In this document: positions 1 to 64,000 of the stretch, piece by piece | Layout: each line of letters opens with the position of its first letter | Position numbering within the stretch: the first letter of the stretch is position 1 | Assembly: GCF_013912375.1 (NCBI RefSeq) | Contig: NZ_JACETV010000005.1 | Span: 372,001 to 436,000, forward strand | DNA length: 64,000 nucleotides | Reading direction: 5' to 3' | From: Emticicia sp. BO119 | Lineage (GTDB): Bacteria > Bacteroidota > Bacteroidia > Cytophagales > Spirosomataceae | Program-made: the position numbers and the translations under genes | Notes under the pieces: generated by a model | What the model was told of the DNA's origin: nothing | The model's database searches: none | Seen by the model: the letters and a program-made list of their open reading frames with translations, nothing else

Positions 1-30
1 TACAAACACCAGGCTGCTACAATTGATTAA

Positions 31-64
31 AATAAAAAATGAGCCATTGGTTTCCCAATGGCCC
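31..64 (-). terminator. Rho-independent terminator after the SulP gene
   Basis: Read on the minus strand, an 8-bp stem (GCCATTGG / CCAATGGC) with a 4-nt loop is followed by a T-rich run. It lies just past the stop codon of the SulP gene and ends the UspA-like/SulP transcript. Confidence 0.8.
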
Positions 65-84
65 TCATAAAAGTGTGCTTCATT

Positions 85-1470
85 TTATAATATACTCTTA
101 ACCCTTCTTTTGAAAACAGCCTTTACTACAAAATAGATAATCAAGGCTGATAATACTCCTGTCAGGAAATCAGTTACAGGTACCATTACGGCCGTATAAA
201 CTAACATGGCAAACTCGAATTTACCTAAGTGCTTTACCTCTCTGATTTCGGCTGGCTTAATCATATTACTGGCAACCCATATCAGAATACCCCCAATGCA
301 AGCCATAGGAATCAACTCTAAATATTGAGCTAAATAATAAGCCATCACTAATTTCAATACAGCCTTGAAATATCCTGCCAATGGCGTAGTAGCTCCTGCT
401 TTAATACTGGTGGCCGTTCTGGCCAAAGCACCTGTACACGGAAAGCCCTGCACCAGTGGTGTAATTATCTGCACCAGACCCTGCCCGAAAAACTCTTTGT
501 CAGGATTAAACGGTGTTCTGGTATTTTTAGCTAATCTATCGGCCATCGATGAGCAAAGAATACTTTCTACTCCCGACACAAATACAATTGCCCCTACAAA
601 ATAAAAGATATCGATTATTACCTGGGTGGTTATGTCGGGCATAGTTGGGGCGGTAAAGACGAAGAAATTATTAGGGATTGAGCCATAAATATCTTTTACC
701 AGAATAATTCCTTTGTCAGACAAAACGGTGGCCGAAAGCAAGGTAGAAACTCCTAATGCGATAATCGGACCCGGAATAAAAATAGAAATGCGTAGTAGTC
801 CTTTGGCAAGAGCAAAAGTTAATACCCCCAGAAAAATCGACCAGATATTGATTTTATCAAGATTCTGAAAAGCACTTTGAAGATTATGTATAATTCCTCC
901 CTTTATTTCTTCGTCCTGCCCCAGCAAATCTTTAAAGGATTCTATCCCTAATACATCTTCCAAATTGGTAAGGGCAATCGCTACTGCAATACCTACAGTA
1001 AAGCCTACAATAATAGAGTTAGGCACTAATCTGGCAAACCGCCCAAAGCCATAAGTTCCCATGATAATAAGCACTATTCCTGCTATGATTGAGACAAAAA
1101 CGAGAAAACCATGAGCTGCTTCAAATGTGCCGCCACTGGCAGGGCCATATTTAGTAAATAATGCAGCAATAACCGGAATAAAAGCCGCTGTAGGCCCATA
1201 AACCTGATATTTTGAACCGCCAAATGTACGCCCGATTACGCAGGCTAATGCTCCGGCAATAATCCCGTTTTCAGGCCTCATACCCATAGCCATAGCAAAA
1301 CCCATCGCCATCGGGATGGCTGTCATAGCTACAATCAGGCCTGCGCTAAAATCTTTGTAGGTAACTTTTGCCCAGTTATCTTTGTTAATGTCTTCCCATC
1401 GGGAATCAAAAAAAGTAAAAAACAATTTTATCCTTCCTAAAGGAGTGGTAGGAAAAGAATTTTTGCTCAT
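85..1470 (-). CDS. SulP family anion transporter without STAS domain
   Basis: Predicted inner-membrane anion transporter of the SulP family (sulfate, bicarbonate or other oxyanions; substrate not predictable). The 461-residue protein has a short cytoplasmic N-terminus, then the family's first-helix region (KDFSAGLIVAMTAIPMAMGFA, residues about 39-59), the VYGPTAAFIPVIA segment and about a dozen hydrophobic helices. Typical SulP proteins are about 550 residues and end in a cytoplasmic STAS domain. This one stops directly after the last membrane helix with a short basic tail (FKRRVKSIL), so the STAS regulatory module is absent. It starts 5 bp after the stop of the UspA-like gene and is probably cotranscribed with it. 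STAS-less SulP proteins occur in bacteria, so this need not be a truncation. Confidence 0.9.
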   Translation of the reverse strand: MSKNSFPTTPLGRIKLFFTFFDSRWEDINKDNWAKVTYKDFSAGLIVAMTAIPMAMGFAMAMGMRPENGIIAGALACVIGRTFGGSKYQVYGPTAAFIPVIAALFTKYGPASGGTFEAAHGFLVFVSIIAGIVLIIMGTYGFGRFARLVPNSIIVGFTVGIAVAIALTNLEDVLGIESFKDLLGQDEEIKGGIIHNLQSAFQNLDKINIWSIFLGVLTFALAKGLLRISIFIPGPIIALGVSTLLSATVLSDKGIILVKDIYGSIPNNFFVFTAPTMPDITTQVIIDIFYFVGAIVFVSGVESILCSSMADRLAKNTRTPFNPDKEFFGQGLVQIITPLVQGFPCTGALARTATSIKAGATTPLAGYFKAVLKLVMAYYLAQYLELIPMACIGGILIWVASNMIKPAEIREVKHLGKFEFAMLVYTAVMVPVTDFLTGVLSALIIYFVVKAVFKRRVKSIL

Positions 1471-1475
1471 AGTAT

Positions 1476-1958
1476 TTAACGGTTAAATAGAAATTCGAGG
1501 TGGTCTTTCTCTGAAGCAACTGTATTATCCTGAGGCCAGTCTACTTCCTGATAATCAATAAAAGTCTGTCTGATTATACTTACCAGATCAAAAGCCTTTT
1601 TTGGCATTTTCAGGCGATACGTTTGCGGAATATAAATTTCATCAATCTGTTGATTTTCAATAAAGCGTCTTAATCCTCTTCTACTTCTGTTATGAAAAAG
1701 TTTAATGCTCAGGTCTGTAATCTGATATTCAAATCTGTTCCTCAATACCTCTAACGCATTTCTGAATTCGGGGGTGATTTTACTGGCTATCTTACTTTCA
1801 GGTCTGTAAAAAAGTAATTCTGAAATCGAATCTTCGAGATATTCGGCGTAGATAAGCACAACACGGTGAGGGCTACCGGAACTTCTTTCAAGTGCGTATT
1901 TCAAGGTATTAAGAGAGGCTACACGAAAGTCAATAGGAATTAATATAGTTTTAGACAT
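1476..1958 (-). CDS. UspA-like universal stress protein
   Basis: 160 residues opening with SKTILIPIDFRVASLNTLKYAL, the beta1-loop-alpha1 signature of the universal stress protein fold (a Rossmann-like alpha/beta domain that may bind ATP). The usual C-terminal G-2x-G-9x-G nucleotide motif is not evident, so it may belong to the non-ATP-binding class. It is the first gene of a two-gene unit with the SulP transporter, 5 bp apart. USP domains are often fused to or paired with transporters, so it may modulate transport in place of the missing STAS domain; that role is inference. Confidence 0.7.
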   Translation of the reverse strand: MSKTILIPIDFRVASLNTLKYALERSSGSPHRVVLIYAEYLEDSISELLFYRPESKIASKITPEFRNALEVLRNRFEYQITDLSIKLFHNRSRRGLRRFIENQQIDEIYIPQTYRLKMPKKAFDLVSIIRQTFIDYQEVDWPQDNTVASEKDHLEFLFNR

Positions 1959-2063
1959 ACCTGCTGTATTTGATTAACAGGTGCAAAGTTTTGCAGACAA
2001 CATTAGTCTCGTCTAAGAGCCGAATTAGAATATGATAAGAGAGATTAGAATCAGATTAGAAAA

Positions 2064-3440
2064 TCATTTATTAATCTTTGCTAAAGGGAAATTGATTTGC
2101 ACACTTGTTCCCTGACTGGCTTTAGAAGTAACTAAAAGCGTGCCGTTATGCAGTCTGATAATATTACGGGCCAGAGGCAAGCCAATGCCGTACCCCTCAA
2201 ACAAACGAGTATTTGAAGCACGGAAGAATGGGTCATAAATAAACGGAAGTTCACTTTCAGGAATGCCTATCCCCTGGTCTTTTATGAAAAGTAGTACCTG
2301 ATCCTGACTGGCACCTATATGAACCGCTACAGGCTTATTATGAGAATATTTACAGGCATTATTCAATATATTAGCCAAAGCTAAGTGCAACAATTGTTTG
2401 TTACCATTGATTTTTAGTTTTCTGGGGTCTTCCGGCAAAAGACTCAAGTCTACCAAAATTTTGTTGTCAGGGTTTAATCGGTCTATTAAACGTTTTACTT
2501 CCCATATCAACTCATCAGTTCTTACTACTTCAAACACTATTTTCTTACCCTTATAGCCTGTTTGTGCGAGGAAAAGCAACGATTTGGTTATCTGGTTGAG
2601 CCTTTCGGCTTGTGCCAGCACATTATGCAATACTTTCTGATACTCTTCTGGTTTCCGTTCCTTTATGAGTGCCACATCGGCTTCGCCCATAATTGCGGTA
2701 AGGGGTGTTGCCAGTTCATGCGAAGCATTGCTGATAAAATTTTTCTGGGTTTCAAAAGCAGTTTCTATTCTATTCAACAAATCATTGAAAGTACTTGCCA
2801 GTTCACTGATTTCATTATTATTTTCTGATTCTTTCAGTCTTAAATGTATATTTTCGGTACTTATCTGTTTTACTTTGTCTATCATTTCCTTGATAGGGTC
2901 GAAGAAATGTTTTGAAAAGTAGATGGAGAGATACACCGTTACTACAACCGTGAATAGTAAACCCCACAGCAGTATGTTCCGTAAAAAAGTTAAATGGTGT
3001 GAGACAAAACGGTTATTAGCTGATACTATACTCAGGTAGGTAGCGTTGTTATGCTGAAGTTTAATCCCGCCATAAAATATACTGCCTTCCTGATGCCTTG
3101 CTTTGCCCTCTTTCATTATGGCTTCAAGCAAAGACAATGGCACCTCATAATTAATGGCCTGCTGCTCTAATGATACATCAGGTCTGATTCTGATAATATA
3201 TTCTTTCTCTGCTTCTAATCTTTCGAGGTGTTGCTCCCTTACTTTTTTAAAAGTCTCTGCATTGGCACTATCAATTTTCAGGTTATATTTAGCACCAATG
3301 GCTGCACGGGTTTCCAGCCGTTTGTAGAAATCTACATAAGAGTACTCGTTCAGGAAAAAATAAATCCCAATACCAAATAGTAGCAATAAAACTATATTAA
3401 ATATCACTAAAGAGACCGCTATTTTGGTTTGTGTTTTCAT
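2064..3440 (-). CDS. Sensor histidine kinase, HAMP type
   Basis: Membrane histidine kinase of 458 residues. Helix 1 spans about residues 7-30, a periplasmic sensor loop about 31-152, and helix 2 about 153-176, followed by HAMP (about 177-230). The H-box FISNASHELATPLTAI places the phospho-accepting His at residue 241. The ATPase domain follows, with N-box (LANILNNACKYS), G1 (KDQGIGIPESELPFIYDPFF) and G2 (GYGIGLPLA). The start codon overlaps the stop of the response-regulator gene by 4 nt (ATGA), so the two are translationally coupled. The sensor loop has no domain I recognise, so the stimulus is unknown. The architecture resembles CzcS/CusS/RprX-type kinases rather than PAS-containing PhoR. 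Confidence 0.9.
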   Translation of the reverse strand: MKTQTKIAVSLVIFNIVLLLLFGIGIYFFLNEYSYVDFYKRLETRAAIGAKYNLKIDSANAETFKKVREQHLERLEAEKEYIIRIRPDVSLEQQAINYEVPLSLLEAIMKEGKARHQEGSIFYGGIKLQHNNATYLSIVSANNRFVSHHLTFLRNILLWGLLFTVVVTVYLSIYFSKHFFDPIKEMIDKVKQISTENIHLRLKESENNNEISELASTFNDLLNRIETAFETQKNFISNASHELATPLTAIMGEADVALIKERKPEEYQKVLHNVLAQAERLNQITKSLLFLAQTGYKGKKIVFEVVRTDELIWEVKRLIDRLNPDNKILVDLSLLPEDPRKLKINGNKQLLHLALANILNNACKYSHNKPVAVHIGASQDQVLLFIKDQGIGIPESELPFIYDPFFRASNTRLFEGYGIGLPLARNIIRLHNGTLLVTSKASQGTSVQINFPLAKINK

Positions 3441-4132
3441 GCTTCTTTCAAGACATACCCCATGCCAATAACCGTATGGATTAATTTCTGTTTATGTTCT
3501 GAATCTAATTTCTTGCGTAAATAATTAATATATACATCAACTACATTTGTACCTAAATCAAAATTAATATCCCAGGCACTTTCCAGTAAGTCCATTCTTG
3601 ATAACACTCTACCCCTGTTTTTCATTAAAGTCAAAAGCAGCCGGTATTCAGTAGCAGTCAACGAAATGGCTATTCCACCTCTTTCAACAGTTTTTGCATT
3701 ATCATTGATTTTCAGGTCTGCCATTGAATAAATATGTTGCAGAGATTCGCCCGGTATCTCATTTTTGATAACCGACCTGCGCAATAATGCTTTAATCCGG
3801 GCACTCAGTTCAATAAACTTAAAGGGTTTTACCAGATAATCATCGGCACCGGTGTTTAAACCTAAAGCAATATTCTCAGAAGTACCCAAAGCAGTCAGAA
3901 ACAGAATGGGGGTCTGTATATCATTGGCTCTTAGTTCTTTACATACTTCCAGGCCATTTTTATCAGGCAACATAATATCCAGAATAATCAGGTCAAATTC
4001 GTTAGCCAAGGCCATATTGATACCTGTAGAGCCATCTAAAGAAACCGAAACAGCATAGTTTTCTTCAGACAACCCACTTCTGATAAAGCTAACCACGCTG
4101 ATTTCATCTTCTACGAGAAGTATTTTTTTCAT
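3437..4132 (-). CDS. OmpR/PhoB-family response regulator
   Basis: 231 residues: an N-terminal receiver domain (acidic pair E8/D9, phospho-acceptor D52 in LIILDIMLPD, T80, K102 in DDYLVKPF) and a C-terminal winged-helix DNA-binding domain (about 128-229; LTATEYRLLLTLMKNRGRVL and NVVDVYINYLRKKL). It is the first gene of the two-component operon and overlaps its kinase by 4 nt. The genomic target is unknown. It belongs to the same family as PhoB, but nothing in the sequence ties this regulator to phosphate in particular. Confidence 0.92.
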   Translation of the reverse strand: MKKILLVEDEISVVSFIRSGLSEENYAVSVSLDGSTGINMALANEFDLIILDIMLPDKNGLEVCKELRANDIQTPILFLTALGTSENIALGLNTGADDYLVKPFKFIELSARIKALLRRSVIKNEIPGESLQHIYSMADLKINDNAKTVERGGIAISLTATEYRLLLTLMKNRGRVLSRMDLLESAWDINFDLGTNVVDVYINYLRKKLDSEHKQKLIHTVIGMGYVLKEA

Positions 4133-4381
4133 ACAATGTTGTATCGTGCAGGTGGGGTAATTTCATATTAATTGTGTATATATCAGCAAAGATAATAAAT
4201 AAACAATTGAGGCTCTATCAGCTTTTCATAAGGCTGATATTTAATGATTTCATCAAGGCTTACCACTTCATAAAAAAATATGTTGTATCAGCACCGTATT
4301 ACACCGGTAATTGAGTGCTTTTACTTATTTTTGATAAATTAAAAAGTAATCTATAATATATCACCATTACGTACATTGACC

Positions 4382-5161
4382 ATGAAAAAACATCTGTATG
4401 CTATTTTATGGGTTATCTGTGTTGCTATGGGTTTTTATCTCCCTTCTCATGCACAAAGTGTAACCATCGACCCCAGTAATCTAACTGCCGGAAATGCCAT
4501 TGAAGCTACCTCTACCAAAAAGGGGATTCTTATGCCCCGCATGACTGAAGCACAAAGAAATGCTATCAGTAGCCCGGTAGCTGGTATTCAGATTTATTGT
4601 ACCAACTGCTCTGGCGGAGCAGGAGCTTATACTTATAATGGTGCCGTTTGGGTACCTATGTTTAATACCGCCGGTATTACTTATAGTATAGGGCAAAGTG
4701 CACAAGGAGGGAAAATATTTTATGTAGATGACACCGGACAACACGGCCTTGTAGTGGCTACAGCCGACTATAACGCCAGCCAGCAGGTTAAATGGATAGC
4801 CGCCAGTAATATAAATACCAATGCAGTCAGATCAGGTATTTTTGGCGGTGAGTATAATACCCAACGGATTAATGAGGTACAAGGAAATGGGATTTCTGCT
4901 GCTTTGGCCGCTGCCAGGTTCGATGGGGGCAACTACGGAGACTGGTATTTACCCTCAAAATTAGAACTCCTTCTGATGTACCAGCAAAGAGCAAATATTG
5001 GTATGGGTGCTGTAACCAATACTTATTGGAGTTCTACAGAGGTAGCTGCCGAATATGGTAATGTTTCAGAAACAGCCTGGTTTCTCAACTTCAATACAGG
5101 CGGCCAGAGTTCTGGTGCAAAAAGTTCACTTTATAGAGTAAGACCTATCCGACGATTCTAA
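4382..5161 (+). CDS. Exported protein with DUF1566-like (Lcl C-terminal) domain
   Basis: Secreted or surface protein of unknown function. After a signal peptide (MKKHLYAILWVICVAMGFYL, cut near SHAQ), residues about 30-90 hold a tail-fibre-like collar segment (KKGILMPRMTEAQRNAISSP) often seen in Bacteroidota exported proteins. The C-terminal half has the DUF1566/Lcl pattern (GGKIFYVDD, DWYLPSKLEL, YWSSTE, and a final RVRPIRRF). I chose ATG 4382 rather than an upstream TTG at 4376, because the signal peptide then begins with MKKH. A TATTTTTG box at 4326-4333 is a plausible -7 element. It lies 27 bp before the next gene, probably in one transcript. Confidence 0.75.
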   Translation: MKKHLYAILWVICVAMGFYLPSHAQSVTIDPSNLTAGNAIEATSTKKGILMPRMTEAQRNAISSPVAGIQIYCTNCSGGAGAYTYNGAVWVPMFNTAGITYSIGQSAQGGKIFYVDDTGQHGLVVATADYNASQQVKWIAASNINTNAVRSGIFGGEYNTQRINEVQGNGISAALAAARFDGGNYGDWYLPSKLELLLMYQQRANIGMGAVTNTYWSSTEVAAEYGNVSETAWFLNFNTGGQSSGAKSSLYRVRPIRRF

Positions 5162-5188
5162 AATTAAAATATCTAAATGACATTTCTC

Positions 5189-6037
5189 ATGAAAAAAATA
5201 TACATTTTATTTATTGCTGCCTTCGTTTCTGTTTCAATTGAGCAACAGACTTTTGCCCAGGCTACCCGCACGTGGGTTTCAGGTGTAGGAGATGATGTCA
5301 ACCCCTGTAGCCGAACAGCTCCTTGCAAAACCTTTGCCGGAGCTATTTCCAAAACTGCGGTGGGTGGAGAAATCTCTGTATTAGACCCTGCTGGCTATGG
5401 AGCGGTTACTATTACAAAATCTATAACACTCAATGGCGATGGAACTTTAGCGAGTATTTTATCATCTGGAGCTAACGGTATAATCATTAATGGGGCTGGC
5501 ATCAGTGTAACCATTAGAAATATATCTATCAATGGTGGTGGAACAGGGGTAAATGGAATCAGAATCCTCAATGCCGCACAGGTTCATGTTGAAAACTGTA
5601 CAATTAGTGGTATTAAGGAAGATGGTAGTGGTATTGTAGCTGAAAATACTGCAACAGGCGGTATAATTGCTATTAAAAATACAACTATCACAGGGCCAAT
5701 CAACACCATGCACGGAATAAACATCAGATGCAATACTGCCACTGCCACTGATAGTGTGGTAGCATTTATTGATAATGTACATATACAAGGGGTATCAACA
5801 GCTATAATAGTTAAAGATAAGGCGCGGGTAAATGTAGTTAATTCGTATATCTCTAATAATACCATAGCAATCTCGCCCGAGAATGCTACTTCGATTACAC
5901 GTCTTTCAAATAATAGTATTATTAATAATAACACTGGTATTGCCGCCGGGCCCGGGAAAGTAATTTCGTTTGGCAATAATCAGATGATTGGCAATGCTGT
6001 CAGTGCCCCGCCTGCAACAGTTGTCTCTTCTCAATAA
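5189..6037 (+). CDS. Exported right-handed parallel beta-helix protein
   Basis: Signal peptide (MKKIYILFIAAFVSVS, cut near TFAQA), then a segment with two Cys (DVNPCSRTAPCKTFAGAI) and a series of beta-helix coils from about residue 70 to 270, with Asn/Ile/Gly ladders such as IRNISINGG, VHVENCTISG and INNNTGIAAG. This family occurs widely in bacteria as extracellular proteins of unknown function; the fold is shared with pectate lyases and NosD, but no catalytic motif is evident. ATG 5189 was preferred over ATG 5177 because it puts MKK at the N-terminus. A strong terminator follows. Confidence 0.75.
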   Translation: MKKIYILFIAAFVSVSIEQQTFAQATRTWVSGVGDDVNPCSRTAPCKTFAGAISKTAVGGEISVLDPAGYGAVTITKSITLNGDGTLASILSSGANGIIINGAGISVTIRNISINGGGTGVNGIRILNAAQVHVENCTISGIKEDGSGIVAENTATGGIIAIKNTTITGPINTMHGINIRCNTATATDSVVAFIDNVHIQGVSTAIIVKDKARVNVVNSYISNNTIAISPENATSITRLSNNSIINNNTGIAAGPGKVISFGNNQMIGNAVSAPPATVVSSQ

Positions 6038-6049
6038 TTGGTATATCTT

Positions 6050-6094
6050 AACACAAAGGAGGCCTTTAGATAAAAGGTCTCCTTTGTGTTTTCT
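6050..6094. terminator. Strong hairpin terminator between convergent genes
   Basis: An 18-bp nearly perfect stem (AACACAAAGGAGGCCTTT pairing with AAAGGTCTCCTTTGTGTT) with a 5-nt loop. It lies between the plus-strand beta-helix gene and the minus-strand gene ending at 6110, and probably works in both directions. Confidence 0.85.
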
Positions 6095-6109
6095 ATTATA
6101 TATAGTAAG

Positions 6110-6502
6110 CTACTGCTTAGATTTTTTCAACAGATAGGTACGCAATTGACTGATACTCTTAATAGCTGCCTTCTTGTTGTCTTTCGATAAAAAATCATAA
6201 ATATTCTTAATCTGTGCTCTGGCTTCCTGTTCTGAACTCAGATTGGCAACAGCTATTTCTAACTGATAAAGCAACCCATTTATCTGTACCACATCTGCAT
6301 CCATTAATATCGCCGCTCTTAACTGGCTGGCATTCTTTTCAAATTCAACACTATTTTCATACTCGGTAGCTTTCTCTATCGGATAGTTACGTCTTTCCAA
6401 CCCTTCTTCAGGAATACCATTAAAAGCATAGTAACAAATGATTAGCATAAAAACGAGAACGGATAAGAAATTCTGAAAGTATGTCTGTCGCAGAATAAGC
6501 AT
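6110..6502 (-). CDS. Small membrane-anchored protein of unknown function
   Basis: 130 residues. A short N-terminus is followed by one hydrophobic helix (about residues 11-28, NFLSVLVFMLIICYYAF) and then a soluble, mostly helical charged region ending in a lysine-rich tail. I do not recognise a family. It is transcribed alone, convergent with the beta-helix gene and divergent from the small acidic protein gene. Confidence 0.6.
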   Translation of the reverse strand: MLILRQTYFQNFLSVLVFMLIICYYAFNGIPEEGLERRNYPIEKATEYENSVEFEKNASQLRAAILMDADVVQINGLLYQLEIAVANLSSEQEARAQIKNIYDFLSKDNKKAAIKSISQLRTYLLKKSKQ

Positions 6503-6650
6503 TGTTTTATAGAAATAGAAATTTTACACAAAAAAGCCGCTTTCAGATTAAATAGAGTTTATCTAAATATTAAGAAAAGATAAAATCTGGAAGTCATAAT
6601 CTGTTTGTGCTCAATAATTTACCATTAGAAAGTAAGCACTTTGCAGTTTC

Positions 6651-6695
6651 TTAATATTACCGCAATAGTAAGTTTAAATCTTAACCCGACCTTTG
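6651..6695 (+). promoter_or_regulatory. Possible promoter region of the small acidic gene
   Basis: GACCTTTG at 6688-6695 is one mismatch from the TAnnTTTG box. Upstream, 11-mers at 6651 (TTAATATTACC), 6662 (GCAATAGTAAG) and 6673 (TTTAAATCTTA) fall in the same spacing register as the Pho-box-like arrays seen elsewhere in the window, but the sequence match is weak. Confidence 0.25.
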
Positions 6696-6716
6696 TGGCG
6701 TCAAAATGAAAGAATT

Positions 6717-6908
6717 ATGAAGAAAATACCCTATCAATTGAATCAGTTTCACTGGAAATACACCATCAGAATTACTGATGGTTTTAGTGAAGAACGCATT
6801 TATGACGATTCGGACGACGAATTTTACGAGGAAGTATTCGAAGGCGATGATTTTGATGAATATTATGAAGATGAAATCGCAATAAAAGAGATGAGACTCG
6901 TAGCTTAA
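6717..6908 (+). CDS. Small, strongly acidic protein
   Basis: 63 residues from ATG 6717. An N-terminal half rich in hydrophobic and aromatic residues (MKKIPYQLNQFHWKYTIRI) is followed by a strongly acidic stretch (about residues 28-55, DDSDDEFYEEVFEGDDFDEY). A longer reading from TTG 6693 would start inside a -7-like box and is rejected. No family recognised. A terminator follows directly, so it appears to be a monocistronic small gene. Confidence 0.55.
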   Translation: MKKIPYQLNQFHWKYTIRITDGFSEERIYDDSDDEFYEEVFEGDDFDEYYEDEIAIKEMRLVA

Positions 6909-6962
6909 AAACGGTTCATACGTATATTATTATAGTTTGTTTAGGTTAATTGATTGAAGATT

Positions 6963-6998
6963 AGCAGAGGAATTTTTCTTCTGCTTTATTTTTTTTCT
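6963..6998 (+). terminator. Terminator of the small acidic gene
   Basis: A 10-bp stem (AGCAGAGGAA / TTCTTCTGCT, one G-U pair) with a 3-nt loop, followed by a long T run. Confidence 0.8.
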
Positions 6999-7058
6999 TT
7001 ACATTTTCGTAATATCCTCTTAATCAACAATTTACAATCGTTTTAGAAATTTGTAAAT

Positions 7059-7904
7059 ATGAACAAGGGAAAACATTTTCGGACAATAGTGCTTTCGGAT
7101 CTTCACTTAGGAACAAGTGGCTGCAAAGCAAAAGAGGTAACTGAATTTCTTAAACAATACCGCTGTGAACGCCTCATTCTTAACGGAGATATAATTGATG
7201 GCTGGCAATTAAAGAAATACGGAAACTGGAAAAAGAAACATACCGCCTTTTTTAGAGTAGTGCTAAAAATGATGGATAAACATGATACCAAAGTGATTTA
7301 TCTACGTGGGAATCATGACGATTTTCTTGACCAGATACTTCCCTTGGTAATCGGTAAGCAATTTCAGATACGTAGAGATTATATACTGAAATCGGGCGAT
7401 AAGCGATTTTACGTAACTCATGGTGATGTTTTCGACAGTATTACTACAAATATGAAGTGGCTCGCACACTTAGGAGACTTAGGCTATACTTTTCTGCTTT
7501 GGTTGAACAAAAATTATAATAAATATCGCGAGTGGAGAGGCCTGTCTTATTACTCTCTTTCGCAGCAGGTAAAACAAGCTGTAAAACTGGCTGTAAACTA
7601 TGTAACAGATTTTGAAGAGAAATTAGCCGAATTGGCTAAAGCCAAAAACTGTGATGGCATTATATGCGGGCATATTCATCAGCCGGCAATCAGAAATATT
7701 GATGGTATTTTATATCTCAATTCAGGAGACTGGGTAGAAACTATGTCGGCATTGGTAGAAGATTTTGATGGCAACTGGAGTCTGGTATATTACTCATTAA
7801 CTGACTGCAAAACCGAGGAAGACCCTGAGGAAGATATTGATTTGGGTGAGGATCTCAATAAAGAAGAAAGATTTGTTTTACCAAGAATAGCAGCAACTCT
7901 ATGA
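7059..7904 (+). CDS. LpxH-like calcineurin-type metallophosphoesterase
   Basis: 281 residues with the complete set of metal-binding motifs of UDP-2,3-diacylglucosamine pyrophosphatase-like phosphoesterases: SDLHLG (D14, H16), NGDIIDG (D44), RGNHDD (N85, H86), THGD (H121) and CGHIHQP (H205, H207). Such enzymes hydrolyse phosphoester or pyrophosphate bonds with two divalent metals; LpxH acts in lipid A synthesis. This belongs to the wider LpxH-like group, so the exact substrate is uncertain. It overlaps the downstream glycosyltransferase by 4 nt (ATGA), so the pair is translationally coupled and probably acts on the same lipid or sugar-nucleotide substrate. Confidence 0.85.
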   Translation: MNKGKHFRTIVLSDLHLGTSGCKAKEVTEFLKQYRCERLILNGDIIDGWQLKKYGNWKKKHTAFFRVVLKMMDKHDTKVIYLRGNHDDFLDQILPLVIGKQFQIRRDYILKSGDKRFYVTHGDVFDSITTNMKWLAHLGDLGYTFLLWLNKNYNKYREWRGLSYYSLSQQVKQAVKLAVNYVTDFEEKLAELAKAKNCDGIICGHIHQPAIRNIDGILYLNSGDWVETMSALVEDFDGNWSLVYYSLTDCKTEEDPEEDIDLGEDLNKEERFVLPRIAATL

Positions 7905-9091
7905 GGTTTTTGTTAATTGTACAAGGAGAAGGACGCGGGCATCTGACCCAGGCCATTGCACTGACCGAAATATTGGAAAACAATGGTCATACAGTTGCAG
8001 GTGCCTTAATAGGAACTGCCAATGGCAGAGATATACCTGCCTTCTTTCATGAGAACTTCAAAAGTCCAGTCATTCCGTTTTCAAGCCCTTATCTTGCCTA
8101 TAATCAGAAAACAAAGGCACTCGATGTACCCAAAACTATTTGCAATACTCTTCTAAACCTGCGAGCTTACAGGCATAGTCTTAGAAAAATTCAATTTCAG
8201 ACTAAAAAACTGAAACCTGATGTAATCATTAATTTTTATGACGTTTTAGGTGGCCTCCATCAATTCTTATTTCGTCCTAAAATACCGATGATTTGTATTG
8301 CGCACCAATATTTATTGCTTCATCCCAATTTTCACCACCCGAAAAATCATTGGTTAGATCAACAATTGGTCAACACCAATACACGGATTACCGCCTTAGG
8401 GGCTGCTAAAAAACTCGCCCTTTCTTTTACACCATTCGACGACGATAAAAACCAGAAAATATTTCCTATTCCTCCTTTGCTTCGGTCAGATCTGTCGCGT
8501 TTAAGTACCAGCAGCCACAATTATCTGCTTGCTTATGTAACTCAACATTCATTAGCAGAGCAGATAATAAAGTGGCACGATACAAACCCCCATACAGAGG
8601 TACACTGTTTCTGGGATAATCCGGATTATGACGATACTTTCCACTATTCACCTAACTTGCATTTTCATAAAATTAACGGCAGAAAATTTCTGGAAATGAT
8701 GCAGAATTGCCGTGGATTAGTAACTACTGCGGGTTTTGAGTCTGTATGTGAAGCCATGTATTTAGGTAAACCGGTGCTAATGATTCCTGTGCCTAAACAC
8801 TACGAGCAAGCCTGTAATGCTATTGATGCCCGAAGAGCCGGAGCCGGAATAACAGCAAACAACTTTGATTTAACAGCCTTTATTGATTATCTGCCTGCAC
8901 ATAAAGACATAAGCCATAATTTCAGGGCATGGCATAGTCGTAGCAATTTTATCTTTATGAGAGAAATCGAAGACCTGTTTAATACTCCTAAACGCCAAAC
9001 AATATGGCAGACTATCCGTCAAAGAGAGCTAATACCCCAGTTTGTTAAACGCTTCGCATTAGCACTTGTATCTCCTTTAACAAGAAATTAA
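7901..9091 (+). CDS. GT-B glycosyltransferase (MurG/GT28-like)
   Basis: 396 residues. The N-terminal glycine-rich loop GEGRGHLTQAIAL (residues about 9-21) and the C-terminal donor-site region (VTTAGFESVCEAMYLGKPVL, then PVPKHYEQACNA) match the GT28-like group of GT-B glycosyltransferases. These transfer sugars from UDP-sugars to lipid or other acceptors. Its 4-nt overlap with the LpxH-like phosphoesterase indicates a shared pathway, possibly an envelope glycolipid. Acceptor and donor cannot be read from the sequence. Confidence 0.75.
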   Translation: MRFLLIVQGEGRGHLTQAIALTEILENNGHTVAGALIGTANGRDIPAFFHENFKSPVIPFSSPYLAYNQKTKALDVPKTICNTLLNLRAYRHSLRKIQFQTKKLKPDVIINFYDVLGGLHQFLFRPKIPMICIAHQYLLLHPNFHHPKNHWLDQQLVNTNTRITALGAAKKLALSFTPFDDDKNQKIFPIPPLLRSDLSRLSTSSHNYLLAYVTQHSLAEQIIKWHDTNPHTEVHCFWDNPDYDDTFHYSPNLHFHKINGRKFLEMMQNCRGLVTTAGFESVCEAMYLGKPVLMIPVPKHYEQACNAIDARRAGAGITANNFDLTAFIDYLPAHKDISHNFRAWHSRSNFIFMREIEDLFNTPKRQTIWQTIRQRELIPQFVKRFALALVSPLTRN

Positions 9092-9166
9092 ATCATAAAT
9101 TAACGTATGTGGTGACACCAATAGAAGATTTGTTGATACAACCATAGTCATGAAAACGATATATTG

Positions 9167-9193
9167 AAAAACGAGCAGAGGCTCGTTTTTTTT
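9167..9193 (+). terminator. Terminator of phosphoesterase/glycosyltransferase operon
   Basis: A stem of AAACGAGC / GCTCGTTT with the loop AGAG, running into eight T residues. Confidence 0.85.
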
Positions 9194-9209
9194 ATTGAGT
9201 GATGATTTT

Positions 9210-9330
9210 GTCTGAACTTGGATTTACCTGATTTGGATGATTAATATGATTTTGCGATGATTATTCTCAGTTGACAATTTTAAAATAAGTCAGTGAAATT
9301 ATTATAATCAGATAAATCAAAGTTCAAGAC
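9210..9330. repeat. Dispersed inverted-repeat element, copy 1
   Basis: A roughly 121-bp element with inverted ends: the left end reads GTCTGAACTTGGATTTA and the right end TAAATCAAAGTTCAAGAC. It shares these ends with elements at 9730-9842 and 23731-23860. It carries no coding sequence. Copies 1 and 2 bracket the VOC gene. Confidence 0.7.
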
Positions 9331-9368
9331 ATAATTCACTAAATTTATACTATCAAACTACAAAATTT

Positions 9369-9722
9369 ATGGTAACGACTAAACTTGCCCAGCCTGTTGC
9401 TGAGCTACCTGTTGAAGATGTTGAAAAAGCACAGGCTTACTATGTAGAGGTATTAGGTTTTTATATAGCCTGGTTAGATGACAGTAAGTGGATAGGCTCA
9501 GTACAGAGAGACGATATAGCCATTTTTTTTAGAAAAACTGAAACTCCTTTTACACCAAATATTCACTGGGTTTTTGCAGAAGATATAGATGCCAGTTATA
9601 AAGAATTAATGAACAAAGGAGCAGATATAATTGATCATATTGAAAACAAGCCCTGGAATCAACGTCAGTTTACGATCAGAGACCTGAACGGGCATCTTTT
9701 TTATGTGCATCATGCTATTTGA
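9369..9722 (+). CDS. VOC (glyoxalase/bleomycin-resistance) family protein
   Basis: 117 residues forming one betaalphabetabetabeta-type VOC domain: PVAELPVEDVEKAQAYYVEV at the N-terminus and RQFTIRDLNGHLFYVHH at the C-terminus, the usual region of a metal or substrate ligand. It probably dimerises to make one active site, as similar small VOC proteins do. The substrate is unknown. It is a stand-alone gene sitting between two copies of the same inverted-repeat element. Confidence 0.75.
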   Translation: MVTTKLAQPVAELPVEDVEKAQAYYVEVLGFYIAWLDDSKWIGSVQRDDIAIFFRKTETPFTPNIHWVFAEDIDASYKELMNKGADIIDHIENKPWNQRQFTIRDLNGHLFYVHHAI

Positions 9723-9729
9723 GATTATT

Positions 9730-9842
9730 GTCTTGAACTGTGATTTAGCTGATTAACCTGATTTCGTTGATTATTTTGATTCAAAATAAATATGATTTAA
9801 AATCGGTAAAATCATAAAATCAGCTAAATCACAGTTCAAGAC
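9730..9842. repeat. Dispersed inverted-repeat element, copy 2
   Basis: A 113-bp element with perfect 25-bp terminal inverted repeats (9730-9754 and 9818-9842; outer bases GTCTTGAACTGTGATTTA). It lies between the convergent VOC and phosphatase genes, where the folded RNA could also act as a terminator or stabilise transcript ends. Confidence 0.85.
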
Positions 9843-9849
9843 AGTCTCC

Positions 9850-10917
9850 CTATTTCATCACCGTAGTTACTTCTTTACCTATCTCCCTTCCGTTCTGAAA
9901 ATCAAAACCTAAGAATTTAGCCGCTGTTTTTGCTATCTGATTCTGAAATAGCTGCCCTTCTGTCTTGATCTCGCCCAGAGCCGGAGTATCAGGGCCGATA
10001 ACTGCAAACCATATCTGGTAGCAGTCAGACACTTTTTGTCCGTGGCTCGTCCACTGCGATTTATTTTTATCTCCCCTACCATGATCAGTTGTAATAATAA
10101 ACGTTGTTTTATCTTTATACTTCGGGTTGCTCTGGCAATAATTCCATAAATCTCCTATAAATTTATCTACTGTATTGGCTGCAAATAAATACTCATCATA
10201 TTTAGCTTCATGTGCAAATTCATCAGTTTCATCAAACGACAGGAAGAACACTTTCGGGTTGTTTTTCTTAATATATTCTTTCGCTAAATAATAGGTAACA
10301 AAATCGTGGCGGTCGCTTGCTAAACTTGGATAATTTGTCTGAATCTCATTCAGTATAGCCTCTTTATCAGTCGTTTTACCTTCTACTAATTCTTTGCCTG
10401 AATTAACCGGAATCCCACTGCGTGGCTCATTAATAATATACGGGAAACAATCCCAGGTAGAATAGGCTGCTACTTTCCCTTTCAAGCCTTTCTGCTGATT
10501 CAGAAATTCTAATACTGTAATATTTTCATTCAGCTTCTTATCATTAGAATTTACCTTATCATCGGCGTATCCAGTCAGTATTTCGTTATACCCAGGATAC
10601 GAAAACCAGTAGGGATTTAAAACGTTTACTTTATTATTATGCCAGCGGTTTCCATATAACTGTCCTTGTTTGGCAATAGTATTCCAGAAAAAAGGCAATA
10701 GTTTTTCTCTTTTTTCTTCTGCCGACTCACCACCAAACGTCTTTTTCAGACGATCTTCGTTTCTCACAAAATCTTTTTTGTTCAGTAATTCGGGATCCAT
10801 ACCACCAAAGACTTCCTGCCAACGAAAACCATCAGTTGTAATAATAAATACATTCTCGGTTTTGTGTTGTGCGAATGTATCAATAGCCAATAAGAGTAAT
10901 ACGAGTATTTTCTTCAT
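9850..10917 (-). CDS. Exported alkaline-phosphatase-superfamily hydrolase
   Basis: 355 residues with a signal peptide (MKKILVLLLLAIDTFAQ), so periplasmic. The first metal site is ITTDGFRWQEVFGG; later ligands are in FDETDEFAHEA, TTDHGRGD and TSHGQ. The overall pattern is that of the alkaline phosphatase/sulfatase/phosphodiesterase superfamily, which includes phosphonoacetate hydrolase PhnA and nucleotide pyrophosphatases. The nucleophile region reads SYPGYNEILTG, without the clear Ser/Thr seen in well-studied members, so the exact chemistry is open. It lies 77 bp downstream of the PhnZ-like gene and follows the SusC/SusD genes on the same strand, suggesting it processes a phosphorylated or phosphonylated ligand in the periplasm. 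An imperfect -7 box (TTACTTTG on the minus strand) suggests it may also have its own promoter. Confidence 0.75.
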   Translation of the reverse strand: MKKILVLLLLAIDTFAQHKTENVFIITTDGFRWQEVFGGMDPELLNKKDFVRNEDRLKKTFGGESAEEKREKLLPFFWNTIAKQGQLYGNRWHNNKVNVLNPYWFSYPGYNEILTGYADDKVNSNDKKLNENITVLEFLNQQKGLKGKVAAYSTWDCFPYIINEPRSGIPVNSGKELVEGKTTDKEAILNEIQTNYPSLASDRHDFVTYYLAKEYIKKNNPKVFFLSFDETDEFAHEAKYDEYLFAANTVDKFIGDLWNYCQSNPKYKDKTTFIITTDHGRGDKNKSQWTSHGQKVSDCYQIWFAVIGPDTPALGEIKTEGQLFQNQIAKTAAKFLGFDFQNGREIGKEVTTVMK

Positions 10918-10994
10918 AGTAGATAGATGTTTTTAAATACATTGGGAGGAACTAACAAAGTAAATCTATTCTGTAAAAACTGAAAAATTATTAT

Positions 10995-11561
10995 TTAATT
11001 CTGCTGTAAATAATTCTCACAGATTTTCAGAAAATGGTCTAAATCTGGTAGTGGTTGGTGTTCTGCTTTGGCGGCTTCGTCCCATCTGCGCATTCTGATA
11101 ATAATATCGAAATACGGATTCTTTTCAAACATCTCTGCCTCTGCCTGTTCCATTTTCCCACCCTGAAAAATTAGAGTTTGCCTGCTGGCTTCTGAAAGGT
11201 TATTATAATAAGCAGGATTGGCATAACATAAATAACGCTTGGCATTCACGTGGTTTTCTACTAAAACCGCTATTTTTTCAGAAAAACCCCTATCTCTCAG
11301 CCAATCGGCAGCTACACCTTCATGGTCTTTTCTGCCATAGCTTTCCATTAATTCTTCTTCTGAGGCAGCAGGCAAAAGATGCCCGATGTCGTGCAGAAAA
11401 GCCGCTATCTGCACCTGCTCGTCAAAGCCGGATTTCTCTGCCAGAATTGCCGACTGAGCGGCGTGTTCAAACTGACTTACAGGTTCGCCATAATATTGTT
11501 CGCCGCCTTGTGAGAGAAATATAACACGAATCTCATCAATAACTTTGCTAATATCTGCCAT
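10995..11561 (-). CDS. PhnZ-like HD-domain diiron oxygenase
   Basis: 188 residues. The N-terminus carries YYGEPVSQFEHAAQ, a hallmark of the HD proteins found in phosphonate-degradation operons (TIGR03276-like), and the candidate iron ligands are H33, H57-D58, H80, H104 and D161. The spacing follows PhnZ, a mixed-valent diiron enzyme that cleaves 2-amino-1-hydroxyethylphosphonate to glycine and phosphate. Y24 and E26 correspond to the PhnZ lid residues near Y24/E27; K108 and S126 also fall where PhnZ has substrate contacts (from memory). PhnY, the dioxygenase that normally makes this substrate, is not in the window. The gene follows SusD by 86 bp, with a terminator hairpin in between, so expression may be by read-through. 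A relative acting on another organophosphorus or inositol-like substrate is possible. Confidence 0.75.
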   Translation of the reverse strand: MADISKVIDEIRVIFLSQGGEQYYGEPVSQFEHAAQSAILAEKSGFDEQVQIAAFLHDIGHLLPAASEEELMESYGRKDHEGVAADWLRDRGFSEKIAVLVENHVNAKRYLCYANPAYYNNLSEASRQTLIFQGGKMEQAEAEMFEKNPYFDIIIRMRRWDEAAKAEHQPLPDLDHFLKICENYLQQN

Positions 11562-11589
11562 GTGTATAATGAGTTAATAAAACCTGAAT

Positions 11590-11617
11590 TAAAAAATAGC
11601 GGAACACTGCTCCGCTA
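11590..11617 (-). terminator. Hairpin terminator or attenuator after SusD
   Basis: On the minus strand, TAGCGGA pairs with TCCGCTA around a 7-nt loop, followed by TTTTTTAATT. It separates SusD from the PhnZ-like gene and would lower expression of the downstream enzymes relative to the transporter. Confidence 0.75.
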
Positions 11618-11647
11618 CTTTCAACTCTTACCTATGATGTACAAAAA

Positions 11648-13240
11648 CTACTTCATTATCCAGACGCTATCATTAATATCGTCTTTACCGGCATACTGGC
11701 TGCCGATAGCTTCATTATAATTTTTGGAATTGGTAGTACGTTCAGAAACCGGATATTGCCAACGAAGAGCAATACGGCCCGAATTACCATTACCTACACC
11801 TGTTTCAAATTTAGGAAAGCCCGTACGTCTCCAGTTAAAATAGGCTTCCATGCCCGAATTCATAAAGAATGCCGCATATTTCTGGCTGATAATCTGTTGC
11901 AACCCTTTGGTGGTTTTACCATCATATTTTACCATATCCTGCGCATAATATGTATCAAAATTAAAGTTAACCGTATAGTTAGCTAAATCAGCTGCATCTC
12001 TGCCTCCTGTTTTTGAATAGGTCATCGTATTGCTGCCATTTACGATTCCATAGAAACTCATTGACGCCTGAATACCTTTTTTATACCATGTTTCAGTATC
12101 ACCTGTTGCCCAACCTCTATGAATAGCTTCAGCAATGTTGAAACACATTTCAGGATAACCCACAATAAACGTGTTTTCAGCGGTATAATTACGATAATAA
12201 CGATAACGATTCTGGAACGAATATACACCCGGAGCAAACCCTGCACCGTTGGTTCTACCTGCCTTTTCGCTCATATCAGCCAGATCTTCTGCCGAACTTG
12301 CCCCTACAAATGACGAGTAATCAGATGGCAATTTACCTGCTTTCAATGCTGCACCGGCCGGTTCGCAAGTAACCATTACGCGTGGGTCTTTCAAATCCGA
12401 CAACAAACCAACATAAGTTTTGGCCATGTTCTGGCGTGTCGCATCAAACCCAAAGTTATCAGGATTCGACGGATATTTGTTAAACTGATTGTATTTAAAC
12501 TCTAAATTATCGGCTAAACCCTCAAATAAAGGATATTTGGTTGGGTTACCAATTATTTCCGCAAAACGTGTTTTTACATTCAGGTCGCCTTCTGCTTCTT
12601 TTTTGCTCAACGAAATCAATACTCTCAGTTTGAAAGCATTAACTGCTTTCTGCCATTTACGAAGGTCGCCCCCAAAATAAAAATCTCCCTGTACTGTCTG
12701 CCCCTGTGTAATCAAAACAGCAAGATTATCATTGGCTTCCTCCAGCCATTTCAGAATCTGAACATACACAGCTTTTTGGTTATCATATTTAGGGGTAATG
12801 TTTTCGATACCTTTTAATGCTTCAGATACAGGTATATCTCCTACACGTTTGGTCATTTCATCAATGAAATAGGCACGGAAAAACTTGCCAAGCGCAGAAT
12901 AACCATTCACATCAGCCAAACCAGCACGTTTCGCTTCTTCCTCCATTTTTACTACGTTTTTAAGTGTATTATAATGGTTTGGAGTCGACGACCACGTATA
13001 TTCATTAGTAGCATAATAGTTATAGTTAGAGCAGTAGAACTGGTTCCAACGCATCTCTGCACTAAACGGGCGACCTGTATTATTGGCAAGGTCAGACTCA
13101 ACCCCTTGCAAAACCAGCGAAGCTGGCACATTTACCGGGCGGTTCGGGTCTTTTTCAAGGTCTTCAAACGATCTTTCGCAACTGCTAAGGGTAACAGCTA
13201 AAACTGCAAAAGCCCCTGCGAATAATTGATTTATCTTCAT
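11648..13240 (-). CDS. SusD/RagB-family outer-membrane lipoprotein
   Basis: 530 residues. Lipoprotein signal with lipobox LSSC (mature Cys about residue 21), so anchored on the outer-membrane surface. The helical SusD-like fold is indicated by the N-terminal DLEKDPNRP motif and by repeated tetratricopeptide-like helices; the C-terminal part has NWRRTGFP and RWQYPVSE, typical of the family. SusD proteins act as a lid that captures ligand for the TonB-dependent SusC barrel. It lies 56 bp after SusC in the same operon. The classical ligands are glycans or peptides. Here the neighbouring PhnZ-like and phosphatase-like genes, and the Pho-box-like promoter of the operon, suggest an organophosphorus-containing ligand (inference). 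Confidence 0.9.
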   Translation of the reverse strand: MKINQLFAGAFAVLAVTLSSCERSFEDLEKDPNRPVNVPASLVLQGVESDLANNTGRPFSAEMRWNQFYCSNYNYYATNEYTWSSTPNHYNTLKNVVKMEEEAKRAGLADVNGYSALGKFFRAYFIDEMTKRVGDIPVSEALKGIENITPKYDNQKAVYVQILKWLEEANDNLAVLITQGQTVQGDFYFGGDLRKWQKAVNAFKLRVLISLSKKEAEGDLNVKTRFAEIIGNPTKYPLFEGLADNLEFKYNQFNKYPSNPDNFGFDATRQNMAKTYVGLLSDLKDPRVMVTCEPAGAALKAGKLPSDYSSFVGASSAEDLADMSEKAGRTNGAGFAPGVYSFQNRYRYYRNYTAENTFIVGYPEMCFNIAEAIHRGWATGDTETWYKKGIQASMSFYGIVNGSNTMTYSKTGGRDAADLANYTVNFNFDTYYAQDMVKYDGKTTKGLQQIISQKYAAFFMNSGMEAYFNWRRTGFPKFETGVGNGNSGRIALRWQYPVSERTTNSKNYNEAIGSQYAGKDDINDSVWIMK

Positions 13241-13296
13241 TTTTAAATATTTTTATCTTGATGATGTTGAAATAAGCTTAGTGAACAATAACTGGA

Positions 13297-16200
13297 TTAA
13301 AAAGTAAAGTTCAGGTTGATACCATATCTTCTGGTTGACGGTGTTTGCAGACCTGACCCCGCATCATTGATATACTGGTTTAAATCAATGTCTTTTTTCT
13401 CGGCAAAATACAACAGGTTTCTACCTACCAATGATACTGATGCGTTTCTTACAATTCCACCAAACCATCTTTCAGGCAATGAATATCCTACAACAACCTC
13501 ACGTAACATGGCAAAAGAACGATTCATCAGGTTTCCGTCATCTGTATTATAATAACGGCTCACATAGTCTTGTACAAACTGTTTGGTATCATTGGCTTTG
13601 TATTGTAACTCTGCGTAGTTGGTAATTTTACCATTTGCGTCAAACTGAATAGGTACCCCATTTGATACCTGTACTCCTTCACCGATATAGGCTTTTACAC
13701 CTAAATAATCTTGCTCACGTGCTACACCCATTACACCTTCTGTAGTACCGATATGACGGCCACCACGGTAAGTCTGACGCTGGATATAGTTAGATATTAC
13801 CCCACCAATACGGCCATCGAACTGGAAGCTGAAGCTCAGGTTTTTGTAGTTGAATTTGTTGTTAATGCCAAATACAAACTTTGGATTGATATAACCTAAG
13901 AACTGTGCTACAGGTGTTGTAATCGGGCGGCCAGAGGCATCATTGATAATCTGTCCGTCTGGTGTTCTTGCAAAGGCAGATCCATAGAATTTATCCAGAC
14001 GATCGCCTACTTTAAAGAATGTATTCAGGCTCTCAACACCCGGATAAATCTCTGTTAATCTCTCCTGGAAAGTCGAGTAGTTTACTACTACATCCCAGTT
14101 AAATCCATCAGGATTTTTGATTGGTGAACCTGTCAGAGCAACTTCCCAACCTTTTTTCTGTGTTTTGATACCATTTACCAAGGCTGCTGTATAGCCAGTT
14201 GTTGATGAAATAGGTAAAGAGAAGATTCTTGGGCCTTCGTTCGATATAAAATAAGTTACATCTAAACCAATCCGGTTTTGCAGTACTCTGAAATCAAGGC
14301 CGACTTCAGTCTGAGAAGTTGAACTTGGGTTCAACCCCGGGTTGTTCAAAGTACCTGTAAAGTAGGCCGATGGTTGATTGTTATAGGCAAATGGCGTAGA
14401 ATAAACCGCTGAGTTGCTATAGGCCGGGCCATCATAAGGAGAATAATACTGGTCTCCATAACCCAATGGGTTACCATCACCCAAACTTGGTGTTGTACCA
14501 ATAGTCGAGCGCGTTAACCCATCTTTTACGTTGGCATATGAACCTCTCAGTTTAAAGAATGAGATAACCGATGGCAGGTTGATATAATCAGATATAACTG
14601 TTGAGGCCGATACTGATGGATAGAAGAATGTATTATTACCTGTTGGCAAAGTTGATAATTTATCAACACGACCGGTTGTTCCGATAGTAATGAAGTTTTT
14701 GATAGTAAAGTCAGCAGAGTAATAGGCTGAATTTACACGCATGGCCGAATTAAAGTTAGCTGTGCGAACAGGATTAGCCGAGTTGCTGAAATTATATAAG
14801 CCAGGCACATTCAGATAATCAGTCGAACCGAATTGTGAACTATACTCAAAAGTACGGATATTACCCCCTGCCCAGATTTTTGCATTCAGACCTCTTACAA
14901 CATCTTTATCAAATTTAATTAATATGTCGGTATTGTTTTCAAACAGGTTACGACGGTCTTCACGGTAATCACCCCGACGCTCATCACGGCCATAGGCACC
15001 TGCAGAATAAGGCATTTTTTCGTTACGGAACAAATTCCAGGTAGTAATCTGCGAACGAAGTGTCGCCTCTAAATAATCTGTAAATTTATAAGTCAAAGCC
15101 GCCTGTCCGATAATATCGGTTTTCTGATGACCTCTCAACCATTCATAACTCATGAAATACGGGTTATTGTAGCGTTGGTACTCAGCATATATCTGTTGAA
15201 TACCTTCTTTACCTGGTTGCCAGTAGTTACGCATATCGTCCACGTCCCAGTCGGCACCTGCCCAAAGTGTCATGTTATAGATAATTGAGTTAGGGCCATA
15301 GTTAATATCCGGGATATTTGGTGTGTACTGTCTGTTATATTGCAGGTTCGAGGTAAACGAAAGTTTATCCGAGAATTTATAATCAGCAGCTACATTGAAA
15401 TTCGAGATATTCAATTTGGTATTGGGTACAATACCACGTTGCGAAATTTGAGAAGTAGAGAAGCGCAAATTATATTTTTCGCCAGAAGCTGAAACCGCGA
15501 TATTGTTGGTAGAAAGAATACCAGCCTGTAAGAAACGCTCTAAGTTATCTTTACCACGAGCTACCCAAGGCGTACCTTGTCTTACACCAGTAACAGGGTC
15601 AACCGGGCTATCGTATTGAGGAATCAACTGGCCTTCAAATTTAGGTCCCCAGCCACCATCGTAGTCACCGTCATTCAATCCACCACCTTTACCATCTACG
15701 AATGCATAACGACCGTGGTCGCCAGGGCCATACATATCCTGTACTTTGGGAATTGCATAAAAGCCTTTATCCATCATTGTTGAAGAGTTAACTTCAATTG
15801 AGAATCCACGTTTATCTTTCGAACCACGTTTGGTAGTAATCAGAATCGCACCGTTTTTACCACGGAACCCATAAAGTGCCGAAGCAGAAGCTCCCTTTAA
15901 AACCGAATAGGTCTCAATATCATCAGGGCTGATATTCCAGGTATCAGAGTTAATAGGCACACCATCAACCACATATAATATCTCTGTATTACCACGTAAC
16001 GAAATATTTGGTTTACGCAATAACTCTGGCTGTGCCCCAATCGTCAAGCCAGCTACTTTACCGGCCAATGCATTGATCGCATTGGGCTCACGTGCTTTCA
16101 CTGTTGAAGCACCGTCAATTGACTGGATAGCTACCCCGATACGACGGATGTCTTTTTTGATACCAAGCGCTGTAACCACTACCTCATTCAGGGTTTTCGT

Positions 16201-16500
16201 ATCTTCATTTAAGGTAACATTAACGGTTGTCTGGTTACCCACCGTGCGCTCTTCTGTTATAAACCCTATGGCAGAAAACACAAGAACAGTGTTTGAGTTT
16301 ACATTGCTTAATCTGAAATTTCCGCTGGCATCAGAGTTAGTTCCCTGATTAGTGCCTTTTACCAACACGCTTACACCGGGGATACCTTCGCCATTGGCAG
16401 AAGATACCTTCCCGTTTACTGAGGTCTGCGCGTAAGTCGCCTCACTAATAAACAGACCCATCAGAAAAACTACCACACATAATAGGAATTGTTTTTTCAT
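13297..16500 (-). CDS. SusC/RagA-family TonB-dependent outer-membrane transporter
   Basis: 1067 residues. Signal peptide (MKKQFLLCVVVFLMGLFISE, cut near TYAQ), carboxypeptidase-D regulatory-like domain (about 27-110; GKVSSANGEGIPGVSVLVKG), TonB-box region (LNEVVVTALGIKKD) and plug domain with the SusC hallmark (LYVVDGVPINSDTW, VLKGASASALYGFRG, residues about 175-225), followed by a 22-strand-type beta-barrel ending in Phe (INLNFTF). It imports a ligand delivered by the adjacent SusD, using energy from TonB-ExbBD. Its promoter carries three 11-bp Pho-box-like repeats in the same register as those of a second TonB receptor gene about 16 kb away. The ligand is not predictable from the sequence. 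Confidence 0.93.
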   Translation of the reverse strand: MKKQFLLCVVVFLMGLFISEATYAQTSVNGKVSSANGEGIPGVSVLVKGTNQGTNSDASGNFRLSNVNSNTVLVFSAIGFITEERTVGNQTTVNVTLNEDTKTLNEVVVTALGIKKDIRRIGVAIQSIDGASTVKAREPNAINALAGKVAGLTIGAQPELLRKPNISLRGNTEILYVVDGVPINSDTWNISPDDIETYSVLKGASASALYGFRGKNGAILITTKRGSKDKRGFSIEVNSSTMMDKGFYAIPKVQDMYGPGDHGRYAFVDGKGGGLNDGDYDGGWGPKFEGQLIPQYDSPVDPVTGVRQGTPWVARGKDNLERFLQAGILSTNNIAVSASGEKYNLRFSTSQISQRGIVPNTKLNISNFNVAADYKFSDKLSFTSNLQYNRQYTPNIPDINYGPNSIIYNMTLWAGADWDVDDMRNYWQPGKEGIQQIYAEYQRYNNPYFMSYEWLRGHQKTDIIGQAALTYKFTDYLEATLRSQITTWNLFRNEKMPYSAGAYGRDERRGDYREDRRNLFENNTDILIKFDKDVVRGLNAKIWAGGNIRTFEYSSQFGSTDYLNVPGLYNFSNSANPVRTANFNSAMRVNSAYYSADFTIKNFITIGTTGRVDKLSTLPTGNNTFFYPSVSASTVISDYINLPSVISFFKLRGSYANVKDGLTRSTIGTTPSLGDGNPLGYGDQYYSPYDGPAYSNSAVYSTPFAYNNQPSAYFTGTLNNPGLNPSSTSQTEVGLDFRVLQNRIGLDVTYFISNEGPRIFSLPISSTTGYTAALVNGIKTQKKGWEVALTGSPIKNPDGFNWDVVVNYSTFQERLTEIYPGVESLNTFFKVGDRLDKFYGSAFARTPDGQIINDASGRPITTPVAQFLGYINPKFVFGINNKFNYKNLSFSFQFDGRIGGVISNYIQRQTYRGGRHIGTTEGVMGVAREQDYLGVKAYIGEGVQVSNGVPIQFDANGKITNYAELQYKANDTKQFVQDYVSRYYNTDDGNLMNRSFAMLREVVVGYSLPERWFGGIVRNASVSLVGRNLLYFAEKKDIDLNQYINDAGSGLQTPSTRRYGINLNFTF

Positions 16501-16578
16501 ATACTTTGTTTTTGTTTGATTTTGAAAGAGTTAAGTCGTTCTTGAATTTTATAATTTACCAGCATGATTTTCAGGATG

Positions 16579-16634
16579 CAAAAGTACGTTTATAACATTC
16601 TGTGAATGTTAAGGCGTAATTAAGCTATTGTTAA
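16579..16634 (-). promoter_or_regulatory. Pho-box-like repeat array plus -7 box of SusC operon
   Basis: Minus strand. Three consecutive 11-mers, TTAACAATAGC (16634-16624), TTAATTACGCC (16623-16613) and TTAACATTCAC (16612-16602), are followed after 15 nt by TACTTTTG (16586-16579), a match to the Bacteroidota -7 box TAnnTTTG. No TTTG -33 box is seen; the repeats occupy that region, as expected for an activator-dependent promoter. The 11-bp period and TTAACA core resemble PhoB/PhoP binding sites. Confidence 0.65.
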
Positions 16635-17250
16635 GTAAATGCCTGAAACCGCCCTTTTTTTGAGCTTTTTTGTGCATAAACATGAAAAAACAGGCATTTT
16701 TTAAGAATTGAGTAATTTTACTTATGCAAAAGGTAGTACTATGATAACACCACTAAGAAGCAAAGTCATGTTGAGCCAATACTGGTATTAAAAGTAATAT
16801 TTGGCTTGGTTTCCTGAGTCTGAAGAAAAGTTTAAAGGTGTGTTTGGTTATACTCTTTTATTGATACGTTTCAATAAACCTGATAGCCAATGAATGAGCT
16901 ATCCTGATGATTTTCTTTTTTACAGGTATTGATGTTCATAATAATAGGCCACGTGCTTTTAAGTATATCTGATAAAAATTTTAATAACCTAAAAACAAGG
17001 TGTGTTTCTCTCATAAAGTAAAGTGGGTGTTTACCTCTGAAGACACAAATAACAAAAAAGAGTTATATGCTATTAAACGCAAAATTCAATAGCTTTTTAT
17101 AAATCTGCTGTTTGTTTTTACTCTATTTTATTCTTTTCTAATCTTCGGTTATTTCCCTTATTTCGCTTCCTGCAAAACAACAAGTTGCCCGTAACTTCTG
17201 CGTTACAATTCCTTTACCAAATCATAATATTTCAATAGGCTTTTAACTCG
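16635..17250. other. Intergenic region without detected gene
   Basis: About 600 bp of AT-rich sequence between the SusC promoter and the promoter of the protein-glutaminase-like gene. I found no reading frame with family resemblance, no tRNA and no strong terminator. An imperfect dyad near 16775-16810 (AGCCAATACT ... TTTGGCT) is visible. Confidence 0.4.
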
Positions 17251-17258
17251 TAGTTTTG
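17251..17258 (+). promoter_or_regulatory. -7 box of the protein-glutaminase-like gene
   Basis: TAGTTTTG matches TAnnTTTG and lies 21 nt before ATG 17280. It overlaps a TTG at 17256, which rules that codon out as a translation start. Confidence 0.6.
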
Positions 17259-17279
17259 AAACCTAATCAACACTCAAAA

Positions 17280-18080
17280 ATGCTGAATGTATCTGAATCA
17301 AAAGCTTTTATTCAACCCTCAATAGATGGCTTATTTACTGAAATCAAATATTATCTTTATCCATCTTACCGATATCTGCAGGGTAACTGTCACTGCAACG
17401 CTCACCTGAGTTCTCTCTTACTGAAAAAACGAGAGATTCCGCATAAAAAAATCTGGGTTTTTGCTCCTTGCCGCTATTCAGAGTCTTCAAATGAAGTATT
17501 CCGGATACAAGACCCAAACCATATTGCTCCTCGTGGCTACATTCGTTGGGGCTACCATGTAGCCCCTTTGATTCAGATTGGTGCTCAGGAGTTGATTTTC
17601 GATTTCAATTTTTCAGAATACGCTCCTTTAAGTCGTGAAGAATGGCTGGCTCACCTCAATACCCAAGCCTACCGGTGTATTGTTGAAGCACCCGAAAATT
17701 TCTTGTTTTATTCTTCTCCATCACTTAAAAAACCCGGTAAAAGCTTATTTAATGGGGATTTTTATTCGGTTGAAGGTGATTGTTTAGAAAATAAATGGCT
17801 CGAAAAAGGATTAGCAGTCAACGAAACAGCACTGCTTATGCACGAAGAAGTAATCAAAAGAGCGCTTAAGAATCATGCGGGTGCATCACTTATCAATGAC
17901 TACAAATTTCTGATTGGCAGTATCAATAATTTTGAATGTGTTTTCAGAGACAGGAGTTTTAATAAACGAATGACCCCCGAATTTCAGGAAAAGCATTACG
18001 ATTTAATCCATTATTATCGTGGTATTTTTGAGGATAATGTAGAGAAATGGTCTAAGTTAATTAAAGAAATAACAGAATAG
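17280..18080 (+). CDS. Putative protein-glutaminase-like cysteine enzyme
   Basis: 266 residues. The arrangement GNCHCNAHLSSLLL (Cys near residue 37-39), WGYHVAPLIQIG (His near 99) and LIFDFNFSEY (Asp near 113) matches the Cys-His-Asp triad pattern of the protein-glutaminase/deamidase group, relatives of transglutaminase. The Chryseobacterium protein-glutaminase is a secreted member; this protein has no signal peptide and would be cytoplasmic. Such domains deamidate protein glutamines or appear as effectors and toxins. It stands alone with its own promoter and is convergent with a lipoprotein gene. The family assignment is by motif recognition only. Confidence 0.55.
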   Translation: MLNVSESKAFIQPSIDGLFTEIKYYLYPSYRYLQGNCHCNAHLSSLLLKKREIPHKKIWVFAPCRYSESSNEVFRIQDPNHIAPRGYIRWGYHVAPLIQIGAQELIFDFNFSEYAPLSREEWLAHLNTQAYRCIVEAPENFLFYSSPSLKKPGKSLFNGDFYSVEGDCLENKWLEKGLAVNETALLMHEEVIKRALKNHAGASLINDYKFLIGSINNFECVFRDRSFNKRMTPEFQEKHYDLIHYYRGIFEDNVEKWSKLIKEITE

Positions 18081-18082
18081 CA

Positions 18083-18119
18083 CATAAAAAATCATGGCAT
18101 GAATTGCTTCATGCCATGA
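18083..18119 (-). terminator. Terminator of the glycine-zipper lipoprotein gene
   Basis: A perfect 12-bp stem (TCATGGCATGAA / TTCATGCCATGA) with the loop TTGC. On the minus strand it is followed by TTTTTTATG. It may also help to end the convergent plus-strand transcript. Confidence 0.85.
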
Positions 18120-18148
18120 AATCATTAATCTATATAATCGGTTGTGAA

Positions 18149-18664
18149 TTAATAATAAATCTGGGGTTGCGTTTGCTTTTTCTTTTTCTGTTTATCAACA
18201 ATCACCCCTGTTACAGCACCTGCTGCCGCACCCACACCTGCACCAATCAAGGCTCCTTTACCCTTTTTATCTTTAGCAATAGCCACTCCTGTCAGTGCAC
18301 CTACACCAGCTCCGATCAGTGCACCTTTCACAGTATTATTCATTTTCTTTTTAGCTGTGGCTGTAGGCCCATAAGATACTGGCGTATAACCGGTATTTGC
18401 ATAACCACCATCTTTATATATTACGGTCTCTTTGGTTTTGGTTGCTGAACTGGCTTTATTAGCCTCTGCTAATGCTAACTCTTTTTCCTGTATCAGATTC
18501 ATCGAGTCAATAGTTGCTTGTTTCATCCGCTCGATTTCAACTACTCTGTTTACCGAGTCAATTGCAGCTTGTCTGGCTGCCTGTATTTTTTCGTTTGTGT
18601 TTTCTCTGCTATTACACCCCATTGTAGCTGCTACAAGTGAGGCGACAATTAGTACATTTTTCAT
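18149..18664 (-). CDS. Lipoprotein with glycine-zipper domain
   Basis: 171 residues. Lipobox ATMGC (Cys 17), then a helical linker (about 25-75) and two glycine-zipper repeats (KGALIGAGVGALTGVAIA and KGALIGAGVGAAAGAVTGV, about 112-155), ending in a lysine-rich tail. Glycine zippers of this YMGG/YcfJ-like type associate with membranes and occur in outer-membrane lipoproteins. Function unknown. Monocistronic, with a terminator directly downstream. Confidence 0.75.
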   Translation of the reverse strand: MKNVLIVASLVAATMGCNSRENTNEKIQAARQAAIDSVNRVVEIERMKQATIDSMNLIQEKELALAEANKASSATKTKETVIYKDGGYANTGYTPVSYGPTATAKKKMNNTVKGALIGAGVGALTGVAIAKDKKGKGALIGAGVGAAAGAVTGVIVDKQKKKKQTQPQIYY

Positions 18665-19072
18665 AATTGTATCGTGTTATTTGTGGTTTATTGACAATAG
18701 CACGTTTTAAAAGTTTAAAATTTCGTTAATCAGCCAAAATCAATCAGCTATCATACATATAAAAAAATTGAGTCCGCTACTCATGAAAAAACTCAGTCAC
18801 AATTAAAAAATCATAATAAACCACTCATAATCAATCATTTACATGAAAAATAAATTCATTTTTCAACAAGAATTCCTAAAGAGGAAAATGAATTTTTGAG
18901 TCGTTTACGGGGAAAATATTCCCCAAAATCAAAATTCTCTCTTTAAAAATGTCTGAGAAACACTTCTATGAAATAAAAGATTAGGAAGACGTACTTCTTA
19001 AGAATGTAGATATAAAAAAAGTATTTTTTTAAGTGTGAGATTAACAGTTTATGAGGCATTCATACTTAGGGC
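18665..19072. other. Intergenic region with small dyads
   Basis: About 400 bp without a recognisable gene. Visible are a perfect hairpin GGGGAA-AATA-TTCCCC (18909-18924) and several AT-rich inverted segments around 18840-18900. None has a T run that would mark it as a terminator. Confidence 0.4.
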
Positions 19073-19119
19073 TTAACAAAAACATAATATGTTTTATACA
19101 GGGCGTTGATTTATTTTTG
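19073..19119 (+). promoter_or_regulatory. Pho-box-like array plus -7 box of the phosphonatase-like operon
   Basis: 11-mers TTAACAAAAAC (19073), ATAATATGTTT (19084) and TATACAGGGCG (19095) are followed by TATTTTTG at 19112-19119, a TAnnTTTG box located 17 nt before ATG 19137. The array has the 11-bp period of the SusC and TonB-receptor promoters but is offset by 2 nt relative to the -7 box, and the third unit is degenerate. Confidence 0.5.
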
Positions 19120-19136
19120 TCAAAAAACAGCAACTT

Positions 19137-19877
19137 ATGCACCCAATCAGATTAGTTGTTTTCGATATGGCCGGAACTACCGTTCAGGATAAAAAGGAAG
19201 TCGAGACCTGTTTTGCCAAAGCTTGCGAGTATGTAGGTCTAAATGTTTCTGAAGAACGCATTCTGGCCTTACAGGGATACTCAAAAGTAGAGGTTTTCAA
19301 AATGCTTTGGGAAGAAAAAACAGGTAAAGATCACCCTGAATATCATGAAAACGTGATTTATTCTTATGACTATTTCCGTTTGATTCTGGAAGACCATTAC
19401 CGTAAAAACGAGGTTCTGCCTACCGAAGGCTGTTTAGAGATTTTTGATTTTCTGCGTAAGAATAATATTAAGATAGCCTTAACAACAGGTTTCTACAGGA
19501 TTGTTACCAATATTATATTAGAAAAATTAGGCTGGCTTGATGGCCTGGAATACAACTATGTGAATACTTCGGGCAGGTCAGTCATTGATGTTTCTATTGC
19601 CAGTGATGAAGTACCTAAAGGCCGACCAGAACCATATATGATTCAGAAAGCTATGAAACTGATGGGTATTTCTGACCCTTATGAGGTTATTAACATAGGC
19701 GACACCCCATCTGATTTAAAATCGGGTGTAAGGGCAGGGTGCCGGCTCTCTTTAGGTGTTATCAACGGTACACATACCCGCCAGCAATTAACTATTCTAC
19801 GCAATGATGGATTATTAGATTCCTTAAGAGATTTAAAAGACATTATTATTAACTTAGGTGTTCTTAGTGAAGCATAA
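19137..19877 (+). CDS. Phosphonatase-like (PhnX-like) HAD hydrolase
   Basis: 246 residues. HAD motif I is DMAGTT (nucleophile D10), where most HAD enzymes have DxDx(T/V). The cap domain has GYSKVEVF, with K50 placed like the Schiff-base lysine of phosphonoacetaldehyde hydrolase. The usual motif III lysine is replaced by R163 (KGRPEP), and motif IV is INIGDTPSD (D189, D193). These are the traits of the TIGR03351 PhnX-like family. Such proteins typically lack a PhnW transaminase partner and instead neighbour FAD oxidoreductases, exactly as here. Expected reaction: hydrolytic C-P cleavage of phosphonoacetaldehyde or its hydroxy derivative. The stop codon is directly followed by the ATG of the oxidase gene. 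Confidence 0.85.
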   Translation: MHPIRLVVFDMAGTTVQDKKEVETCFAKACEYVGLNVSEERILALQGYSKVEVFKMLWEEKTGKDHPEYHENVIYSYDYFRLILEDHYRKNEVLPTEGCLEIFDFLRKNNIKIALTTGFYRIVTNIILEKLGWLDGLEYNYVNTSGRSVIDVSIASDEVPKGRPEPYMIQKAMKLMGISDPYEVINIGDTPSDLKSGVRAGCRLSLGVINGTHTRQQLTILRNDGLLDSLRDLKDIIINLGVLSEA

Positions 19878-21020
19878 ATGAAAAACTTTGATATTATTAT
19901 AATTGGCAGCGGAATTATGGGGGCTTTTCATGCCTATCACGCTGCTAAAAAAGGTAAGAAAGTATTAATTATTGAGAAAGATAATTTCCCGGTCAGTTCT
20001 ACCGTCCGTAATTTCGGACAGGCGGTTCCTTCAGGTTCAGCCGGAAAATGGTTTGATTTTGGTCACAGAAGCCTTGAAATCTACAAAGGAATCCAGCAGC
20101 AATTTGATATATCGGTCAGAAAAAATGGAACAATTTACTTTGCCTCTGACGAAACCGAATGGCAATTGGCTAATGAATTGTACGATATACATCAAGGTTT
20201 TGGCTATGATTGTATGCTACTCTCAAAGAGGCAATGTATGGATTTATATCCAGAGCTAAAAGAAGATTACGTGCGTGGGGCTATTTACTATCCAAACGAG
20301 GTAAGTGTAGAGCCAAACTTACTGATCTACAAAATACTCCAGTTTTTACAGGAACAATTGCAAGTTACTTATCTGACCAATACCAGCGTCATTGATTGTA
20401 CCGAGGCATCAGGTTTTGTTACACTTACTACAAGCGGTAAAGAACAGTACACTGCCGATAAAGCCATTATTTGTAGTGGATATGTATTTAACCTGCTTTT
20501 TCCGGAAGTATATGCACAAAGCGGCATGATTGTAAGCAAATTGCAGATGCTTCAGACTGTACCAATGACGAATGTCTCAATCAAAGGAAATATCCTTACC
20601 GGACTTTCTATCCGTCGGTATGAGTCTTTTGAGCAATGCCCATCTTTTAAAAGTATCTCTACCCCCGATCATTACTCTGAGCTAAAAAAATGGGGTATCC
20701 ATATCCTGTTCAAACAAGCTATTGATGGTTCTATTATCATAGGTGATTCACACGAGTATGCCCCTGTTGGCCATACTGACGAATTGGGCTTCGATACCAA
20801 AAATTATATCAACGACTTAATGCTGAAAGAAGCCGAACGCATTATGCGTTTTCCTTTAAGGAAGATTGCCCGGTCATGGGCAGGTTTTTATGCTCAACAC
20901 CCAGACGAGATATTCGAGCATGACATCAGTCAGAATATACACATCCGTACTGGCATTGGCGGTAAAGGTATGACCACCAGTGCCGGGTATGCCGAGCATG
21001 TGATTAATGGATTGTTATAA
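19878..21020 (+). CDS. FAD-dependent amine oxidase of phosphonate catabolism (TIGR03364/PbfD-like)
   Basis: 380 residues with an N-terminal FAD-binding motif (IIIIGSGIMGAFHAYHAA, Gly 10/12/15, acidic E33), the DAO-fold substrate domain, and a C-terminal GIGGKGMTTSAGYAE segment that closes the FAD site. It matches the FAD oxidoreductases that accompany PhnX-like hydrolases. As I recall, a characterised relative, PbfD, oxidises N-methylated 2-aminoethylphosphonate to phosphonoacetaldehyde. This fits a two-step route: the oxidase makes the aldehyde and the upstream hydrolase splits it to acetaldehyde and phosphate. There is no gap between the two genes, indicating tight coupling. No signal peptide, so cytoplasmic. 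It ends 3 bp before the convergent DUF5020 gene. Confidence 0.8.
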   Translation: MKNFDIIIIGSGIMGAFHAYHAAKKGKKVLIIEKDNFPVSSTVRNFGQAVPSGSAGKWFDFGHRSLEIYKGIQQQFDISVRKNGTIYFASDETEWQLANELYDIHQGFGYDCMLLSKRQCMDLYPELKEDYVRGAIYYPNEVSVEPNLLIYKILQFLQEQLQVTYLTNTSVIDCTEASGFVTLTTSGKEQYTADKAIICSGYVFNLLFPEVYAQSGMIVSKLQMLQTVPMTNVSIKGNILTGLSIRRYESFEQCPSFKSISTPDHYSELKKWGIHILFKQAIDGSIIIGDSHEYAPVGHTDELGFDTKNYINDLMLKEAERIMRFPLRKIARSWAGFYAQHPDEIFEHDISQNIHIRTGIGGKGMTTSAGYAEHVINGLL

Positions 21021-21023
21021 ATC

Positions 21024-21761
21024 TTAAAACTTATACCTTGTCCCAACTGTGGGATAAGCCTGAATGATATTTCTATCGGTCAACAGATGATAATATAAAC
21101 TCACTCTTGAGCCAACTGCAAAACCTTTTTTAATATTAAACCAGATTTGCGGGTCGCCAAAAAGGGCAAATTTCTTTCCTGTTTGTCCTTTGGTATAGTC
21201 AATGCCCTGATTGCGGTTTTCTGTCCATGCAACGATGCTACCTTCTGCAAAGATTTTATAGTTCAGCCAACCTCTGCCAAAATAAAAAGTAAATTGAGGG
21301 TCATGGCTGCCTTTTGGAAAGGCATTGTAGCGATAAAGTACAGCAGTACTTATCCATGCTCCTTTCCATTGAAAGGGGTAAGCGACTCCCATACCAAAAG
21401 AATTTCTTATATAATACCCAAATGATGGATCTGCGATACCCAGGCCGCCACTATAATTAAGAGATAGATATACTTTAGGTTTCCAGAACCGTAAAGATTG
21501 AGAGATTTGCAGAAATGCCTGATTGGTATTGTTTTTCTCTCCATCCAGAAAGGTTTGTACTTTAAATAAAAACGAGCCTGTACCAACAGTATCTATCTCT
21601 TTAAAGTACTGAAAGCTAATCATAGGAAAATTCCTTTGATTCAGCTTTGGGTCAACCGTGTGCCTGAAATCATAATGAACTTGCAGGTCTTGTGATCTCA
21701 ATAATAATGGTATTAGAAAAATGCTAAGAAAAATCAGGCTTGTTTTCATGCGTGAGTTCAT
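21024..21761 (-). CDS. DUF5020-like outer-membrane beta-barrel protein
   Basis: 245 residues. Signal peptide (from M5, MKTSLIFLSIFLIPLLL, cut near RSQ) and a body of alternating polar and hydrophobic beta strands ending in an aromatic (TVGTRYKF), as expected for a small outer-membrane barrel of the Tsx-like DUF5020 group. It may be a channel for small molecules; Tsx itself passes nucleosides. It lies tail to tail with the phosphonatase-like/FAD-oxidase operon, so it is not cotranscribed with it. The upstream region has only a weak hint of 11-bp repeats. Confidence 0.65.
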   Translation of the reverse strand: MNSRMKTSLIFLSIFLIPLLLRSQDLQVHYDFRHTVDPKLNQRNFPMISFQYFKEIDTVGTGSFLFKVQTFLDGEKNNTNQAFLQISQSLRFWKPKVYLSLNYSGGLGIADPSFGYYIRNSFGMGVAYPFQWKGAWISTAVLYRYNAFPKGSHDPQFTFYFGRGWLNYKIFAEGSIVAWTENRNQGIDYTKGQTGKKFALFGDPQIWFNIKKGFAVGSRVSLYYHLLTDRNIIQAYPTVGTRYKF

Positions 21762-21878
21762 TTGAATCTTTAATTTTGTTTTTTAATGAGTCAAATCTCA
21801 CCCGAAAAAAAAAATTGCTTCGTAATTCAAGCATAAACCTTCCGTAAACGTTAATTACGCATACCATCAATCCTACGT

Positions 21879-23060
21879 ATGAGCACAATGGACGAAAAAG
21901 CTTTTTTCAGATTATTCTATGAAGCCCACGAAAAATGCTTCTGGAAAGATTTAACGACTCCTCTTTCGGAGACGGAAAGCAAGCATTTTTCGAACGAGAT
22001 TTTAGAACGTACAGGCCTGATAGTAGGTTGGAAGAGTATAAAAAATTATTCAATTCATTTACTCAATCCTAATATCAAGAAACAAGAGAATCCAAGTATT
22101 GCAACTTTAGATACACTTGCCCGATATATAAGCAATGCCTCTAAAACTGATGAAGCTACCCGTAAAAAGAATGAGGCGCATTTCAGGTACTGGTATAATT
22201 ACCGCGATACTTTTGCTAAAGCCCACAGCACCAGGAGAAAAAGAAATAAACCCGCATTTGTATTTAAATTTAAGCTCTGGGATATAATTGCCATCATAGT
22301 TTTATTGACAACAATAACAGTTTATATCTACAGGAATACCATTCAATCAACTGACTTTGTTGATAATTTCACCTCGGTGAGTCTGGACTCATTGACACAA
22401 AGAGGCTGGATGCTAAAAAATGAAGATCCAATCTATTGGGAGAAGCGCGATGAGAAAGCAGGACATCTGACACTCTATACATTAGATGGTGATAATTATA
22501 TAGACACCGCTGGCAGAATAGGTATCAAAAATCTCTTATTGAAAGAAATAAAGTCTTCCTGCTTTTCATCAGAAATACACCTTACTAATTTTATACCTAA
22601 GGAAAACTGGCAGCAAGTCGGTATCTTATTAATGGAGGATACCACTTTTAGCAGCAAGAGTGTCCGGCTTTCGCTTTCATTCAATAATTTTTTCGGAGGG
22701 TTAATCAAACCGGGTGAAATTCTGTTGCAAGCCATCAGTGCTACTGATGGCAATCATAGTAAACCCGAAGAAATAGCGCATTCTGTTATTTTTAATATGG
22801 ATTCTTCACAATCGGTTATTGTTACCCAAAACCTGAAGAAGTCTGCCTTACGCATTGAAAAACAAAATCACACCTATCGGTTCTTATATGCTTCAGGAGA
22901 GAATGACCTATTTGCTTTTAAAGAAATCATAAGCAGAGATATCCTGATCGAGCCTAAATATATTGGTATATTTGCTTTGAAGGGTTTTAGGCCAGATACC
23001 CCTGCCATTCCGGCGTATATTGATTTCGTCAGCCTGAAGGCACAGTCTTGCAAGGATTAA
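21879..23060 (+). CDS. Membrane protein with N-terminal HTH-like domain and extracytoplasmic lectin-like domain
   Basis: 393 residues in three parts. Residues about 1-100 resemble the small helical domain that Bacteroidota place at the N-terminus of putative regulators (FSNEILERTGL, SIKNYSIHLL, SIATLDTLARYI), plausibly DNA- or protein-binding. One transmembrane helix is at about 132-152 (LWDIIAIIVLLTTITVYIY). The C-terminal 240 residues look like a DUF1349/concanavalin-type beta sandwich (FVDNFTSVSLDSL, WQQVGILLMEDTT, YIGIFALKGF) on the far side of the membrane. This layout suggests a one-piece transmembrane sensor, but neither ligand nor DNA binding can be shown. It is divergent from the DUF5020 gene and shares its upstream region. 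Confidence 0.55.
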   Translation: MSTMDEKAFFRLFYEAHEKCFWKDLTTPLSETESKHFSNEILERTGLIVGWKSIKNYSIHLLNPNIKKQENPSIATLDTLARYISNASKTDEATRKKNEAHFRYWYNYRDTFAKAHSTRRKRNKPAFVFKFKLWDIIAIIVLLTTITVYIYRNTIQSTDFVDNFTSVSLDSLTQRGWMLKNEDPIYWEKRDEKAGHLTLYTLDGDNYIDTAGRIGIKNLLLKEIKSSCFSSEIHLTNFIPKENWQQVGILLMEDTTFSSKSVRLSLSFNNFFGGLIKPGEILLQAISATDGNHSKPEEIAHSVIFNMDSSQSVIVTQNLKKSALRIEKQNHTYRFLYASGENDLFAFKEIISRDILIEPKYIGIFALKGFRPDTPAIPAYIDFVSLKAQSCKD

Positions 23061-23241
23061 ACCAGATTTTAATTTAATTGCTTCGTATATACCTTTAGTT
23101 TAAATTAGCCTCTGTATTTTTGCGGTATGAGTATGTTTAAAATTATGATTCGACCTGCAAAGGCATCTTTTTTGGTTAGAAAAACAAATTTTAAATATAC
23201 TCTAATAATTGTTTTCCATTCATTAATAATCCATTTACACT

Positions 23242-23724
23242 ATGTCAGCTTGGTATCAAGGAAAAATTCGCTATCAGAAAGTAGACGAGAAAGACAAAAC
23301 CATTAAAATCACAGAAGTTTATTTAGTAGATGCTGTATCTTATACCGACGCAGAGGCCAGAATTTACTCAACTGTTGCTTCTAATACCCCCGACTTCCAT
23401 TTATTCGGGCTTTCACGCATGAAACTACAGGAAGTATATTTTGTAGAAGATGGCGCCGAAACCTGGTTTAAAGTAAAAGTAAACTTTATGAGTTTTGACG
23501 AGAAGTCACAGAAAGAGAAGCGTACCCCTTTTAATATGCTTATCAATGCCGAAAACCCATTAGAAGCTTATCAGCTTATTTCTGAAAGATTAGGCACAGT
23601 AGAAGACTATCAGATTACAGACATTAATATTACGAATATCCTGGAGGTAATCCCTTATGAAGAAGTAGATGAGAAACTGAAACACGGCAATTTCAGGCCA
23701 TTGGCAGAGGTGGGGGTGAATTAA
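23242..23724 (+). CDS. DUF4494 family protein
   Basis: 160 residues, no signal peptide. The sequence begins MSAWYQGKIRYQKVDE and has VYLVDAVSYTDAEARIYSTV, characteristic of the DUF4494 family conserved in Bacteroidota. Soluble alpha/beta protein, function unknown. Followed by an inverted-repeat element. Confidence 0.75.
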   Translation: MSAWYQGKIRYQKVDEKDKTIKITEVYLVDAVSYTDAEARIYSTVASNTPDFHLFGLSRMKLQEVYFVEDGAETWFKVKVNFMSFDEKSQKEKRTPFNMLINAENPLEAYQLISERLGTVEDYQITDINITNILEVIPYEEVDEKLKHGNFRPLAEVGVN

Positions 23725-23730
23725 GAATTA

Positions 23731-23860
23731 TCTGAACTTTGATTTAACTTATTGAATGATTAATATGATATTCTTATAGCCCTGTAAGGTACGCATTCAA
23801 TCTGAGAATACTGCCTGTGGTTTCAGTGAGATCATAACCAAAAGTTAAATCAAAGTTCAT
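23731..23860. repeat. Dispersed inverted-repeat element, copy 3
   Basis: An element of about 130 bp with perfect 18-bp inverted ends (TGAACTTTGATTTAACTT at 23733-23750 and its complement at 23842-23859). It shares end sequence with the copies at 9210 and 9730 but has a longer, different centre. It lies between the convergent DUF4494 and DUF5690 genes. Confidence 0.8.
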
Positions 23861-23864
23861 ATAA

Positions 23865-25163
23865 TTAATCGCTCAATACTGACTTCGGAGACAATTTCCA
23901 CCATATCCTTCCTTTTAAATGCTTATTCGTAAAATAAATCAGTTGTATGATCAATAATATAAGGCAAACGCCTGAAATAATATAGCCAAAGTTTATCAGT
24001 ACATTCAGAAAAGAAATCTGCTTCAGAAAAAACTCACGGTATATCAGAAGCGATACACTACCTAAATACCCGATCGAGTCACAGATATAAACCAGAAAAC
24101 CCACATTACCTTTTACTCGGAAAAGAGCTATCAAACGCTCAAATACAACTGTTTGTATTAATAAATAAGGCAGAAATAACCCAATTCCTAAACTTAACAT
24201 CCACAGTTTTGCCGGGATTATCTGTTGCTGAAAAGCCCAGGTACTACCTCCGCAAGCCGCTACAGCCATGAGCATCATCGCCGTGAAAGTAAGATAGGAA
24301 TAAAAATTATTACGTATAAAAGCTATCAGGGCGATGAGGCTTACTACTATTAAACCAATAGTTGTTTCTATCTCCGAAAAAATAATTTTACTAAAATCAG
24401 GATCAATTTCGCGCCATACTTCCACAGCAAAATTATCTCTGAAATCGCGCACGGTAGCCATTAAAAGATACATACCTACAAAGCAGAACAACCCAAGCCC
24501 AAATTCTTTAATAATCTTTCTTTTATCGTCTTTAGTCATGGCTGTTCTTTGGTTTCTTAAAAGAGTATCTTCGTGATTAGGCGGTGGTATCTGTGCCAGC
24601 ATCCATACAAAAAACAGGAAAAAAGGCAAAAAAATCAGCCCGATAACATACGGCAAATGAAATTCGTTTATCTGATACGTTTCTTGTAGATAAAGATAAA
24701 TAGTCTTTAATACACCCGATGTCATTACCAGATTCAGGCTTAATCCTAAAGATAAAAACTCAGTTAGTTTACGTCCTTCCAGAAAACTGAAAATAACTCC
24801 CCACACCATACCCAAAGGCAGGCCATTCAGAAACAGTAAACCAAAATTATATGGAAAAGGTACAAAGCCAAAGGCTAAAAGAGCAACTTCTGCAAAAGTA
24901 ATCAAACCTATTATCAACAATATCCGGCTTTTAGGTTTTAATTCGGCTATTACTTTTATACCAATAATTTTGGAGAGCATATAGCCAAATACCTGAGAGA
25001 TAATCAAAATGCTCTTGTATCCCATACCCCACAACTCATAATTCTCGTATAACCCTGTTGTAAAAGGCTTGCGGAAAGCATACATACAGAAATACGTACC
25101 AAAAGCCGCAATAATACACCAGACTATTAACAATACTTCAGACTTCGCAAGGATTCTCTTCAC
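23865..25163 (-). CDS. DUF5690 family MFS-like membrane transporter
   Basis: 432 residues with about 12 hydrophobic helices. The first helix contains FGTYFCMYAFRKPFTTGLY, which recalls the start of organophosphate:phosphate antiporters (GlpT/UhpT) in the major facilitator superfamily. Assigned to DUF5690 by recognition. The start is GTG 25163, because an in-frame TAA lies four codons upstream. Its upstream region carries three Pho-box-like 11-mers, linking it to the SusC, TonB-receptor and phosphonatase-like operons. A role in carrying an organophosphate or phosphonate across the inner membrane is an attractive inference but not demonstrated. Confidence 0.7.
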   Translation of the reverse strand: MKRILAKSEVLLIVWCIIAAFGTYFCMYAFRKPFTTGLYENYELWGMGYKSILIISQVFGYMLSKIIGIKVIAELKPKSRILLIIGLITFAEVALLAFGFVPFPYNFGLLFLNGLPLGMVWGVIFSFLEGRKLTEFLSLGLSLNLVMTSGVLKTIYLYLQETYQINEFHLPYVIGLIFLPFFLFFVWMLAQIPPPNHEDTLLRNQRTAMTKDDKRKIIKEFGLGLFCFVGMYLLMATVRDFRDNFAVEVWREIDPDFSKIIFSEIETTIGLIVVSLIALIAFIRNNFYSYLTFTAMMLMAVAACGGSTWAFQQQIIPAKLWMLSLGIGLFLPYLLIQTVVFERLIALFRVKGNVGFLVYICDSIGYLGSVSLLIYREFFLKQISFLNVLINFGYIISGVCLILLIIQLIYFTNKHLKGRIWWKLSPKSVLSD

Positions 25164-25199
25164 AGGTTGCCTTTATTAATTGAACTTGTAAGTTCGGCA

Positions 25200-25232
25200 C
25201 CCCATATAAACTCAGTGTTAAGCCAGTATTAA
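25200..25232 (-). promoter_or_regulatory. Pho-box-like 11-bp repeat array upstream of DUF5690 gene
   Basis: Minus strand: TTAATACTGGC (25232-25222), TTAACACTGAG (25221-25211) and TTTATATGGGG (25210-25200) in direct succession. The first unit differs from a unit of the TonB-receptor array (TTAATATTGGC) by one base. I see no convincing TAnnTTTG box between it and the GTG start. Confidence 0.5.
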
Positions 25233-25395
25233 ATAACAAATCCGAAGCTGTGGAATTAATTCTACAATCTATATACGTATCCTTCCACAGAAAAACTCCC
25301 TTTCTACGTATAAGCATATAAAACCTACTGGCTAAGGTTTTTAGAAAGATACATTAAGTACTAATAAATGCAAATACCTATTAATACATAAAATT

Positions 25396-26517
25396 ATGAA
25401 TCCTACATCTTCTAAATTACCTGTATATCTCCAGTTTTCGCAGATTACAATGGGTCTGCTGGCATTTTTCTATATATTATATATCGGGCAAGGCATTATC
25501 ATTCCATTCCTGTTGGCAACTATTGTAGCTATTCTGCTGAACCCGATAGTTAATTTTCTGATGAGTAAAAATGTCAATAAAATATTAGCTATTGTTCTGG
25601 CTATTCTGACGGCAGCTATTATAATTGGTGGAGTGATGTTTTTTATTGGCTCGCAACTGGTTATGTTCAGTGATTCTGCCCCTCAGTTTAAACAAAAGTT
25701 TGACGAATTTGCTCAAAATGCAATCAACTGGATTTCACAGACCTTCAATCAAAGTAAACCGAAAATTCAGCAAGCCATAGAAAATATCAAATCTCAAGGC
25801 ATGAAAAACGGCACAGCTGTAATTACTACCACCTTGGGTGCCATGAGCAATATATTTACCTTATTTGTTCTGATGCCTGTGTATATTTTCCTGATTCTTT
25901 TTTATAAACCATTGCTACTGGAGTTCGTTGCTTTGCTTTTTCATGGCGACAAGAAAAAAATAGCAGAAGAAGTATTGTTTGAAACCAAAACTCTGATCCA
26001 GAGTTATCTAATAGGTCTACTTATCGAAGCTGTCATTGTTGCAACTCTTATTTCAGCGGGCTTGTTAATTATGGGTATTCAATACGCAATCCTGATGGGG
26101 ATTATCGCTGCTCTATTGAATCTGATTCCTTATATTGGCAATATGATAGCAATGGTTTTTCCTATTACTATGGCATTAACAACCAAAGAACCAAGCTATG
26201 TGATTTGGGTAATTGCCTTGTTTTCAGTGGTGCAGTTTGTAGATAATAATTTGATTGTACCGAATATTGTAGCAAGCAAAGTAAAGGTAAATGCCCTTGT
26301 TTCAATAATAGTTGTACTTATCGGAGGGGCATTATGGGGCATAGCCGGGATGTTCCTCTCTATACCATTAACTGCTATTCTGAAAGTGATTTTTGATAGA
26401 ATAGACGATCTGAAACCATTAGGCTTCCTGATAGGTGATAACCAACCCAGAGTAGGCAAAGTGGCATTTAATTTCAAGGGGTTAGAGAAACGGGCGAAGA
26501 AGAAGGAAGGAAAGTGA
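25396..26517 (+). CDS. AI-2E family transporter (PerM/UPF0118)
   Basis: 373-residue membrane protein with the fold and signature of the AI-2E exporter family: N-terminal helices (LLAFFYILYIGQGIIIPFLL), an amphipathic periplasmic stretch (about residues 95-140), and the C-terminal conserved IPYIGNMIAMVFP, FVDNNLIVPNIVASKVKVN and GIAGMFLSIPLTAILKV. Members have been linked to autoinducer-2 export or Na+/H+ antiport; most are uncharacterised. It has its own terminator. Confidence 0.9.
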   Translation: MNPTSSKLPVYLQFSQITMGLLAFFYILYIGQGIIIPFLLATIVAILLNPIVNFLMSKNVNKILAIVLAILTAAIIIGGVMFFIGSQLVMFSDSAPQFKQKFDEFAQNAINWISQTFNQSKPKIQQAIENIKSQGMKNGTAVITTTLGAMSNIFTLFVLMPVYIFLILFYKPLLLEFVALLFHGDKKKIAEEVLFETKTLIQSYLIGLLIEAVIVATLISAGLLIMGIQYAILMGIIAALLNLIPYIGNMIAMVFPITMALTTKEPSYVIWVIALFSVVQFVDNNLIVPNIVASKVKVNALVSIIVVLIGGALWGIAGMFLSIPLTAILKVIFDRIDDLKPLGFLIGDNQPRVGKVAFNFKGLEKRAKKKEGK

Positions 26518-26561
26518 TTAAATTTAAACATCTGCTTACTACTGAATAATTAGGCAAAAAG

Positions 26562-26592
26562 AAAAAGTCAGAAGCAAGGCTTCTGACTTTTC
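26562..26592 (+). terminator. Terminator after AI-2E family gene
   Basis: A perfect 9-bp stem (GTCAGAAGC / GCTTCTGAC) with the loop AAG, then TTTT. Upstream AAAAA makes it potentially bidirectional. Confidence 0.85.
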
Positions 26593-26673
26593 TGATTTAA
26601 CACCAATATGAATCTGCTGATTCAATTCTCAACCAAAGGGCTGATAGTCTTTTAGTGGTTAAACTAATATCTT

Positions 26674-27228
26674 TTATTGTATGGATTCATGTGTAGGTGC
26701 TACCCATTCGTTCAGTTTTTTATCATAAATCAGGTTGGCATCAGGCCACTCTACATAATGTTTCATAGGTAGATACTTATCTAAGTTTCCGTTTCTGATA
26801 AACTCAGTAAACAAAAATCTGCCTCGTTCTTTCACTAATTTCTCTTCTAAATGCGGTGTATTCACTATTTCTTCAAAATCTGTCGGCCTCAGGTTTTTGC
26901 CTAATTTATATCGCCCAACCACTCCTCTTCTATATGGCAAATTGCCTACGGGACGAATCACAAAAAAATAATGCGTACTATCGGGTGCGATGTAATAATT
27001 CTGAATACTGAATTTTGGTAGAACAGCAAGGTAAAACTTCCGGAACTGTGGTTGAAATTTTGTTTCGTTGCTTGATTGCGGAGCTTTACGATAAATATAA
27101 GTTATAATATTTGTCAGTAAAGTATCTTGTTGTGTTTTATCAAAATAGGTATTCACATTATACTTGTCTTTCGTACACGATAGAGCAATCAGACAAATAC
27201 TTATACTTGCTAAAAAAAACTTCTTCAT
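26674..27228 (-). CDS. Lipoprotein of unknown function
   Basis: 184 residues from ATG 27228. Signal peptide with lipobox IALSC (MKKFFLASISICLIALSC). The upstream extension to 27315 crosses a hairpin and adds a non-signal sequence, so it is rejected. The body has no domain I recognise; it holds FVIRPVGNLPYRRGVVGRY and a basic/aromatic C-terminal part. It lies downstream of the beta-helix lipoprotein on the same strand, separated by a hairpin. Confidence 0.65.
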   Translation of the reverse strand: MKKFFLASISICLIALSCTKDKYNVNTYFDKTQQDTLLTNIITYIYRKAPQSSNETKFQPQFRKFYLAVLPKFSIQNYYIAPDSTHYFFVIRPVGNLPYRRGVVGRYKLGKNLRPTDFEEIVNTPHLEEKLVKERGRFLFTEFIRNGNLDKYLPMKHYVEWPDANLIYDKKLNEWVAPTHESIQ

Positions 27229-27274
27229 ATTGGTGTTGAGAAAAAACAAAACTATCATAAAACTCCACTTCTTA

Positions 27275-27306
27275 AATTCTTCTCCCCCAGTTGGAGGAGA
27301 AGAATT
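27275..27306 (-). terminator. Hairpin after the beta-helix lipoprotein gene
   Basis: Inverted repeat AATTCTTCTCC (27275-27285) / GGAGAAGAATT (27296-27306) with a 10-nt loop, lying between two minus-strand lipoprotein genes. No long T run follows, so termination strength is uncertain. Confidence 0.5.
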
Positions 27307-27359
27307 TCGACTCAAATCCTGCTATCGGGAAGAGTCAAGGAAGAGGTTTATGAGAAAAA

Positions 27360-29120
27360 TTATTTAATATACACTACTGAACTCGGGTTGAATTCTGTCC
27401 AGGTTGCAGTCCAGTCTGTGTCTTTAAATGCCCCTACATAATCGGTAGCGGTAAAGAAGGCTGGCAAAGTAACAGCCGAAGTACCTTTCGTTAAAGCATC
27501 TGCAGCAGTACCAGTGATTGTAAACGTTGGGCGGCCAGTACCAAATACTGAGGTATTGATACCAGAGGTTGTCCATGAAGCCAGAGTTTTATTACCGGCA
27601 AGACCTGCAAACCAGGCTGATGGTTTTTGTGTACCAATCATCAAATCAGCCGGAGGAGTTGCCGTATTAACATCACGTACGGGGAATCCTTGTGGCTGAG
27701 TAGCAGCACCTTGTCCCCAACCGTTGTTACCCCAACCAGTTACACCAGCCAAAATCACGTTGTTCAATACCAATTGACCTGCAACAGCATTTGCCGCTGT
27801 AGTACTGCCATCAATATAAATACCATTCGGATAACCCGTTACAAATGTATTATATACCTTGATTTTGTTGTTACGACGTAAGTGCATACCATTCTGGAAC
27901 AAAGTACTGATGAATGTTTCCTGGCTTTGTTTAGCGCCAATCAATGAAACGTTGGCAAGAGTCGGTGAAGTGAAAGGTTCAGCAGAAGTTCCCTGGCCAT
28001 CGTTATCAACTTCAAAACCGTTTGAACCTGACTGATCGGCATTTGTAGCCCCACGAAGACCAACTGCAAACTGAATGAAACCTCTATAACCATTATCCAT
28101 ATCAAAGTCATCATCAAGACCTCTGTACGCAACCAGGTATTTAGCATTTACAGTACCACCAAACCACTCATAAGAATCATCGCCACCATAAGATGCCTGT
28201 AAGTTTTCTAATACTGTACCGCTACCTACTGAACCAAAAGTGAAAGAGTTAATTTCCTGATTAGGATTGATAGGTACACCAGCATATTCAACACGTACAT
28301 ATTTCAAGCTACCAGAATTATCAGCGTCTTCAGTACCACCATGCCAGCCTTTGTAGCTACCCTCCAGTTGGGCAGAACCACCAGGCAGGTTATTTTGGGC
28401 TTTACCACAAATTACAAGACCGCCCCAGTCACCTGCTTCACGCTCGCCTACACCACGTTCTGATGTAAACACGATTGGTTCAGCGGCTGTACCGTTAGCG
28501 ATAATTTTACTACCGCGCTGAATAATCAAAGTTCCCTTAGTAGCACGCTCACCAATGATAACCGTACCAGGCTCAATGGTTAAAGTACCTGTAGCCACAC
28601 CGGCAGCCGTTGTAGCAGTGGTATCGCCACCTACACGTACAAAACCTGAAATTTTATAGATTTTGTTTTTAGTCCAGGTAATATTTCCTGTTAACAAGCC
28701 CTTAACTGTTACTATTTCCTTAGGAGGAACGGCTGTTGTTTTAACAACAAAAGTAGCAGGTGTTGATTGCTGACCTTTGCTATCAGTTGCAATGATAGTA
28801 AAGTTAACTGAAGTACCAGCAGCCAGATTTTCAATAGTATATTCTTTTGTATAGTTATCTGATGTTTCAGTACCAGCATAGGTTTTTGTATCAAACGCAG
28901 CTCCGTTTTTCAAAACTGTCAAGGTTTTTAACCCAGCCGGAGCACTAATAGAAGCCGTAACATTAACTTTAGCACCCGGCACACCTGACGCTTCTGTACC
29001 TGCCGATACACTTGGTGCTGGGAACACTTCTTCATCTTCTTTACAGGCATTTAGTACAAACACAGCCGAAACTGCCATTGTACAAGCTGCAAATAATCGA
29101 GAGAATTTAGAAAATTGCAT
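27360..29120 (-). CDS. Beta-helix surface lipoprotein paired with a TonB receptor
   Basis: 586 residues. Lipobox LNAC (Cys about 26). Residues about 35-130 look Ig-like (PSVSAGTEASGVPGAKVNVT through TPATFVVKTT). Then comes a long beta-helix-type region (about 135-500; TLTIEPGTVIIGERATKG, GSLKYVRVEYAG, DSYEWFGGTVNAKYLVAYRG). The gene is 79 bp downstream of the TonB receptor on the same strand, in the place a SusD would take, but shows no SusD fold. It may be the receptor's ligand-capture partner (inference). Since the receptor promoter carries Pho-box-like repeats, it is likely coregulated with phosphorus genes. Confidence 0.75.
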   Translation of the reverse strand: MQFSKFSRLFAACTMAVSAVFVLNACKEDEEVFPAPSVSAGTEASGVPGAKVNVTASISAPAGLKTLTVLKNGAAFDTKTYAGTETSDNYTKEYTIENLAAGTSVNFTIIATDSKGQQSTPATFVVKTTAVPPKEIVTVKGLLTGNITWTKNKIYKISGFVRVGGDTTATTAAGVATGTLTIEPGTVIIGERATKGTLIIQRGSKIIANGTAAEPIVFTSERGVGEREAGDWGGLVICGKAQNNLPGGSAQLEGSYKGWHGGTEDADNSGSLKYVRVEYAGVPINPNQEINSFTFGSVGSGTVLENLQASYGGDDSYEWFGGTVNAKYLVAYRGLDDDFDMDNGYRGFIQFAVGLRGATNADQSGSNGFEVDNDGQGTSAEPFTSPTLANVSLIGAKQSQETFISTLFQNGMHLRRNNKIKVYNTFVTGYPNGIYIDGSTTAANAVAGQLVLNNVILAGVTGWGNNGWGQGAATQPQGFPVRDVNTATPPADLMIGTQKPSAWFAGLAGNKTLASWTTSGINTSVFGTGRPTFTITGTAADALTKGTSAVTLPAFFTATDYVGAFKDTDWTATWTEFNPSSVVYIK

Positions 29121-29199
29121 AATTTTTGGGGTTTATAATGTAAACTCAGTGAATGTTTAATTGCTTAATTAATAATATTGTTGATTAGTCTAATCCGAA

Positions 29200-32010
29200 T
29201 TATTTGCCACTTAAAGTGTAGCTCACACCTATCGAGAATAATCTGCCCGGTTTGTACTGTTGTATAATCTCATCTTTCTTACGGTCAAATTTGCCATCCT
29301 GGTTACCATCTTGTAAAATCAGAGCCGCCTGATTGAAAATATCATTCACTCCACCCTTAATTACAAATCTACTACCTACACCTTTTGAGAAAGTAAGATC
29401 CAGTACATTTCTTGGCATTTCATATAAGTCAGGATAACCTACAAAACCTACTGCAAAGATTCTTTTACCAATTACATTGTAAAGAACATTCACCTGAAAG
29501 TCGCTATCCTGATCGTTGTAGTTGATACCTGTATTCACAATGTATGGTGATTGCCCCTGTAACGGACGATTGTCTGATTGGCCTACCGAGCCATCTCTTA
29601 GCTTCACTTTACTTACCAATATGGTAGTATTAAACAATACGCTTACTCTTTCCAGGAATTTTGATGAAGAAATACTTGCCAGACCTTTCTTGATTTCTAA
29701 TTCTATACCTGTACTTCTGGCACTTTTTGCATTGTTGTAGATAAAAGTTTTGGCTCCTAATGAACCGCTTCCTGCCTCAACTTCAATTTCAATGGGATTT
29801 CTGAAATCTTTATGAAAAGCTGCAAAACTGATAACCTCAGATGGTGTCGGATAAAACTCCCAACGGGCATCAAAATTATTTACAGTTGAGATTTTCAGAC
29901 CAGTATATCCTTCATATACTACGTTGAAATCGAAATCATAAAAAGAGAAAGGTGCTAATTCTCTGAACTCCGGGCGGTTGATTGTTTGTCCGTAGGCGGC
30001 TCTTACCAACATTTTTTCAGAGAAATTATAAGAAAGATTAGCTGATGGAAGCACACTCATCACCGGATTTTTCACAGATACTTTTGCGCCACCGATAAAG
30101 GCACTTTGCAAGCTTTGTGTATTATCTTCGACACGAACTCCACCAATGATATTCAGTTTCTTTGTAAGAGGAATATTAGCGTTGGCGTAATAAGCTAATA
30201 GTTTATTACCTGCTGTATAAGAATCATTAGGGTTAGTCTGTTCGTCAATTCTGATCCCGTTGGTATTATTAATATTATTGAAGATAACATTGATTGGCGC
30301 AGTGAAAAGCTCCCCATTGAAGTTTGACCCGCGTACATATCCTAAGTTTCTGCCATCAAATGTACGGTCTTTTTTCTCATAGAATACCCCGGCTTTCAGT
30401 TCCATATCTCTATCTTTCTCTTTAGAAAGCGTAATTTTCTGAGTCAGGTTAACTGCTCCTGTGTATCCATTCTCTTTCATTTTTGAGAACCATCTTCCTA
30501 AAAAGAAAGCCTGCGCAGTACCTACCGGAATATATACTGATTCTGTACCACTGGTTTGATCAACATCAGAACGATAACGTCTGTAATCTGGTTGGTCACG
30601 ATATGAATTATTATAGCCAATCACCCAGTCGATGGTGGTTTTACCTTTGGCTACCGTATGCTTACCAGTTAGTTGTCCGGTATAAATACCACGATATACC
30701 TGATTAAATGAGTGGTTGTCAGGATTATAGTTGGCTTCAATAGCCCGGCCAGTACGACGGGTATAATTTGAATTGCTTAACTGGTTGAATAAGTTTTTAA
30801 ATTCAATTGAGTTATTTTCGTTCAAACGAAATGCCCAGTTATGCATCACTCCAACGCGGATATTACGGCTGTATTGCTGGTCGTTGAAATTATAAATCGG
30901 CGACTGTGTATTATTGATATTTGCGTTGAAATCATTACGATTAATCACAAAATTGGTACGGGTGTCAGAGTAGTTTACAGCTGTTACATTACCAATTTTT
31001 ACATTGCCGGCATTAAATCTGTAATTACCTGTTATCCCAATTCTCTGGTCAGGAGTCGCTGTTGAATTATTAGCTATCCATTCGTTTTTTAATGATTTAC
31101 CGGCAGTTTCTAATGCAGCAGGGTTATTTGAAATCTGACTGATATTTACCGGAAAATACTTAGGTAAATCGTAGTATCCGTTATTAAAGCCCGTCCAGTA
31201 GTTTTTGCCTTGATTTGGCTGATAGAAATCTCCGAAAGTAGTATTACTACGGTAAGAAGTACTGTAATCAATTACCAAAGAGTTTCTATCCGGGATATTC
31301 TTCGTGAAGATTTTTACCAACCCTCCTGCAAATTCACCTGGTAATTCAGCCGATGGGCTTTTATAAATTAACATTCTGTCAATTTGTGAGCTTGGAATAA
31401 TATCAAATGAAAACGATTTTACGTCAGTTTCCATACTGGGTGTAAAAGCATTATGCAACATTACATTGTTATAGCGTTGGTTCAAACCTCTGATATTGAT
31501 AAACCTGTCACCTACTATCGTAATTCCTGGTACACGTTTTACTACCTGTGCGGCATCGCGGTCAAGCGTTTTGGCAATCTGTTGTGCCGAAATACCATTT
31601 ACCACCATTTGTGCTGCTTTTATTTCTGAAATCACCGATACTTCAGTATTTGTTAATCGGCTGGCGGTAACTTTTACTTCTTGTAAAACTGCTCCTTCTT
31701 CTTCAAGGGCCGTATTAATTTCTGTTACATTATCAGCTATAACTGAAACATCAGCAATTACTTTATCTTTATAAGAAACATAAGTAATCATTACTTTTAC
31801 TTTACCTGCCGGAACTTTGCCGATAGAAAAGAAACCGTTAATATCGGTTACTGTACCTAAAGCACTCCCCTCAATTTTAACAGTAGCACCAATTAAATCT
31901 TCATTGGTTTTGGCATCTTTGATTGTTCCGCGAATGGTACCCGTCTGGGCAAAAGTGATAATTGAAGCAAATAGCAAAAAGAGCGTTGTAGAAATTTTTA
32001 TCTTGTTCAT
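29200..32010 (-). CDS. TonB-dependent receptor with carboxypeptidase-like domain
   Basis: 936 residues from ATG 32010. Signal peptide (MNKIKISTTLFLLFASIITF, cut near AQ), carboxypeptidase-D-like domain (TGTIRGTIKDAKTNEDLIGA, about 22-110), plug domain (VNGISAQQIAKTLDRD, VVKRVPGITIVGDRFINIRG) and a C-terminal barrel ending ISVGVSYTLSGK. It lacks the SusC-specific signature and has no SusD partner; its partner is the beta-helix lipoprotein downstream. The longer start at 32043 lies within the -7 box and is rejected. The promoter carries four 11-bp repeats, the clearest array in the window, so phosphate-limited expression is likely. Confidence 0.9.
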   Translation of the reverse strand: MNKIKISTTLFLLFASIITFAQTGTIRGTIKDAKTNEDLIGATVKIEGSALGTVTDINGFFSIGKVPAGKVKVMITYVSYKDKVIADVSVIADNVTEINTALEEEGAVLQEVKVTASRLTNTEVSVISEIKAAQMVVNGISAQQIAKTLDRDAAQVVKRVPGITIVGDRFINIRGLNQRYNNVMLHNAFTPSMETDVKSFSFDIIPSSQIDRMLIYKSPSAELPGEFAGGLVKIFTKNIPDRNSLVIDYSTSYRSNTTFGDFYQPNQGKNYWTGFNNGYYDLPKYFPVNISQISNNPAALETAGKSLKNEWIANNSTATPDQRIGITGNYRFNAGNVKIGNVTAVNYSDTRTNFVINRNDFNANINNTQSPIYNFNDQQYSRNIRVGVMHNWAFRLNENNSIEFKNLFNQLSNSNYTRRTGRAIEANYNPDNHSFNQVYRGIYTGQLTGKHTVAKGKTTIDWVIGYNNSYRDQPDYRRYRSDVDQTSGTESVYIPVGTAQAFFLGRWFSKMKENGYTGAVNLTQKITLSKEKDRDMELKAGVFYEKKDRTFDGRNLGYVRGSNFNGELFTAPINVIFNNINNTNGIRIDEQTNPNDSYTAGNKLLAYYANANIPLTKKLNIIGGVRVEDNTQSLQSAFIGGAKVSVKNPVMSVLPSANLSYNFSEKMLVRAAYGQTINRPEFRELAPFSFYDFDFNVVYEGYTGLKISTVNNFDARWEFYPTPSEVISFAAFHKDFRNPIEIEVEAGSGSLGAKTFIYNNAKSARSTGIELEIKKGLASISSSKFLERVSVLFNTTILVSKVKLRDGSVGQSDNRPLQGQSPYIVNTGINYNDQDSDFQVNVLYNVIGKRIFAVGFVGYPDLYEMPRNVLDLTFSKGVGSRFVIKGGVNDIFNQAALILQDGNQDGKFDRKKDEIIQQYKPGRLFSIGVSYTLSGK

Positions 32011-32040
32011 ATTGGTTTTCCGTGTATAATTTTCACGGTG

Positions 32041-32096
32041 CAAAACTACTGCGCCAATATTAAGTGAATGTTAAGTCAATATTATGCGTTAATTAT
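32041..32096 (-). promoter_or_regulatory. Four-unit Pho-box-like array plus -7 box of TonB receptor
   Basis: Minus strand, in direct succession: ATAATTAACGC (32096-32086), ATAATATTGAC (32085-32075), TTAACATTCAC (32074-32064), TTAATATTGGC (32063-32053), then GCAG and TAGTTTTG (32048-32041). The unit TTAACATTCAC is identical in sequence and in distance to the -7 box (15 nt) with the unit in the SusC promoter. Confidence 0.7.
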
Positions 32097-32213
32097 GTTT
32101 GGTTTTAGCTGAACGGAACAAACTCCCACCTAAAAAACGTTTACTTAAAAGCTTTAATCTTTATTGCTAATGGCTATGTAACAATAATCACATACAGATT
32201 AAAACAGATAGTC

Positions 32214-32221
32214 TATATTTG
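32214..32221 (+). promoter_or_regulatory. -7 box of the rhodanese-thioredoxin gene
   Basis: TATATTTG matches TAnnTTTG, 23 nt before ATG 32245. No clear TTTG -33 element is seen. Confidence 0.55.
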
Positions 32222-32244
32222 CATTTCTAATACTACAACAAACA

Positions 32245-32952
32245 ATGAGAAAATACATTTTTAACAGCCTGATAGCCCTTGTTTTATCTGCAACAGCCTG
32301 CTCGCAAGGGCAAAGCCAGTCAACCACTCTTGCAGCTAATGCATTTTCAGAGAAAATAAAAGCTCTTTCGAATGAAACCGTTCTGGATGTACGAACCCCT
32401 GAGGAATATAGTAAAGGACACCTGGCAAATGCTAAAAATATTAATTGGAAAGACAACGACTTCACGAATAGTGTAGAGCAATTAGACAAATCTAAACCTG
32501 TATTTGTTTATTGCCTGAGTGGTATGCGTAGTGCTGCCGCAGCTAAAAAAATGCGTGACATGGGTTTTAAGGAAGTATATGAATTAGACGGAGGAATGAT
32601 GAAATGGCGAGCAGCTAACCTGCCTGAAACTACTGATAGTACAGCCAAAACGGCTGGTATGACCCAGGAGCAGTACAGCCAACTAATTAATTCTGATAAG
32701 CTGGTATTAATAGATTTCTATGCCGATTGGTGCGAGCCTTGCAAAAGAATGGAGCCATATCTGAAAGAAATAGCAGCAGATATGAAAGACAAAGTAAAGG
32801 TAGTACGCATAAATGCAGACGATAACGCTGACTTATGCAAAGCATTAGGAGTAGATGCGCTGCCTGTGTTGCATCTCTACAAAAACAAAGCCCTTGCGTG
32901 GTCAAATGTAGGGTTTGTTGAGAAGGTGGATGTGGTGAAACAATTACAATAA
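32245..32952 (+). CDS. Rhodanese-thioredoxin fusion lipoprotein
   Basis: 235 residues: lipobox SATAC (Cys 19), a rhodanese domain (about 30-128) with the active-site loop YCLSGMRS (C90), and a thioredoxin domain (about 138-235) with DWCEPCK (C163, C166). The lipid anchor places it on the periplasmic side. A sulfur-carrying rhodanese joined to a thiol-disulfide reductase suggests reduction or transfer of persulfide or periplasmic thiol repair. It is divergent from the TonB-receptor operon and has a strong terminator. Confidence 0.85.
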   Translation: MRKYIFNSLIALVLSATACSQGQSQSTTLAANAFSEKIKALSNETVLDVRTPEEYSKGHLANAKNINWKDNDFTNSVEQLDKSKPVFVYCLSGMRSAAAAKKMRDMGFKEVYELDGGMMKWRAANLPETTDSTAKTAGMTQEQYSQLINSDKLVLIDFYADWCEPCKRMEPYLKEIAADMKDKVKVVRINADDNADLCKALGVDALPVLHLYKNKALAWSNVGFVEKVDVVKQLQ

Positions 32953-32969
32953 ATACATCATTGAGATCA

Positions 32970-32996
32970 ACGAGGCTTGTTAAGCCTCGTTTTTTA
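32970..32996. terminator. Terminator overlapping a convergent stop codon
   Basis: Perfect stem ACGAGGCTT / AAGCCTCGT with the 3-nt loop GTT, followed by TTTTTT on the plus strand. The stop codon of the convergent hydroxylase gene (32980-32982) lies in the loop region. Confidence 0.85.
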
Positions 32997-33975
32997 ATGT
33001 CTTTATGAAATTACTCCTTAATGTTCTGGCTCTTAAATCCTCTCCATCAGGGTTCCATCCCGGGGGCATAAAAATATAAAGCAATTTATTCTTTAAGCCC
33101 GAAGCATTTTTAATATCCTGCCATAATTCGCCAAATTCTCCAAAATAGACATCTACTATTTTTCCTGAATCTACCTCTCTTGTAATCCCATATTCTACAG
33201 GAACACTCTCTTCTTCTTCTTGATAAGTGCGAAACAATCTGTCCCAGATATTAATCATAGAGCAGAAATTGGTATCCATATATAAAAAATTACGCCCATG
33301 ATGTACACGATGGTGAGAAGGGGTCAGAATAATCTTTTCTAAAAACCCTAATCTCGCATTTTTCAATGAGTTTTCACTGATATGTGCAAATGCCCCCCAG
33401 ATGCTATCAATAATCATGATAGCAAACAGCATAACCGGGTTCATTCCCAATAAAGTACAAAAAGTAGCCGTAAATATTTCAGTGTAGATATTTTCTACAT
33501 AGGAGGTGTTCAGGGTAATTGAGGCATTCAGGCTTTCGGGTGCATGATGCACTGAATGAAAGCACCATAATAATCTAATTTTATGCGATAGATAGTGCCG
33601 GATAAATGTGTTTAGTTCATAGACAAGGTAGCCATACACAAACCAGTACCATTTTAGTGAAATATGAAAGAGAGCATACTTGCTAAAAATTCTGATGCAG
33701 AGAAGAATAACAGAGACCCCGATTAAGCGTGATAAAACACGATTAATAAGAATAATCATGAACGGAATCCGATAAGTGTCTTTATTAAAACGTCGGGAAA
33801 TAAGTAACCAAACTATTTCAATAATGATTAATAAAGGAGCAATAGGAGAAAGAAAACTCAAAAAACCTTCTAATGTTAATAATACCTCATAATGCCCCGA
33901 ATGGATGATACTTAATAGTCCACCAATTCTAAAGAAATCAATGATTTCATTCAGAACCTTACTCAAAATCTCCAT
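32980..33975 (-). CDS. Sterol desaturase / fatty-acid hydroxylase family membrane protein
   Basis: 331 residues from ATG 33975 (the upstream in-frame start is TTG). Several membrane helices and the three histidine clusters of the diiron hydroxylase family: RHYLSH, FHSVHHAPE and PSHHRVHHGRN, plus a further His in AHISE. Members insert hydroxyl groups into lipids (sterols, ceramides, carotenoids, fatty acids) at the membrane. The substrate here is unknown. The last codons lie inside the terminator of the convergent gene. Confidence 0.85.
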   Translation of the reverse strand: MEILSKVLNEIIDFFRIGGLLSIIHSGHYEVLLTLEGFLSFLSPIAPLLIIIEIVWLLISRRFNKDTYRIPFMIILINRVLSRLIGVSVILLCIRIFSKYALFHISLKWYWFVYGYLVYELNTFIRHYLSHKIRLLWCFHSVHHAPESLNASITLNTSYVENIYTEIFTATFCTLLGMNPVMLFAIMIIDSIWGAFAHISENSLKNARLGFLEKIILTPSHHRVHHGRNFLYMDTNFCSMINIWDRLFRTYQEEEESVPVEYGITREVDSGKIVDVYFGEFGELWQDIKNASGLKNKLLYIFMPPGWNPDGEDLRARTLRSNFIKTLKNEA

Positions 33976-34199
33976 AAAATTCAATTATAGCCTTGGTAGT
34001 GCCTGATTTATACGCTTTTTAAACCACTATATTTTTAGAGAAATCAATTTTACTAAAAACAGATATATAAAAAAAATACAAAAAACAGGATGCTAAGGTA
34101 TAGGTATTTTAGGGCTTAACAGTAAGGCCATTAATTAAAAAGTGATTAAAGTTGCCTTTAATCACCTTTATTCAGACCCAAATAAATAATGCAAATACC

Positions 34200-36593
34200 C
34201 TATTTTGTAAGGTCTAATTGTTCTCGTAAAATTTTCCCGGCATAGTACAGTTCTATCCAGTATAACCCTTTAGGCAGCTTATTGGTAGGTAATAATTTAA
34301 CCTGAGTACCCAAGTTTTCAAAGTAGTGGTCAATGATAGTTACAATTGTATTTTCATTTTTATCCTTTAGTTTCAGTTTTACATAACCTGGCTTGTTAAT
34401 CCTGAAAACAATCTTTTTCAGTTTGCCGATATCTGTACTATCCGTTTGAAATCCTGTTACTGATTTATCATCAGTTGCATTGGTAACCCTTTCTTTGTTA
34501 TTATTGGCGTAAGCCTGTTGGATACAATTCCCAATATCTGCTTTGAACACGGCATTCGCATTTACCTCAAACCCCGGAAGCAAAACAATGCTGTTACCTG
34601 CGGTAAACGAAATATCTTTGGTAGTGGGAACAAGACTTTGTGCCGATATACCTTTAACGGCCTTGAAATCTCCATTACTCAAAGGAGAACGATCTAATCT
34701 GATAGTGTCGCTTGCGCAATTGATATTAATACCTTTACAATTACAACTATTATCAAACTTATCATACTGTGTCAGCGGATCGCCATCATCACAGGCAGTA
34801 CCTTCCGAATCACATAAAGAAGCATTAAACGTGACTTTGCTAAAGCCGGAGCAAGTAGCATCACCCCAGTTATTAATAGCCGAAATAAGAACATACCGGG
34901 CTTTTACCTCATTAAAATTAGGGCCCGTAAAACCAGAATAATCTGCATTTCCTGGTGCCTGAGCCCATGTATAAGTTCCACCTAATTGCTGCCACGTGGT
35001 GCCATCAACTGAATAATCGACATAAACGTTTTTAAATCCTTTAGTGGTTTCTCCTGTTACATTATAATTCCATACTCTACTATCTCTGAATTTGTACCTA
35101 TTAGTAAAATCGTACATAATCCAGTTTTTATTGGCTGCCCGTGACGGATTAGGGTTTGGCTGATTAGCCCCACAAGAAACCCAGGCAACTTCTGATAAAG
35201 TAGTTACATTATCAGTCGGACTACAAGAATCATAGACCTTATATCTTGCCGATTCATCATCACAATCTGGTCCTGAGCATGGCGTTCCTACACATGCACA
35301 ATTGGCATTGATTTTATCATCATTTGTAAACGGATTATCATCATTACAAGGTGTGCCTTGTGCAATACAAGATACCTCACATTTATAATCGAAGAGATAA
35401 AAAGCCGGTACCCTTTTCCAGACCCTGCTTTCATAGAATGGTGTTTTCCAGTATAGATTAAAATGATCTCGCCAGGTATTTTCCTTATGCCTGAATTCAA
35501 AATAGTAATATTTGCCTTTTTCAAGATATGAAGGCCCTATTGTCTGAAAAACCGAATTGGTATGATCTGTTTCATCTACACCATACATTACAAGTGCCTG
35601 ACGGGCCTGTTTGTTTTCAAGAGAATCATTACTACTCAGAAAAAAGAAAGTTTGTCCATCACCAGTCAGATTAAATTCGTAATTACCGCTGACTGGAACA
35701 GTTAAAAACCCTTGAACCAGAGTCCCGTAATTATCGGTCGCATACAAAGGAGTTGTAGGCAATGGACCATAAGCCCCCTTTAACTTCTCTCTTCGATCTG
35801 GCGACAATGGAAATTTCGGAGCATTAATCAAGTCATTTTCTACATAGGTACCCACAATATTATCATAATAATATGCTTCTATCAGTCCTCTGTCGCCTAC
35901 ACAAGCATTGGCAGTCGGGGCAACACCCACACAATTACAAAATCCATCTTGCTGGTCGTTAGTAGTTGTCGCATTTCCATCATTACAAGGAGTTCCTCTT
36001 TCAGGACACACTTGTCCGCAGGCATATTGATAAATATAATTAAAATCAACTATCACCCATGGAGCATCAGGGGTAGAAGCTTTTTTCCATGACAAAGTCA
36101 AATGATCTCCACCACCCCCTTCAAAATTATATAATTCAAAATAATAATATTGCCCGCCAACTAATTGAATACTCGCAGAAGTTTGTCCGGGTTCTTTATC
36201 ATGTTGGTCTTCGCCAGTATATGAAGTTACTTCTGCTCTTTTTACTTTGTTGGCAGGAAGATGATTGGTACTCAGATAAAAAAAACCTTTATCATCACTT
36301 GTGAGGTTGAAAATGTAATTAGCCGTCTGGGGAACTTTAATAAACCCTCTAATCATGCCTGCATAATAATCAGTATAATTGACAGGGCCTTTCAAAGACC
36401 CCAATATTTCAGAACCATCAGGTTTACTCGGAAAATTTTCTAAAACCGATAAATCATTCATATCGGGGTAACTATTAAAATTTGCCCAATAACTCCACTT
36501 GACTTGCCCGGCAGGCCCTATACAATTTTGTGCCTTAACAATTACTGAACAGGCTGACGAAATAAATAATAGTATATATAAAGTTCTTTTCAT
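34200..36593 (-). CDS. Secreted PA14/discoidin multidomain protein, module copy A
   Basis: 797 residues. Signal peptide (MKRTLYILLFISSACSVIVK), first PA14-like domain (about 25-190; GMIRGFIKVPQTANYIFNLT), Cys-rich linker (CNDGNATTTND, FCNCVG), second PA14-like domain (about 235-405; GTLVQGFLTVPVSGNYEFNL), another Cys-rich linker, an F5/8C-like region (about 455-600; RVWNYNVTGETTKGFKNVYV) and a C-terminal domain (NKLPKGLYWIELYYAG, final EQLDLTK) resembling a type IX secretion sorting tail. PA14 and discoidin domains bind carbohydrate, so cell-surface glycan adhesion is plausible. Last gene of module A, 13 bp after the DUF1501 gene; its paralogue is at 40734-43115. Confidence 0.8.
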   Translation of the reverse strand: MKRTLYILLFISSACSVIVKAQNCIGPAGQVKWSYWANFNSYPDMNDLSVLENFPSKPDGSEILGSLKGPVNYTDYYAGMIRGFIKVPQTANYIFNLTSDDKGFFYLSTNHLPANKVKRAEVTSYTGEDQHDKEPGQTSASIQLVGGQYYYFELYNFEGGGGDHLTLSWKKASTPDAPWVIVDFNYIYQYACGQVCPERGTPCNDGNATTTNDQQDGFCNCVGVAPTANACVGDRGLIEAYYYDNIVGTYVENDLINAPKFPLSPDRREKLKGAYGPLPTTPLYATDNYGTLVQGFLTVPVSGNYEFNLTGDGQTFFFLSSNDSLENKQARQALVMYGVDETDHTNSVFQTIGPSYLEKGKYYYFEFRHKENTWRDHFNLYWKTPFYESRVWKRVPAFYLFDYKCEVSCIAQGTPCNDDNPFTNDDKINANCACVGTPCSGPDCDDESARYKVYDSCSPTDNVTTLSEVAWVSCGANQPNPNPSRAANKNWIMYDFTNRYKFRDSRVWNYNVTGETTKGFKNVYVDYSVDGTTWQQLGGTYTWAQAPGNADYSGFTGPNFNEVKARYVLISAINNWGDATCSGFSKVTFNASLCDSEGTACDDGDPLTQYDKFDNSCNCKGININCASDTIRLDRSPLSNGDFKAVKGISAQSLVPTTKDISFTAGNSIVLLPGFEVNANAVFKADIGNCIQQAYANNNKERVTNATDDKSVTGFQTDSTDIGKLKKIVFRINKPGYVKLKLKDKNENTIVTIIDHYFENLGTQVKLLPTNKLPKGLYWIELYYAGKILREQLDLTK

Positions 36594-36606
36594 TTCCTGT
36601 TTTTTC

Positions 36607-38124
36607 TTAATAAACTAAGCATGATTGTGGTTTATCCTCAGTCGAAATAGTAGTTCCGTTAAAATTCATGAAGCCTATCGGGTAATTTCCCGGTGTATAG
36701 CTATAAAAATTACCAAGATTAGGTAATACATAACATAAGTCAGTGGGACTAACACCGTACCATAATGCCATTTCTGCATACAATTCATCGGTAGAAACAG
36801 CCGGAATGAAGTTACCTCTGAAAGAGATGTTCTGCGGGCTGGCATTCAGATCCATTTTAGGAAAAGCCCCATAAATCTTTCCTCCTTTCACACTTCCACC
36901 AATTACCATTGAATTACCTCCCCACGCATGATCAGAACCTAAACCATTGGAAGTTACTGTACGGGCAAAATCTGAAATCGTGAAGGCCGTTACATTCTCT
37001 GCTATGCCCAATTCAACAGTAGCATCATAAAAAGCTTTCAAAGCATCACTTACCACTGGTAATCTTTGATTTAAGCCATTAGCCAAGCCATCGTGCATAT
37101 CCCATCCACCATATGTTACAAAAAAAATCTGTCTTTTTGCTCCAAGATTAGCTCGCACACTTATTACTTTCGCAATAGCTGCCAGGTCATTTCCTAAACT
37201 TGTATTAGGAAATTGGGTAGCAATGCTTGGTACTCTTTTAAGTGCTTCCTTGAATATTTCAAAAGATGCCATAGCACTTCTCGCAGTACCTGCGTAGGTC
37301 TCCTGTAGTAAATTAGCGTAGGTTTGCCCAACCAGGCTATCAATAGCCGAATTTCTTATGTCATTAATCAAGCCGGAATCACTCCACCACGAGGGCAAAA
37401 TATCAAGACCGACATTATTAGGATTTACGTTATTACTTATTGAATATTCACTGATATTTTCACCAGTCTGAAAAATATTCTTTCCACCTAAAGAGATATT
37501 CATCGAAATCTGGTTGTTTACGTTTCCCGCATTCAACAAATCAGCTATCCGGCCACCTACTCCTAATGCATTACGGCTTTGCGGCACTGATGTTTGCCAT
37601 TGCATAATCTGATCAGAATGAGAATAAATGCCTTCAGGGATTTTTTTCAGCCCATTCTCAAATTCAGTAGCATTCATTATTGGCTCAACCAGGGTACCAA
37701 TATTTGCCATAAATGCTAATTTCCCAGCGTTGAATAAATCACGCATTCCAGTCATAGCCGGGTGAATCCCAAAAGCTCCATAATTACAAGGCAAACCTCT
37801 GAAACTTGTACATTGAGGGTTATTTAAAGCTAAAAGTGAGGCATTTGTTATGGCAAGGTCTGATCTTGTCGACGCATATTCATTATATCCGTTATCTCCA
37901 CCAACCGTTGTTCCTCTTGGTATCAAAACATTATAAGAATCTATACCTCCTGCTAATAGTACACACACTAAAGCTTTATAATCTTCCGAAACAGATGGCT
38001 TAGAAGATAAATTTTTATGGCTCATAGCGCCATTTACAGCACCCAGACTTGTCAATGTACTAAGCAAGGTTGTAGTCCCCATAGCAGCACACCCCGATTG
38101 TTTTAAGAAATCACGTCTATTCAT
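36607..38124 (-). CDS. DUF1501 family Tat-exported protein, module copy A
   Basis: 505 residues. The N-terminus MNRRDFLKQSGCAAMGTT is a twin-arginine signal. The body shows DUF1501 features: CVLLAGGIDSYNVLIP, SDQIMQWQTSVP, YGGWDMHDG and DFARTVTSNGLGSDHAWGGN. The fold relates to the sulfatase/alkaline phosphatase superfamily, but activity is not established. DUF1501 genes usually neighbour DUF1800 genes, as here; 7 bp separate the two. The downstream PA14 protein starts 13 bp away, so this is one operon. Confidence 0.85.
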   Translation of the reverse strand: MNRRDFLKQSGCAAMGTTTLLSTLTSLGAVNGAMSHKNLSSKPSVSEDYKALVCVLLAGGIDSYNVLIPRGTTVGGDNGYNEYASTRSDLAITNASLLALNNPQCTSFRGLPCNYGAFGIHPAMTGMRDLFNAGKLAFMANIGTLVEPIMNATEFENGLKKIPEGIYSHSDQIMQWQTSVPQSRNALGVGGRIADLLNAGNVNNQISMNISLGGKNIFQTGENISEYSISNNVNPNNVGLDILPSWWSDSGLINDIRNSAIDSLVGQTYANLLQETYAGTARSAMASFEIFKEALKRVPSIATQFPNTSLGNDLAAIAKVISVRANLGAKRQIFFVTYGGWDMHDGLANGLNQRLPVVSDALKAFYDATVELGIAENVTAFTISDFARTVTSNGLGSDHAWGGNSMVIGGSVKGGKIYGAFPKMDLNASPQNISFRGNFIPAVSTDELYAEMALWYGVSPTDLCYVLPNLGNFYSYTPGNYPIGFMNFNGTTISTEDKPQSCLVY

Positions 38125-38131
38125 TTCTATT

Positions 38132-40060
38132 TTACTTATTAATGAGGTAATCTGGGGACGACATAATCAGGTACACAGCAATACGTACTCTTCTCAGAGC
38201 ATCGTCATTATCGGGCACACCATTGCTTAAGCTAAGCGGTATATTTAACAGTGCCTTTTTTATAATAGCAAGATTCTTCTCAGATACTCTTCCGTGAGTT
38301 AAAATAAGGTTGTATTTATCCAATAATTGCGTAAGTCTATCATTTCTGGTTAAAGGATAATCTGCCGTAAAATTAAATCTGGGTTCTTGTTCGGGCTTAT
38401 ATGTCTCATTACCAAAATATCCGTAGTATTCTATTGGGTCATCATTGATAAGCCAACTATTGAGTGCATTCATATAACCTGTCAGTGTCTGAGAGTTTAA
38501 TGTCTGAAACTCAGGGCCATACTTACCCATACCTTTTAATGCACCATCTGGCTTATAATCGGGAGAGAAAAAATTAAATACACTTGGCGAATACATTGGT
38601 ATTTGCCCGGTTTTCTCATATGCTCTTCTCATCGAATTCCGATATACATTGGTAGAAGATTTTAGATTCAATCCTTTAACCAGATTCATATATCTTAAAA
38701 ATGGTTCCTTTAACCCTCCTGCAAATTGTGTGTTACCATTATTACAGCAATCTCTGGCTTCCGGATCAGTCAAAATAGCTTTAATGACCGCTTTCAGGTC
38801 TCCTCTTACACCGCTCCCGTTATTATTAAATATGGTTGCCACACGCTGAATATAAGCTGGGCTTGGGTTTGAAGTAACTAATCGCTGAACCAGACGTCTT
38901 GAAATAAAAGGACCGACATTAGGATGATTAAATATTATATCTAAAGCATCTTTAATATCCAATTCACCTTGTGATACTGATCTTGCTGGAATAGTACTGC
39001 CTAAGAATGTTTTCGCACCAACTTCGTGCGCATTTACAATTCTCCAATTATTTGGATTCGTCACCCACCATCTTATATAAACATCACTTGAGTCTATTGC
39101 ATAAAACTTTAGTTTTTTTGTATAACTCCAATAATCCTTGCTTCTTTCACCAATATATCTACTATCACCCCATGATAACCCTGTAAACACCTTTGCCAGA
39201 TTGGCTATATCATTATTATTATAAGTTGGAATCGACTTTCCGTTACCATCTTTCTTTTCAGTTCCATCTAAATTCAGTTGAAACAATCCTATCGAAAACA
39301 ATTGCATTAATTCTCTTGCGTAATTCTCATCAGGAAAGGTCTGCTTACCATTATTGAAATCAGTTGCATGGTTGTTCATAAAGGTCAGATAAACCGCCAT
39401 TGAAGGATGATAAGTGATTTTCTCTATTAAAGTACGATAGTTGGTGAAAGAGTTTTCCAGCAAAACGTCATAATAACTTGCCAGTGCATATGGATTACCA
39501 TCAAATGCTGAGATCCGAGAGGTAACAAATATTTCGCTGAGGCCTAAAGCAACCCTCCAGCGCAAAATATCAGTAGCAGTCATACTTCCCTGAAACCATG
39601 AAATATCAAAATGCCAATCGCTCAGGAATACATTAGTCAGCTCTTTTGAAGGCTCAGTTCGTTTTAGTGAATCGACAATAGACTGATGAAGATTCTGCAG
39701 ATAGGTAGTAATATTGAAGGAGTTAGGCGTGGCTAATTGCTGGTCAACCCACTTCTCAACACCAAGGGTTGCTACATTCTCAATCTCGTCATAAGTTGTA
39801 CCCAAAGTAGCTTGAGAAAGTAATCGGGCAGCCGAATTTTTATTGGGAAGATAGCCTGAACTCATAAGCGTCCTGATCCCAGTCTGGTTAGCGATACCAG
39901 AAGCAGAAACTTTAACATTCGGAGCGTTCCCTTTGCCAAATGTTACTATTTCTTGGGCATTGGCAAATAAAGTTATGCCTAAGAAGCCACTTAATAAAAC
40001 GATAGTTAATACCTGACGGATTCCGAAAAGCCTCTGAACTGCAAACAAAGGAAAGCTCAT
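38132..40060 (-). CDS. DUF1800 family exported protein, module copy A
   Basis: 642 residues. Hydrophobic signal segment (LTIVLLSGFLGITLFANAQ), then the DUF1800 signature AARLLSQATLG (about residues 77-87), LENSFTNYRTLIEKITYHPS, FPDENYARELMQLFSIGL and NVGPFISRRLVQRLVTSNP. The function of the family is unknown, but it consistently pairs with DUF1501. First gene of module A. The paralogue in copy B (44659-46581) carries a stop where this gene has Tyr (TAT, codon within NPYAL). Confidence 0.85.
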   Translation of the reverse strand: MSFPLFAVQRLFGIRQVLTIVLLSGFLGITLFANAQEIVTFGKGNAPNVKVSASGIANQTGIRTLMSSGYLPNKNSAARLLSQATLGTTYDEIENVATLGVEKWVDQQLATPNSFNITTYLQNLHQSIVDSLKRTEPSKELTNVFLSDWHFDISWFQGSMTATDILRWRVALGLSEIFVTSRISAFDGNPYALASYYDVLLENSFTNYRTLIEKITYHPSMAVYLTFMNNHATDFNNGKQTFPDENYARELMQLFSIGLFQLNLDGTEKKDGNGKSIPTYNNNDIANLAKVFTGLSWGDSRYIGERSKDYWSYTKKLKFYAIDSSDVYIRWWVTNPNNWRIVNAHEVGAKTFLGSTIPARSVSQGELDIKDALDIIFNHPNVGPFISRRLVQRLVTSNPSPAYIQRVATIFNNNGSGVRGDLKAVIKAILTDPEARDCCNNGNTQFAGGLKEPFLRYMNLVKGLNLKSSTNVYRNSMRRAYEKTGQIPMYSPSVFNFFSPDYKPDGALKGMGKYGPEFQTLNSQTLTGYMNALNSWLINDDPIEYYGYFGNETYKPEQEPRFNFTADYPLTRNDRLTQLLDKYNLILTHGRVSEKNLAIIKKALLNIPLSLSNGVPDNDDALRRVRIAVYLIMSSPDYLINK

Positions 40061-40733
40061 TTCAAATTAATAGAAATTAAAGTAAATAATTCTAAATATA
40101 GTAACGGTATAATTTATAAAGTAGCAGCAAACATCAACATACAAAAAACATTCTGCGAAATATAAAAGGGCGTAATAATCCCAATTATATTATTTTGTAC
40201 TTTTGGTGATTTGTCTAAATTAAGGTTGAGTTTATTCTATTAAGGATTAGTAGTTAAATCTACTTTTAAAAAACTTAAAAGCAATCTATTCTGATAATTC
40301 AGATAGACATAAGATTAATATAATGCAGGATTAGGTAGTATTTTATCGGTTGTTACCACAAATTTATACAATTTACAATTAAGCCAAGATTAAAATTTAA
40401 AAATATTTACCAATTGGTTATCAGGAACGGAAAAGCTTATCTTTTAAGGAGGCATACTGCTCTAGAAAGTGCAAATTCATAATTTATTTACAAATATTTT
40501 CTTCTGAAAGACCCTAACTCTCTTTTAGGGTTTTGTTTCTAAAATCATAAATTCCTCCCGTGCTGACACCCTATTTGCTTTTCACTGAATGCATTGATAA
40601 TCATTTGAATGATCTTCCCTTAATATCAAAAATTGAAAGGAGAAATGAACTCAGACATTTATCAGAAAACCCTAATGATTTTATCCATTATTTTTGCAGG
40701 TTTTTAATTATATCTATAACGATTATCAAACAA
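40061..40733. other. Intergenic region between the duplicated modules
   Basis: About 670 bp. The first 250 bp upstream of copy A resemble the region upstream of copy B (shared stretches such as ATTATATTATTT and CTTTTGGTGATTT). A hairpin ACCCTAA / TTAGGGT with a T run lies at 40511-40535, on the plus strand. The stretch 40560-40733 has a weak 63-codon frame from GTG that I do not accept as a gene. Confidence 0.5.
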
Positions 40734-43115
40734 CTAATCTTTCACTTCTAACTGTTCTTTCAATATTTTTCCGTCATAATCTAATTCTATCCAATATAAA
40801 CCTTTTGGCAATTTATTTGTAGGCAATAATTTGATTTGTGTACCAAGGTTTTCATAGTAATTGTCTATGATAGTTACTATGGTATTTTCACTCTTATCTT
40901 TTAATTTGAGTTTCACATATCCCGGCTTATTAATTCTGAAAACAATCTGCTTCAGTTTATTTATTTCAGTACTGTCTGTTGAAAACTCAGTTACCGATTC
41001 GTCATCAGTAGCATTAGTTAATTTCTCATTATTAACAAAGGCTTGCTGCACACAATTAGCAATATCAGCTTTAAATACCGCATTGTTCTTTACTTCAAAA
41101 CCAGGTAGTAAAACAATACTATTTCCCGCTGTGAACGAAATATCCTTTGTAGTTGGCACAAGACTTTCTGCGGCAATGGCTTTAATGGCCTTATAATCAC
41201 CATCACTCAAAGGAGAGCGATCTAATTTAATAGTGTCGCTGGCACAATTAATGTTTACACCTCTACAATTGCAACTATTATCAAACTTATCATTAATAGT
41301 AAGCGGGTCTCCATCATCACAGATAGTACCTTCACTATCGCAAAGTGAGGCGTTGAAAGTTATTTTACTAAATCCAGAACAAGTAGCGTCTCCCCAATTA
41401 TTAATAGCCGAAATAAGAATATATTTGGCTCTAATGTCATTAAAATTTGGTCCAATGAAACCAGCATAATCTGCATTACCAGGTGCCTGAGGCCATGTGT
41501 AGGTGCCTCCTAACTGTTGCCAGGTAGTACCATCTATTGAATAATCAACATATACACTTTTAAAACCTTTATTTGTTTCTCCTGTTACATTATAATTCCA
41601 CACTCTGGTATCCTGAAATTTATAAGCGTTATTGAATTCATACCTAATCCAGTTTTTATTATTAGTCCGTGCCGGATTAGGATTAGGCTTAAGAGTGCCA
41701 CAAGAGAGCCAGGCAGCTTCTGATAAAGTAGTTAGATTATCTGTTGGGCTACAAGAATCATACACCTTATATCTGGCAGATTCATCGTCACAATCAGGAC
41801 CGGAGCAAGGTGTTCCTACGCACTCGCAGTTAACTATTTTATCATCATTCGTAAAAGGATTCCCGTCATTACAGGCAGTTCCGGCAGGAATACAAGAGAC
41901 TTCACACTTATAATCATATAAATAAAAAGCCGGTACCCTTTTCCATTCCTTATCTTCATGAAACGGAGTTTTCCAGTACAGGTTAAAGTGGTCTCTCCAG
42001 GTATTTTCTTTATGCCTGAACTCAAAATAATAGTACTTATTTTTCTCCATGAAAAATGGTGCTATTGTTTGAGAAACATTATTGGTATGATCAGTTTCAT
42101 CTGTCTGGTAAACACTTGCCTGATGAGCCGTTTTATTATCGATATTATCATCACTACTTAAGTAAAATAGCACATTCCCATCACCAGTTATATTAAACTC
42201 ATAATTACCTGAGACTGGTACTGTTAAATAGCCCTGTACGAGGGTTCCATAATTATCTGCAGAATAAGTTGGGGTAGCCGGTAAAGGGCCATAGGCTCCC
42301 GGAAGTTTTTCTTTTCGATCTGGCGATAAGGGAAATTTTGGGGCATTAACCAGATCATTGAATACATAATTACCCACTATATTATCATAATAATACGCTT
42401 CAGTAAGTCCCTTTTCACCTATACAGGTATTAGCCGTAGCAGGAGTACCTACACAATTACAGAATCCATCCTGCTGATCGTTGGTCGTTGCCGAATTACC
42501 ATCATTACAAGGTGTTCCTCTTTCAGGGCATACTTGTCCGCAGGTATATTCATAAATATAATTGAAATCTACTATAGCCCAGGGAGCCGCAGGAGTAGAA
42601 GCTTTTTTCCATGATAAAGTCAAGTGGTCATTACCTGTCCAATCGAAATTATACATCTCAAAATAATAATACTGTCCTCCTACCAATTGTATACTTACTG
42701 AAGTCTGAGCAGGGTCTTTATCATGCTGATCTAAGGTAGTAGAAACTACCACTTCTGCTCTTTTCACCTTATTTGCTGGTAGTTGATTAGTACTTAAATA
42801 AAAAACGGCTTTGTCGTCGGCAGTCAGATTAAAAATATAGTTATCAGTCTGAGGTACTTTAATAAAGCCTCTGATCATACCTGCGTAGAAATCGCTATAA
42901 TTGATTGGTGCTCTTAAAGAGTTGATTATCTGAGTGCCTTCAGGTCTGCTCGGAAAGTTTTCTAAGGCCCATACATCGGTTACATCCGGAAACAAAGGAA
43001 AATTTCCCCAATACCCCCATTTAACCTGTCCTGCCGGGCCGATACAACTCTGGGCTTTAATATCCGCTATCGGGATAAGTAAAAACAATAAAAATATTCT
43101 ATAGATTTTTTTCAT
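40734..43115 (-). CDS. Secreted PA14/discoidin multidomain protein, module copy B
   Basis: 793 residues, paralogue of the protein at 34200-36593 with the same domain order: signal peptide, PA14 (GMIRGFIKVPQTDNYIFNLT), Cys-rich linker, PA14 (GTLVQGYLTVPVSGNYEFNI), Cys-rich linker, F5/8C-like region, C-terminal sorting-like domain (NKLPKGLYWIELDYDGKILK). Most of the length is near identical; differences cluster in PA14 loops (for example STTLDQHDKDPAQ versus SYTGEDQHDKEPGQ), suggesting divergence in ligand contacts. Terminal gene of module B. Confidence 0.8.
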   Translation of the reverse strand: MKKIYRIFLLFLLIPIADIKAQSCIGPAGQVKWGYWGNFPLFPDVTDVWALENFPSRPEGTQIINSLRAPINYSDFYAGMIRGFIKVPQTDNYIFNLTADDKAVFYLSTNQLPANKVKRAEVVVSTTLDQHDKDPAQTSVSIQLVGGQYYYFEMYNFDWTGNDHLTLSWKKASTPAAPWAIVDFNYIYEYTCGQVCPERGTPCNDGNSATTNDQQDGFCNCVGTPATANTCIGEKGLTEAYYYDNIVGNYVFNDLVNAPKFPLSPDRKEKLPGAYGPLPATPTYSADNYGTLVQGYLTVPVSGNYEFNITGDGNVLFYLSSDDNIDNKTAHQASVYQTDETDHTNNVSQTIAPFFMEKNKYYYFEFRHKENTWRDHFNLYWKTPFHEDKEWKRVPAFYLYDYKCEVSCIPAGTACNDGNPFTNDDKIVNCECVGTPCSGPDCDDESARYKVYDSCSPTDNLTTLSEAAWLSCGTLKPNPNPARTNNKNWIRYEFNNAYKFQDTRVWNYNVTGETNKGFKSVYVDYSIDGTTWQQLGGTYTWPQAPGNADYAGFIGPNFNDIRAKYILISAINNWGDATCSGFSKITFNASLCDSEGTICDDGDPLTINDKFDNSCNCRGVNINCASDTIKLDRSPLSDGDYKAIKAIAAESLVPTTKDISFTAGNSIVLLPGFEVKNNAVFKADIANCVQQAFVNNEKLTNATDDESVTEFSTDSTEINKLKQIVFRINKPGYVKLKLKDKSENTIVTIIDNYYENLGTQIKLLPTNKLPKGLYWIELDYDGKILKEQLEVKD

Positions 43116-43128
43116 GTACTATATCATC

Positions 43129-44649
43129 TCAATATGTCAGGCATGATTGAGGTTTATTATCGGTTGAAATAGTAGTACCATTAAAATTCATAAATCCTAT
43201 CGGATAATTACCAGGTGTATAACTGTAAAAATTATCGATATTAGGCAGAACATAACATAAATCGGCAGGACTTACACCATACCATAGAGCCATTTCGGCA
43301 TATAGTTCATCAGTAGATACAGCAGGGATAAAGTTTCCTCTAAACGAAATAGTCTGCGTATTGTCTGTAAGATTCATCCTCGGGAAAGCCCCATAAATCT
43401 TACCTCCTTTCACACTTCCACCTATCACCATAGAGTTTCCCCCCCAGCCATGGTCTGAACCTAAGCCATTAGAAGTAACTGTACGACCAAAATCTGAAAT
43501 GGTAAATGTTGTTATTTTATCAGCAAGGCCCATTTCTACAGTAGAATCATAGAATGCTTTCAGGGCATTATTTACTACCGGTAAGCGTTGGTTTAAGCCT
43601 CCGGCAAGGTTATCGTGCATATCCCAGCCACCATAGTTTACAAAGAAAATCTGTCTTTTAGCCCCAAGGTAGCTCCTTACACTAATAACTTTTGCCACAG
43701 CGGCCAGATCTGCCCCCAAGCTTGTAGTTGGAAACTGGGTAGTCATGGCTGGTACTTTTTTAATAGCCTCTTTAAAGAAGGTATACGCATCAATCGCACT
43801 TCTGGCCGAGCCCGCAAAGGTTTGTTGAAGTAAATTAGCGTATGTTTGCCCAACTAAACTATCAATTGCTGCATTTCTCAAATCTGTCATCAAGCCTGAG
43901 CTACTCCACCAGGCAGGTAATGTTTCCAGCCCTACTGTACTTGGGCTAACATTATTACCGATAGAATATTCAGTAACACTTTCTCCGGTCTGAAAGATAT
44001 TTTTACCTCCTAAAGAGATATTCATGGAGACTTGTGAATTCGAATTACCAGAGTTCAACAAATCTGCAATTCTACCGCCCACGCCCAACGCACGTCTACT
44101 TTGCGGAACCGAGGTCTGCCACTGCATGATCTGATCAGAATGAGAATAGATACCATCAGGAATCTTCTTTAAACCACTCTTAAATTCTGATAAATTCATA
44201 ATCGGCTCCACTAAGGTACCCACATTAGCCATAAATGCCAGTTTACCTGTATTGAACAAGTCTCTCATACTAGGCATCAGAGGGTGAATACCAAAGGCAC
44301 CATAATTGCAAGGCAAATTTCTGAAACCTGTACACTGAGGGTTAGTCAATGGTAAAAGCGAGCCGTTAGTTAAAGCAAGGTCTCCTCTTGTATTTGCATA
44401 TTCATTATAGCCGTTATCACCACCATCATTTGTTCCTGTAGGAACCAACAGATTATAAGAATCAAGTCCACCTGAGAATAACACACATACTAATGCTTTA
44501 TAGTCTTCAGCAGCAGCGGCCTCTTTTGAAGGAAAGTTTTTATGCCCAAGAGCTCCATTTACCGCTCCTAAACTGGTTAGTGTGCTCAGTAGGGTTGTTG
44601 TTCCCATAGCGGCACAACCAGACTGTTTTATGAAATCGCGTCTATTCAT
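43129..44649 (-). CDS. DUF1501 family Tat-exported protein, module copy B
   Basis: 506 residues, paralogue of 36607-38124. It keeps the twin-arginine start (MNRRDFIKQSGCAAMGTT) and the DUF1501 motifs YGGWDMHDN, DFGRTVTSNGLGSDHGWGGN and SYTPGNYPIGFMNFNG. It lies 13 bp before the PA14 gene and 9 bp after the interrupted DUF1800 reading frame, so gene order and spacing are preserved in the duplicate. Confidence 0.85.
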   Translation of the reverse strand: MNRRDFIKQSGCAAMGTTTLLSTLTSLGAVNGALGHKNFPSKEAAAAEDYKALVCVLFSGGLDSYNLLVPTGTNDGGDNGYNEYANTRGDLALTNGSLLPLTNPQCTGFRNLPCNYGAFGIHPLMPSMRDLFNTGKLAFMANVGTLVEPIMNLSEFKSGLKKIPDGIYSHSDQIMQWQTSVPQSRRALGVGGRIADLLNSGNSNSQVSMNISLGGKNIFQTGESVTEYSIGNNVSPSTVGLETLPAWWSSSGLMTDLRNAAIDSLVGQTYANLLQQTFAGSARSAIDAYTFFKEAIKKVPAMTTQFPTTSLGADLAAVAKVISVRSYLGAKRQIFFVNYGGWDMHDNLAGGLNQRLPVVNNALKAFYDSTVEMGLADKITTFTISDFGRTVTSNGLGSDHGWGGNSMVIGGSVKGGKIYGAFPRMNLTDNTQTISFRGNFIPAVSTDELYAEMALWYGVSPADLCYVLPNIDNFYSYTPGNYPIGFMNFNGTTISTDNKPQSCLTY

Positions 44650-44658
44650 TTTAGTATT

Positions 44659-46581
44659 TTACTTATTAATAAGATAATCTGGAGTTACCATAATTAAGTA
44701 AATTGCCAGACGAACTCTTCTCGAAGCATCGTCAGCGTTCGGAACTCCATTAGTTACGCTAATAGGCATTTGAAGTAAAGCCCCTTTGATGATATCAAGC
44801 GTTTTTTGAGAAAGCCTACCATGAGCCAGAATCAGGTTATATTTATCTAATAGCTGTGGCAACCTGTCGTTTCTCGTCAATGGATAGTCGGCTGTTAAAA
44901 TAAATCCGGGCTCTTGTTGTGGCTTATAAGTTTCTCCGCTAAAATAGGTAGTGTACTCTATCACATCATCTACAATAATCCAGCTATTCAATGCATTCAG
45001 ATAGCCCGTTAAAGTCTGAGAATTTAAAGTCTGAAATTCAGGACCATACTTACCTGTACCTTTCATTGCGCCATCAGGCATATAATCAGGCGCAAAGAAG
45101 TTAAACACACTAGGCGAATACATAGGAATTTGTCCCATTTTATCATAAGCCCTTCTCATAACATTACGGAACACACCGCCTGAGGCAGTTAAATTAAGGC
45201 CTTTTACTAAATTCGTATATCTGATAAATGGCTCTTTAAATGCTCCGGCAAACTGTGTATCGCCATTGTTACAGCAGTCTCTGGCTTCGGGGTCCAGCAA
45301 GACTGCCCTAACCACTGCCTTCAGGTCTCCCCTGACCCCACTTCCATTATTATTAAATACAGTTGCTACCCGTTGTATATAAGCAGGACTAGGATTTGAT
45401 GTAACCAATCGTTGAATCAGGCGGCGGCCTATAAACGGCCCTACGTTCGGGTGATTGTATAAAATATCCAGCGCATCTTTAATATCTAATTCTCCTTGCT
45501 GAACAGAGCGGGTGGGAATGGTACTTCCTAAGAATGTTTTAGGCCCAACTTCATGACCATTTACAATGACCCAAGAACTAGGAGGAAGCCAATCTCTAAG
45601 ATAGGCATCACTTGAGTCAATCGGATAAAATTTAAGTTTTTTTGTATAACTCCAATAGTCTTTAACAAAATCTCCTAAATACTTGCTATCACCCCATGAT
45701 AAGCCCGTGAAGACTTTAGCCAGATTGGCAATATCATCATTGTTATATGTGGGGATAGATTTTCCGGCACCATCCTTCTTTTCTGTACCGTCTAAATTCA
45801 ACTGAAACAAGCCTATCGAAAATAACTGCATTATTTCTCTGGCGTAATTTTCATCAGGAAATGTCTGCTTTTCTACATTGGTGGCACGATTATTCATATA
45901 GGTGAGATAAACTGCCATTGATGGATGGTATGTTATTTTTTCTATAAGTGTCCGGTAGTTAGTAAATGAATTTTCTAGTAAAACATCATAATAACTAGAC
46001 AAAGCTTATGGGTTATTATCAAAAGCAGAAACACGAGAGGTAACAAAAATCTCGCTTAGCCCTAAAGCGACTCTCCAACGTAACAAATCCGGAACTGTCA
46101 TATTACCCTGAAACCATGCGACATCAAAAAAATAATCTCCAACAGAAGTATTGGCCAATGTTTTAGATGGATTAGTTCGTTTCAATGAATCAGCTAAAGC
46201 CTCATGCAAACTTTGTATATAATTATTAATGCTAAAAGAATTAGGCATGGCCAGTTGTTGGTCAACCCATTGTTCAATTCCATTTGTGGCTACATTTTCA
46301 ATGTCGGCGTAGGTTGTGCCTAAAGTTGCTTGGGAAAGTAATCTGGCAGCAGCGTTTTTATTGGGTAAATAGCCTGAACTCATGAGGGTTTTAATGCCCG
46401 TTTGGTTACTGGCATTGGATGAAGAGGTTACTGTAACGTTTGTGGTTTTTCCTTTTCCAAAAGTTACATTCTGCTGTGCTATTGAAAAAGTATTTACTCC
46501 ACAAAAAATGATCAAAAGAACAAGCGTTATTCCTTGACAAATTTTAAATCGCCTTTGAAACACAAATAGAGGTAAGCTCAT
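44659..46581 (-). pseudogene. DUF1800 family gene of module copy B interrupted by an in-frame stop
   Basis: A reading frame of 641 codons with the same layout as the intact copy at 38132-40060 (AARLLSQATLGTTYADI, FPDENYAREIMQLFSIGL, NVGPFIGRRLIQRLVTSNP). It is broken only by TAA at 46008-46006. The frame is unchanged on both sides: NNP-stop-ALSSYYDV, where copy A reads GNPYALASYYDV with TAT. A single T-to-A change therefore explains it; there is no frameshift. The second half could only be translated from a TTG right after the stop. Possible readings: recent inactivation, a sequencing error, or read-through. The rest of the gene shows no decay. Confidence 0.85.
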
Positions 46582-46989
46582 TTCAAATTATTAGAAATTA
46601 AATTAAACCATTGAAATTATAATAATAACAATTTTAGAAGGTAGTAGCATACACCAATGTACAAAAAACAAACGGCTATAATTTATAATAAGGACATAAT
46701 TATCCTGATTATATTATTTCGTAACTTTTGGTGATTTTTATTAAGTTTAGATGTTGAGTCTATTATAAAAATTAGTAGTGCTGTTCGCTAAAAAAAACTT
46801 ATAATGTAATCTGTATCAACAATTTAACAGATTCGGGACAATTTTAAGTAATACTTTAGGTCGTTTTATTTGTTATTAACACAAATATATCGAAAATGTT
46901 ATGTATTAGGGTTTAAATTTTCCAAAATTTTACTGAGTGGAAACTGTAGAATTACTTTAAGCAAAATTTGTTCCTTTGAAACAATTTTT
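46582..46989. other. Intergenic region upstream of module B
   Basis: About 400 bp, AT-rich, no gene seen. The first 220 bp are recognisably similar to the region upstream of module A, so the duplication included the promoter region. Confidence 0.5.
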
Positions 46990-48078
46990 CTAATATTTAT
47001 TATCTGTTAGACTTTGTATGCGTTTCCAAATGTCATCAAGTCCTTTATTATTAGCTGCTATTTTATTTTCAATATTTTCTTTAATATACCTTATTCTCTC
47101 TTCTGTCATTGGGTGAGAGTTCAGATAAGACCACGTTTGTTTATCACTTTGTTTTTTTTCCTCATTCTCCAATCGTTTCATCAGATAAAGCATTCCTTCA
47201 GGATGAATTCGATTATGGTACATTATTTGTAGACCTTTTATATCTGCTTGTTTCTCCATAGACCTTGAAAAATCAAGTTGATGTATATTATCAACCTGAT
47301 TGACTAGTAGATTGCTTATTGAACCAGTATCTCCGAAAATTACTGAAATAAGTAAAGAACCTGTGAGACCTCTTAATAGTCCTTTTAATGAATGTCTTTC
47401 TTTTATATGTGTAACTTCATGCGACAACAACGCAGCTAATTCTTCTGAAGATTTAATCTTTTCTATAATGCCACTGAAAACTACCACATTTCCACCTGGT
47501 AGGGCAAAAGCATTCACCTCTTTATTATTAGCTACTGTAAATTTCAAAGGGTACTTGGTTTCGAAGTCTATTTTTCTGGCAAAATCATTCAATAATTTTG
47601 TCTTTTCTGTATCAATTTCAGTGTTACTGATAAAACTTTCATAAAGTTTATCACCTAAAGTTATTTCTGTTGATACCGGAATTTTTCCTGAAATATAAGA
47701 GGCGAGATTTGGTAATAAAACGAAGTAGATTATCGCTCCAATTGCTAAAAAAACAGAAATTCCAATCAAAGTCACTTTTATAAGGGCATTATATTCTCTT
47801 GCCACAACACCAAAACTATTGTCTGGCTTAGGTAAATATCCCTGTAAATTTTGTGATAAAGAGCCCTCGTTATGGTACTCTAAATACTGATGAGGAAACG
47901 CGCCATACTTCAGCATGGTTTTGTCTTTACCTGAAAATTCGGCATATTGAATTTCTGAAATAACCCAGATTACTTTTTTCTCATCATAATAAATGCTCAA
48001 TGAATTACCAAACACCTCAACCTGCGCTCGATTCGGTTTACTGGCCTGGCCATCATAATAGATTGCAGAATGTTGCAT
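46990..48078 (-). CDS. M48 family zinc metalloprotease, membrane-anchored
   Basis: 362 residues from ATG 48078 (a longer reading starts at TTG). An N-terminal beta-rich domain (about 1-85) is followed by a transmembrane helix (ALIKVTLIGISVFLAIGAII), then an M48 peptidase domain with ELAALLSHEVTHIKERH (HExxH zinc motif) and a third ligand in SMEKQADIKG. The C-terminal part SYLNSHPMTEERIRYI is typical of YfgC/BepA-like proteases involved in envelope protein quality control. It ends the minus-strand run after KdsD, 54 bp away. Confidence 0.88.
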   Translation of the reverse strand: MQHSAIYYDGQASKPNRAQVEVFGNSLSIYYDEKKVIWVISEIQYAEFSGKDKTMLKYGAFPHQYLEYHNEGSLSQNLQGYLPKPDNSFGVVAREYNALIKVTLIGISVFLAIGAIIYFVLLPNLASYISGKIPVSTEITLGDKLYESFISNTEIDTEKTKLLNDFARKIDFETKYPLKFTVANNKEVNAFALPGGNVVVFSGIIEKIKSSEELAALLSHEVTHIKERHSLKGLLRGLTGSLLISVIFGDTGSISNLLVNQVDNIHQLDFSRSMEKQADIKGLQIMYHNRIHPEGMLYLMKRLENEEKKQSDKQTWSYLNSHPMTEERIRYIKENIENKIAANNKGLDDIWKRIQSLTDNKY

Positions 48079-48132
48079 AAAAGTTTGTGCTAAAGGAGGT
48101 GTTTGAAAGTTAAGCAATCTATCAGCATTTTC

Positions 48133-49107
48133 TTAGAGTAGACCCTCTTTTAATAAATCATGTAAATGGACAAAACCCATTAATTTATTTTCTTCTACAA
48201 CTACCAATTGTGTGATATTCTTTTCCTGCATGAAAGATAACGCTGTTACGGCATAATCGTCTGGTGAAATGGTTTTAGGAGTAACTGTCATAATATCTTT
48301 TGCGGTCAGAGTCGAAAAATCTGTTTGTTTATTCAACATTCTTCGCAAGTCACCGTCAGTAATAATACCAAGCAGTTCATTCTGCTCGTTTGTTACAGCT
48401 GTTGCTCCCAATAATTTTGAGGTCATTTCCAATATAACTGTATGTATATCTGCTTCGGATGCTACTTTTGGCAGAGCATTATTTGGGTACACATCACTTA
48501 CTTTCAGATACATTTTCTTACCTAAACTTCCACCAGGGTGATATTTTGCAAAGTCTCTATCTGTAAAACCTCTCATTTCTAATAAACAAATAGCTAATGC
48601 ATCACCCAATGCCAAAGCCGCTGTGGTAGAAGTGGTAGGTGCCAGGTTGAGGGGGCAGGCTTCTCTCTCCACATGAGCATTCAGAATAAAGTCAGTATGA
48701 ATAGCCAGATAAGATTTTTCGTTGCTCACCATTGCAATCATCTGGTTTCCATGCATTTTTAGCAAGGGGACTAAGACCTTGATTTCGGGGGTATCACCAC
48801 TCTTTGATATACACAATACTATGTCTTCTTTCTGTATCATCCCTAAATCTCCATGTATTGCATCTGCTGCGTGCATAAAGAGTGCAGGTGTACCTGTAGA
48901 GTTCATAGTAGCAACAATTTTCTGCCCAATAATTGCACTTTTCCCGATACCAGTTACTACAAGTCTGCCTTTGCAAGCTAAAATCGCCTCTACACACAAT
49001 TCAAACTGTTCGTTAATATAACTTTTCAAAGAAAGAATTGCTTCGGCTTCATCTTGCAAAACTTTTTTCGCTACGCTTTGTATTTTTTTTTCTAACTTCG
49101 TCTTCAC
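48133..49107 (-). CDS. kdsD: Arabinose-5-phosphate isomerase (KdsD/KpsF)
   Basis: 324 residues: SIS domain (about 20-190; TGIGKSAIIGQKIVATMNST, ISKSGDTPEI) and two CBS domains (about 200-324; GIITDGDLRRML, QLVVVEENKLMGFVHLHDLL). It converts ribulose-5-phosphate to arabinose-5-phosphate, the first step of KDO synthesis for lipopolysaccharide. I use GTG 49107 as start; the frame can be extended to TTG 49161, but the -7 box TATTTTTG (minus strand, 49139-49132) lies in between and the known family N-terminus begins near KKIQSVAKKVL. It heads a unit with the M48 protease. Confidence 0.88.
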   Translation of the reverse strand: MKTKLEKKIQSVAKKVLQDEAEAILSLKSYINEQFELCVEAILACKGRLVVTGIGKSAIIGQKIVATMNSTGTPALFMHAADAIHGDLGMIQKEDIVLCISKSGDTPEIKVLVPLLKMHGNQMIAMVSNEKSYLAIHTDFILNAHVEREACPLNLAPTTSTTAALALGDALAICLLEMRGFTDRDFAKYHPGGSLGKKMYLKVSDVYPNNALPKVASEADIHTVILEMTSKLLGATAVTNEQNELLGIITDGDLRRMLNKQTDFSTLTAKDIMTVTPKTISPDDYAVTALSFMQEKNITQLVVVEENKLMGFVHLHDLLKEGLL

Positions 49108-49121
49108 TTTTCTTGACAGGA

Positions 49122-49139
49122 TATTTTTGCACAAAAATA
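49122..49139. promoter_or_regulatory. Palindromic double -7 box upstream of kdsD
   Basis: TATTTTTG (plus strand, 49122-49129) and the same box on the minus strand (49139-49132) flank the dinucleotide CA. The minus copy is well placed for kdsD with its GTG start at 49107. The plus copy points toward recQ but is about 460 bp from it. Confidence 0.5.
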
Positions 49140-49592
49140 GTGTTTGTTTACCAAGCCTCAAAAGAATAGTGAGCGAAGGGTACTATAAAAACCATTGTAT
49201 AAAAAAACCGATTGACAACAAAACAATTTTCTAAAACACTGAATGTATCTGTTAAAAAAAAACCGCATTAAAAATTTGTAAAACTCAAGTAAAAAAATAG
49301 TATCTTAGCAAAGGCTTAAGTAATTACCTTAAATTAATTGAAACTTTTGTGTATCTATCAGTCAGGCAAAAACTGTTTCTGACTTTATAAATATCAGAAT
49401 TATCCGGCTGTTGTTCATGCGATTATCTCAACCAACTATTTTTAATCTATCGACACAGCAATATTACTACAGTAAAGTATTATTATAAGTTAATTTGGTG
49501 ATAGCTTCATCAAAGAAGTCAACATGAAATTGCTCAGATACTGACCTATTTTTTAAAATATTGTAAATTTTCCGTACAGCAATTTTGCGTTT
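49140..49592. other. Intergenic region between kdsD and recQ
   Basis: About 450 bp of AT-rich sequence. No gene, tRNA or strong hairpin found. It probably carries a long leader for recQ. Confidence 0.4.
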
Positions 49593-51971
49593 ATGGTAGA
49601 ACCAGTAATTCAACAATCATTAAAAGAAAAACTCAAAGAAATTTTTGGTTTTGATGCTTTTCGTGGCGAGCAGGAAGTGATTATTCATAACATTGTGTCA
49701 GGAAAAAACACTTTTGTTATTATGCCCACAGGAGCCGGGAAATCGCTTTGCTATCAGTTACCGGCTATGGTACTTGACGGCACAGCCATTGTTATTTCTC
49801 CGCTTATTGCCTTGATGAAAAATCAGGTTGACCAGATGACCGCCTTTGGCATTAACGCTCAGTTTTTAAATTCGACTTTGAATAAGGCTGAAATGACCAA
49901 AGTGAAGAACGATGTGTTAAGTGGAGAGTGTCGCCTATTGTATATTGCGCCTGAATCTCTTACCAAAGAAGATAATCTATCGTTTTTACAGAAAGCCAAT
50001 CTCTCTTTCGTAGCTGTCGATGAAGCCCACTGTATTTCAGAGTGGGGTCATGACTTCAGACCTGAATACCGTCGTATCAGAGGTATTATTGATGACATCA
50101 GCTCAAACTTACCTGTTATTGCGCTTACAGCTACCGCTACCCCAAAAGTGCAACAGGATATTAAGAAAAATCTGAATATGGATGAAGCGATGATTTTCAA
50201 ATCGTCATTCAACCGAAAGAATTTATATTATGAGATTCGTCCTAAAATAGATTCTAAAAAACAACTGATCCGCTATATTCTCAACAATAAAGGTAAATCA
50301 GGTATTGTTTACTGTCTGAGTCGTAAAAAAGTTGAGGAGATTGCGAATCTATTGAGCGTAAACGGTATTAAAGCCTTGCATTATCATGCCGGTTTAGATG
50401 CTGATACCCGGATGAAAAACCAGGACGCTTTCCTGAATGAAGAAGCTGATGTAATTGTTGCAACGATTGCATTCGGAATGGGAATTGACAAACCGGATGT
50501 TCGCTTTGTGATTCACTACGATGCCCCGAAATCGCTTGAAGGTTATTATCAGGAAACCGGAAGGGCAGGGCGTGATGGTCTGGAGGGTAATTGCCTGATG
50601 TTCTACAGTTTCGACGATATACTGAAATTAGAGAAGTTCAATAAAGATAAAACCGTTACGGAAAGAGATAACGCTAAAGCCTTATTGATGGAAATGGTAG
50701 CCTACTCTAATTTAGGGATCTGCCGTCGTCGTCAATTATTAAGTTATTTTGGTGAGTATGCTGAAAAAGATTGTGGTTTCTGTGATAACTGCCTGAAACC
50801 TACCAAGAAATTCAAGATAGAAGACGAAGCCGTTCTGGCATTAAAGGCGATCTTGCAGGTAGGTGAAAGATTTGATATTCAGCATATTGCAGATGTACTA
50901 ACGGCTAATACTGCAAATGCTTATATTCGTAGCTATGAACATGATAAATTAGAAGTGTATGGCAGAGGTAAAAGTATGTTTGTTGAAGCAGAGGACGATG
51001 ATGAAGAGGACGATGACGAAGAGGAATTGGATATTGTAAGCGACGATGAGTCTGATGATGATGAAGATGATGCACCAGTAGCAACCAAAAGCCCATCACA
51101 CTCACCAAAGAAAACTGAAAAACCTAAAAAGGCTGACAATAAAAAGACTCCAAACGATTATTGGGTCTCAATTCTACGCCAGATGATGGTGTTAGGTTAT
51201 ATTGAGAAAGATATTGAAAACGCTTACGGAGTTGTAAAAGTGTCTGAAAAAGGTAAAAACTTTATTCAGGACTCTTATCCGATTACGATTGCCGAAGATC
51301 ATAACTACGAAAACACTGAAAGTAGCGACGATGATGATGTACCAATGAATAGCGGCCCATCAGGTGGTGGCGGGGCTTTCGACTCGGCATTATTCGAATT
51401 ACTGAAAGCACTCCGTAAAAAAATTGCCAAAGAAAAGAATGTTCCGCCTTACGTAGTTTTCCAGGATCCTTCTTTAGAAGAGATGGCAACTACTTATCCA
51501 ACCACTTCTCAAGATCTGGCGCAGATCAATGGTGTAGGTTTAGGCAAAGTACAGAAGTTTGGTAAGCCTTTTCTGGAGTTGATTTCCAAATATGTTGAAG
51601 AAAACGAAATTGAAACAACTCAGGATTTAGTAGTAAAATCAGCCATTAATAAGTCAAAAATCAAGATCTACATTATTCAGCAAATCGACCGTAAGATTGA
51701 TTTAGATGAAATTGCTGAATCAAAAGATTTAACAATGGCTGAATTAATTGAAGAAATTGAACATATCTGTTATTCGGGTACTCGACTCAATCTTGATTAT
51801 TATATCAATCAGGTGGTTGATGATGAACATCAGGAAGAAATTTATGATTATTTCATGAGTGCTGAAACCGATAATATACGTGCTGCTCAAAAGATTTTTG
51901 ACGGCGATGAATATCCTGAAGAAGAATTACGATTAATGCGTATTAAATTTTTATCTGAAATGGCAAATTAA
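49593..51971 (+). CDS. recQ: ATP-dependent DNA helicase RecQ with acidic insert
   Basis: 792 residues. Helicase domain with Walker A PTGAGKS (K50), DEAH box VAVDEAHCISEWGHDFRPEY (143-146) and motif VI YYQETGRAGRDG. A zinc-binding region follows (CRRRQLLSYF, CGFCDNC), then the RQC winged helix (about 410-560). A strongly acidic, Ser/Lys-rich insert at about 467-515 (runs of D and E, then KKTEKPKKADNKK) interrupts the RQC region. After it come a HRDC domain (about 600-680; LFELLKALRKKIAKEKNVPP) and a C-terminal helical part with DYINQV-like repeats. RecQ unwinds DNA in recombination and replication-fork repair. The insert is not usual for RecQ and may be a protein-interaction site. Confidence 0.93.
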   Translation: MVEPVIQQSLKEKLKEIFGFDAFRGEQEVIIHNIVSGKNTFVIMPTGAGKSLCYQLPAMVLDGTAIVISPLIALMKNQVDQMTAFGINAQFLNSTLNKAEMTKVKNDVLSGECRLLYIAPESLTKEDNLSFLQKANLSFVAVDEAHCISEWGHDFRPEYRRIRGIIDDISSNLPVIALTATATPKVQQDIKKNLNMDEAMIFKSSFNRKNLYYEIRPKIDSKKQLIRYILNNKGKSGIVYCLSRKKVEEIANLLSVNGIKALHYHAGLDADTRMKNQDAFLNEEADVIVATIAFGMGIDKPDVRFVIHYDAPKSLEGYYQETGRAGRDGLEGNCLMFYSFDDILKLEKFNKDKTVTERDNAKALLMEMVAYSNLGICRRRQLLSYFGEYAEKDCGFCDNCLKPTKKFKIEDEAVLALKAILQVGERFDIQHIADVLTANTANAYIRSYEHDKLEVYGRGKSMFVEAEDDDEEDDDEEELDIVSDDESDDDEDDAPVATKSPSHSPKKTEKPKKADNKKTPNDYWVSILRQMMVLGYIEKDIENAYGVVKVSEKGKNFIQDSYPITIAEDHNYENTESSDDDDVPMNSGPSGGGGAFDSALFELLKALRKKIAKEKNVPPYVVFQDPSLEEMATTYPTTSQDLAQINGVGLGKVQKFGKPFLELISKYVEENEIETTQDLVVKSAINKSKIKIYIIQQIDRKIDLDEIAESKDLTMAELIEEIEHICYSGTRLNLDYYINQVVDDEHQEEIYDYFMSAETDNIRAAQKIFDGDEYPEEELRLMRIKFLSEMAN

Positions 51972-52037
51972 TTTATTATATTTGAGATAAGAACGCTTAG
52001 ACGATACCGTAAGAACGATATATACAACAAAATCATA

Positions 52038-52077
52038 AAAAGTGTGAAAAGCATAACATTATGCTTCACACTTTTTT
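52038..52077 (+). terminator. recQ terminator
   Basis: Stem AGTGTGAA-A-AGCAT / ATGCT-TCACACT with one bulge and a 6-nt loop, followed by TTTTTTG. About 70 bp after the recQ stop. Confidence 0.8.
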
Positions 52078-52221
52078 GTTTTTATAGATTCAAAAAACAA
52101 AAATTGGCAAATAATAGATCAATAAGGTGTATTTATGACATAAAATCATGCGTGAATGCATAATTTTTTATTATTTAACATCAAAAAAATCATTATTAAT
52201 AGTTATTCAATAAAATAAATA

Positions 52222-52229
52222 TACTTTTG
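52222..52229 (+). promoter_or_regulatory. -7 box of the RRM gene
   Basis: TACTTTTG matches TAnnTTTG. It overlaps the upstream in-frame TTG at 52227, which supports the later ATG 52263 as start and leaves a leader of about 25 nt. Confidence 0.6.
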
Positions 52230-52262
52230 TATAAATTTATCAATCAAATCATACAAGTTATC

Positions 52263-52628
52263 ATGAACATTTTTGTTGGAAGTCTACCATTTAGAATTGA
52301 GGAAAGTGAATTAAAGCAATATTTTGAAGAATATGGTGAAGTTAGTTCTGTAAAAATTATTATCGACAAAGTTACAGGAAGAAGCAAAGGTTTTGCATTT
52401 GTAGAAATGCCAGACGATGCTGCCGCTCTGAAAGCTATCGCTCAATTGAATGGCGCAGACATCGGTGGCCGCACAGCCGTGGTAAATCAAGCAGAAGAAA
52501 GAAGAGAAAGACCATCAGGTGGTGGCGGTGGCTTCAACCGTGGCGGTGGAGATTTCAACCGTGGCGGCGGTGGCGGTTATAACCGTGGCGGTGACCGTGG
52601 CGGCAATGGCGGCGGACGCAGATATTAA
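52263..52628 (+). CDS. RNA-binding protein, single RRM with Gly/Arg-rich tail
   Basis: 121 residues. One RRM (about 1-78) with RNP2 IFVGSL and RNP1 KGFAFVEM, followed by a tail of Gly/Arg/Asn/Phe repeats (GGGFNRGG, GGGYNRGG) to the end. Bacterial proteins of this kind bind RNA; the RGG-like tail favours multivalent RNA contacts. Monocistronic, with its own promoter and terminator. Confidence 0.9.
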   Translation: MNIFVGSLPFRIEESELKQYFEEYGEVSSVKIIIDKVTGRSKGFAFVEMPDDAAALKAIAQLNGADIGGRTAVVNQAEERRERPSGGGGGFNRGGGDFNRGGGGGYNRGGDRGGNGGGRRY

Positions 52629-52656
52629 TATTCTTCAAAATACTATCATATATTTT

Positions 52657-52703
52657 AAGGAAACTGAGCTTCCATTTAATGGTGTGCTTGGTTTCCTTTT
52701 TTT
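52657..52703 (+). terminator. Terminator of the RRM gene
   Basis: Stem AAGGAAAC (52657-52664) / GTTTCCTT (52691-52698) with a long loop, followed by TTTTTT. Confidence 0.7.
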
Positions 52704-52727
52704 ATCTCTCATGATATGATAAGTCAT

Positions 52728-52760
52728 ATAAAAAGCCTCTAACTGTTTAGCAAGAGGCTT
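52728..52760 (-). terminator. Terminator of the DUF1080 gene
   Basis: On the minus strand, AAGCCTCT pairs with AGAGGCTT (52760-52753 / 52740-52733) and is followed by TTTTTATATG. It lies 24 bp after the stop codon at 52784. Confidence 0.8.
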
Positions 52761-52783
52761 CTATACTTTATATAATAATACAA

Positions 52784-53416
52784 TCAAGGTAAAGGTTTTA
52801 CCATTATATCTTTGAAATATACTTTGCTTTTAGGGTCATGACCCTGCAACGCAAAAGTACCACTGCTGATTCGTCGCCCTTTTCTATTTTCCGGTAAATC
52901 AGCAGGCTCGTCGTATTCAACGGCAACCTTATCATTTACTTTAATTGTTACATGTTTATCTTTCACAATTATAGTTTCGGTGTACCATACATTATCCTTT
53001 ACTAAAGTATCTTTTACATCCTTAATACCATATAAACTTCCGGTACGTCTCCAATCTGTGTGCGAATTGTTTACCTGTACCTCATACCCTTTATCAGGCC
53101 AGCTCCCTTGTTGGTACTCAGTATGAAAATACATACCTGAGTTTGAACCCGGGGTAGTCATTACTTGAGCCTTAAACTCAAAGTTCTTAAAATCATGATT
53201 GTTGACTGGTCCTACATAAAATAAGTGTGCTACCGGGCCATTAACGGCAATACTACCATTTTCGATACTAAAAGTACTGGCATTGTCGCCGACTTTCCAG
53301 CCATCAAACGATTTACCATCAAAGAGCGAGTACCAACCATCTTTTGATTTTTTTTGTGCAAAGCTGGTATTGGTTAGTAAAAATAAGGCAAATGCATAAT
53401 AACAAATTCGTTTCAT
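52784..53416 (-). CDS. DUF1080 (3-keto-disaccharide hydrolase-like) exported protein
   Basis: 210 residues with signal peptide (MKRICYYAFALFLLTNTSFA). The beta-sandwich (LamG-like) DUF1080 domain spans most of the chain: GWYSLFDGKSFDGWKVGD, NSGMYFHTEY, GYEVQVNNSH and RISSGTFALQGHDP. Members are periplasmic or outer-membrane glycoside hydrolases or glycan-binding proteins; some act on 3-keto-glycosides. It stands alone. Confidence 0.85.
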   Translation of the reverse strand: MKRICYYAFALFLLTNTSFAQKKSKDGWYSLFDGKSFDGWKVGDNASTFSIENGSIAVNGPVAHLFYVGPVNNHDFKNFEFKAQVMTTPGSNSGMYFHTEYQQGSWPDKGYEVQVNNSHTDWRRTGSLYGIKDVKDTLVKDNVWYTETIIVKDKHVTIKVNDKVAVEYDEPADLPENRKGRRISSGTFALQGHDPKSKVYFKDIMVKPLP

Positions 53417-53855
53417 AAGGTATTTTGTTAGTTTATAAAGGCGAGTGCCGCCGAGTTGAATAATTCCAACAATTTTACGAAACTAATTTTAAATCTTCAT
53501 TTTAAATAAACATTAATTATCAAAACAGGCTTTCAGATGATTTTTCAGACTTACCAATACTTACATAATTTTGCTGCCATATAGGATATGGTACTAATGC
53601 AACACCATTTAATGTCTTTACGATACAAAAGCCAGGCCATTAAATACTTCAACAGTATAAATCATGCTTTTTATTGTGGCAAAACTATGTAATAGCAGAA
53701 ATTATACCTGCCTCTGTAAAATCATCTGAAGGTATCCTCTACGCCCACTCGAAAGTATGTTTAGGCTTCATGACGAAGCCATACAAATGCTTTTATAAAA
53801 CAAAAGAAGAACCAAGTGATTCTCCCCTTATATGGCAAAGTATTTATCTTACGGT
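53417..53855. other. Intergenic region with a hairpin downstream of sdaA
   Basis: About 440 bp without a gene I accept. A perfect 6-bp stem GGCTTC / GAAGCC with a 5-nt loop at 53764-53780, extended by GTATG/ATAC flanks, lies 75 bp past the sdaA stop and could end that transcript, although no T run follows. Confidence 0.4.
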
Positions 53856-55235
53856 TTAGCACTCTGTAGCACTCAATGCGAGTCCTGCCTGAGAAGTCTC
53901 CTTGTATTTTTTAGACATATCTTTTCCAGTTGCCCGCATGACCTTAATTACACTATCCAAAGAGATTTTCTGATAGCCGGTGTTGCCCGAAGAAGCTAAT
54001 AGATAAGCATTGTAAGCTTTAATAGCTCCCATAGCATTGCGCTCGATACACGGTATCTGTACATAGCCGCCTATGGGGTCACAGGTCATACCTAAATGAT
54101 GCTCAATGGCTATTTCGGCGGCAGCTTCAACAGTTTCAATCGAACGTCCGGCACAATAAGCCAACATAGCGGCAGCCATGGCAGAGGCAGAGCCTATCTC
54201 TCCCATACAACCCATTTCAGCACCCGATATACTTGCGTTGTGTTTAATAAGAAAACCAACGGCAGCCGCGGCCAACATCCCCTCTCTCAGTTTTTGTTTA
54301 TCATAATGATAATGATTCCGCAACAGATAAGTAATACCCGGAATCACACCGGAAGCTCCGGAAGTAGGGGCAGTTACTACAATATTTCCTGCGGCGTTTT
54401 CTTCAGAAGCTGCCATACAGTAGGCATTCAGAAACACCATGAAGCTATCGGTCGCTGAAGCATGGCTCTTGGCTTGTTCATATAAAACAGGGGCTTTTCT
54501 TCTTAACTTAATGCTACCGGGTAAAACCCCCTTATGCCTTAAGCCTCTTTTAACAGCCTTGTGCATGGTCTCTAAAATATCATCAATCTTCTGATATATC
54601 TCTTTACGTGTCAATCCTGTTAAAGCCATTTCATTGGCTATCATCAGGTCGGTTAAAGAAAGTTTATTTTTTGCTAACTGTTCAATTAACTCATCCATCG
54701 TTGAAAATGGGAAAGCAGGCACTTTATTGGCAGCCGCCCTTATATCTTCTTCTCCTTTACGCTGAATAAACCCCCCTCCTACTGAATAATATTCTTCTTC
54801 TGATATTATTAATCCATTACATATTAACTTAAACACCAGAGTATTAGGGTGCGGAGAATCATAACGGCTTCTCTCAAAAATAATGCTCTTCGCTGTCAGG
54901 GTGATAGGTTTAGCCTGAATAGAAATTGGATAAGTATCGTCGGTATTTTTCAATAAAGCTGTAAAAGCTGTTGGCTCGCAGGTATCAGGTAACCAACCCA
55001 ACAGACCTGCCATTACAGCCCTGTCGGTTCCATGCCCTTTTCCTGTAGCACTTAAAGAGCCATATAAATGTATTTTTATCTGAAGAGGTTCTGTCAATAA
55101 TGATTCGGGCAAAGCTTTTGCCCGCTGTAGAAAATCAAAAGCGGCCTTCATAGGCCCGATAGTATGCGAACTTGACGGACCCGGCCCAATTTTGAATAAA
55201 TCAAAAACGGAAGTCGTAATAGGTTCTTTAAGCAT
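53856..55235 (-). CDS. sdaA: L-serine ammonia-lyase, single-chain iron-sulfur type
   Basis: 459 residues from ATG 55235 (an upstream GTG at 55262 adds nine residues). N-terminal beta domain with SVFDLFKIGPGPSSSHTIGP, the family signature, and a C-terminal alpha domain with GASGVIPGITYLL, GCMGEIGSASAMAAAMLAYC, GMTCDPIGGYVQIPC and ERNAMGA. The conserved Cys in these segments hold a [4Fe-4S] cluster that activates serine for dehydration to pyruvate and ammonia. It lies 73 bp after the DUF3052-like gene on the same strand. Confidence 0.92.
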   Translation of the reverse strand: MLKEPITTSVFDLFKIGPGPSSSHTIGPMKAAFDFLQRAKALPESLLTEPLQIKIHLYGSLSATGKGHGTDRAVMAGLLGWLPDTCEPTAFTALLKNTDDTYPISIQAKPITLTAKSIIFERSRYDSPHPNTLVFKLICNGLIISEEEYYSVGGGFIQRKGEEDIRAAANKVPAFPFSTMDELIEQLAKNKLSLTDLMIANEMALTGLTRKEIYQKIDDILETMHKAVKRGLRHKGVLPGSIKLRRKAPVLYEQAKSHASATDSFMVFLNAYCMAASEENAAGNIVVTAPTSGASGVIPGITYLLRNHYHYDKQKLREGMLAAAAVGFLIKHNASISGAEMGCMGEIGSASAMAAAMLAYCAGRSIETVEAAAEIAIEHHLGMTCDPIGGYVQIPCIERNAMGAIKAYNAYLLASSGNTGYQKISLDSVIKVMRATGKDMSKKYKETSQAGLALSATEC

Positions 55236-55308
55236 TGTCGTAGATGAAGTTAATTCTTTCACGAATTAATACCATTTCAGACAAATCACCAACATTCGGC
55301 CTAATCTT

Positions 55309-55701
55309 TTATTTTCCAATCATTTCAGTCGGACGCCCCCGCAAGGCACTCCAGGTATCATCAATAGCAATTTGCGTAACTGCCTGAACACCTGCCAGTT
55401 CAAGGGCTACCCAGACCGTTTCTCTTTTTATATTACTTTTGATTTTCCCTGTTCCTTTCGGATAACATGCCCAGAACAGGCAATCGTATTTGCCAGCATC
55501 TTTTACCTCGGCACAAAGTCTTTCGAGTTCATCCTGGCTGGTGGCAAATACCTGTACAAAATCGTACTTTTTACCTGCTTCTGCTGTGGTATCGTGCGCT
55601 ATATCTTTTAGTATAGCTGTGTATTCAGCAGGGGCATTAACTACGAGTAAAGCCCCCTTATCATTCAATCTTAGTTTCTTAAAAATAGCGGTTGCGTCCA
55701 T
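55309..55701 (-). CDS. DUF3052-like small protein
   Basis: 130 residues, soluble alpha/beta protein starting MDATAIFKKLRLNDKGALLV, with YDFVQVFATSQDEL, CLFWACYPKGTGKIKSNIKR and a C-terminal DDTWSALRGRP. It resembles the DUF3052 family. The gene is 4 bp downstream of the VOC gene and two genes after an AraC regulator, a grouping that recurs in Bacteroidota. Function unknown. Confidence 0.6.
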   Translation of the reverse strand: MDATAIFKKLRLNDKGALLVVNAPAEYTAILKDIAHDTTAEAGKKYDFVQVFATSQDELERLCAEVKDAGKYDCLFWACYPKGTGKIKSNIKRETVWVALELAGVQAVTQIAIDDTWSALRGRPTEMIGK

Positions 55702-55705
55702 AGTT

Positions 55706-56116
55706 TTATTGTTTTTGACCTAAGCTAAACCAATTACCCGAATCATCTTTAAACAAGGCCTCAATACCATAAAACTCTTCTTTAGGCACTTTGGTAAACT
55801 CCACACCTTTAGCTTTCAGTTCTTCATAAGTAGCATAAATATCATTGCACTGAAATACCCCAAAGCCAAAAGTACCCCTCTTTACTAAATTACGCATCTG
55901 CTCGGCTGATTCGTCATCGAACATCATACCTGAAACAATGGGCATAAGTGTAATTTCAATATCGGGTTGTTCGGGTGGTGTTACTGTCAGCCAACGCATT
56001 CCAGGCCCCATCGGAGCATCTGTAGCTACCTGAAAACCTAATTTGTTTACATAAAAATCGTAGGCACTGTCCTGATTCAAGACATAGACACTTACATGCG
56101 AGATTTTTGAAATCAT
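55706..56116 (-). CDS. VOC family protein
   Basis: 136 residues with a complete VOC domain: ISHVSVYVLNQDSAYDFYVN at the N-terminus and FKDDSGNWFSLGQ at the C-terminus, plus EITLMPIV in the middle. Putative metal ligands are the His near residue 8 and the Glu in ITLMP. Likely lyase or dioxygenase-like; substrate unknown. It is probably regulated by the AraC protein encoded 46 bp upstream. Confidence 0.8.
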   Translation of the reverse strand: MISKISHVSVYVLNQDSAYDFYVNKLGFQVATDAPMGPGMRWLTVTPPEQPDIEITLMPIVSGMMFDDESAEQMRNLVKRGTFGFGVFQCNDIYATYEELKAKGVEFTKVPKEEFYGIEALFKDDSGNWFSLGQKQ

Positions 56117-56162
56117 TTTCTTGTCTGTTTAAATGGTTATCAAGACAAACTTCGATAATCTT

Positions 56163-56612
56163 TCATGAAACCACTTCTTCAAAATTGCTATTTTGCTTCC
56201 AGCCTTTGGCCTCTGCAAAACAACCGGGGATATATCTCAAAGGCTTTGCTAAAATCTCTGCCTGTCGCATTAATTGTTCTTGCTGATAGACTGATGGTGT
56301 TTTACCTACACTTCGCTTAAACAAACCCGTAAAAGAACTAATACTATCAAAACCAACCCCGTAACAAACCTCTGCCACAGGTATAGCAGTTTTCAGTAAT
56401 CCTTTAGCTTTCTCGATTCTCACATAAGTAAGATATTGATGTGGTGTTTTGCCATAAGTATTCCTGAAAAGCCTGATAAAGTGAAATTTTGAAAAAAACG
56501 CTTCATCGGCAATATCATTCAAATCAATGTTATCGGGATAATGCTTATCGATAAATAGCTTCGCCTGTACAATTCTTCGGTAGAGATATACTTTTGGGTA
56601 TTGGGCTTGCAT
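56163..56612 (-). CDS. AraC-family transcriptional regulator, short form
   Basis: 149 residues. A double helix-turn-helix at about 10-108 (LNDIADEAFFSKFHFIRLFR; VAEVCYGVGFDSISSFTGLF) and a 40-residue C-terminal extension with no recognised domain. It lacks an N-terminal sensing domain, so effector sensing, if any, must lie in the tail. It likely controls the VOC and DUF3052-like genes downstream. Confidence 0.85.
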   Translation of the reverse strand: MQAQYPKVYLYRRIVQAKLFIDKHYPDNIDLNDIADEAFFSKFHFIRLFRNTYGKTPHQYLTYVRIEKAKGLLKTAIPVAEVCYGVGFDSISSFTGLFKRSVGKTPSVYQQEQLMRQAEILAKPLRYIPGCFAEAKGWKQNSNFEEVVS

Positions 56613-56630
56613 AGAGGTAGGTTGAATTTA

Positions 56631-57056
56631 TTAATGCCCCGCTTTCTGATAACTCCACCCTTCCTCCTGTTTCAGCACAGTTTCGGCAATAGCTGAGGGC
56701 ACAAAAGAAGCTGTGGGCAACATATCAGCTTCTGTTAATTTATAGCGTTTCATGGTATTACGGCAAACGGCAAAAACTACCCCGTCTTTCTGAAGTTTTT
56801 CTATTTGAACAGCAAAAGGAGAAGTATCTTTTTTAATGGCAGCAACCGCAGGCCCATGTATCAGCACTTCTACTTTAGTATCGGGCATTTCACGCCACAA
56901 ATTCCTGATCTGGCGTAATACTGTCGCCTGATCGGTTGTATCGGCACTATTAAGGTCAATTAATAGCTTATGTGTTTTGCCCTGTGCATAACTGTTTGAG
57001 AAAGTCATTAGCATCATTCCGCATGCTATGGCAAAAATCTGAATAAAGGTTTTCAT
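56631..57056 (-). CDS. Exported DsrE-family protein
   Basis: 141 residues: signal peptide (MKTFIQIFAIACGMMLMTFS, cut near YAQG) and a DsrE/DsrF-like alpha/beta domain (KVEVLIHGPAVAAI; VVFAVCRNTMKRYKL with a single Cys near residue 99). DsrE proteins transfer sulfur through a conserved Cys. It is 29 bp downstream of a TsdA-like dihaem cytochrome gene, which makes periplasmic sulfur chemistry likely. Confidence 0.8.
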   Translation of the reverse strand: MKTFIQIFAIACGMMLMTFSNSYAQGKTHKLLIDLNSADTTDQATVLRQIRNLWREMPDTKVEVLIHGPAVAAIKKDTSPFAVQIEKLQKDGVVFAVCRNTMKRYKLTEADMLPTASFVPSAIAETVLKQEEGWSYQKAGH

Positions 57057-57085
57057 TGTATTATATCTGGTTTAATTTGTTTTAT

Positions 57086-58147
57086 TCACTTTCCTTTATT
57101 GTACCATTCCTTTATAGGCTTAAATGGGCCGTATTTATGCTGTTGTTCACTGAATGAATCGGTATATGGGCCAAATGGGTGGTCTATCGGCTTTTTGGCT
57201 ATATCCGGCCAGTCAGTGCTTAAATCTTTTGCCGGGCGAGGCATTGAGTTTACGAATGCAGCTACATCCCAGGCTTCTTCATCACTTAATTTCGGTTTCT
57301 CGTAGGTGGTACCTAATGGCATATTGTATTTGACGTATCCGGCAAACATGGATATTCTGAATAATCCTGACCCTGTATTATAACTATGATCGCCCCAAAG
57401 CGGCGGATAAGTATAAGTCTTGCCATCTGCCGCTATAACACCTTGTCCGTCAGTCTGATGGCACGACTGACAGTTTTTCTCATAAACTGTGCGGCCTTTT
57501 ATAGGATTTGCTGCTCTTGCCAGATATTTCACTTTAAAAATGCCCGTCCCTTTTGGCGTTATTTTTTTCGGCACATCCGCCCCTAACCATTTAATATAAG
57601 CATTTATCGATTGCATTTCATAGCTTGTTGAATCTAATGCTTTGCCATTCAGGCTACGTTCCAGACAATCATTCACCCGCTTTATAATACTTTCTTTAGT
57701 ACCTGACCTCGCCCGAAATCTCGGATAGGTAGAGTAGACTGCAAAATAATTATTTCCCCACGGTTGTGTGCCTGCCTGCAAATGGCAATTCTGGCAATTC
57801 AGACCATTCGACATCTGCCTGATGCTACCATTCGGCCCTAAATACCTGGCTGTATGCGCTATCAGTTCTCTACCATACAGAATCTTTTCTTTTTCTTCTT
57901 TGGCCAGTCTATCCATTCGCCAATCGGAGGGAGCCGTCCAGAGATTTACAAAATTTGTATCAATTTTAATAAATTTCTTCTCAATTGCAGATAAATTTGA
58001 AGCCGATTCCGGAAGATGGAAAAACTCTTTCATCAGCATACCCAAAATGATAAAACCCACTATTGAAACGATAGCAGCAATCCACCTGATACTAACAAGG
58101 ATTGACGTGATAGTTTTCTCGAGAGGCTTTTGCTCAAAAGGAGACAT
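57086..58147 (-). CDS. TsdA-like dihaem cytochrome c (putative thiosulfate dehydrogenase)
   Basis: 353 residues from ATG 58147. A membrane helix at about 20-40 anchors it. Two haem-binding motifs: NGLNCQNCHLQAG (C118, C121, H122) and VYEKNCQSCHQTDG (C226, C229, H230). Between them, VNDCLERSLNGK (C161) matches the position of the Cys that ligates haem 1 in TsdA thiosulfate dehydrogenase, an enzyme that couples two thiosulfates to tetrathionate or the reverse. Methionines late in the chain (KYNMPLGT) could ligate haem 2. The DsrE-family gene follows at 29 bp. A longer reading to 58294 overlaps the divergent gene and is rejected. Confidence 0.75.
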   Translation of the reverse strand: MSPFEQKPLEKTITSILVSIRWIAAIVSIVGFIILGMLMKEFFHLPESASNLSAIEKKFIKIDTNFVNLWTAPSDWRMDRLAKEEKEKILYGRELIAHTARYLGPNGSIRQMSNGLNCQNCHLQAGTQPWGNNYFAVYSTYPRFRARSGTKESIIKRVNDCLERSLNGKALDSTSYEMQSINAYIKWLGADVPKKITPKGTGIFKVKYLARAANPIKGRTVYEKNCQSCHQTDGQGVIAADGKTYTYPPLWGDHSYNTGSGLFRISMFAGYVKYNMPLGTTYEKPKLSDEEAWDVAAFVNSMPRPAKDLSTDWPDIAKKPIDHPFGPYTDSFSEQQHKYGPFKPIKEWYNKGK

Positions 58148-58213
58148 TACAACAGGGGTTATTTTCTTTATGCAAAGTACACATTTTCCTTTAATCCTAA
58201 CTATCACCCAATA

Positions 58214-60679
58214 ATGAAATTTCTGAAAATACTTCTCTTTACAATTTTTATCCCTTGTGCCAGTTTTGCACAGCAATTTGTCAGAGTCAATCAATTAGGT
58301 TATCTGCCAAACAGTATAAAAGTAGCAGTGCTGTTATCAAGAGACAATACGTCTGTTCATTCTTTTGAAATCAGAGATGCCCTGACAGATAAGACTGTTT
58401 TTACTTCTAACAAAGTCCGCTCACAAGGCCCATTTGGCAATTTTACAGCTTCTTACAGATTGGATTTTTCAGCTTTCCAGAAAAAGGGAGCCTATTACAT
58501 TTATTTACCCAGAACCAAATCGGTAAAATTCAGAATAGCCAATGATGTATATGCAGGAACAGCCGATTTTTTATTGAAATATATGCGCCAGCAAAGATGT
58601 GGCTATAACCCTTTTCTGAAAGACTCCTGCCATACTCAGGACGGATTCATTGTTTATCATCCTGACCCTAAGAAAGACTCCACATATATTAATGTAGTGG
58701 GTGGCTGGCACGATGCCTCTGATTATCTGCAATATACCACCACTACGGCTAATGCCATTTATCAGATGCTTTTGGCTTATCAGCATAACCCTGTTGCTTT
58801 TAAAGACGCTTATAACGCCGCCGGACAACCAGGTGCTAATGGCATACCAGATATTTTAGACGAAGTAAAATGGGGTATTGACTGGTTGCTACGAATGAAT
58901 CCGGCTTATGGAGAAATGTATAACCAGATAGCCGACGACAGAGACCATTCAGGTTTGCGCCTGCCAACACAAGATGTAGCCAATTATGGCAATGGAAAAA
59001 TGCGCCCTGTTTATTTTTGTACCGGCAAACCACAAGGGGCTTTTCAGTACAAAAGCCGGGCGACAGGTATTGCTTCTACTGCCGGAAAATATGCTTCAAC
59101 CTTTGCGCTTGGCTCAAAAATTCTGCAAAAGTTCTACCCTGATTATGCTAAAGCCCTGAAAACCAAAGCTATTGAAGCCTATGATTGGGGTAAGAAGAAT
59201 CCAGGTGCCTGCCAGACAGCCCCATGTAAAGCTCCATATTTTTATGAGGAAGACAACTGGACAGACGACATGGAATTAGCAGGAGCAGAATTAGCAAAAC
59301 TAACAGCCGACAAGACCTATCTGAAAGATGCCATCAGTTTTAGTAAGGAGGAAACCATTACCCCATGGATGATTAATGATACCGCCAGACATTACCAATG
59401 GTATCCGTTTATGAATGCCGGGCATTATCAGATTGCCAGTCAGACTACTGATAAGCAACCCTATATAAACTATTATGCAAAAGGCTTAGGTGCTATACAA
59501 GAGAGAGCCAAAAAGAACCCATTTATGAATGGTATTCCGTTTATCTGGTGTTCTAACAATCTGGTATCTGCTACGCTTACACAACTCTGCCTCTACCGTC
59601 AAATGGGTGGAAAGGGTTTTGAGGAAATGGAAGCTGCGCTGAGAGATTGGTTATTTGGCTGTAACCCCTGGGGCACAGCCATGATAGTAGGATTACCGAG
59701 AATTGGTGATTCTCCGGAAGACCCTCATTCATCATTCACTATCAAATACAACTATCCGATTGATGGTGGTTTGGTAGATGGGCCAGTGAGAAATTCTATT
59801 TTCTCAGGTTTAAAATATGTGGCACTCCGCTTTCCTGATGAATATGCTGATTTCCAGTCAGCAATGGCGGTTTATCATGATGATTTCGGAGATTACTCCA
59901 CCAACGAACCAACAATGGATGGTACCGCTTCTCTGACGTATTATTTGTCAACTTTAGAAACATCGATTCCGGCCCCTGTTAATATTCAAAATTTAACCCT
60001 TACTAAAGGTGCAATTACCCGTTTCAATTCACAGCAAAAGGTAATCCGTCTGGCTTTTACTGGGCATGATTTTTACGAAGGCGGGCAAACTGTCAGAAAT
60101 GCATTAAAGAAAAACGCTGTAAAAGCCTCCTTTTTCTTCACAGGAGACTTTTATAGAAATTCTGAAACCCAATCGCTCATTAAAAACCTCCAAGCCGACG
60201 GGCATTATTTAGGCGGGCATTCAAACAAACACCTTCTTTATAATGACTGGACAAAACGAGATTCAATGTTAATAAGCAGGGAAGAATTTGAAAACGACCT
60301 GAAAGCCAATTATGAAGTAATGGAAGAATTTGGCATCAGTAAAGAAAAAGCTCTCTACTTTATGCCACCCTATGAGTGGTATAATGAAACAATTGCCGAA
60401 TGGACAAAAGCCTCTGGTTTGCAACTTATCAACTTTACTGGCGGCACAGGTTCTAACAGAGATTATACTTACCCGGAATTGGGGGCAAGATATGCCGATA
60501 ACCAGACTATCATGAACGATATTCTGAAATATGAAGCCAATGCCAAAGATAATCTTAGTGGCTTTGTACTGCTCCTGCACTTAGGCACTGACCCACGACG
60601 AAAAGAGAAGTTTTATAATAAATTAGATGAGTTGATTAAGGTTCTGAAAAAGAAAGGCTATAAATTTAAGCGTTTGTAA
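58214..60679 (+). CDS. GH9 glycoside hydrolase fused to polysaccharide-deacetylase-like domain
   Basis: 821 residues from ATG 58214. Signal peptide (MKFLKILLFTIFIPCASFA), an Ig-like N-terminal domain of GH9 enzymes (about 20-115; VRVNQLGYLPNSIKVAVL) and a GH9 catalytic domain (about 120-590) with VGGWHDASDY (D167, D170) and DYSTNEPTMDG (general acid E565), as in endoglucanases. The last 215 residues form a NodB-like deacetylase fold: AFTGHDFYEGG, GGHSNKHLLYN, FMPPYEWYN and LLLHLGTD. This suggests cleavage plus deacetylation of the same polysaccharide. It is divergent from the TsdA-like gene across 66 bp. Confidence 0.88.
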   Translation: MKFLKILLFTIFIPCASFAQQFVRVNQLGYLPNSIKVAVLLSRDNTSVHSFEIRDALTDKTVFTSNKVRSQGPFGNFTASYRLDFSAFQKKGAYYIYLPRTKSVKFRIANDVYAGTADFLLKYMRQQRCGYNPFLKDSCHTQDGFIVYHPDPKKDSTYINVVGGWHDASDYLQYTTTTANAIYQMLLAYQHNPVAFKDAYNAAGQPGANGIPDILDEVKWGIDWLLRMNPAYGEMYNQIADDRDHSGLRLPTQDVANYGNGKMRPVYFCTGKPQGAFQYKSRATGIASTAGKYASTFALGSKILQKFYPDYAKALKTKAIEAYDWGKKNPGACQTAPCKAPYFYEEDNWTDDMELAGAELAKLTADKTYLKDAISFSKEETITPWMINDTARHYQWYPFMNAGHYQIASQTTDKQPYINYYAKGLGAIQERAKKNPFMNGIPFIWCSNNLVSATLTQLCLYRQMGGKGFEEMEAALRDWLFGCNPWGTAMIVGLPRIGDSPEDPHSSFTIKYNYPIDGGLVDGPVRNSIFSGLKYVALRFPDEYADFQSAMAVYHDDFGDYSTNEPTMDGTASLTYYLSTLETSIPAPVNIQNLTLTKGAITRFNSQQKVIRLAFTGHDFYEGGQTVRNALKKNAVKASFFFTGDFYRNSETQSLIKNLQADGHYLGGHSNKHLLYNDWTKRDSMLISREEFENDLKANYEVMEEFGISKEKALYFMPPYEWYNETIAEWTKASGLQLINFTGGTGSNRDYTYPELGARYADNQTIMNDILKYEANAKDNLSGFVLLLHLGTDPRRKEKFYNKLDELIKVLKKKGYKFKRL

Positions 60680-60756
60680 GTTTAGAGTTATTAAGAAACT
60701 GTTTCAATACATTATATGTTTTGCACTTATTATATTTTATTTAAACACCTTTGATT

Positions 60757-61224
60757 ATGTCGTTAAAAGTAGGAGACCAGGCACCAGATTTCAAATTATA
60801 CAGCAGTGATAAACAGGAAGTAAACCTTTCTGATTATCGTGGTAAAAATGTAGTAGTCTTATTTTTTCCATTGGCTTTTACAAGCGTTTGTACAGCCGAG
60901 CTTTGCCAGATGCGAGACGACATAGCTACCTATTCAAGACTCAATTCTGATGTATTGGGTATCTCGGTAGATTCACTTTACACGTTAGCCAGATTCAAGG
61001 AAGAACAAAAACTACCTTTTCCTTTACTGTCAGATTTCAACAAGGAGGCTTCATTAGCTTTTGATTCTTATTACGAAAACTTTGCTTTTGGAATGCATGG
61101 GGTCTCTAAACGTTCGGCTTTTGTGATTGATAAAGAAGGAATTATTCGTTATGCAGAGGTTTTGCCTAAAGCAAGCGAAGTGCCGGATTTTGTAGCAATT
61201 AAAAACACCTTAGAAAGTTTATAA
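60757..61224 (+). CDS. Peroxiredoxin (AhpE/BCP-like)
   Basis: 155 residues from ATG 60757 (the upstream in-frame TTG adds two codons). Thioredoxin fold with the peroxidatic Cys motif [13 protein letters not shown] (PxxxTxxC type) and [21 protein letters not shown] second Cys five residues later (AELC) could act as resolving Cys or be incidental. It reduces hydroperoxides. Monocistronic, followed by a bidirectional terminator. Confidence 0.9.
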
Positions 61225-61240
61225 ATTATATTTTACATTA

Positions 61241-61275
61241 TCCCCCTCTTGCCAGAACAAGAGGGGGATTCTATT
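61241..61275. terminator. Bidirectional terminator between peroxiredoxin and phage-holin-family gene
   Basis: A perfect 11-bp stem (TCCCCCTCTTG / CAAGAGGGGGA) with a 6-nt loop and T-rich flank, between convergent genes. Confidence 0.9.
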
Positions 61276-61277
61276 TT

Positions 61278-61616
61278 TTAATCCTGAAACCCACTCACAA
61301 TTCCATTTACAATCGAAAGTATAAATCCAAAAATTAAAGGTTGTAAAAAGCCATCTATAGTGAAGCCCGGCACTAAATAGGCACAGATATAAACCACAAA
61401 TACGTTTACAACCAAATAGAAAAACCCTAAAGTAAGAATAGTAATGGGTATTGAGATTAATTGCAGGATTGGTTTAACAACAGTATTAAGAATACTCATT
61501 ACAAAAGCTACAATTACTGCGGTTGTAAAAGTATCAACATGAATTTTACTTAAAATGGCAGGCATAAAATATACTGCGGCACCGCAGCATATCAAACGGA
61601 TAATATAACTGAGCAT
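61278..61616 (-). CDS. Phage holin family (PF04020-type) four-helix membrane protein
   Basis: 112 residues from ATG 61616 (an upstream GTG at 61640 adds eight). Four hydrophobic helices, with LNTVVKPILQLISIPITILT, a conserved segment of this family, and the last helix followed by GIVSGFQD. Despite the name, chromosomal copies are common and not linked to phage lysis. Function unknown. It lies 73 bp after hisIE on the same strand. Confidence 0.8.
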   Translation of the reverse strand: MLSYIIRLICCGAAVYFMPAILSKIHVDTFTTAVIVAFVMSILNTVVKPILQLISIPITILTLGFFYLVVNVFVVYICAYLVPGFTIDGFLQPLIFGFILSIVNGIVSGFQD

Positions 61617-61670
61617 AGGTAAGAGGTCCTCCTTCCCCACAGGAGATCAGGTTTAGAGTTAATACTAACA

Positions 61671-61704
61671 TTCCCTCCCGGGGTGGCCACTAAGGGCGAG
61701 GGGT
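61671..61704. repeat. GC-rich imperfect hairpin over the hisIE stop
   Basis: CCCTC ... GAGGG with an internal GGGTGGCCAC stretch, much more GC-rich than the surroundings. The hisIE stop codon (61690-61692) lies inside it. It could be a short intergenic repeat or transcript-end stabiliser. Confidence 0.45.
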
Positions 61705-62310
61705 ATGCCTTTTTATTAAAACATCGAGTACTTCGTCAAACTCGTAGTTTTTCTGTTCTAAAAGTACTAAATAATGATAAAATAAATCAGCAGCCTCACC
61801 TAAAAATAATTCCTTGTTATCATCTTTAGCTTCTATTACTAATTCTACCGCTTCCTCTCCTACTTTCTGTGCTACTTTATTAATACCTTTTCTGAATAAA
61901 TGGCTTGTGTAAGACTCATCTGTAGGGTTTTGTTTTCTGCCTTTAATAACCTCACGCAAATGATTTACAAATAAAATTTTTCTATAATCAGCACTGTTTA
62001 CCTCATTAAAACAGGTATCAGCTCCGGTATGGCAGGTTGGGCCATCAGGCGAAGCATGAATCAGGATAGTATCACCATCACAATCAATCAGTATTTCTTT
62101 TACGTGCAAAAAATTATCAGATGTCTCTCCCTTTGTCCAGAGTCTCTGTTTGCTTCTGCTAAAAAAAGTTACGATATTTTCCTTTTTGGTTTTTTCGTAG
62201 GCTTCTGCATTCATATAGCCCAGCATTAACACCTTTCCTGTCTGATAATCCTGTATAATGGCAGGTACGAGCCCGTCAGGAGATTTATTAAAATCAATTT
62301 TCTTATCCAT
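61690..62310 (-). CDS. hisIE: Bifunctional HisIE
   Basis: 206 residues. HisI domain (about 1-110) with the metal-binding CDGDTILIHASPDG and PTCHTGADTCF (Cys and His ligands); HisE domain (about 115-206) with GINKVAQKVGEEAVELVIEA and a helical MazG-like core. It performs the second and third steps of histidine synthesis (PR-ATP pyrophosphohydrolase and PR-AMP cyclohydrolase). No other his gene lies within the window. Confidence 0.93.
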   Translation of the reverse strand: MDKKIDFNKSPDGLVPAIIQDYQTGKVLMLGYMNAEAYEKTKKENIVTFFSRSKQRLWTKGETSDNFLHVKEILIDCDGDTILIHASPDGPTCHTGADTCFNEVNSADYRKILFVNHLREVIKGRKQNPTDESYTSHLFRKGINKVAQKVGEEAVELVIEAKDDNKELFLGEAADLFYHYLVLLEQKNYEFDEVLDVLIKRHTPRP

Positions 62311-62514
62311 TCATCCATAATTTTCCACAAAAGTACAGATGTTCAAAAACTATTACCTATAAAAACCTGAAAATTTGTAGATATAACATGAGCTATTGTT
62401 CCGGTTTGCGGAATTCGCAAAAATTTCTTCAAAAAATATCACTTTTAAAGAATCTTATAATCAAGCGTTTATACTTAAGCACAAAAAAAATATTGATTTT
62501 TTTTCACCAGGCTC

Positions 62515-62545
62515 TTGACATATATAAAAACTCCTGCTACCTTTG
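62515..62545 (+). promoter_or_regulatory. Promoter of tRNA-Gly
   Basis: TTGACA-like -33 element (TTG at 62515-62517), 20 nt, then TACCTTTG at 62538-62545 (TAnnTTTG). Both parts fit the Bacteroidota primary-sigma consensus. Confidence 0.7.
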
Positions 62546-62577
62546 CAGTCCCATTCAACACCAAATGGATGTAACAA

Positions 62578-62650
62578 GCGGAAGTAGCTCAGTTGGTAGA
62601 GCGTAACCTTGCCAAGGTTAAGGTCGCGAGTTCGAGACTCGTCTTCCGCT
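62578..62650 (+). tRNA. tRNA-Gly (anticodon GCC)
   Basis: A 73-nt cloverleaf: acceptor GCGGAAG pairs with CTTCCGC, discriminator T, anticodon stem TAACC/GGTTA with loop TTGCCAA (anticodon 62611-62613), T-loop TTCGAGA. CCA is not encoded. Confidence 0.97.
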
Positions 62651-62660
62651 CGGAAAGTTC

Positions 62661-62688
62661 AGCACCCTTTACAAGGTGCTTTTTTTTT
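62661..62688 (+). terminator. Terminator after tRNA-Gly
   Basis: AGCACC / GGTGCT stem with an 8-nt loop and eight T residues, directly between the two tRNA genes. Confidence 0.85.
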
Positions 62689-62706
62689 CAAAAAAACACA
62701 CCATCC

Positions 62707-62795
62707 GCCGGGGTGGTGGAACTGGTAGACACGCAGGACTTAAAATCCTGTGAGCCGAAACGCTCGTACGGGTTCGATTCCCGTCCCCGGTACCA
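62707..62795 (+). tRNA. tRNA-Leu (anticodon TAA), CCA encoded
   Basis: Acceptor GCCGGGG pairs with CCCCGGT (one G-U pair), discriminator A, encoded CCA at 62793-62795. Anticodon loop CTTAAAA (TAA at 62741-62743), a long class II variable arm (TGAGCCGAAACGCTCGTA) and T-loop TTCGATT. A weak 7-bp hairpin (62796-62817) follows at once. Confidence 0.97.
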
Positions 62796-62832
62796 GTTAT
62801 GCAAAAAACAGCATAACAAAAGTAAAACAAAA

Positions 62833-62875
62833 AGAGTATAAGAAGCTGATTATTAGCAACTTATACTCTTTTTTG
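62833..62875 (+). terminator. Terminator after tRNA-Leu
   Basis: A perfect 10-bp stem (AGAGTATAAG / CTTATACTCT) with a T-rich tail. Confidence 0.8.
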
Positions 62876-63092
62876 TTTCTGTTAGGTAGCTTTTGTTTAG
62901 CTCTTCTTTATTTTAAAATAGTCCCCATTTAGTCCCTATAAAAATAATAAAATTATTGTAGTACATGTAGATATTAATTTATTTCTTATCCAATAGCCCA
63001 ACTAAAGCGTTCTAATTGGAAAAAGTATGGCTATAATTCAAAAATGTTTTTAGAGGTTTCCATTTCACTCATATATACTTCTTAGGATAAAA
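62876..63092. other. Flank between tRNA-Leu and the SEFIR gene
   Basis: AT-rich, no gene. It holds a short near-direct repeat TAGTCCCC-ATT-TAGTCCCT (about 62919-62937), which could be part of an attachment-site relic, but no matching copy is seen in the tRNA 3' end. Confidence 0.3.
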
Positions 63093-64000
63093 TTAAAATA
63101 AACTACCGACATCTTCGGGTTCATTAGATTCATTTCTTTTCACAACAGAATTAAAAAGAATATTAACTGTATTACCTAACTTTCTAAGCAATCTATCTAT
63201 TTCTTTTGATTCAAGATTAGATAAATCGATAGTATCTCTTTCTCTTAATGCAAATGGATAGATTTCCTTAGTTTTATCTGTGAAAGTTACTAATATGTAC
63301 TTATTTGGATTTTCATCAATATCATTAAGAATCAAACTATATTCAAATCCAACACTACTCTTGAAATCATTGGTTTTTAATGCATATCCTTCTGAAAGAA
63401 TAACAATTACTTTATTACTTTCTTTAATGCTTTTTATCATCATTTCAGTAAAGCTCGTATCGGTTTCATTATCATTCAAATTTTTATCAAAAGTCGCATT
63501 AAAACCTCGGCTTCGTAAAGCATTGACTAATTGGTGAACTTTGTTATAATGTGGCTGGTCAACATTGCCATCCTTATCATTCGTAGCATATGTAACGAAT
63601 ACTTTTATTTCGGTATCTAATGATTCTTTATTAAGAGTTTTTATTTTAATTTCATCTTTCTCTTCAATATTTTCTAAGCCGACTGAATATAATAATTGAA
63701 AAATAGACAGCTTAGTATCACTTTTATAGCAAGTCACATTTACTCTACCTTCGTTTATTAAATCAATTAATTCTTCATATTCAAAAACAGTTGGTTTTTC
63801 AAGGATTTGGCATTTTTTACAATAGCATGGAACTCTTAATTGAGGAACCACTCCCCTATACTCTTTAATAATATTGGACATTGAATTCATGATTAACAAC
63901 ATTAGTCCTCTTGCATCATTTCCTGTAGCTTTAATAAGAATTTTTTTCTTGTGCGCCTCTTCTACTATCTGAGCATAACTATTATTCTGCTTTAATATAA
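63093..64000 (-). CDS. C-terminal part of a SEFIR/TIR-like domain protein (runs off the window)
   Basis: The frame is open to the right edge: upstream of the first Met (63902) it continues through KKILIKATGNDARGL without a stop, so the real start lies beyond 64000. Visible parts: a helical stretch, a zinc-ribbon-like segment (RVPCYCKKCQILEKPTVFEY) followed by LIDLINEGRVNVTC, and a SEFIR domain (about the last 170 residues; IKVFVTYATND, HQLVNALRSRGFNATFDKNL, SFTEMMIKSIKESNKVIVIL, SVGFEYSLILNDID). The preceding segment resembles the end of COR domains in Roc-COR proteins with C-terminal TIR/SEFIR effectors. Such proteins are candidates for immune or cell-death signalling. Location next to tRNA-Leu suggests an acquired region. 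Confidence 0.75.
   Translation of the reverse strand, partial: ILKQNNSYAQIVEEAHKKKILIKATGNDARGLMLLIMNSMSNIIKEYRGVVPQLRVPCYCKKCQILEKPTVFEYEELIDLINEGRVNVTCYKSDTKLSIFQLLYSVGLENIEEKDEIKIKTLNKESLDTEIKVFVTYATNDKDGNVDQPHYNKVHQLVNALRSRGFNATFDKNLNDNETDTSFTEMMIKSIKESNKVIVILSEGYALKTNDFKSSVGFEYSLILNDIDENPNKYILVTFTDKTKEIYPFALRERDTIDLSNLESKEIDRLLRKLGNTVNILFNSVVKRNESNEPEDVGSLF

Follow-up and report, generated by a model that had tools for sequence, protein, structure and literature searches.

The closest described systems are the PhoB (PhoP) regulons of E. coli and B. subtilis, in which head-to-tail 11-nt direct repeats precede phosphate genes, the regulator belongs to the OmpR/PhoB family, and a site lies before the regulator's own gene. 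The arrays described here share these traits, and their TTAACA core is similar to the consensus of B. subtilis PhoP. They differ in that core from the E. coli PHO box, which consists of two 11-nt repeats and reads CTGTCAT (PMC4415409). Predicted Pho boxes have also been reported at plcP clusters of marine bacteria (PMC4796936); for Bacteroidota, no site like the present one was found in the literature searched. The PhoRB system of Bacteroides fragilis places a Bacteroidota PhoB at a phosphate promoter (pstC), which it binds directly, but no site sequence was found there and the word "consensus" is absent from the main text (PMC3547664). On phosphate depletion, F. johnsoniae induces a TonB receptor and lipoprotein (phoBR cluster), SusCD, PlcP and a glycosyltransferase, and the terms "Pho box" and "motif" are absent from the main text of that report (PMC8115612). 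Characterised PbfD1, of the phnX-pbfD aminoethylphosphonate route, is annotated as TIGR03364 (PMC10590968).

We analysed a 64,000-nt stretch of the Emticicia sp. BO119 genome (contig NZ_JACETV010000005.1, positions 372,001 to 436,000), hereafter the window. Arrays of 11-bp repeats within it are very probably Pho boxes, that is, head-to-tail sites of a PhoB-type regulator, most likely the product of G000:C5:14493-15191, that would govern an organic-phosphorus island with the following genes:

7059..7904, + strand: metallophosphoesterase (PF00149, 2.6e-13), which we take to be PlcP-like, a label suggested by the neighbouring gene and assigned by no tool; 67% identical to L100:532-1356 of G022
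7901..9091, + strand: glycosyltransferase beside the PlcP-like gene (PF13528, 9.9e-29)
9850..10917, - strand: phosphodiesterase/phosphatase-like enzyme (PF01663, 2.8e-8), with no meaningful match among solved structures
10995..11561, - strand: PhnZ/TmpB-type HD-domain phosphonate oxygenase (TIGR03276, 218.9 bits, cut-off 214.6; solved structures PhnZ 4mlm, 8.5e-42, and TmpB 6npa, 4.5e-33)
11648..13240, - strand: SusD-like lipoprotein (Pfam SusD-like_2, 1.9e-67)
13297..16500, - strand: SusC-like outer-membrane transporter (Pfam Plug, CarbopepD_reg_2)
19137..19877, + strand: PhnX-like HAD hydrolase (TIGR03351, 170.8 bits, below the cut-off of 218.9)
19878..21020, + strand: FAD oxidase, TIGR03364 (PbfD group; 360.1 bits, cut-off 285.1)
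23865..25163, - strand: DUF5690 family protein (PF18943, 1.9e-141), a putative inner-membrane transporter
27360..29120, - strand: lipoprotein of the TonB receptor operon, 61% identical to the L103 lipoprotein, with no Pfam, NCBIfam or PDB match
29200..32043, - strand: TonB-dependent receptor (PF00593, 1.1e-27)

The gene content resembles the phosphate utilisation systems (PUS) and PHO regulon of Flavobacterium johnsoniae (PMC8115612): a SusCD pair shares one cluster with phosphatase-like and phosphonate enzymes, a PlcP-like gene accompanies a glycosyltransferase gene, and the F. johnsoniae TonB receptor with its pectin-lyase-like lipoprotein has a counterpart in the TonB receptor/lipoprotein operon. 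Unlike that system, the Emticicia island combines PhnZ-type and phnX-pbfD genes, and the candidate phoBR genes lie on a different contig. The PhnX-like gene adjoins the TIGR03364 oxidase gene in one operon, with no transaminase gene directly beside the pair within the window, as in the phnX-pbfD route (PMC10590968). The PhnX-like protein falls below both TIGR cut-offs, and its substrate is a prediction from sequence. The PhnX-like call was made by homology, with a match to the solved phosphonoacetaldehyde hydrolase 2iof at 1.7e-11 and the aspartate motif kept. In the same alignment, a lysine pairs with a lysine of 2iof that is presumably catalytic.

Six promoters in the window carry arrays:

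6640..6695, + strand: array before a 63-aa ORF (6717-6908); TTTGCAGTTTC TTAATATTACC GCAATAGTAAG, 15 nt, GACCTTTG
6998..7053, + strand: array before the PlcP-like gene, missed by the first-pass annotation; TTTACATTTTC GTAATATCCTC TTAATCAACAA, 15 nt, GAAATTTG
16579..16634, - strand: SusC operon array, called from sequence, 20-position scan and conservation; TTAACAATAGC TTAATTACGCC TTAACATTCAC, 15 nt, TACTTTTG (three 11-bp units 16602-16634; -7 box 16579-16586)
19073..19119, + strand: array of the phnX-like/pbfD-like (phosphonatase) operon; units TTAACAAAAAC ATAATATGTTT (19073-19094) and a TATTTTTG box (19112-19119)
25200..25232, - strand: DUF5690 promoter array; three units, TTAATACTGGC TTAACACTGAG TTTATATGGGG
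32041..32096, - strand: TonB receptor/lipoprotein operon array; ATAATATTGAC TTAACATTCAC TTAATATTGGC GCAG TAGTTTTG (32041-32085; three good units 32053-32085, -7 box 32041-32048)

The first-pass annotation had noted that TTAACATTCAC is identical at the SusC and TonB promoters and exactly 15 nt from TAnnTTTG, and both promoters bear this out, since TTAATATTGGC and GCAG fill the interval between TTAACATTCAC and TAGTTTTG at the latter. The arrays stand 15-16 nt upstream of the Bacteroidota -7 box, and no -33 element was seen by eye, an arrangement unlike that of E. coli and B. subtilis. Although 11-bp direct repeats are present upstream of island genes, only the SusC and TonB arrays stood in full among the four promoters originally proposed: the phosphonatase operon has two convincing units only, with TATTTTTG 17 nt past the second and thus 2 nt out of register, and a TAnnTTTG at the expected distance from the DUF5690 array was looked for and is absent. 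A possible fourth TonB unit (32086-32096, ATAATTAACGC) proved weak. Beyond those four, the window holds two more array promoters, those of the PlcP-like/glycosyltransferase pair, where the box GAAATTTG lies 5 nt from the ATG and the SusC-type pattern is matched at 15 of its 20 positions, and of the 63-aa ORF.

Across four Emticicia genomes (the window's own, G008, G001 and G002), 76-100% of array columns are invariant versus 19-46% of other upstream columns. The invariant columns number 27/33 for SusC (0.36 in the remaining upstream), 29/33 for TonB (0.19), 22/22 for phosphonatase (0.38) and 25/33 for DUF5690 (0.46). Stretches L046, L047 and L048 duplicate the G001, G008 and G002 records, respectively, and so add no genomes; they keep the SusC array at 20, 20 and 18 of 20 positions, and it is degenerate in L050, L053 and L054. 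The PlcP-like array holds its register before PlcP-like genes of 83-93% identity in L046, L047, L048, L052, L054 and L055, while the 63-aa ORF is 71-83% identical in L046, L047 and L048 and was not found in L050 or L052-L055. The TonB layout recurs in G021 (L103) before TonB/lipoprotein genes of 63%/61% identity, and the array of the C22 SusCD pair is found again in G001 and G008, ahead of genes of 92-94% identity, and in G005, ahead of genes of 51%/46% identity.

The DUF5690 and phosphonatase arrays could nevertheless have matched by chance or be conserved promoter elements of another kind, leaving SusC, TonB and the C22 SusCD pair as the only true targets. Their -7 box is missing or out of register, the DUF5690 upstream is fairly conserved throughout, and two-unit matches are common in an AT-rich genome; yet the invariant array columns, a matrix score of 23.5 for the DUF5690 dimer (the second highest of the window, from a matrix to which its own units contributed) and scan matches placing the phosphonatase array of the more distant L050, L053 and L054 in the 15-nt register (16/20 positions) make this explanation unlikely.

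Stringent scans of the own genome set the arrays apart from background. Exact matches to a 20-position pattern (three TTAA units, N15, TAnnTTTG) are expected 0.0004 times per genome under an iid model, and at 18 or more positions the real genome holds six matches (two exact, one with one mismatch, three with two), with none in four simulated order-3 Markov genomes. Allowing up to three mismatches gave 18 matches versus 11 for the reversed pattern. A simple pair pattern was in mild excess in the window (24 matches versus a shuffle mean of 17.3; 24 was reached by 10 of 100 shuffles). Two scans of the own genome were dropped as evidence: the two-unit scan, with no excess (95 matches versus 112 in the control), and a first architecture scan (10 versus 19), whose three TTAACATT matches correspond to C22 and to both window sites. 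Three of the six strong matches are of island type (window SusC, window TonB, C22 SusC), and the other three are found at, or close to, loci for metal-type two-component systems or efflux (CopR-like two-component, RND efflux), so that geometry alone cannot name the regulator.

The link to phosphate comes from a weight matrix built solely from the window's arrays. The inorganic-phosphate transporter found in the own genome is a PHO4 (Pit) protein. PHO4 upstreams of relatives were scored against 135 control upstreams, which were not confined to intergenic sequence. At 11-bp spacing, 17/23 exceeded the 95th percentile of these controls (p 1e-9), compared with 4/23 at 10 bp, 2/23 at 12 bp and 2/23 with reversed units; two of 25 loci had been dropped for an unreadable start. 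Wrongly spaced or reversed units still set the PHO4 upstreams weakly apart from controls (p 0.001-0.013 in 4/5 tests), so base composition accounts for part of the signal. The controls of an earlier PHO4 test included SusC orthologues bearing the array; the 17/23 test used other loci, and stretches L243-L246 supplied base frequencies only. An order-wide scan of 291 genomes found 17 sites in 17 genomes of 10 genera and none for the reversed pattern, with 13 of the sites upstream of PHO4 genes and one upstream of a PstS-family gene. Together with the matrix result, this supports the first-pass reading of the repeats as Pho sites. The own PHO4 gene has a degenerate but conserved site, TTTACAATTTC TTAACATAGTT (score 11.8). 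PlcP-like upstreams of relatives showed no clear enrichment (3/18 readable loci reached 12.9; 12 of 30 were unreadable). A loose scan of 58 relatives gave 278 matches versus 207 for the reversed pattern (summed from the table), indicating that most single matches are meaningless. Among 15 of these chosen by hand for annotation, one is in coding sequence (L099), three are followed first by a gene with no evident role in phosphate or import (L097, L108, L110), and the rest precede two PHO4 genes, the genes of one PlcP-like enzyme and one Porin_O_P protein, and operons of TonB/SusC type. The order-wide scan and the tests by gene family carry the case instead.

The regulator gene most likely to match these sites is the following:

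G000:C5:14493-15191: candidate PhoB-type response regulator gene, adjoining a PnpS/PhoR-like histidine kinase gene

Its best NCBIfam match is PhoB (TIGR02154, 223.6 bits versus a curated cut-off of 296.2), and that of the kinase is PnpS (283.8 versus 400), with PhoR next. The candidate phoB upstream carries an array in 11/11 searched genomes of the genus (scores 18.1-22.4) and passes in 3/14 readable loci outside it. This test lacks spacing specificity: with units spaced at 11, 10 and 12 bp, 14, 11 and 6 of 25 loci pass, and 2 pass with reversed units (3/28 dropped, start unreadable). The first-pass annotation had predicted matrix hits before phosphate genes; on relatives, these appeared upstream of PHO4 and, within the genus, of the candidate phoB, but no pst or phoU target of the predicted kind turned up, given that PhoU (PF01895) had no match in the own genome (13/14 control genomes match) and the single PstS-family protein (PF12849) above cut-off lies beside ExbBD-TonB-like genes, a second scoring 26.2 of 27 bits. 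The genome thus differs from E. coli and B. subtilis, and from B. fragilis, whose pst target has no counterpart found here (PMC3547664). PitR (PF01865) had no match in the own PHO4 gene and its surroundings, three ORFs in all.

Another OmpR/PhoB-family regulator, such as the CopR-like system at 2064-4132, could bind the arrays and control a non-phosphate function, as the three arrays of the same geometry at metal-type loci and the position of the CopR-like pair 12 kb from the SusC promoter might suggest. However, in equal 310-nt upstreams of the own genome, the candidate phoB scored 18.1 and five other OmpR-family regulator genes (the window CopR-like pair at 2.9, two RprY-like pairs and two other CopR-like pairs), rejected as the regulator, -0.2 to 7.0; the preponderance of PHO4 genes behind order-wide sites and the mostly TTAAA/TTAAT units (by eye) of the metal-locus arrays also make this quite improbable. 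A reading of the repeats as mere AT-rich promoter sequence, lacking regulatory meaning, would fit the two-unit scan and the weak differences in the spacing and reversal controls, but it is very hard to reconcile with the empty simulated genomes, the conserved footprints in four Emticicia genomes and the order-wide count of 17 versus 0.

Under the Pho-box reading, phosphorylated PhoB would bind the arrays when phosphate falls, its promoter-proximal units covering the would-be -33 element site 15 nt above TAnnTTTG, and would recruit RNA polymerase there. The activated island may then import substrates through SusCD and the TonB receptor with its lipoprotein, cleave C-P bonds with the PhnZ-type oxygenase and with the pair of PhnX-like hydrolase and FAD oxidase, and replace phospholipids using the PlcP-like enzyme together with the neighbouring glycosyltransferase, with the phosphodiesterase-like enzyme and the DUF5690 protein presumably induced alongside. 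A more specific model, to which we give slightly more credence than doubt, is that a Cytophagales TTAACAAT-TTAACATT Pho box is locked 15-16 nt from the -7 element, with PhoB replacing the -33 contact, and that an Emticicia PhoBR lacking PhoU, and perhaps Pst, therefore senses phosphate in a different way, perhaps through Pit flux or through the kinase, and governs a single island that joins two phosphonate routes with import across the outer membrane and the replacement of membrane lipids.

Judged from genome sequence, these results point to one phosphate-starvation switch for an organic-phosphorus scavenging gene set in Emticicia sp. BO119, and to a PhoBR system in a genome without a PhoU match. 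They provide a searchable sequence signature for a Cytophagales phosphate-starvation regulon, by which the DUF5690 protein, the lipoprotein, the C22 SusCD pair and the 63-aa ORF can be proposed for phosphorus scavenging.

The head-to-tail 11-bp arrays in the window are very probably the Pho boxes of a PhoB-type regulator, and would provide a low-phosphate switch for an island of organic-phosphorus genes. The first-pass annotation claimed an exact 15-nt distance from array unit to -7 box (TAnnTTTG) at two promoters, and both have it: TACTTTTG lies 15 nt beyond three 11-bp units at the SusC promoter, and TTAACATTCAC and TAGTTTTG are likewise exactly 15 nt apart at the TonB-receptor promoter. Its other two arrays are less complete: the one at the phosphonatase operon has two good units, its -7 box standing 17 nt downstream, and the one at DUF5690 has three units but no clear -7 box. 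Arrays also accompany two further features of the window:
before 7059-9091: array in register upstream of PlcP-like and glycosyltransferase genes, also present at six more loci of Emticicia or Cytophagaceae, ahead of genes with 83-93% identity
6717-6908: acidic ORF of 63 aa that lacks a Pfam match, shares 71-83% identity with its versions in three relatives and follows a conserved array

The gene content fits organic-phosphorus use. The genes for SusC, SusD, a PhnZ/TmpB-type oxygenase and a phosphodiesterase-like enzyme follow one another on the same strand; the oxygenase scores above the TIGR03276 cut-off, matches PhnZ structures at 8.5e-42, and has Emticicia proteins as its closest named relatives (three at 83-88% identity). 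The PhnX-like hydrolase adjoins a TIGR03364 FAD oxidase, a family whose PbfD enzymes are described as converting aminoethylphosphonate and its N-methyl form to phosphonoacetaldehyde (PMC10590968). Elsewhere, PlcP and a glycosyltransferase are reported to replace phospholipids under phosphorus shortage (PMC4796936). A relative (G021) has a pair that matches the TonB receptor and the lipoprotein at 63% and 61% identity and lies below an array of the same layout.

Within the 6.57-Mb genome that holds the window (contig C24, 372001-436000), six sites match at least 18 positions of a 20-position pattern (three TTAA units, N15 and TAnnTTTG), versus none in four simulated order-3 Markov genomes. The only other exact geometry match, C22:38525-38580, precedes another SusC/SusD pair, whose substrate is perhaps another phosphorus compound. 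This second pair (L036:2026-7241) stands under an almost identical array; similar arrays precede its 92-94% identical counterparts in G001 and G008, and a G005 pair at 51%/46% identity. Across four Emticicia genomes (the window, G008, G001 and G002), array conservation far exceeds that of the remaining upstream DNA, with invariant columns at 27/33 (SusC), 22/22 (phosphonatase), 25/33 (DUF5690) and 29/33 (TonB) versus 0.36, 0.38, 0.46 and 0.19, respectively. Bare two-unit sites showed no excess in the own-genome scan (95 matches versus 112 in the control), so full geometry or conservation is needed for the signal to show.

Upstreams of phosphate transporter genes in relatives carry the same signal. 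Among 28 relatives, 24 had a PF01384 (PHO4 phosphate transporter) match, giving 25 loci and 23 readable upstreams. With a weight matrix built solely from the window's four arrays, and thus blind, 17 of the 23 came out above the 95th percentile of the controls (135 upstreams, not confined to intergenic DNA; p 1e-9). Only 4/23 passed at 10-bp spacing, 2/23 at 12 bp and 2/23 with units reversed; a weak difference from controls persisted in most of these tests, so base composition contributes. PlcP-like upstreams of relatives passed at 3 of 18 readable loci. Because the related genomes are not independent, we extended the search to 291 genomes of the order, using TTAACAATNNCTTAACATT-N18-TAnnTTTG (at most one mismatch). 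This returned 17 sites, spread over 17 genomes from 10 genera; the reversed pattern returned zero. Downstream were 13 PHO4 transporters, spanning six genera, and one each of a PstS-family protein, YhhN, a TonB receptor and an ECF sigma factor, though this PHO4 share, unlike the matrix test, is not blind, since the pattern core was drawn partly from PHO4 upstreams. Emticicia sp. BO119 itself has no match to this pattern, and its own PHO4 site is degenerate (score 11.8, below the 12.9 threshold of the first control set and above the 11.5 of the second). In another family of the order (L172, from G134), a PstS-family gene is preceded by the same site as the PHO4 genes. The site may serve Pst where Pst exists.

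The candidate phoB (C5:14493-15191) is the genome's best-scoring regulator for Bacteroides PhoB (213.2 bits, below the cut-off of 270). Among NCBIfam models it fits PhoB best, and its partner kinase PnpS and PhoR, with all scores below the curated cut-offs. Upstream of the candidate phoB lies TTAACATTGAC TTAACACACCT (matrix score 18.1). Comparable arrays scoring 18.1-22.4 occur in 11/11 genomes searched in the genus and, judged by eye, stand 16 nt away from TAnnTTTG; equal 310-nt upstreams of five other OmpR-family regulator genes score -0.2 to 7.0. Outside the genus, 3/14 readable loci pass. The phoB upstream signal is not spacing-specific (14/25 pass at 11 bp, 11/25 at 10 bp, 6/25 at 12 bp; 2/25 with reversed units). 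A PhoU search that succeeded in 13 of 14 control genomes gave no match in this one. Just one PstS-family protein exceeds the cut-off (C1:1090867-1091598; L065), and it follows genes that by eye are ExbB-, ExbD- and TonB-like rather than lying in a Pst operon; a second candidate scores slightly under the cut-off.

Metal-type two-component and efflux loci of this genome bear similar arrays too, so geometry alone does not identify the regulator, and the promoter design may be common to other OmpR-family systems there. Two TTAA arrays of the same geometry (L037:6275-6330 and 6550-6605; C25:53274 and 53549; one and three mismatches), about 275 bp apart, lie ahead of a CopR-like two-component system. 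Others lie before an RND efflux locus (L038) and near another CopR-like pair (L039).

In the literature searched, as far as its accessible text extends, we found no Pho-box sequence for Bacteroidota; binding of B. fragilis PhoB to pstC is established by EMSA (PMC3547664). In Emticicia, PhoB would bind the units head to tail. Judging by position, the unit whose end is 15 nt upstream of the -7 box would occupy the place of a -33 element, none being seen there, so PhoB probably contacts polymerase at that point. Two lines lead us to infer activation under low phosphate: the transporter genes, and Flavobacterium johnsoniae, in which phosphate depletion is reported to induce genes comparable to those of the window (PMC8115612). 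We lean slightly towards a Cytophagales Pho box fixed 15-16 nt from the -7 element, with PhoB replacing the -33 contact; in Emticicia, a PhoBR system without PhoU, and perhaps without Pst, would govern one island.
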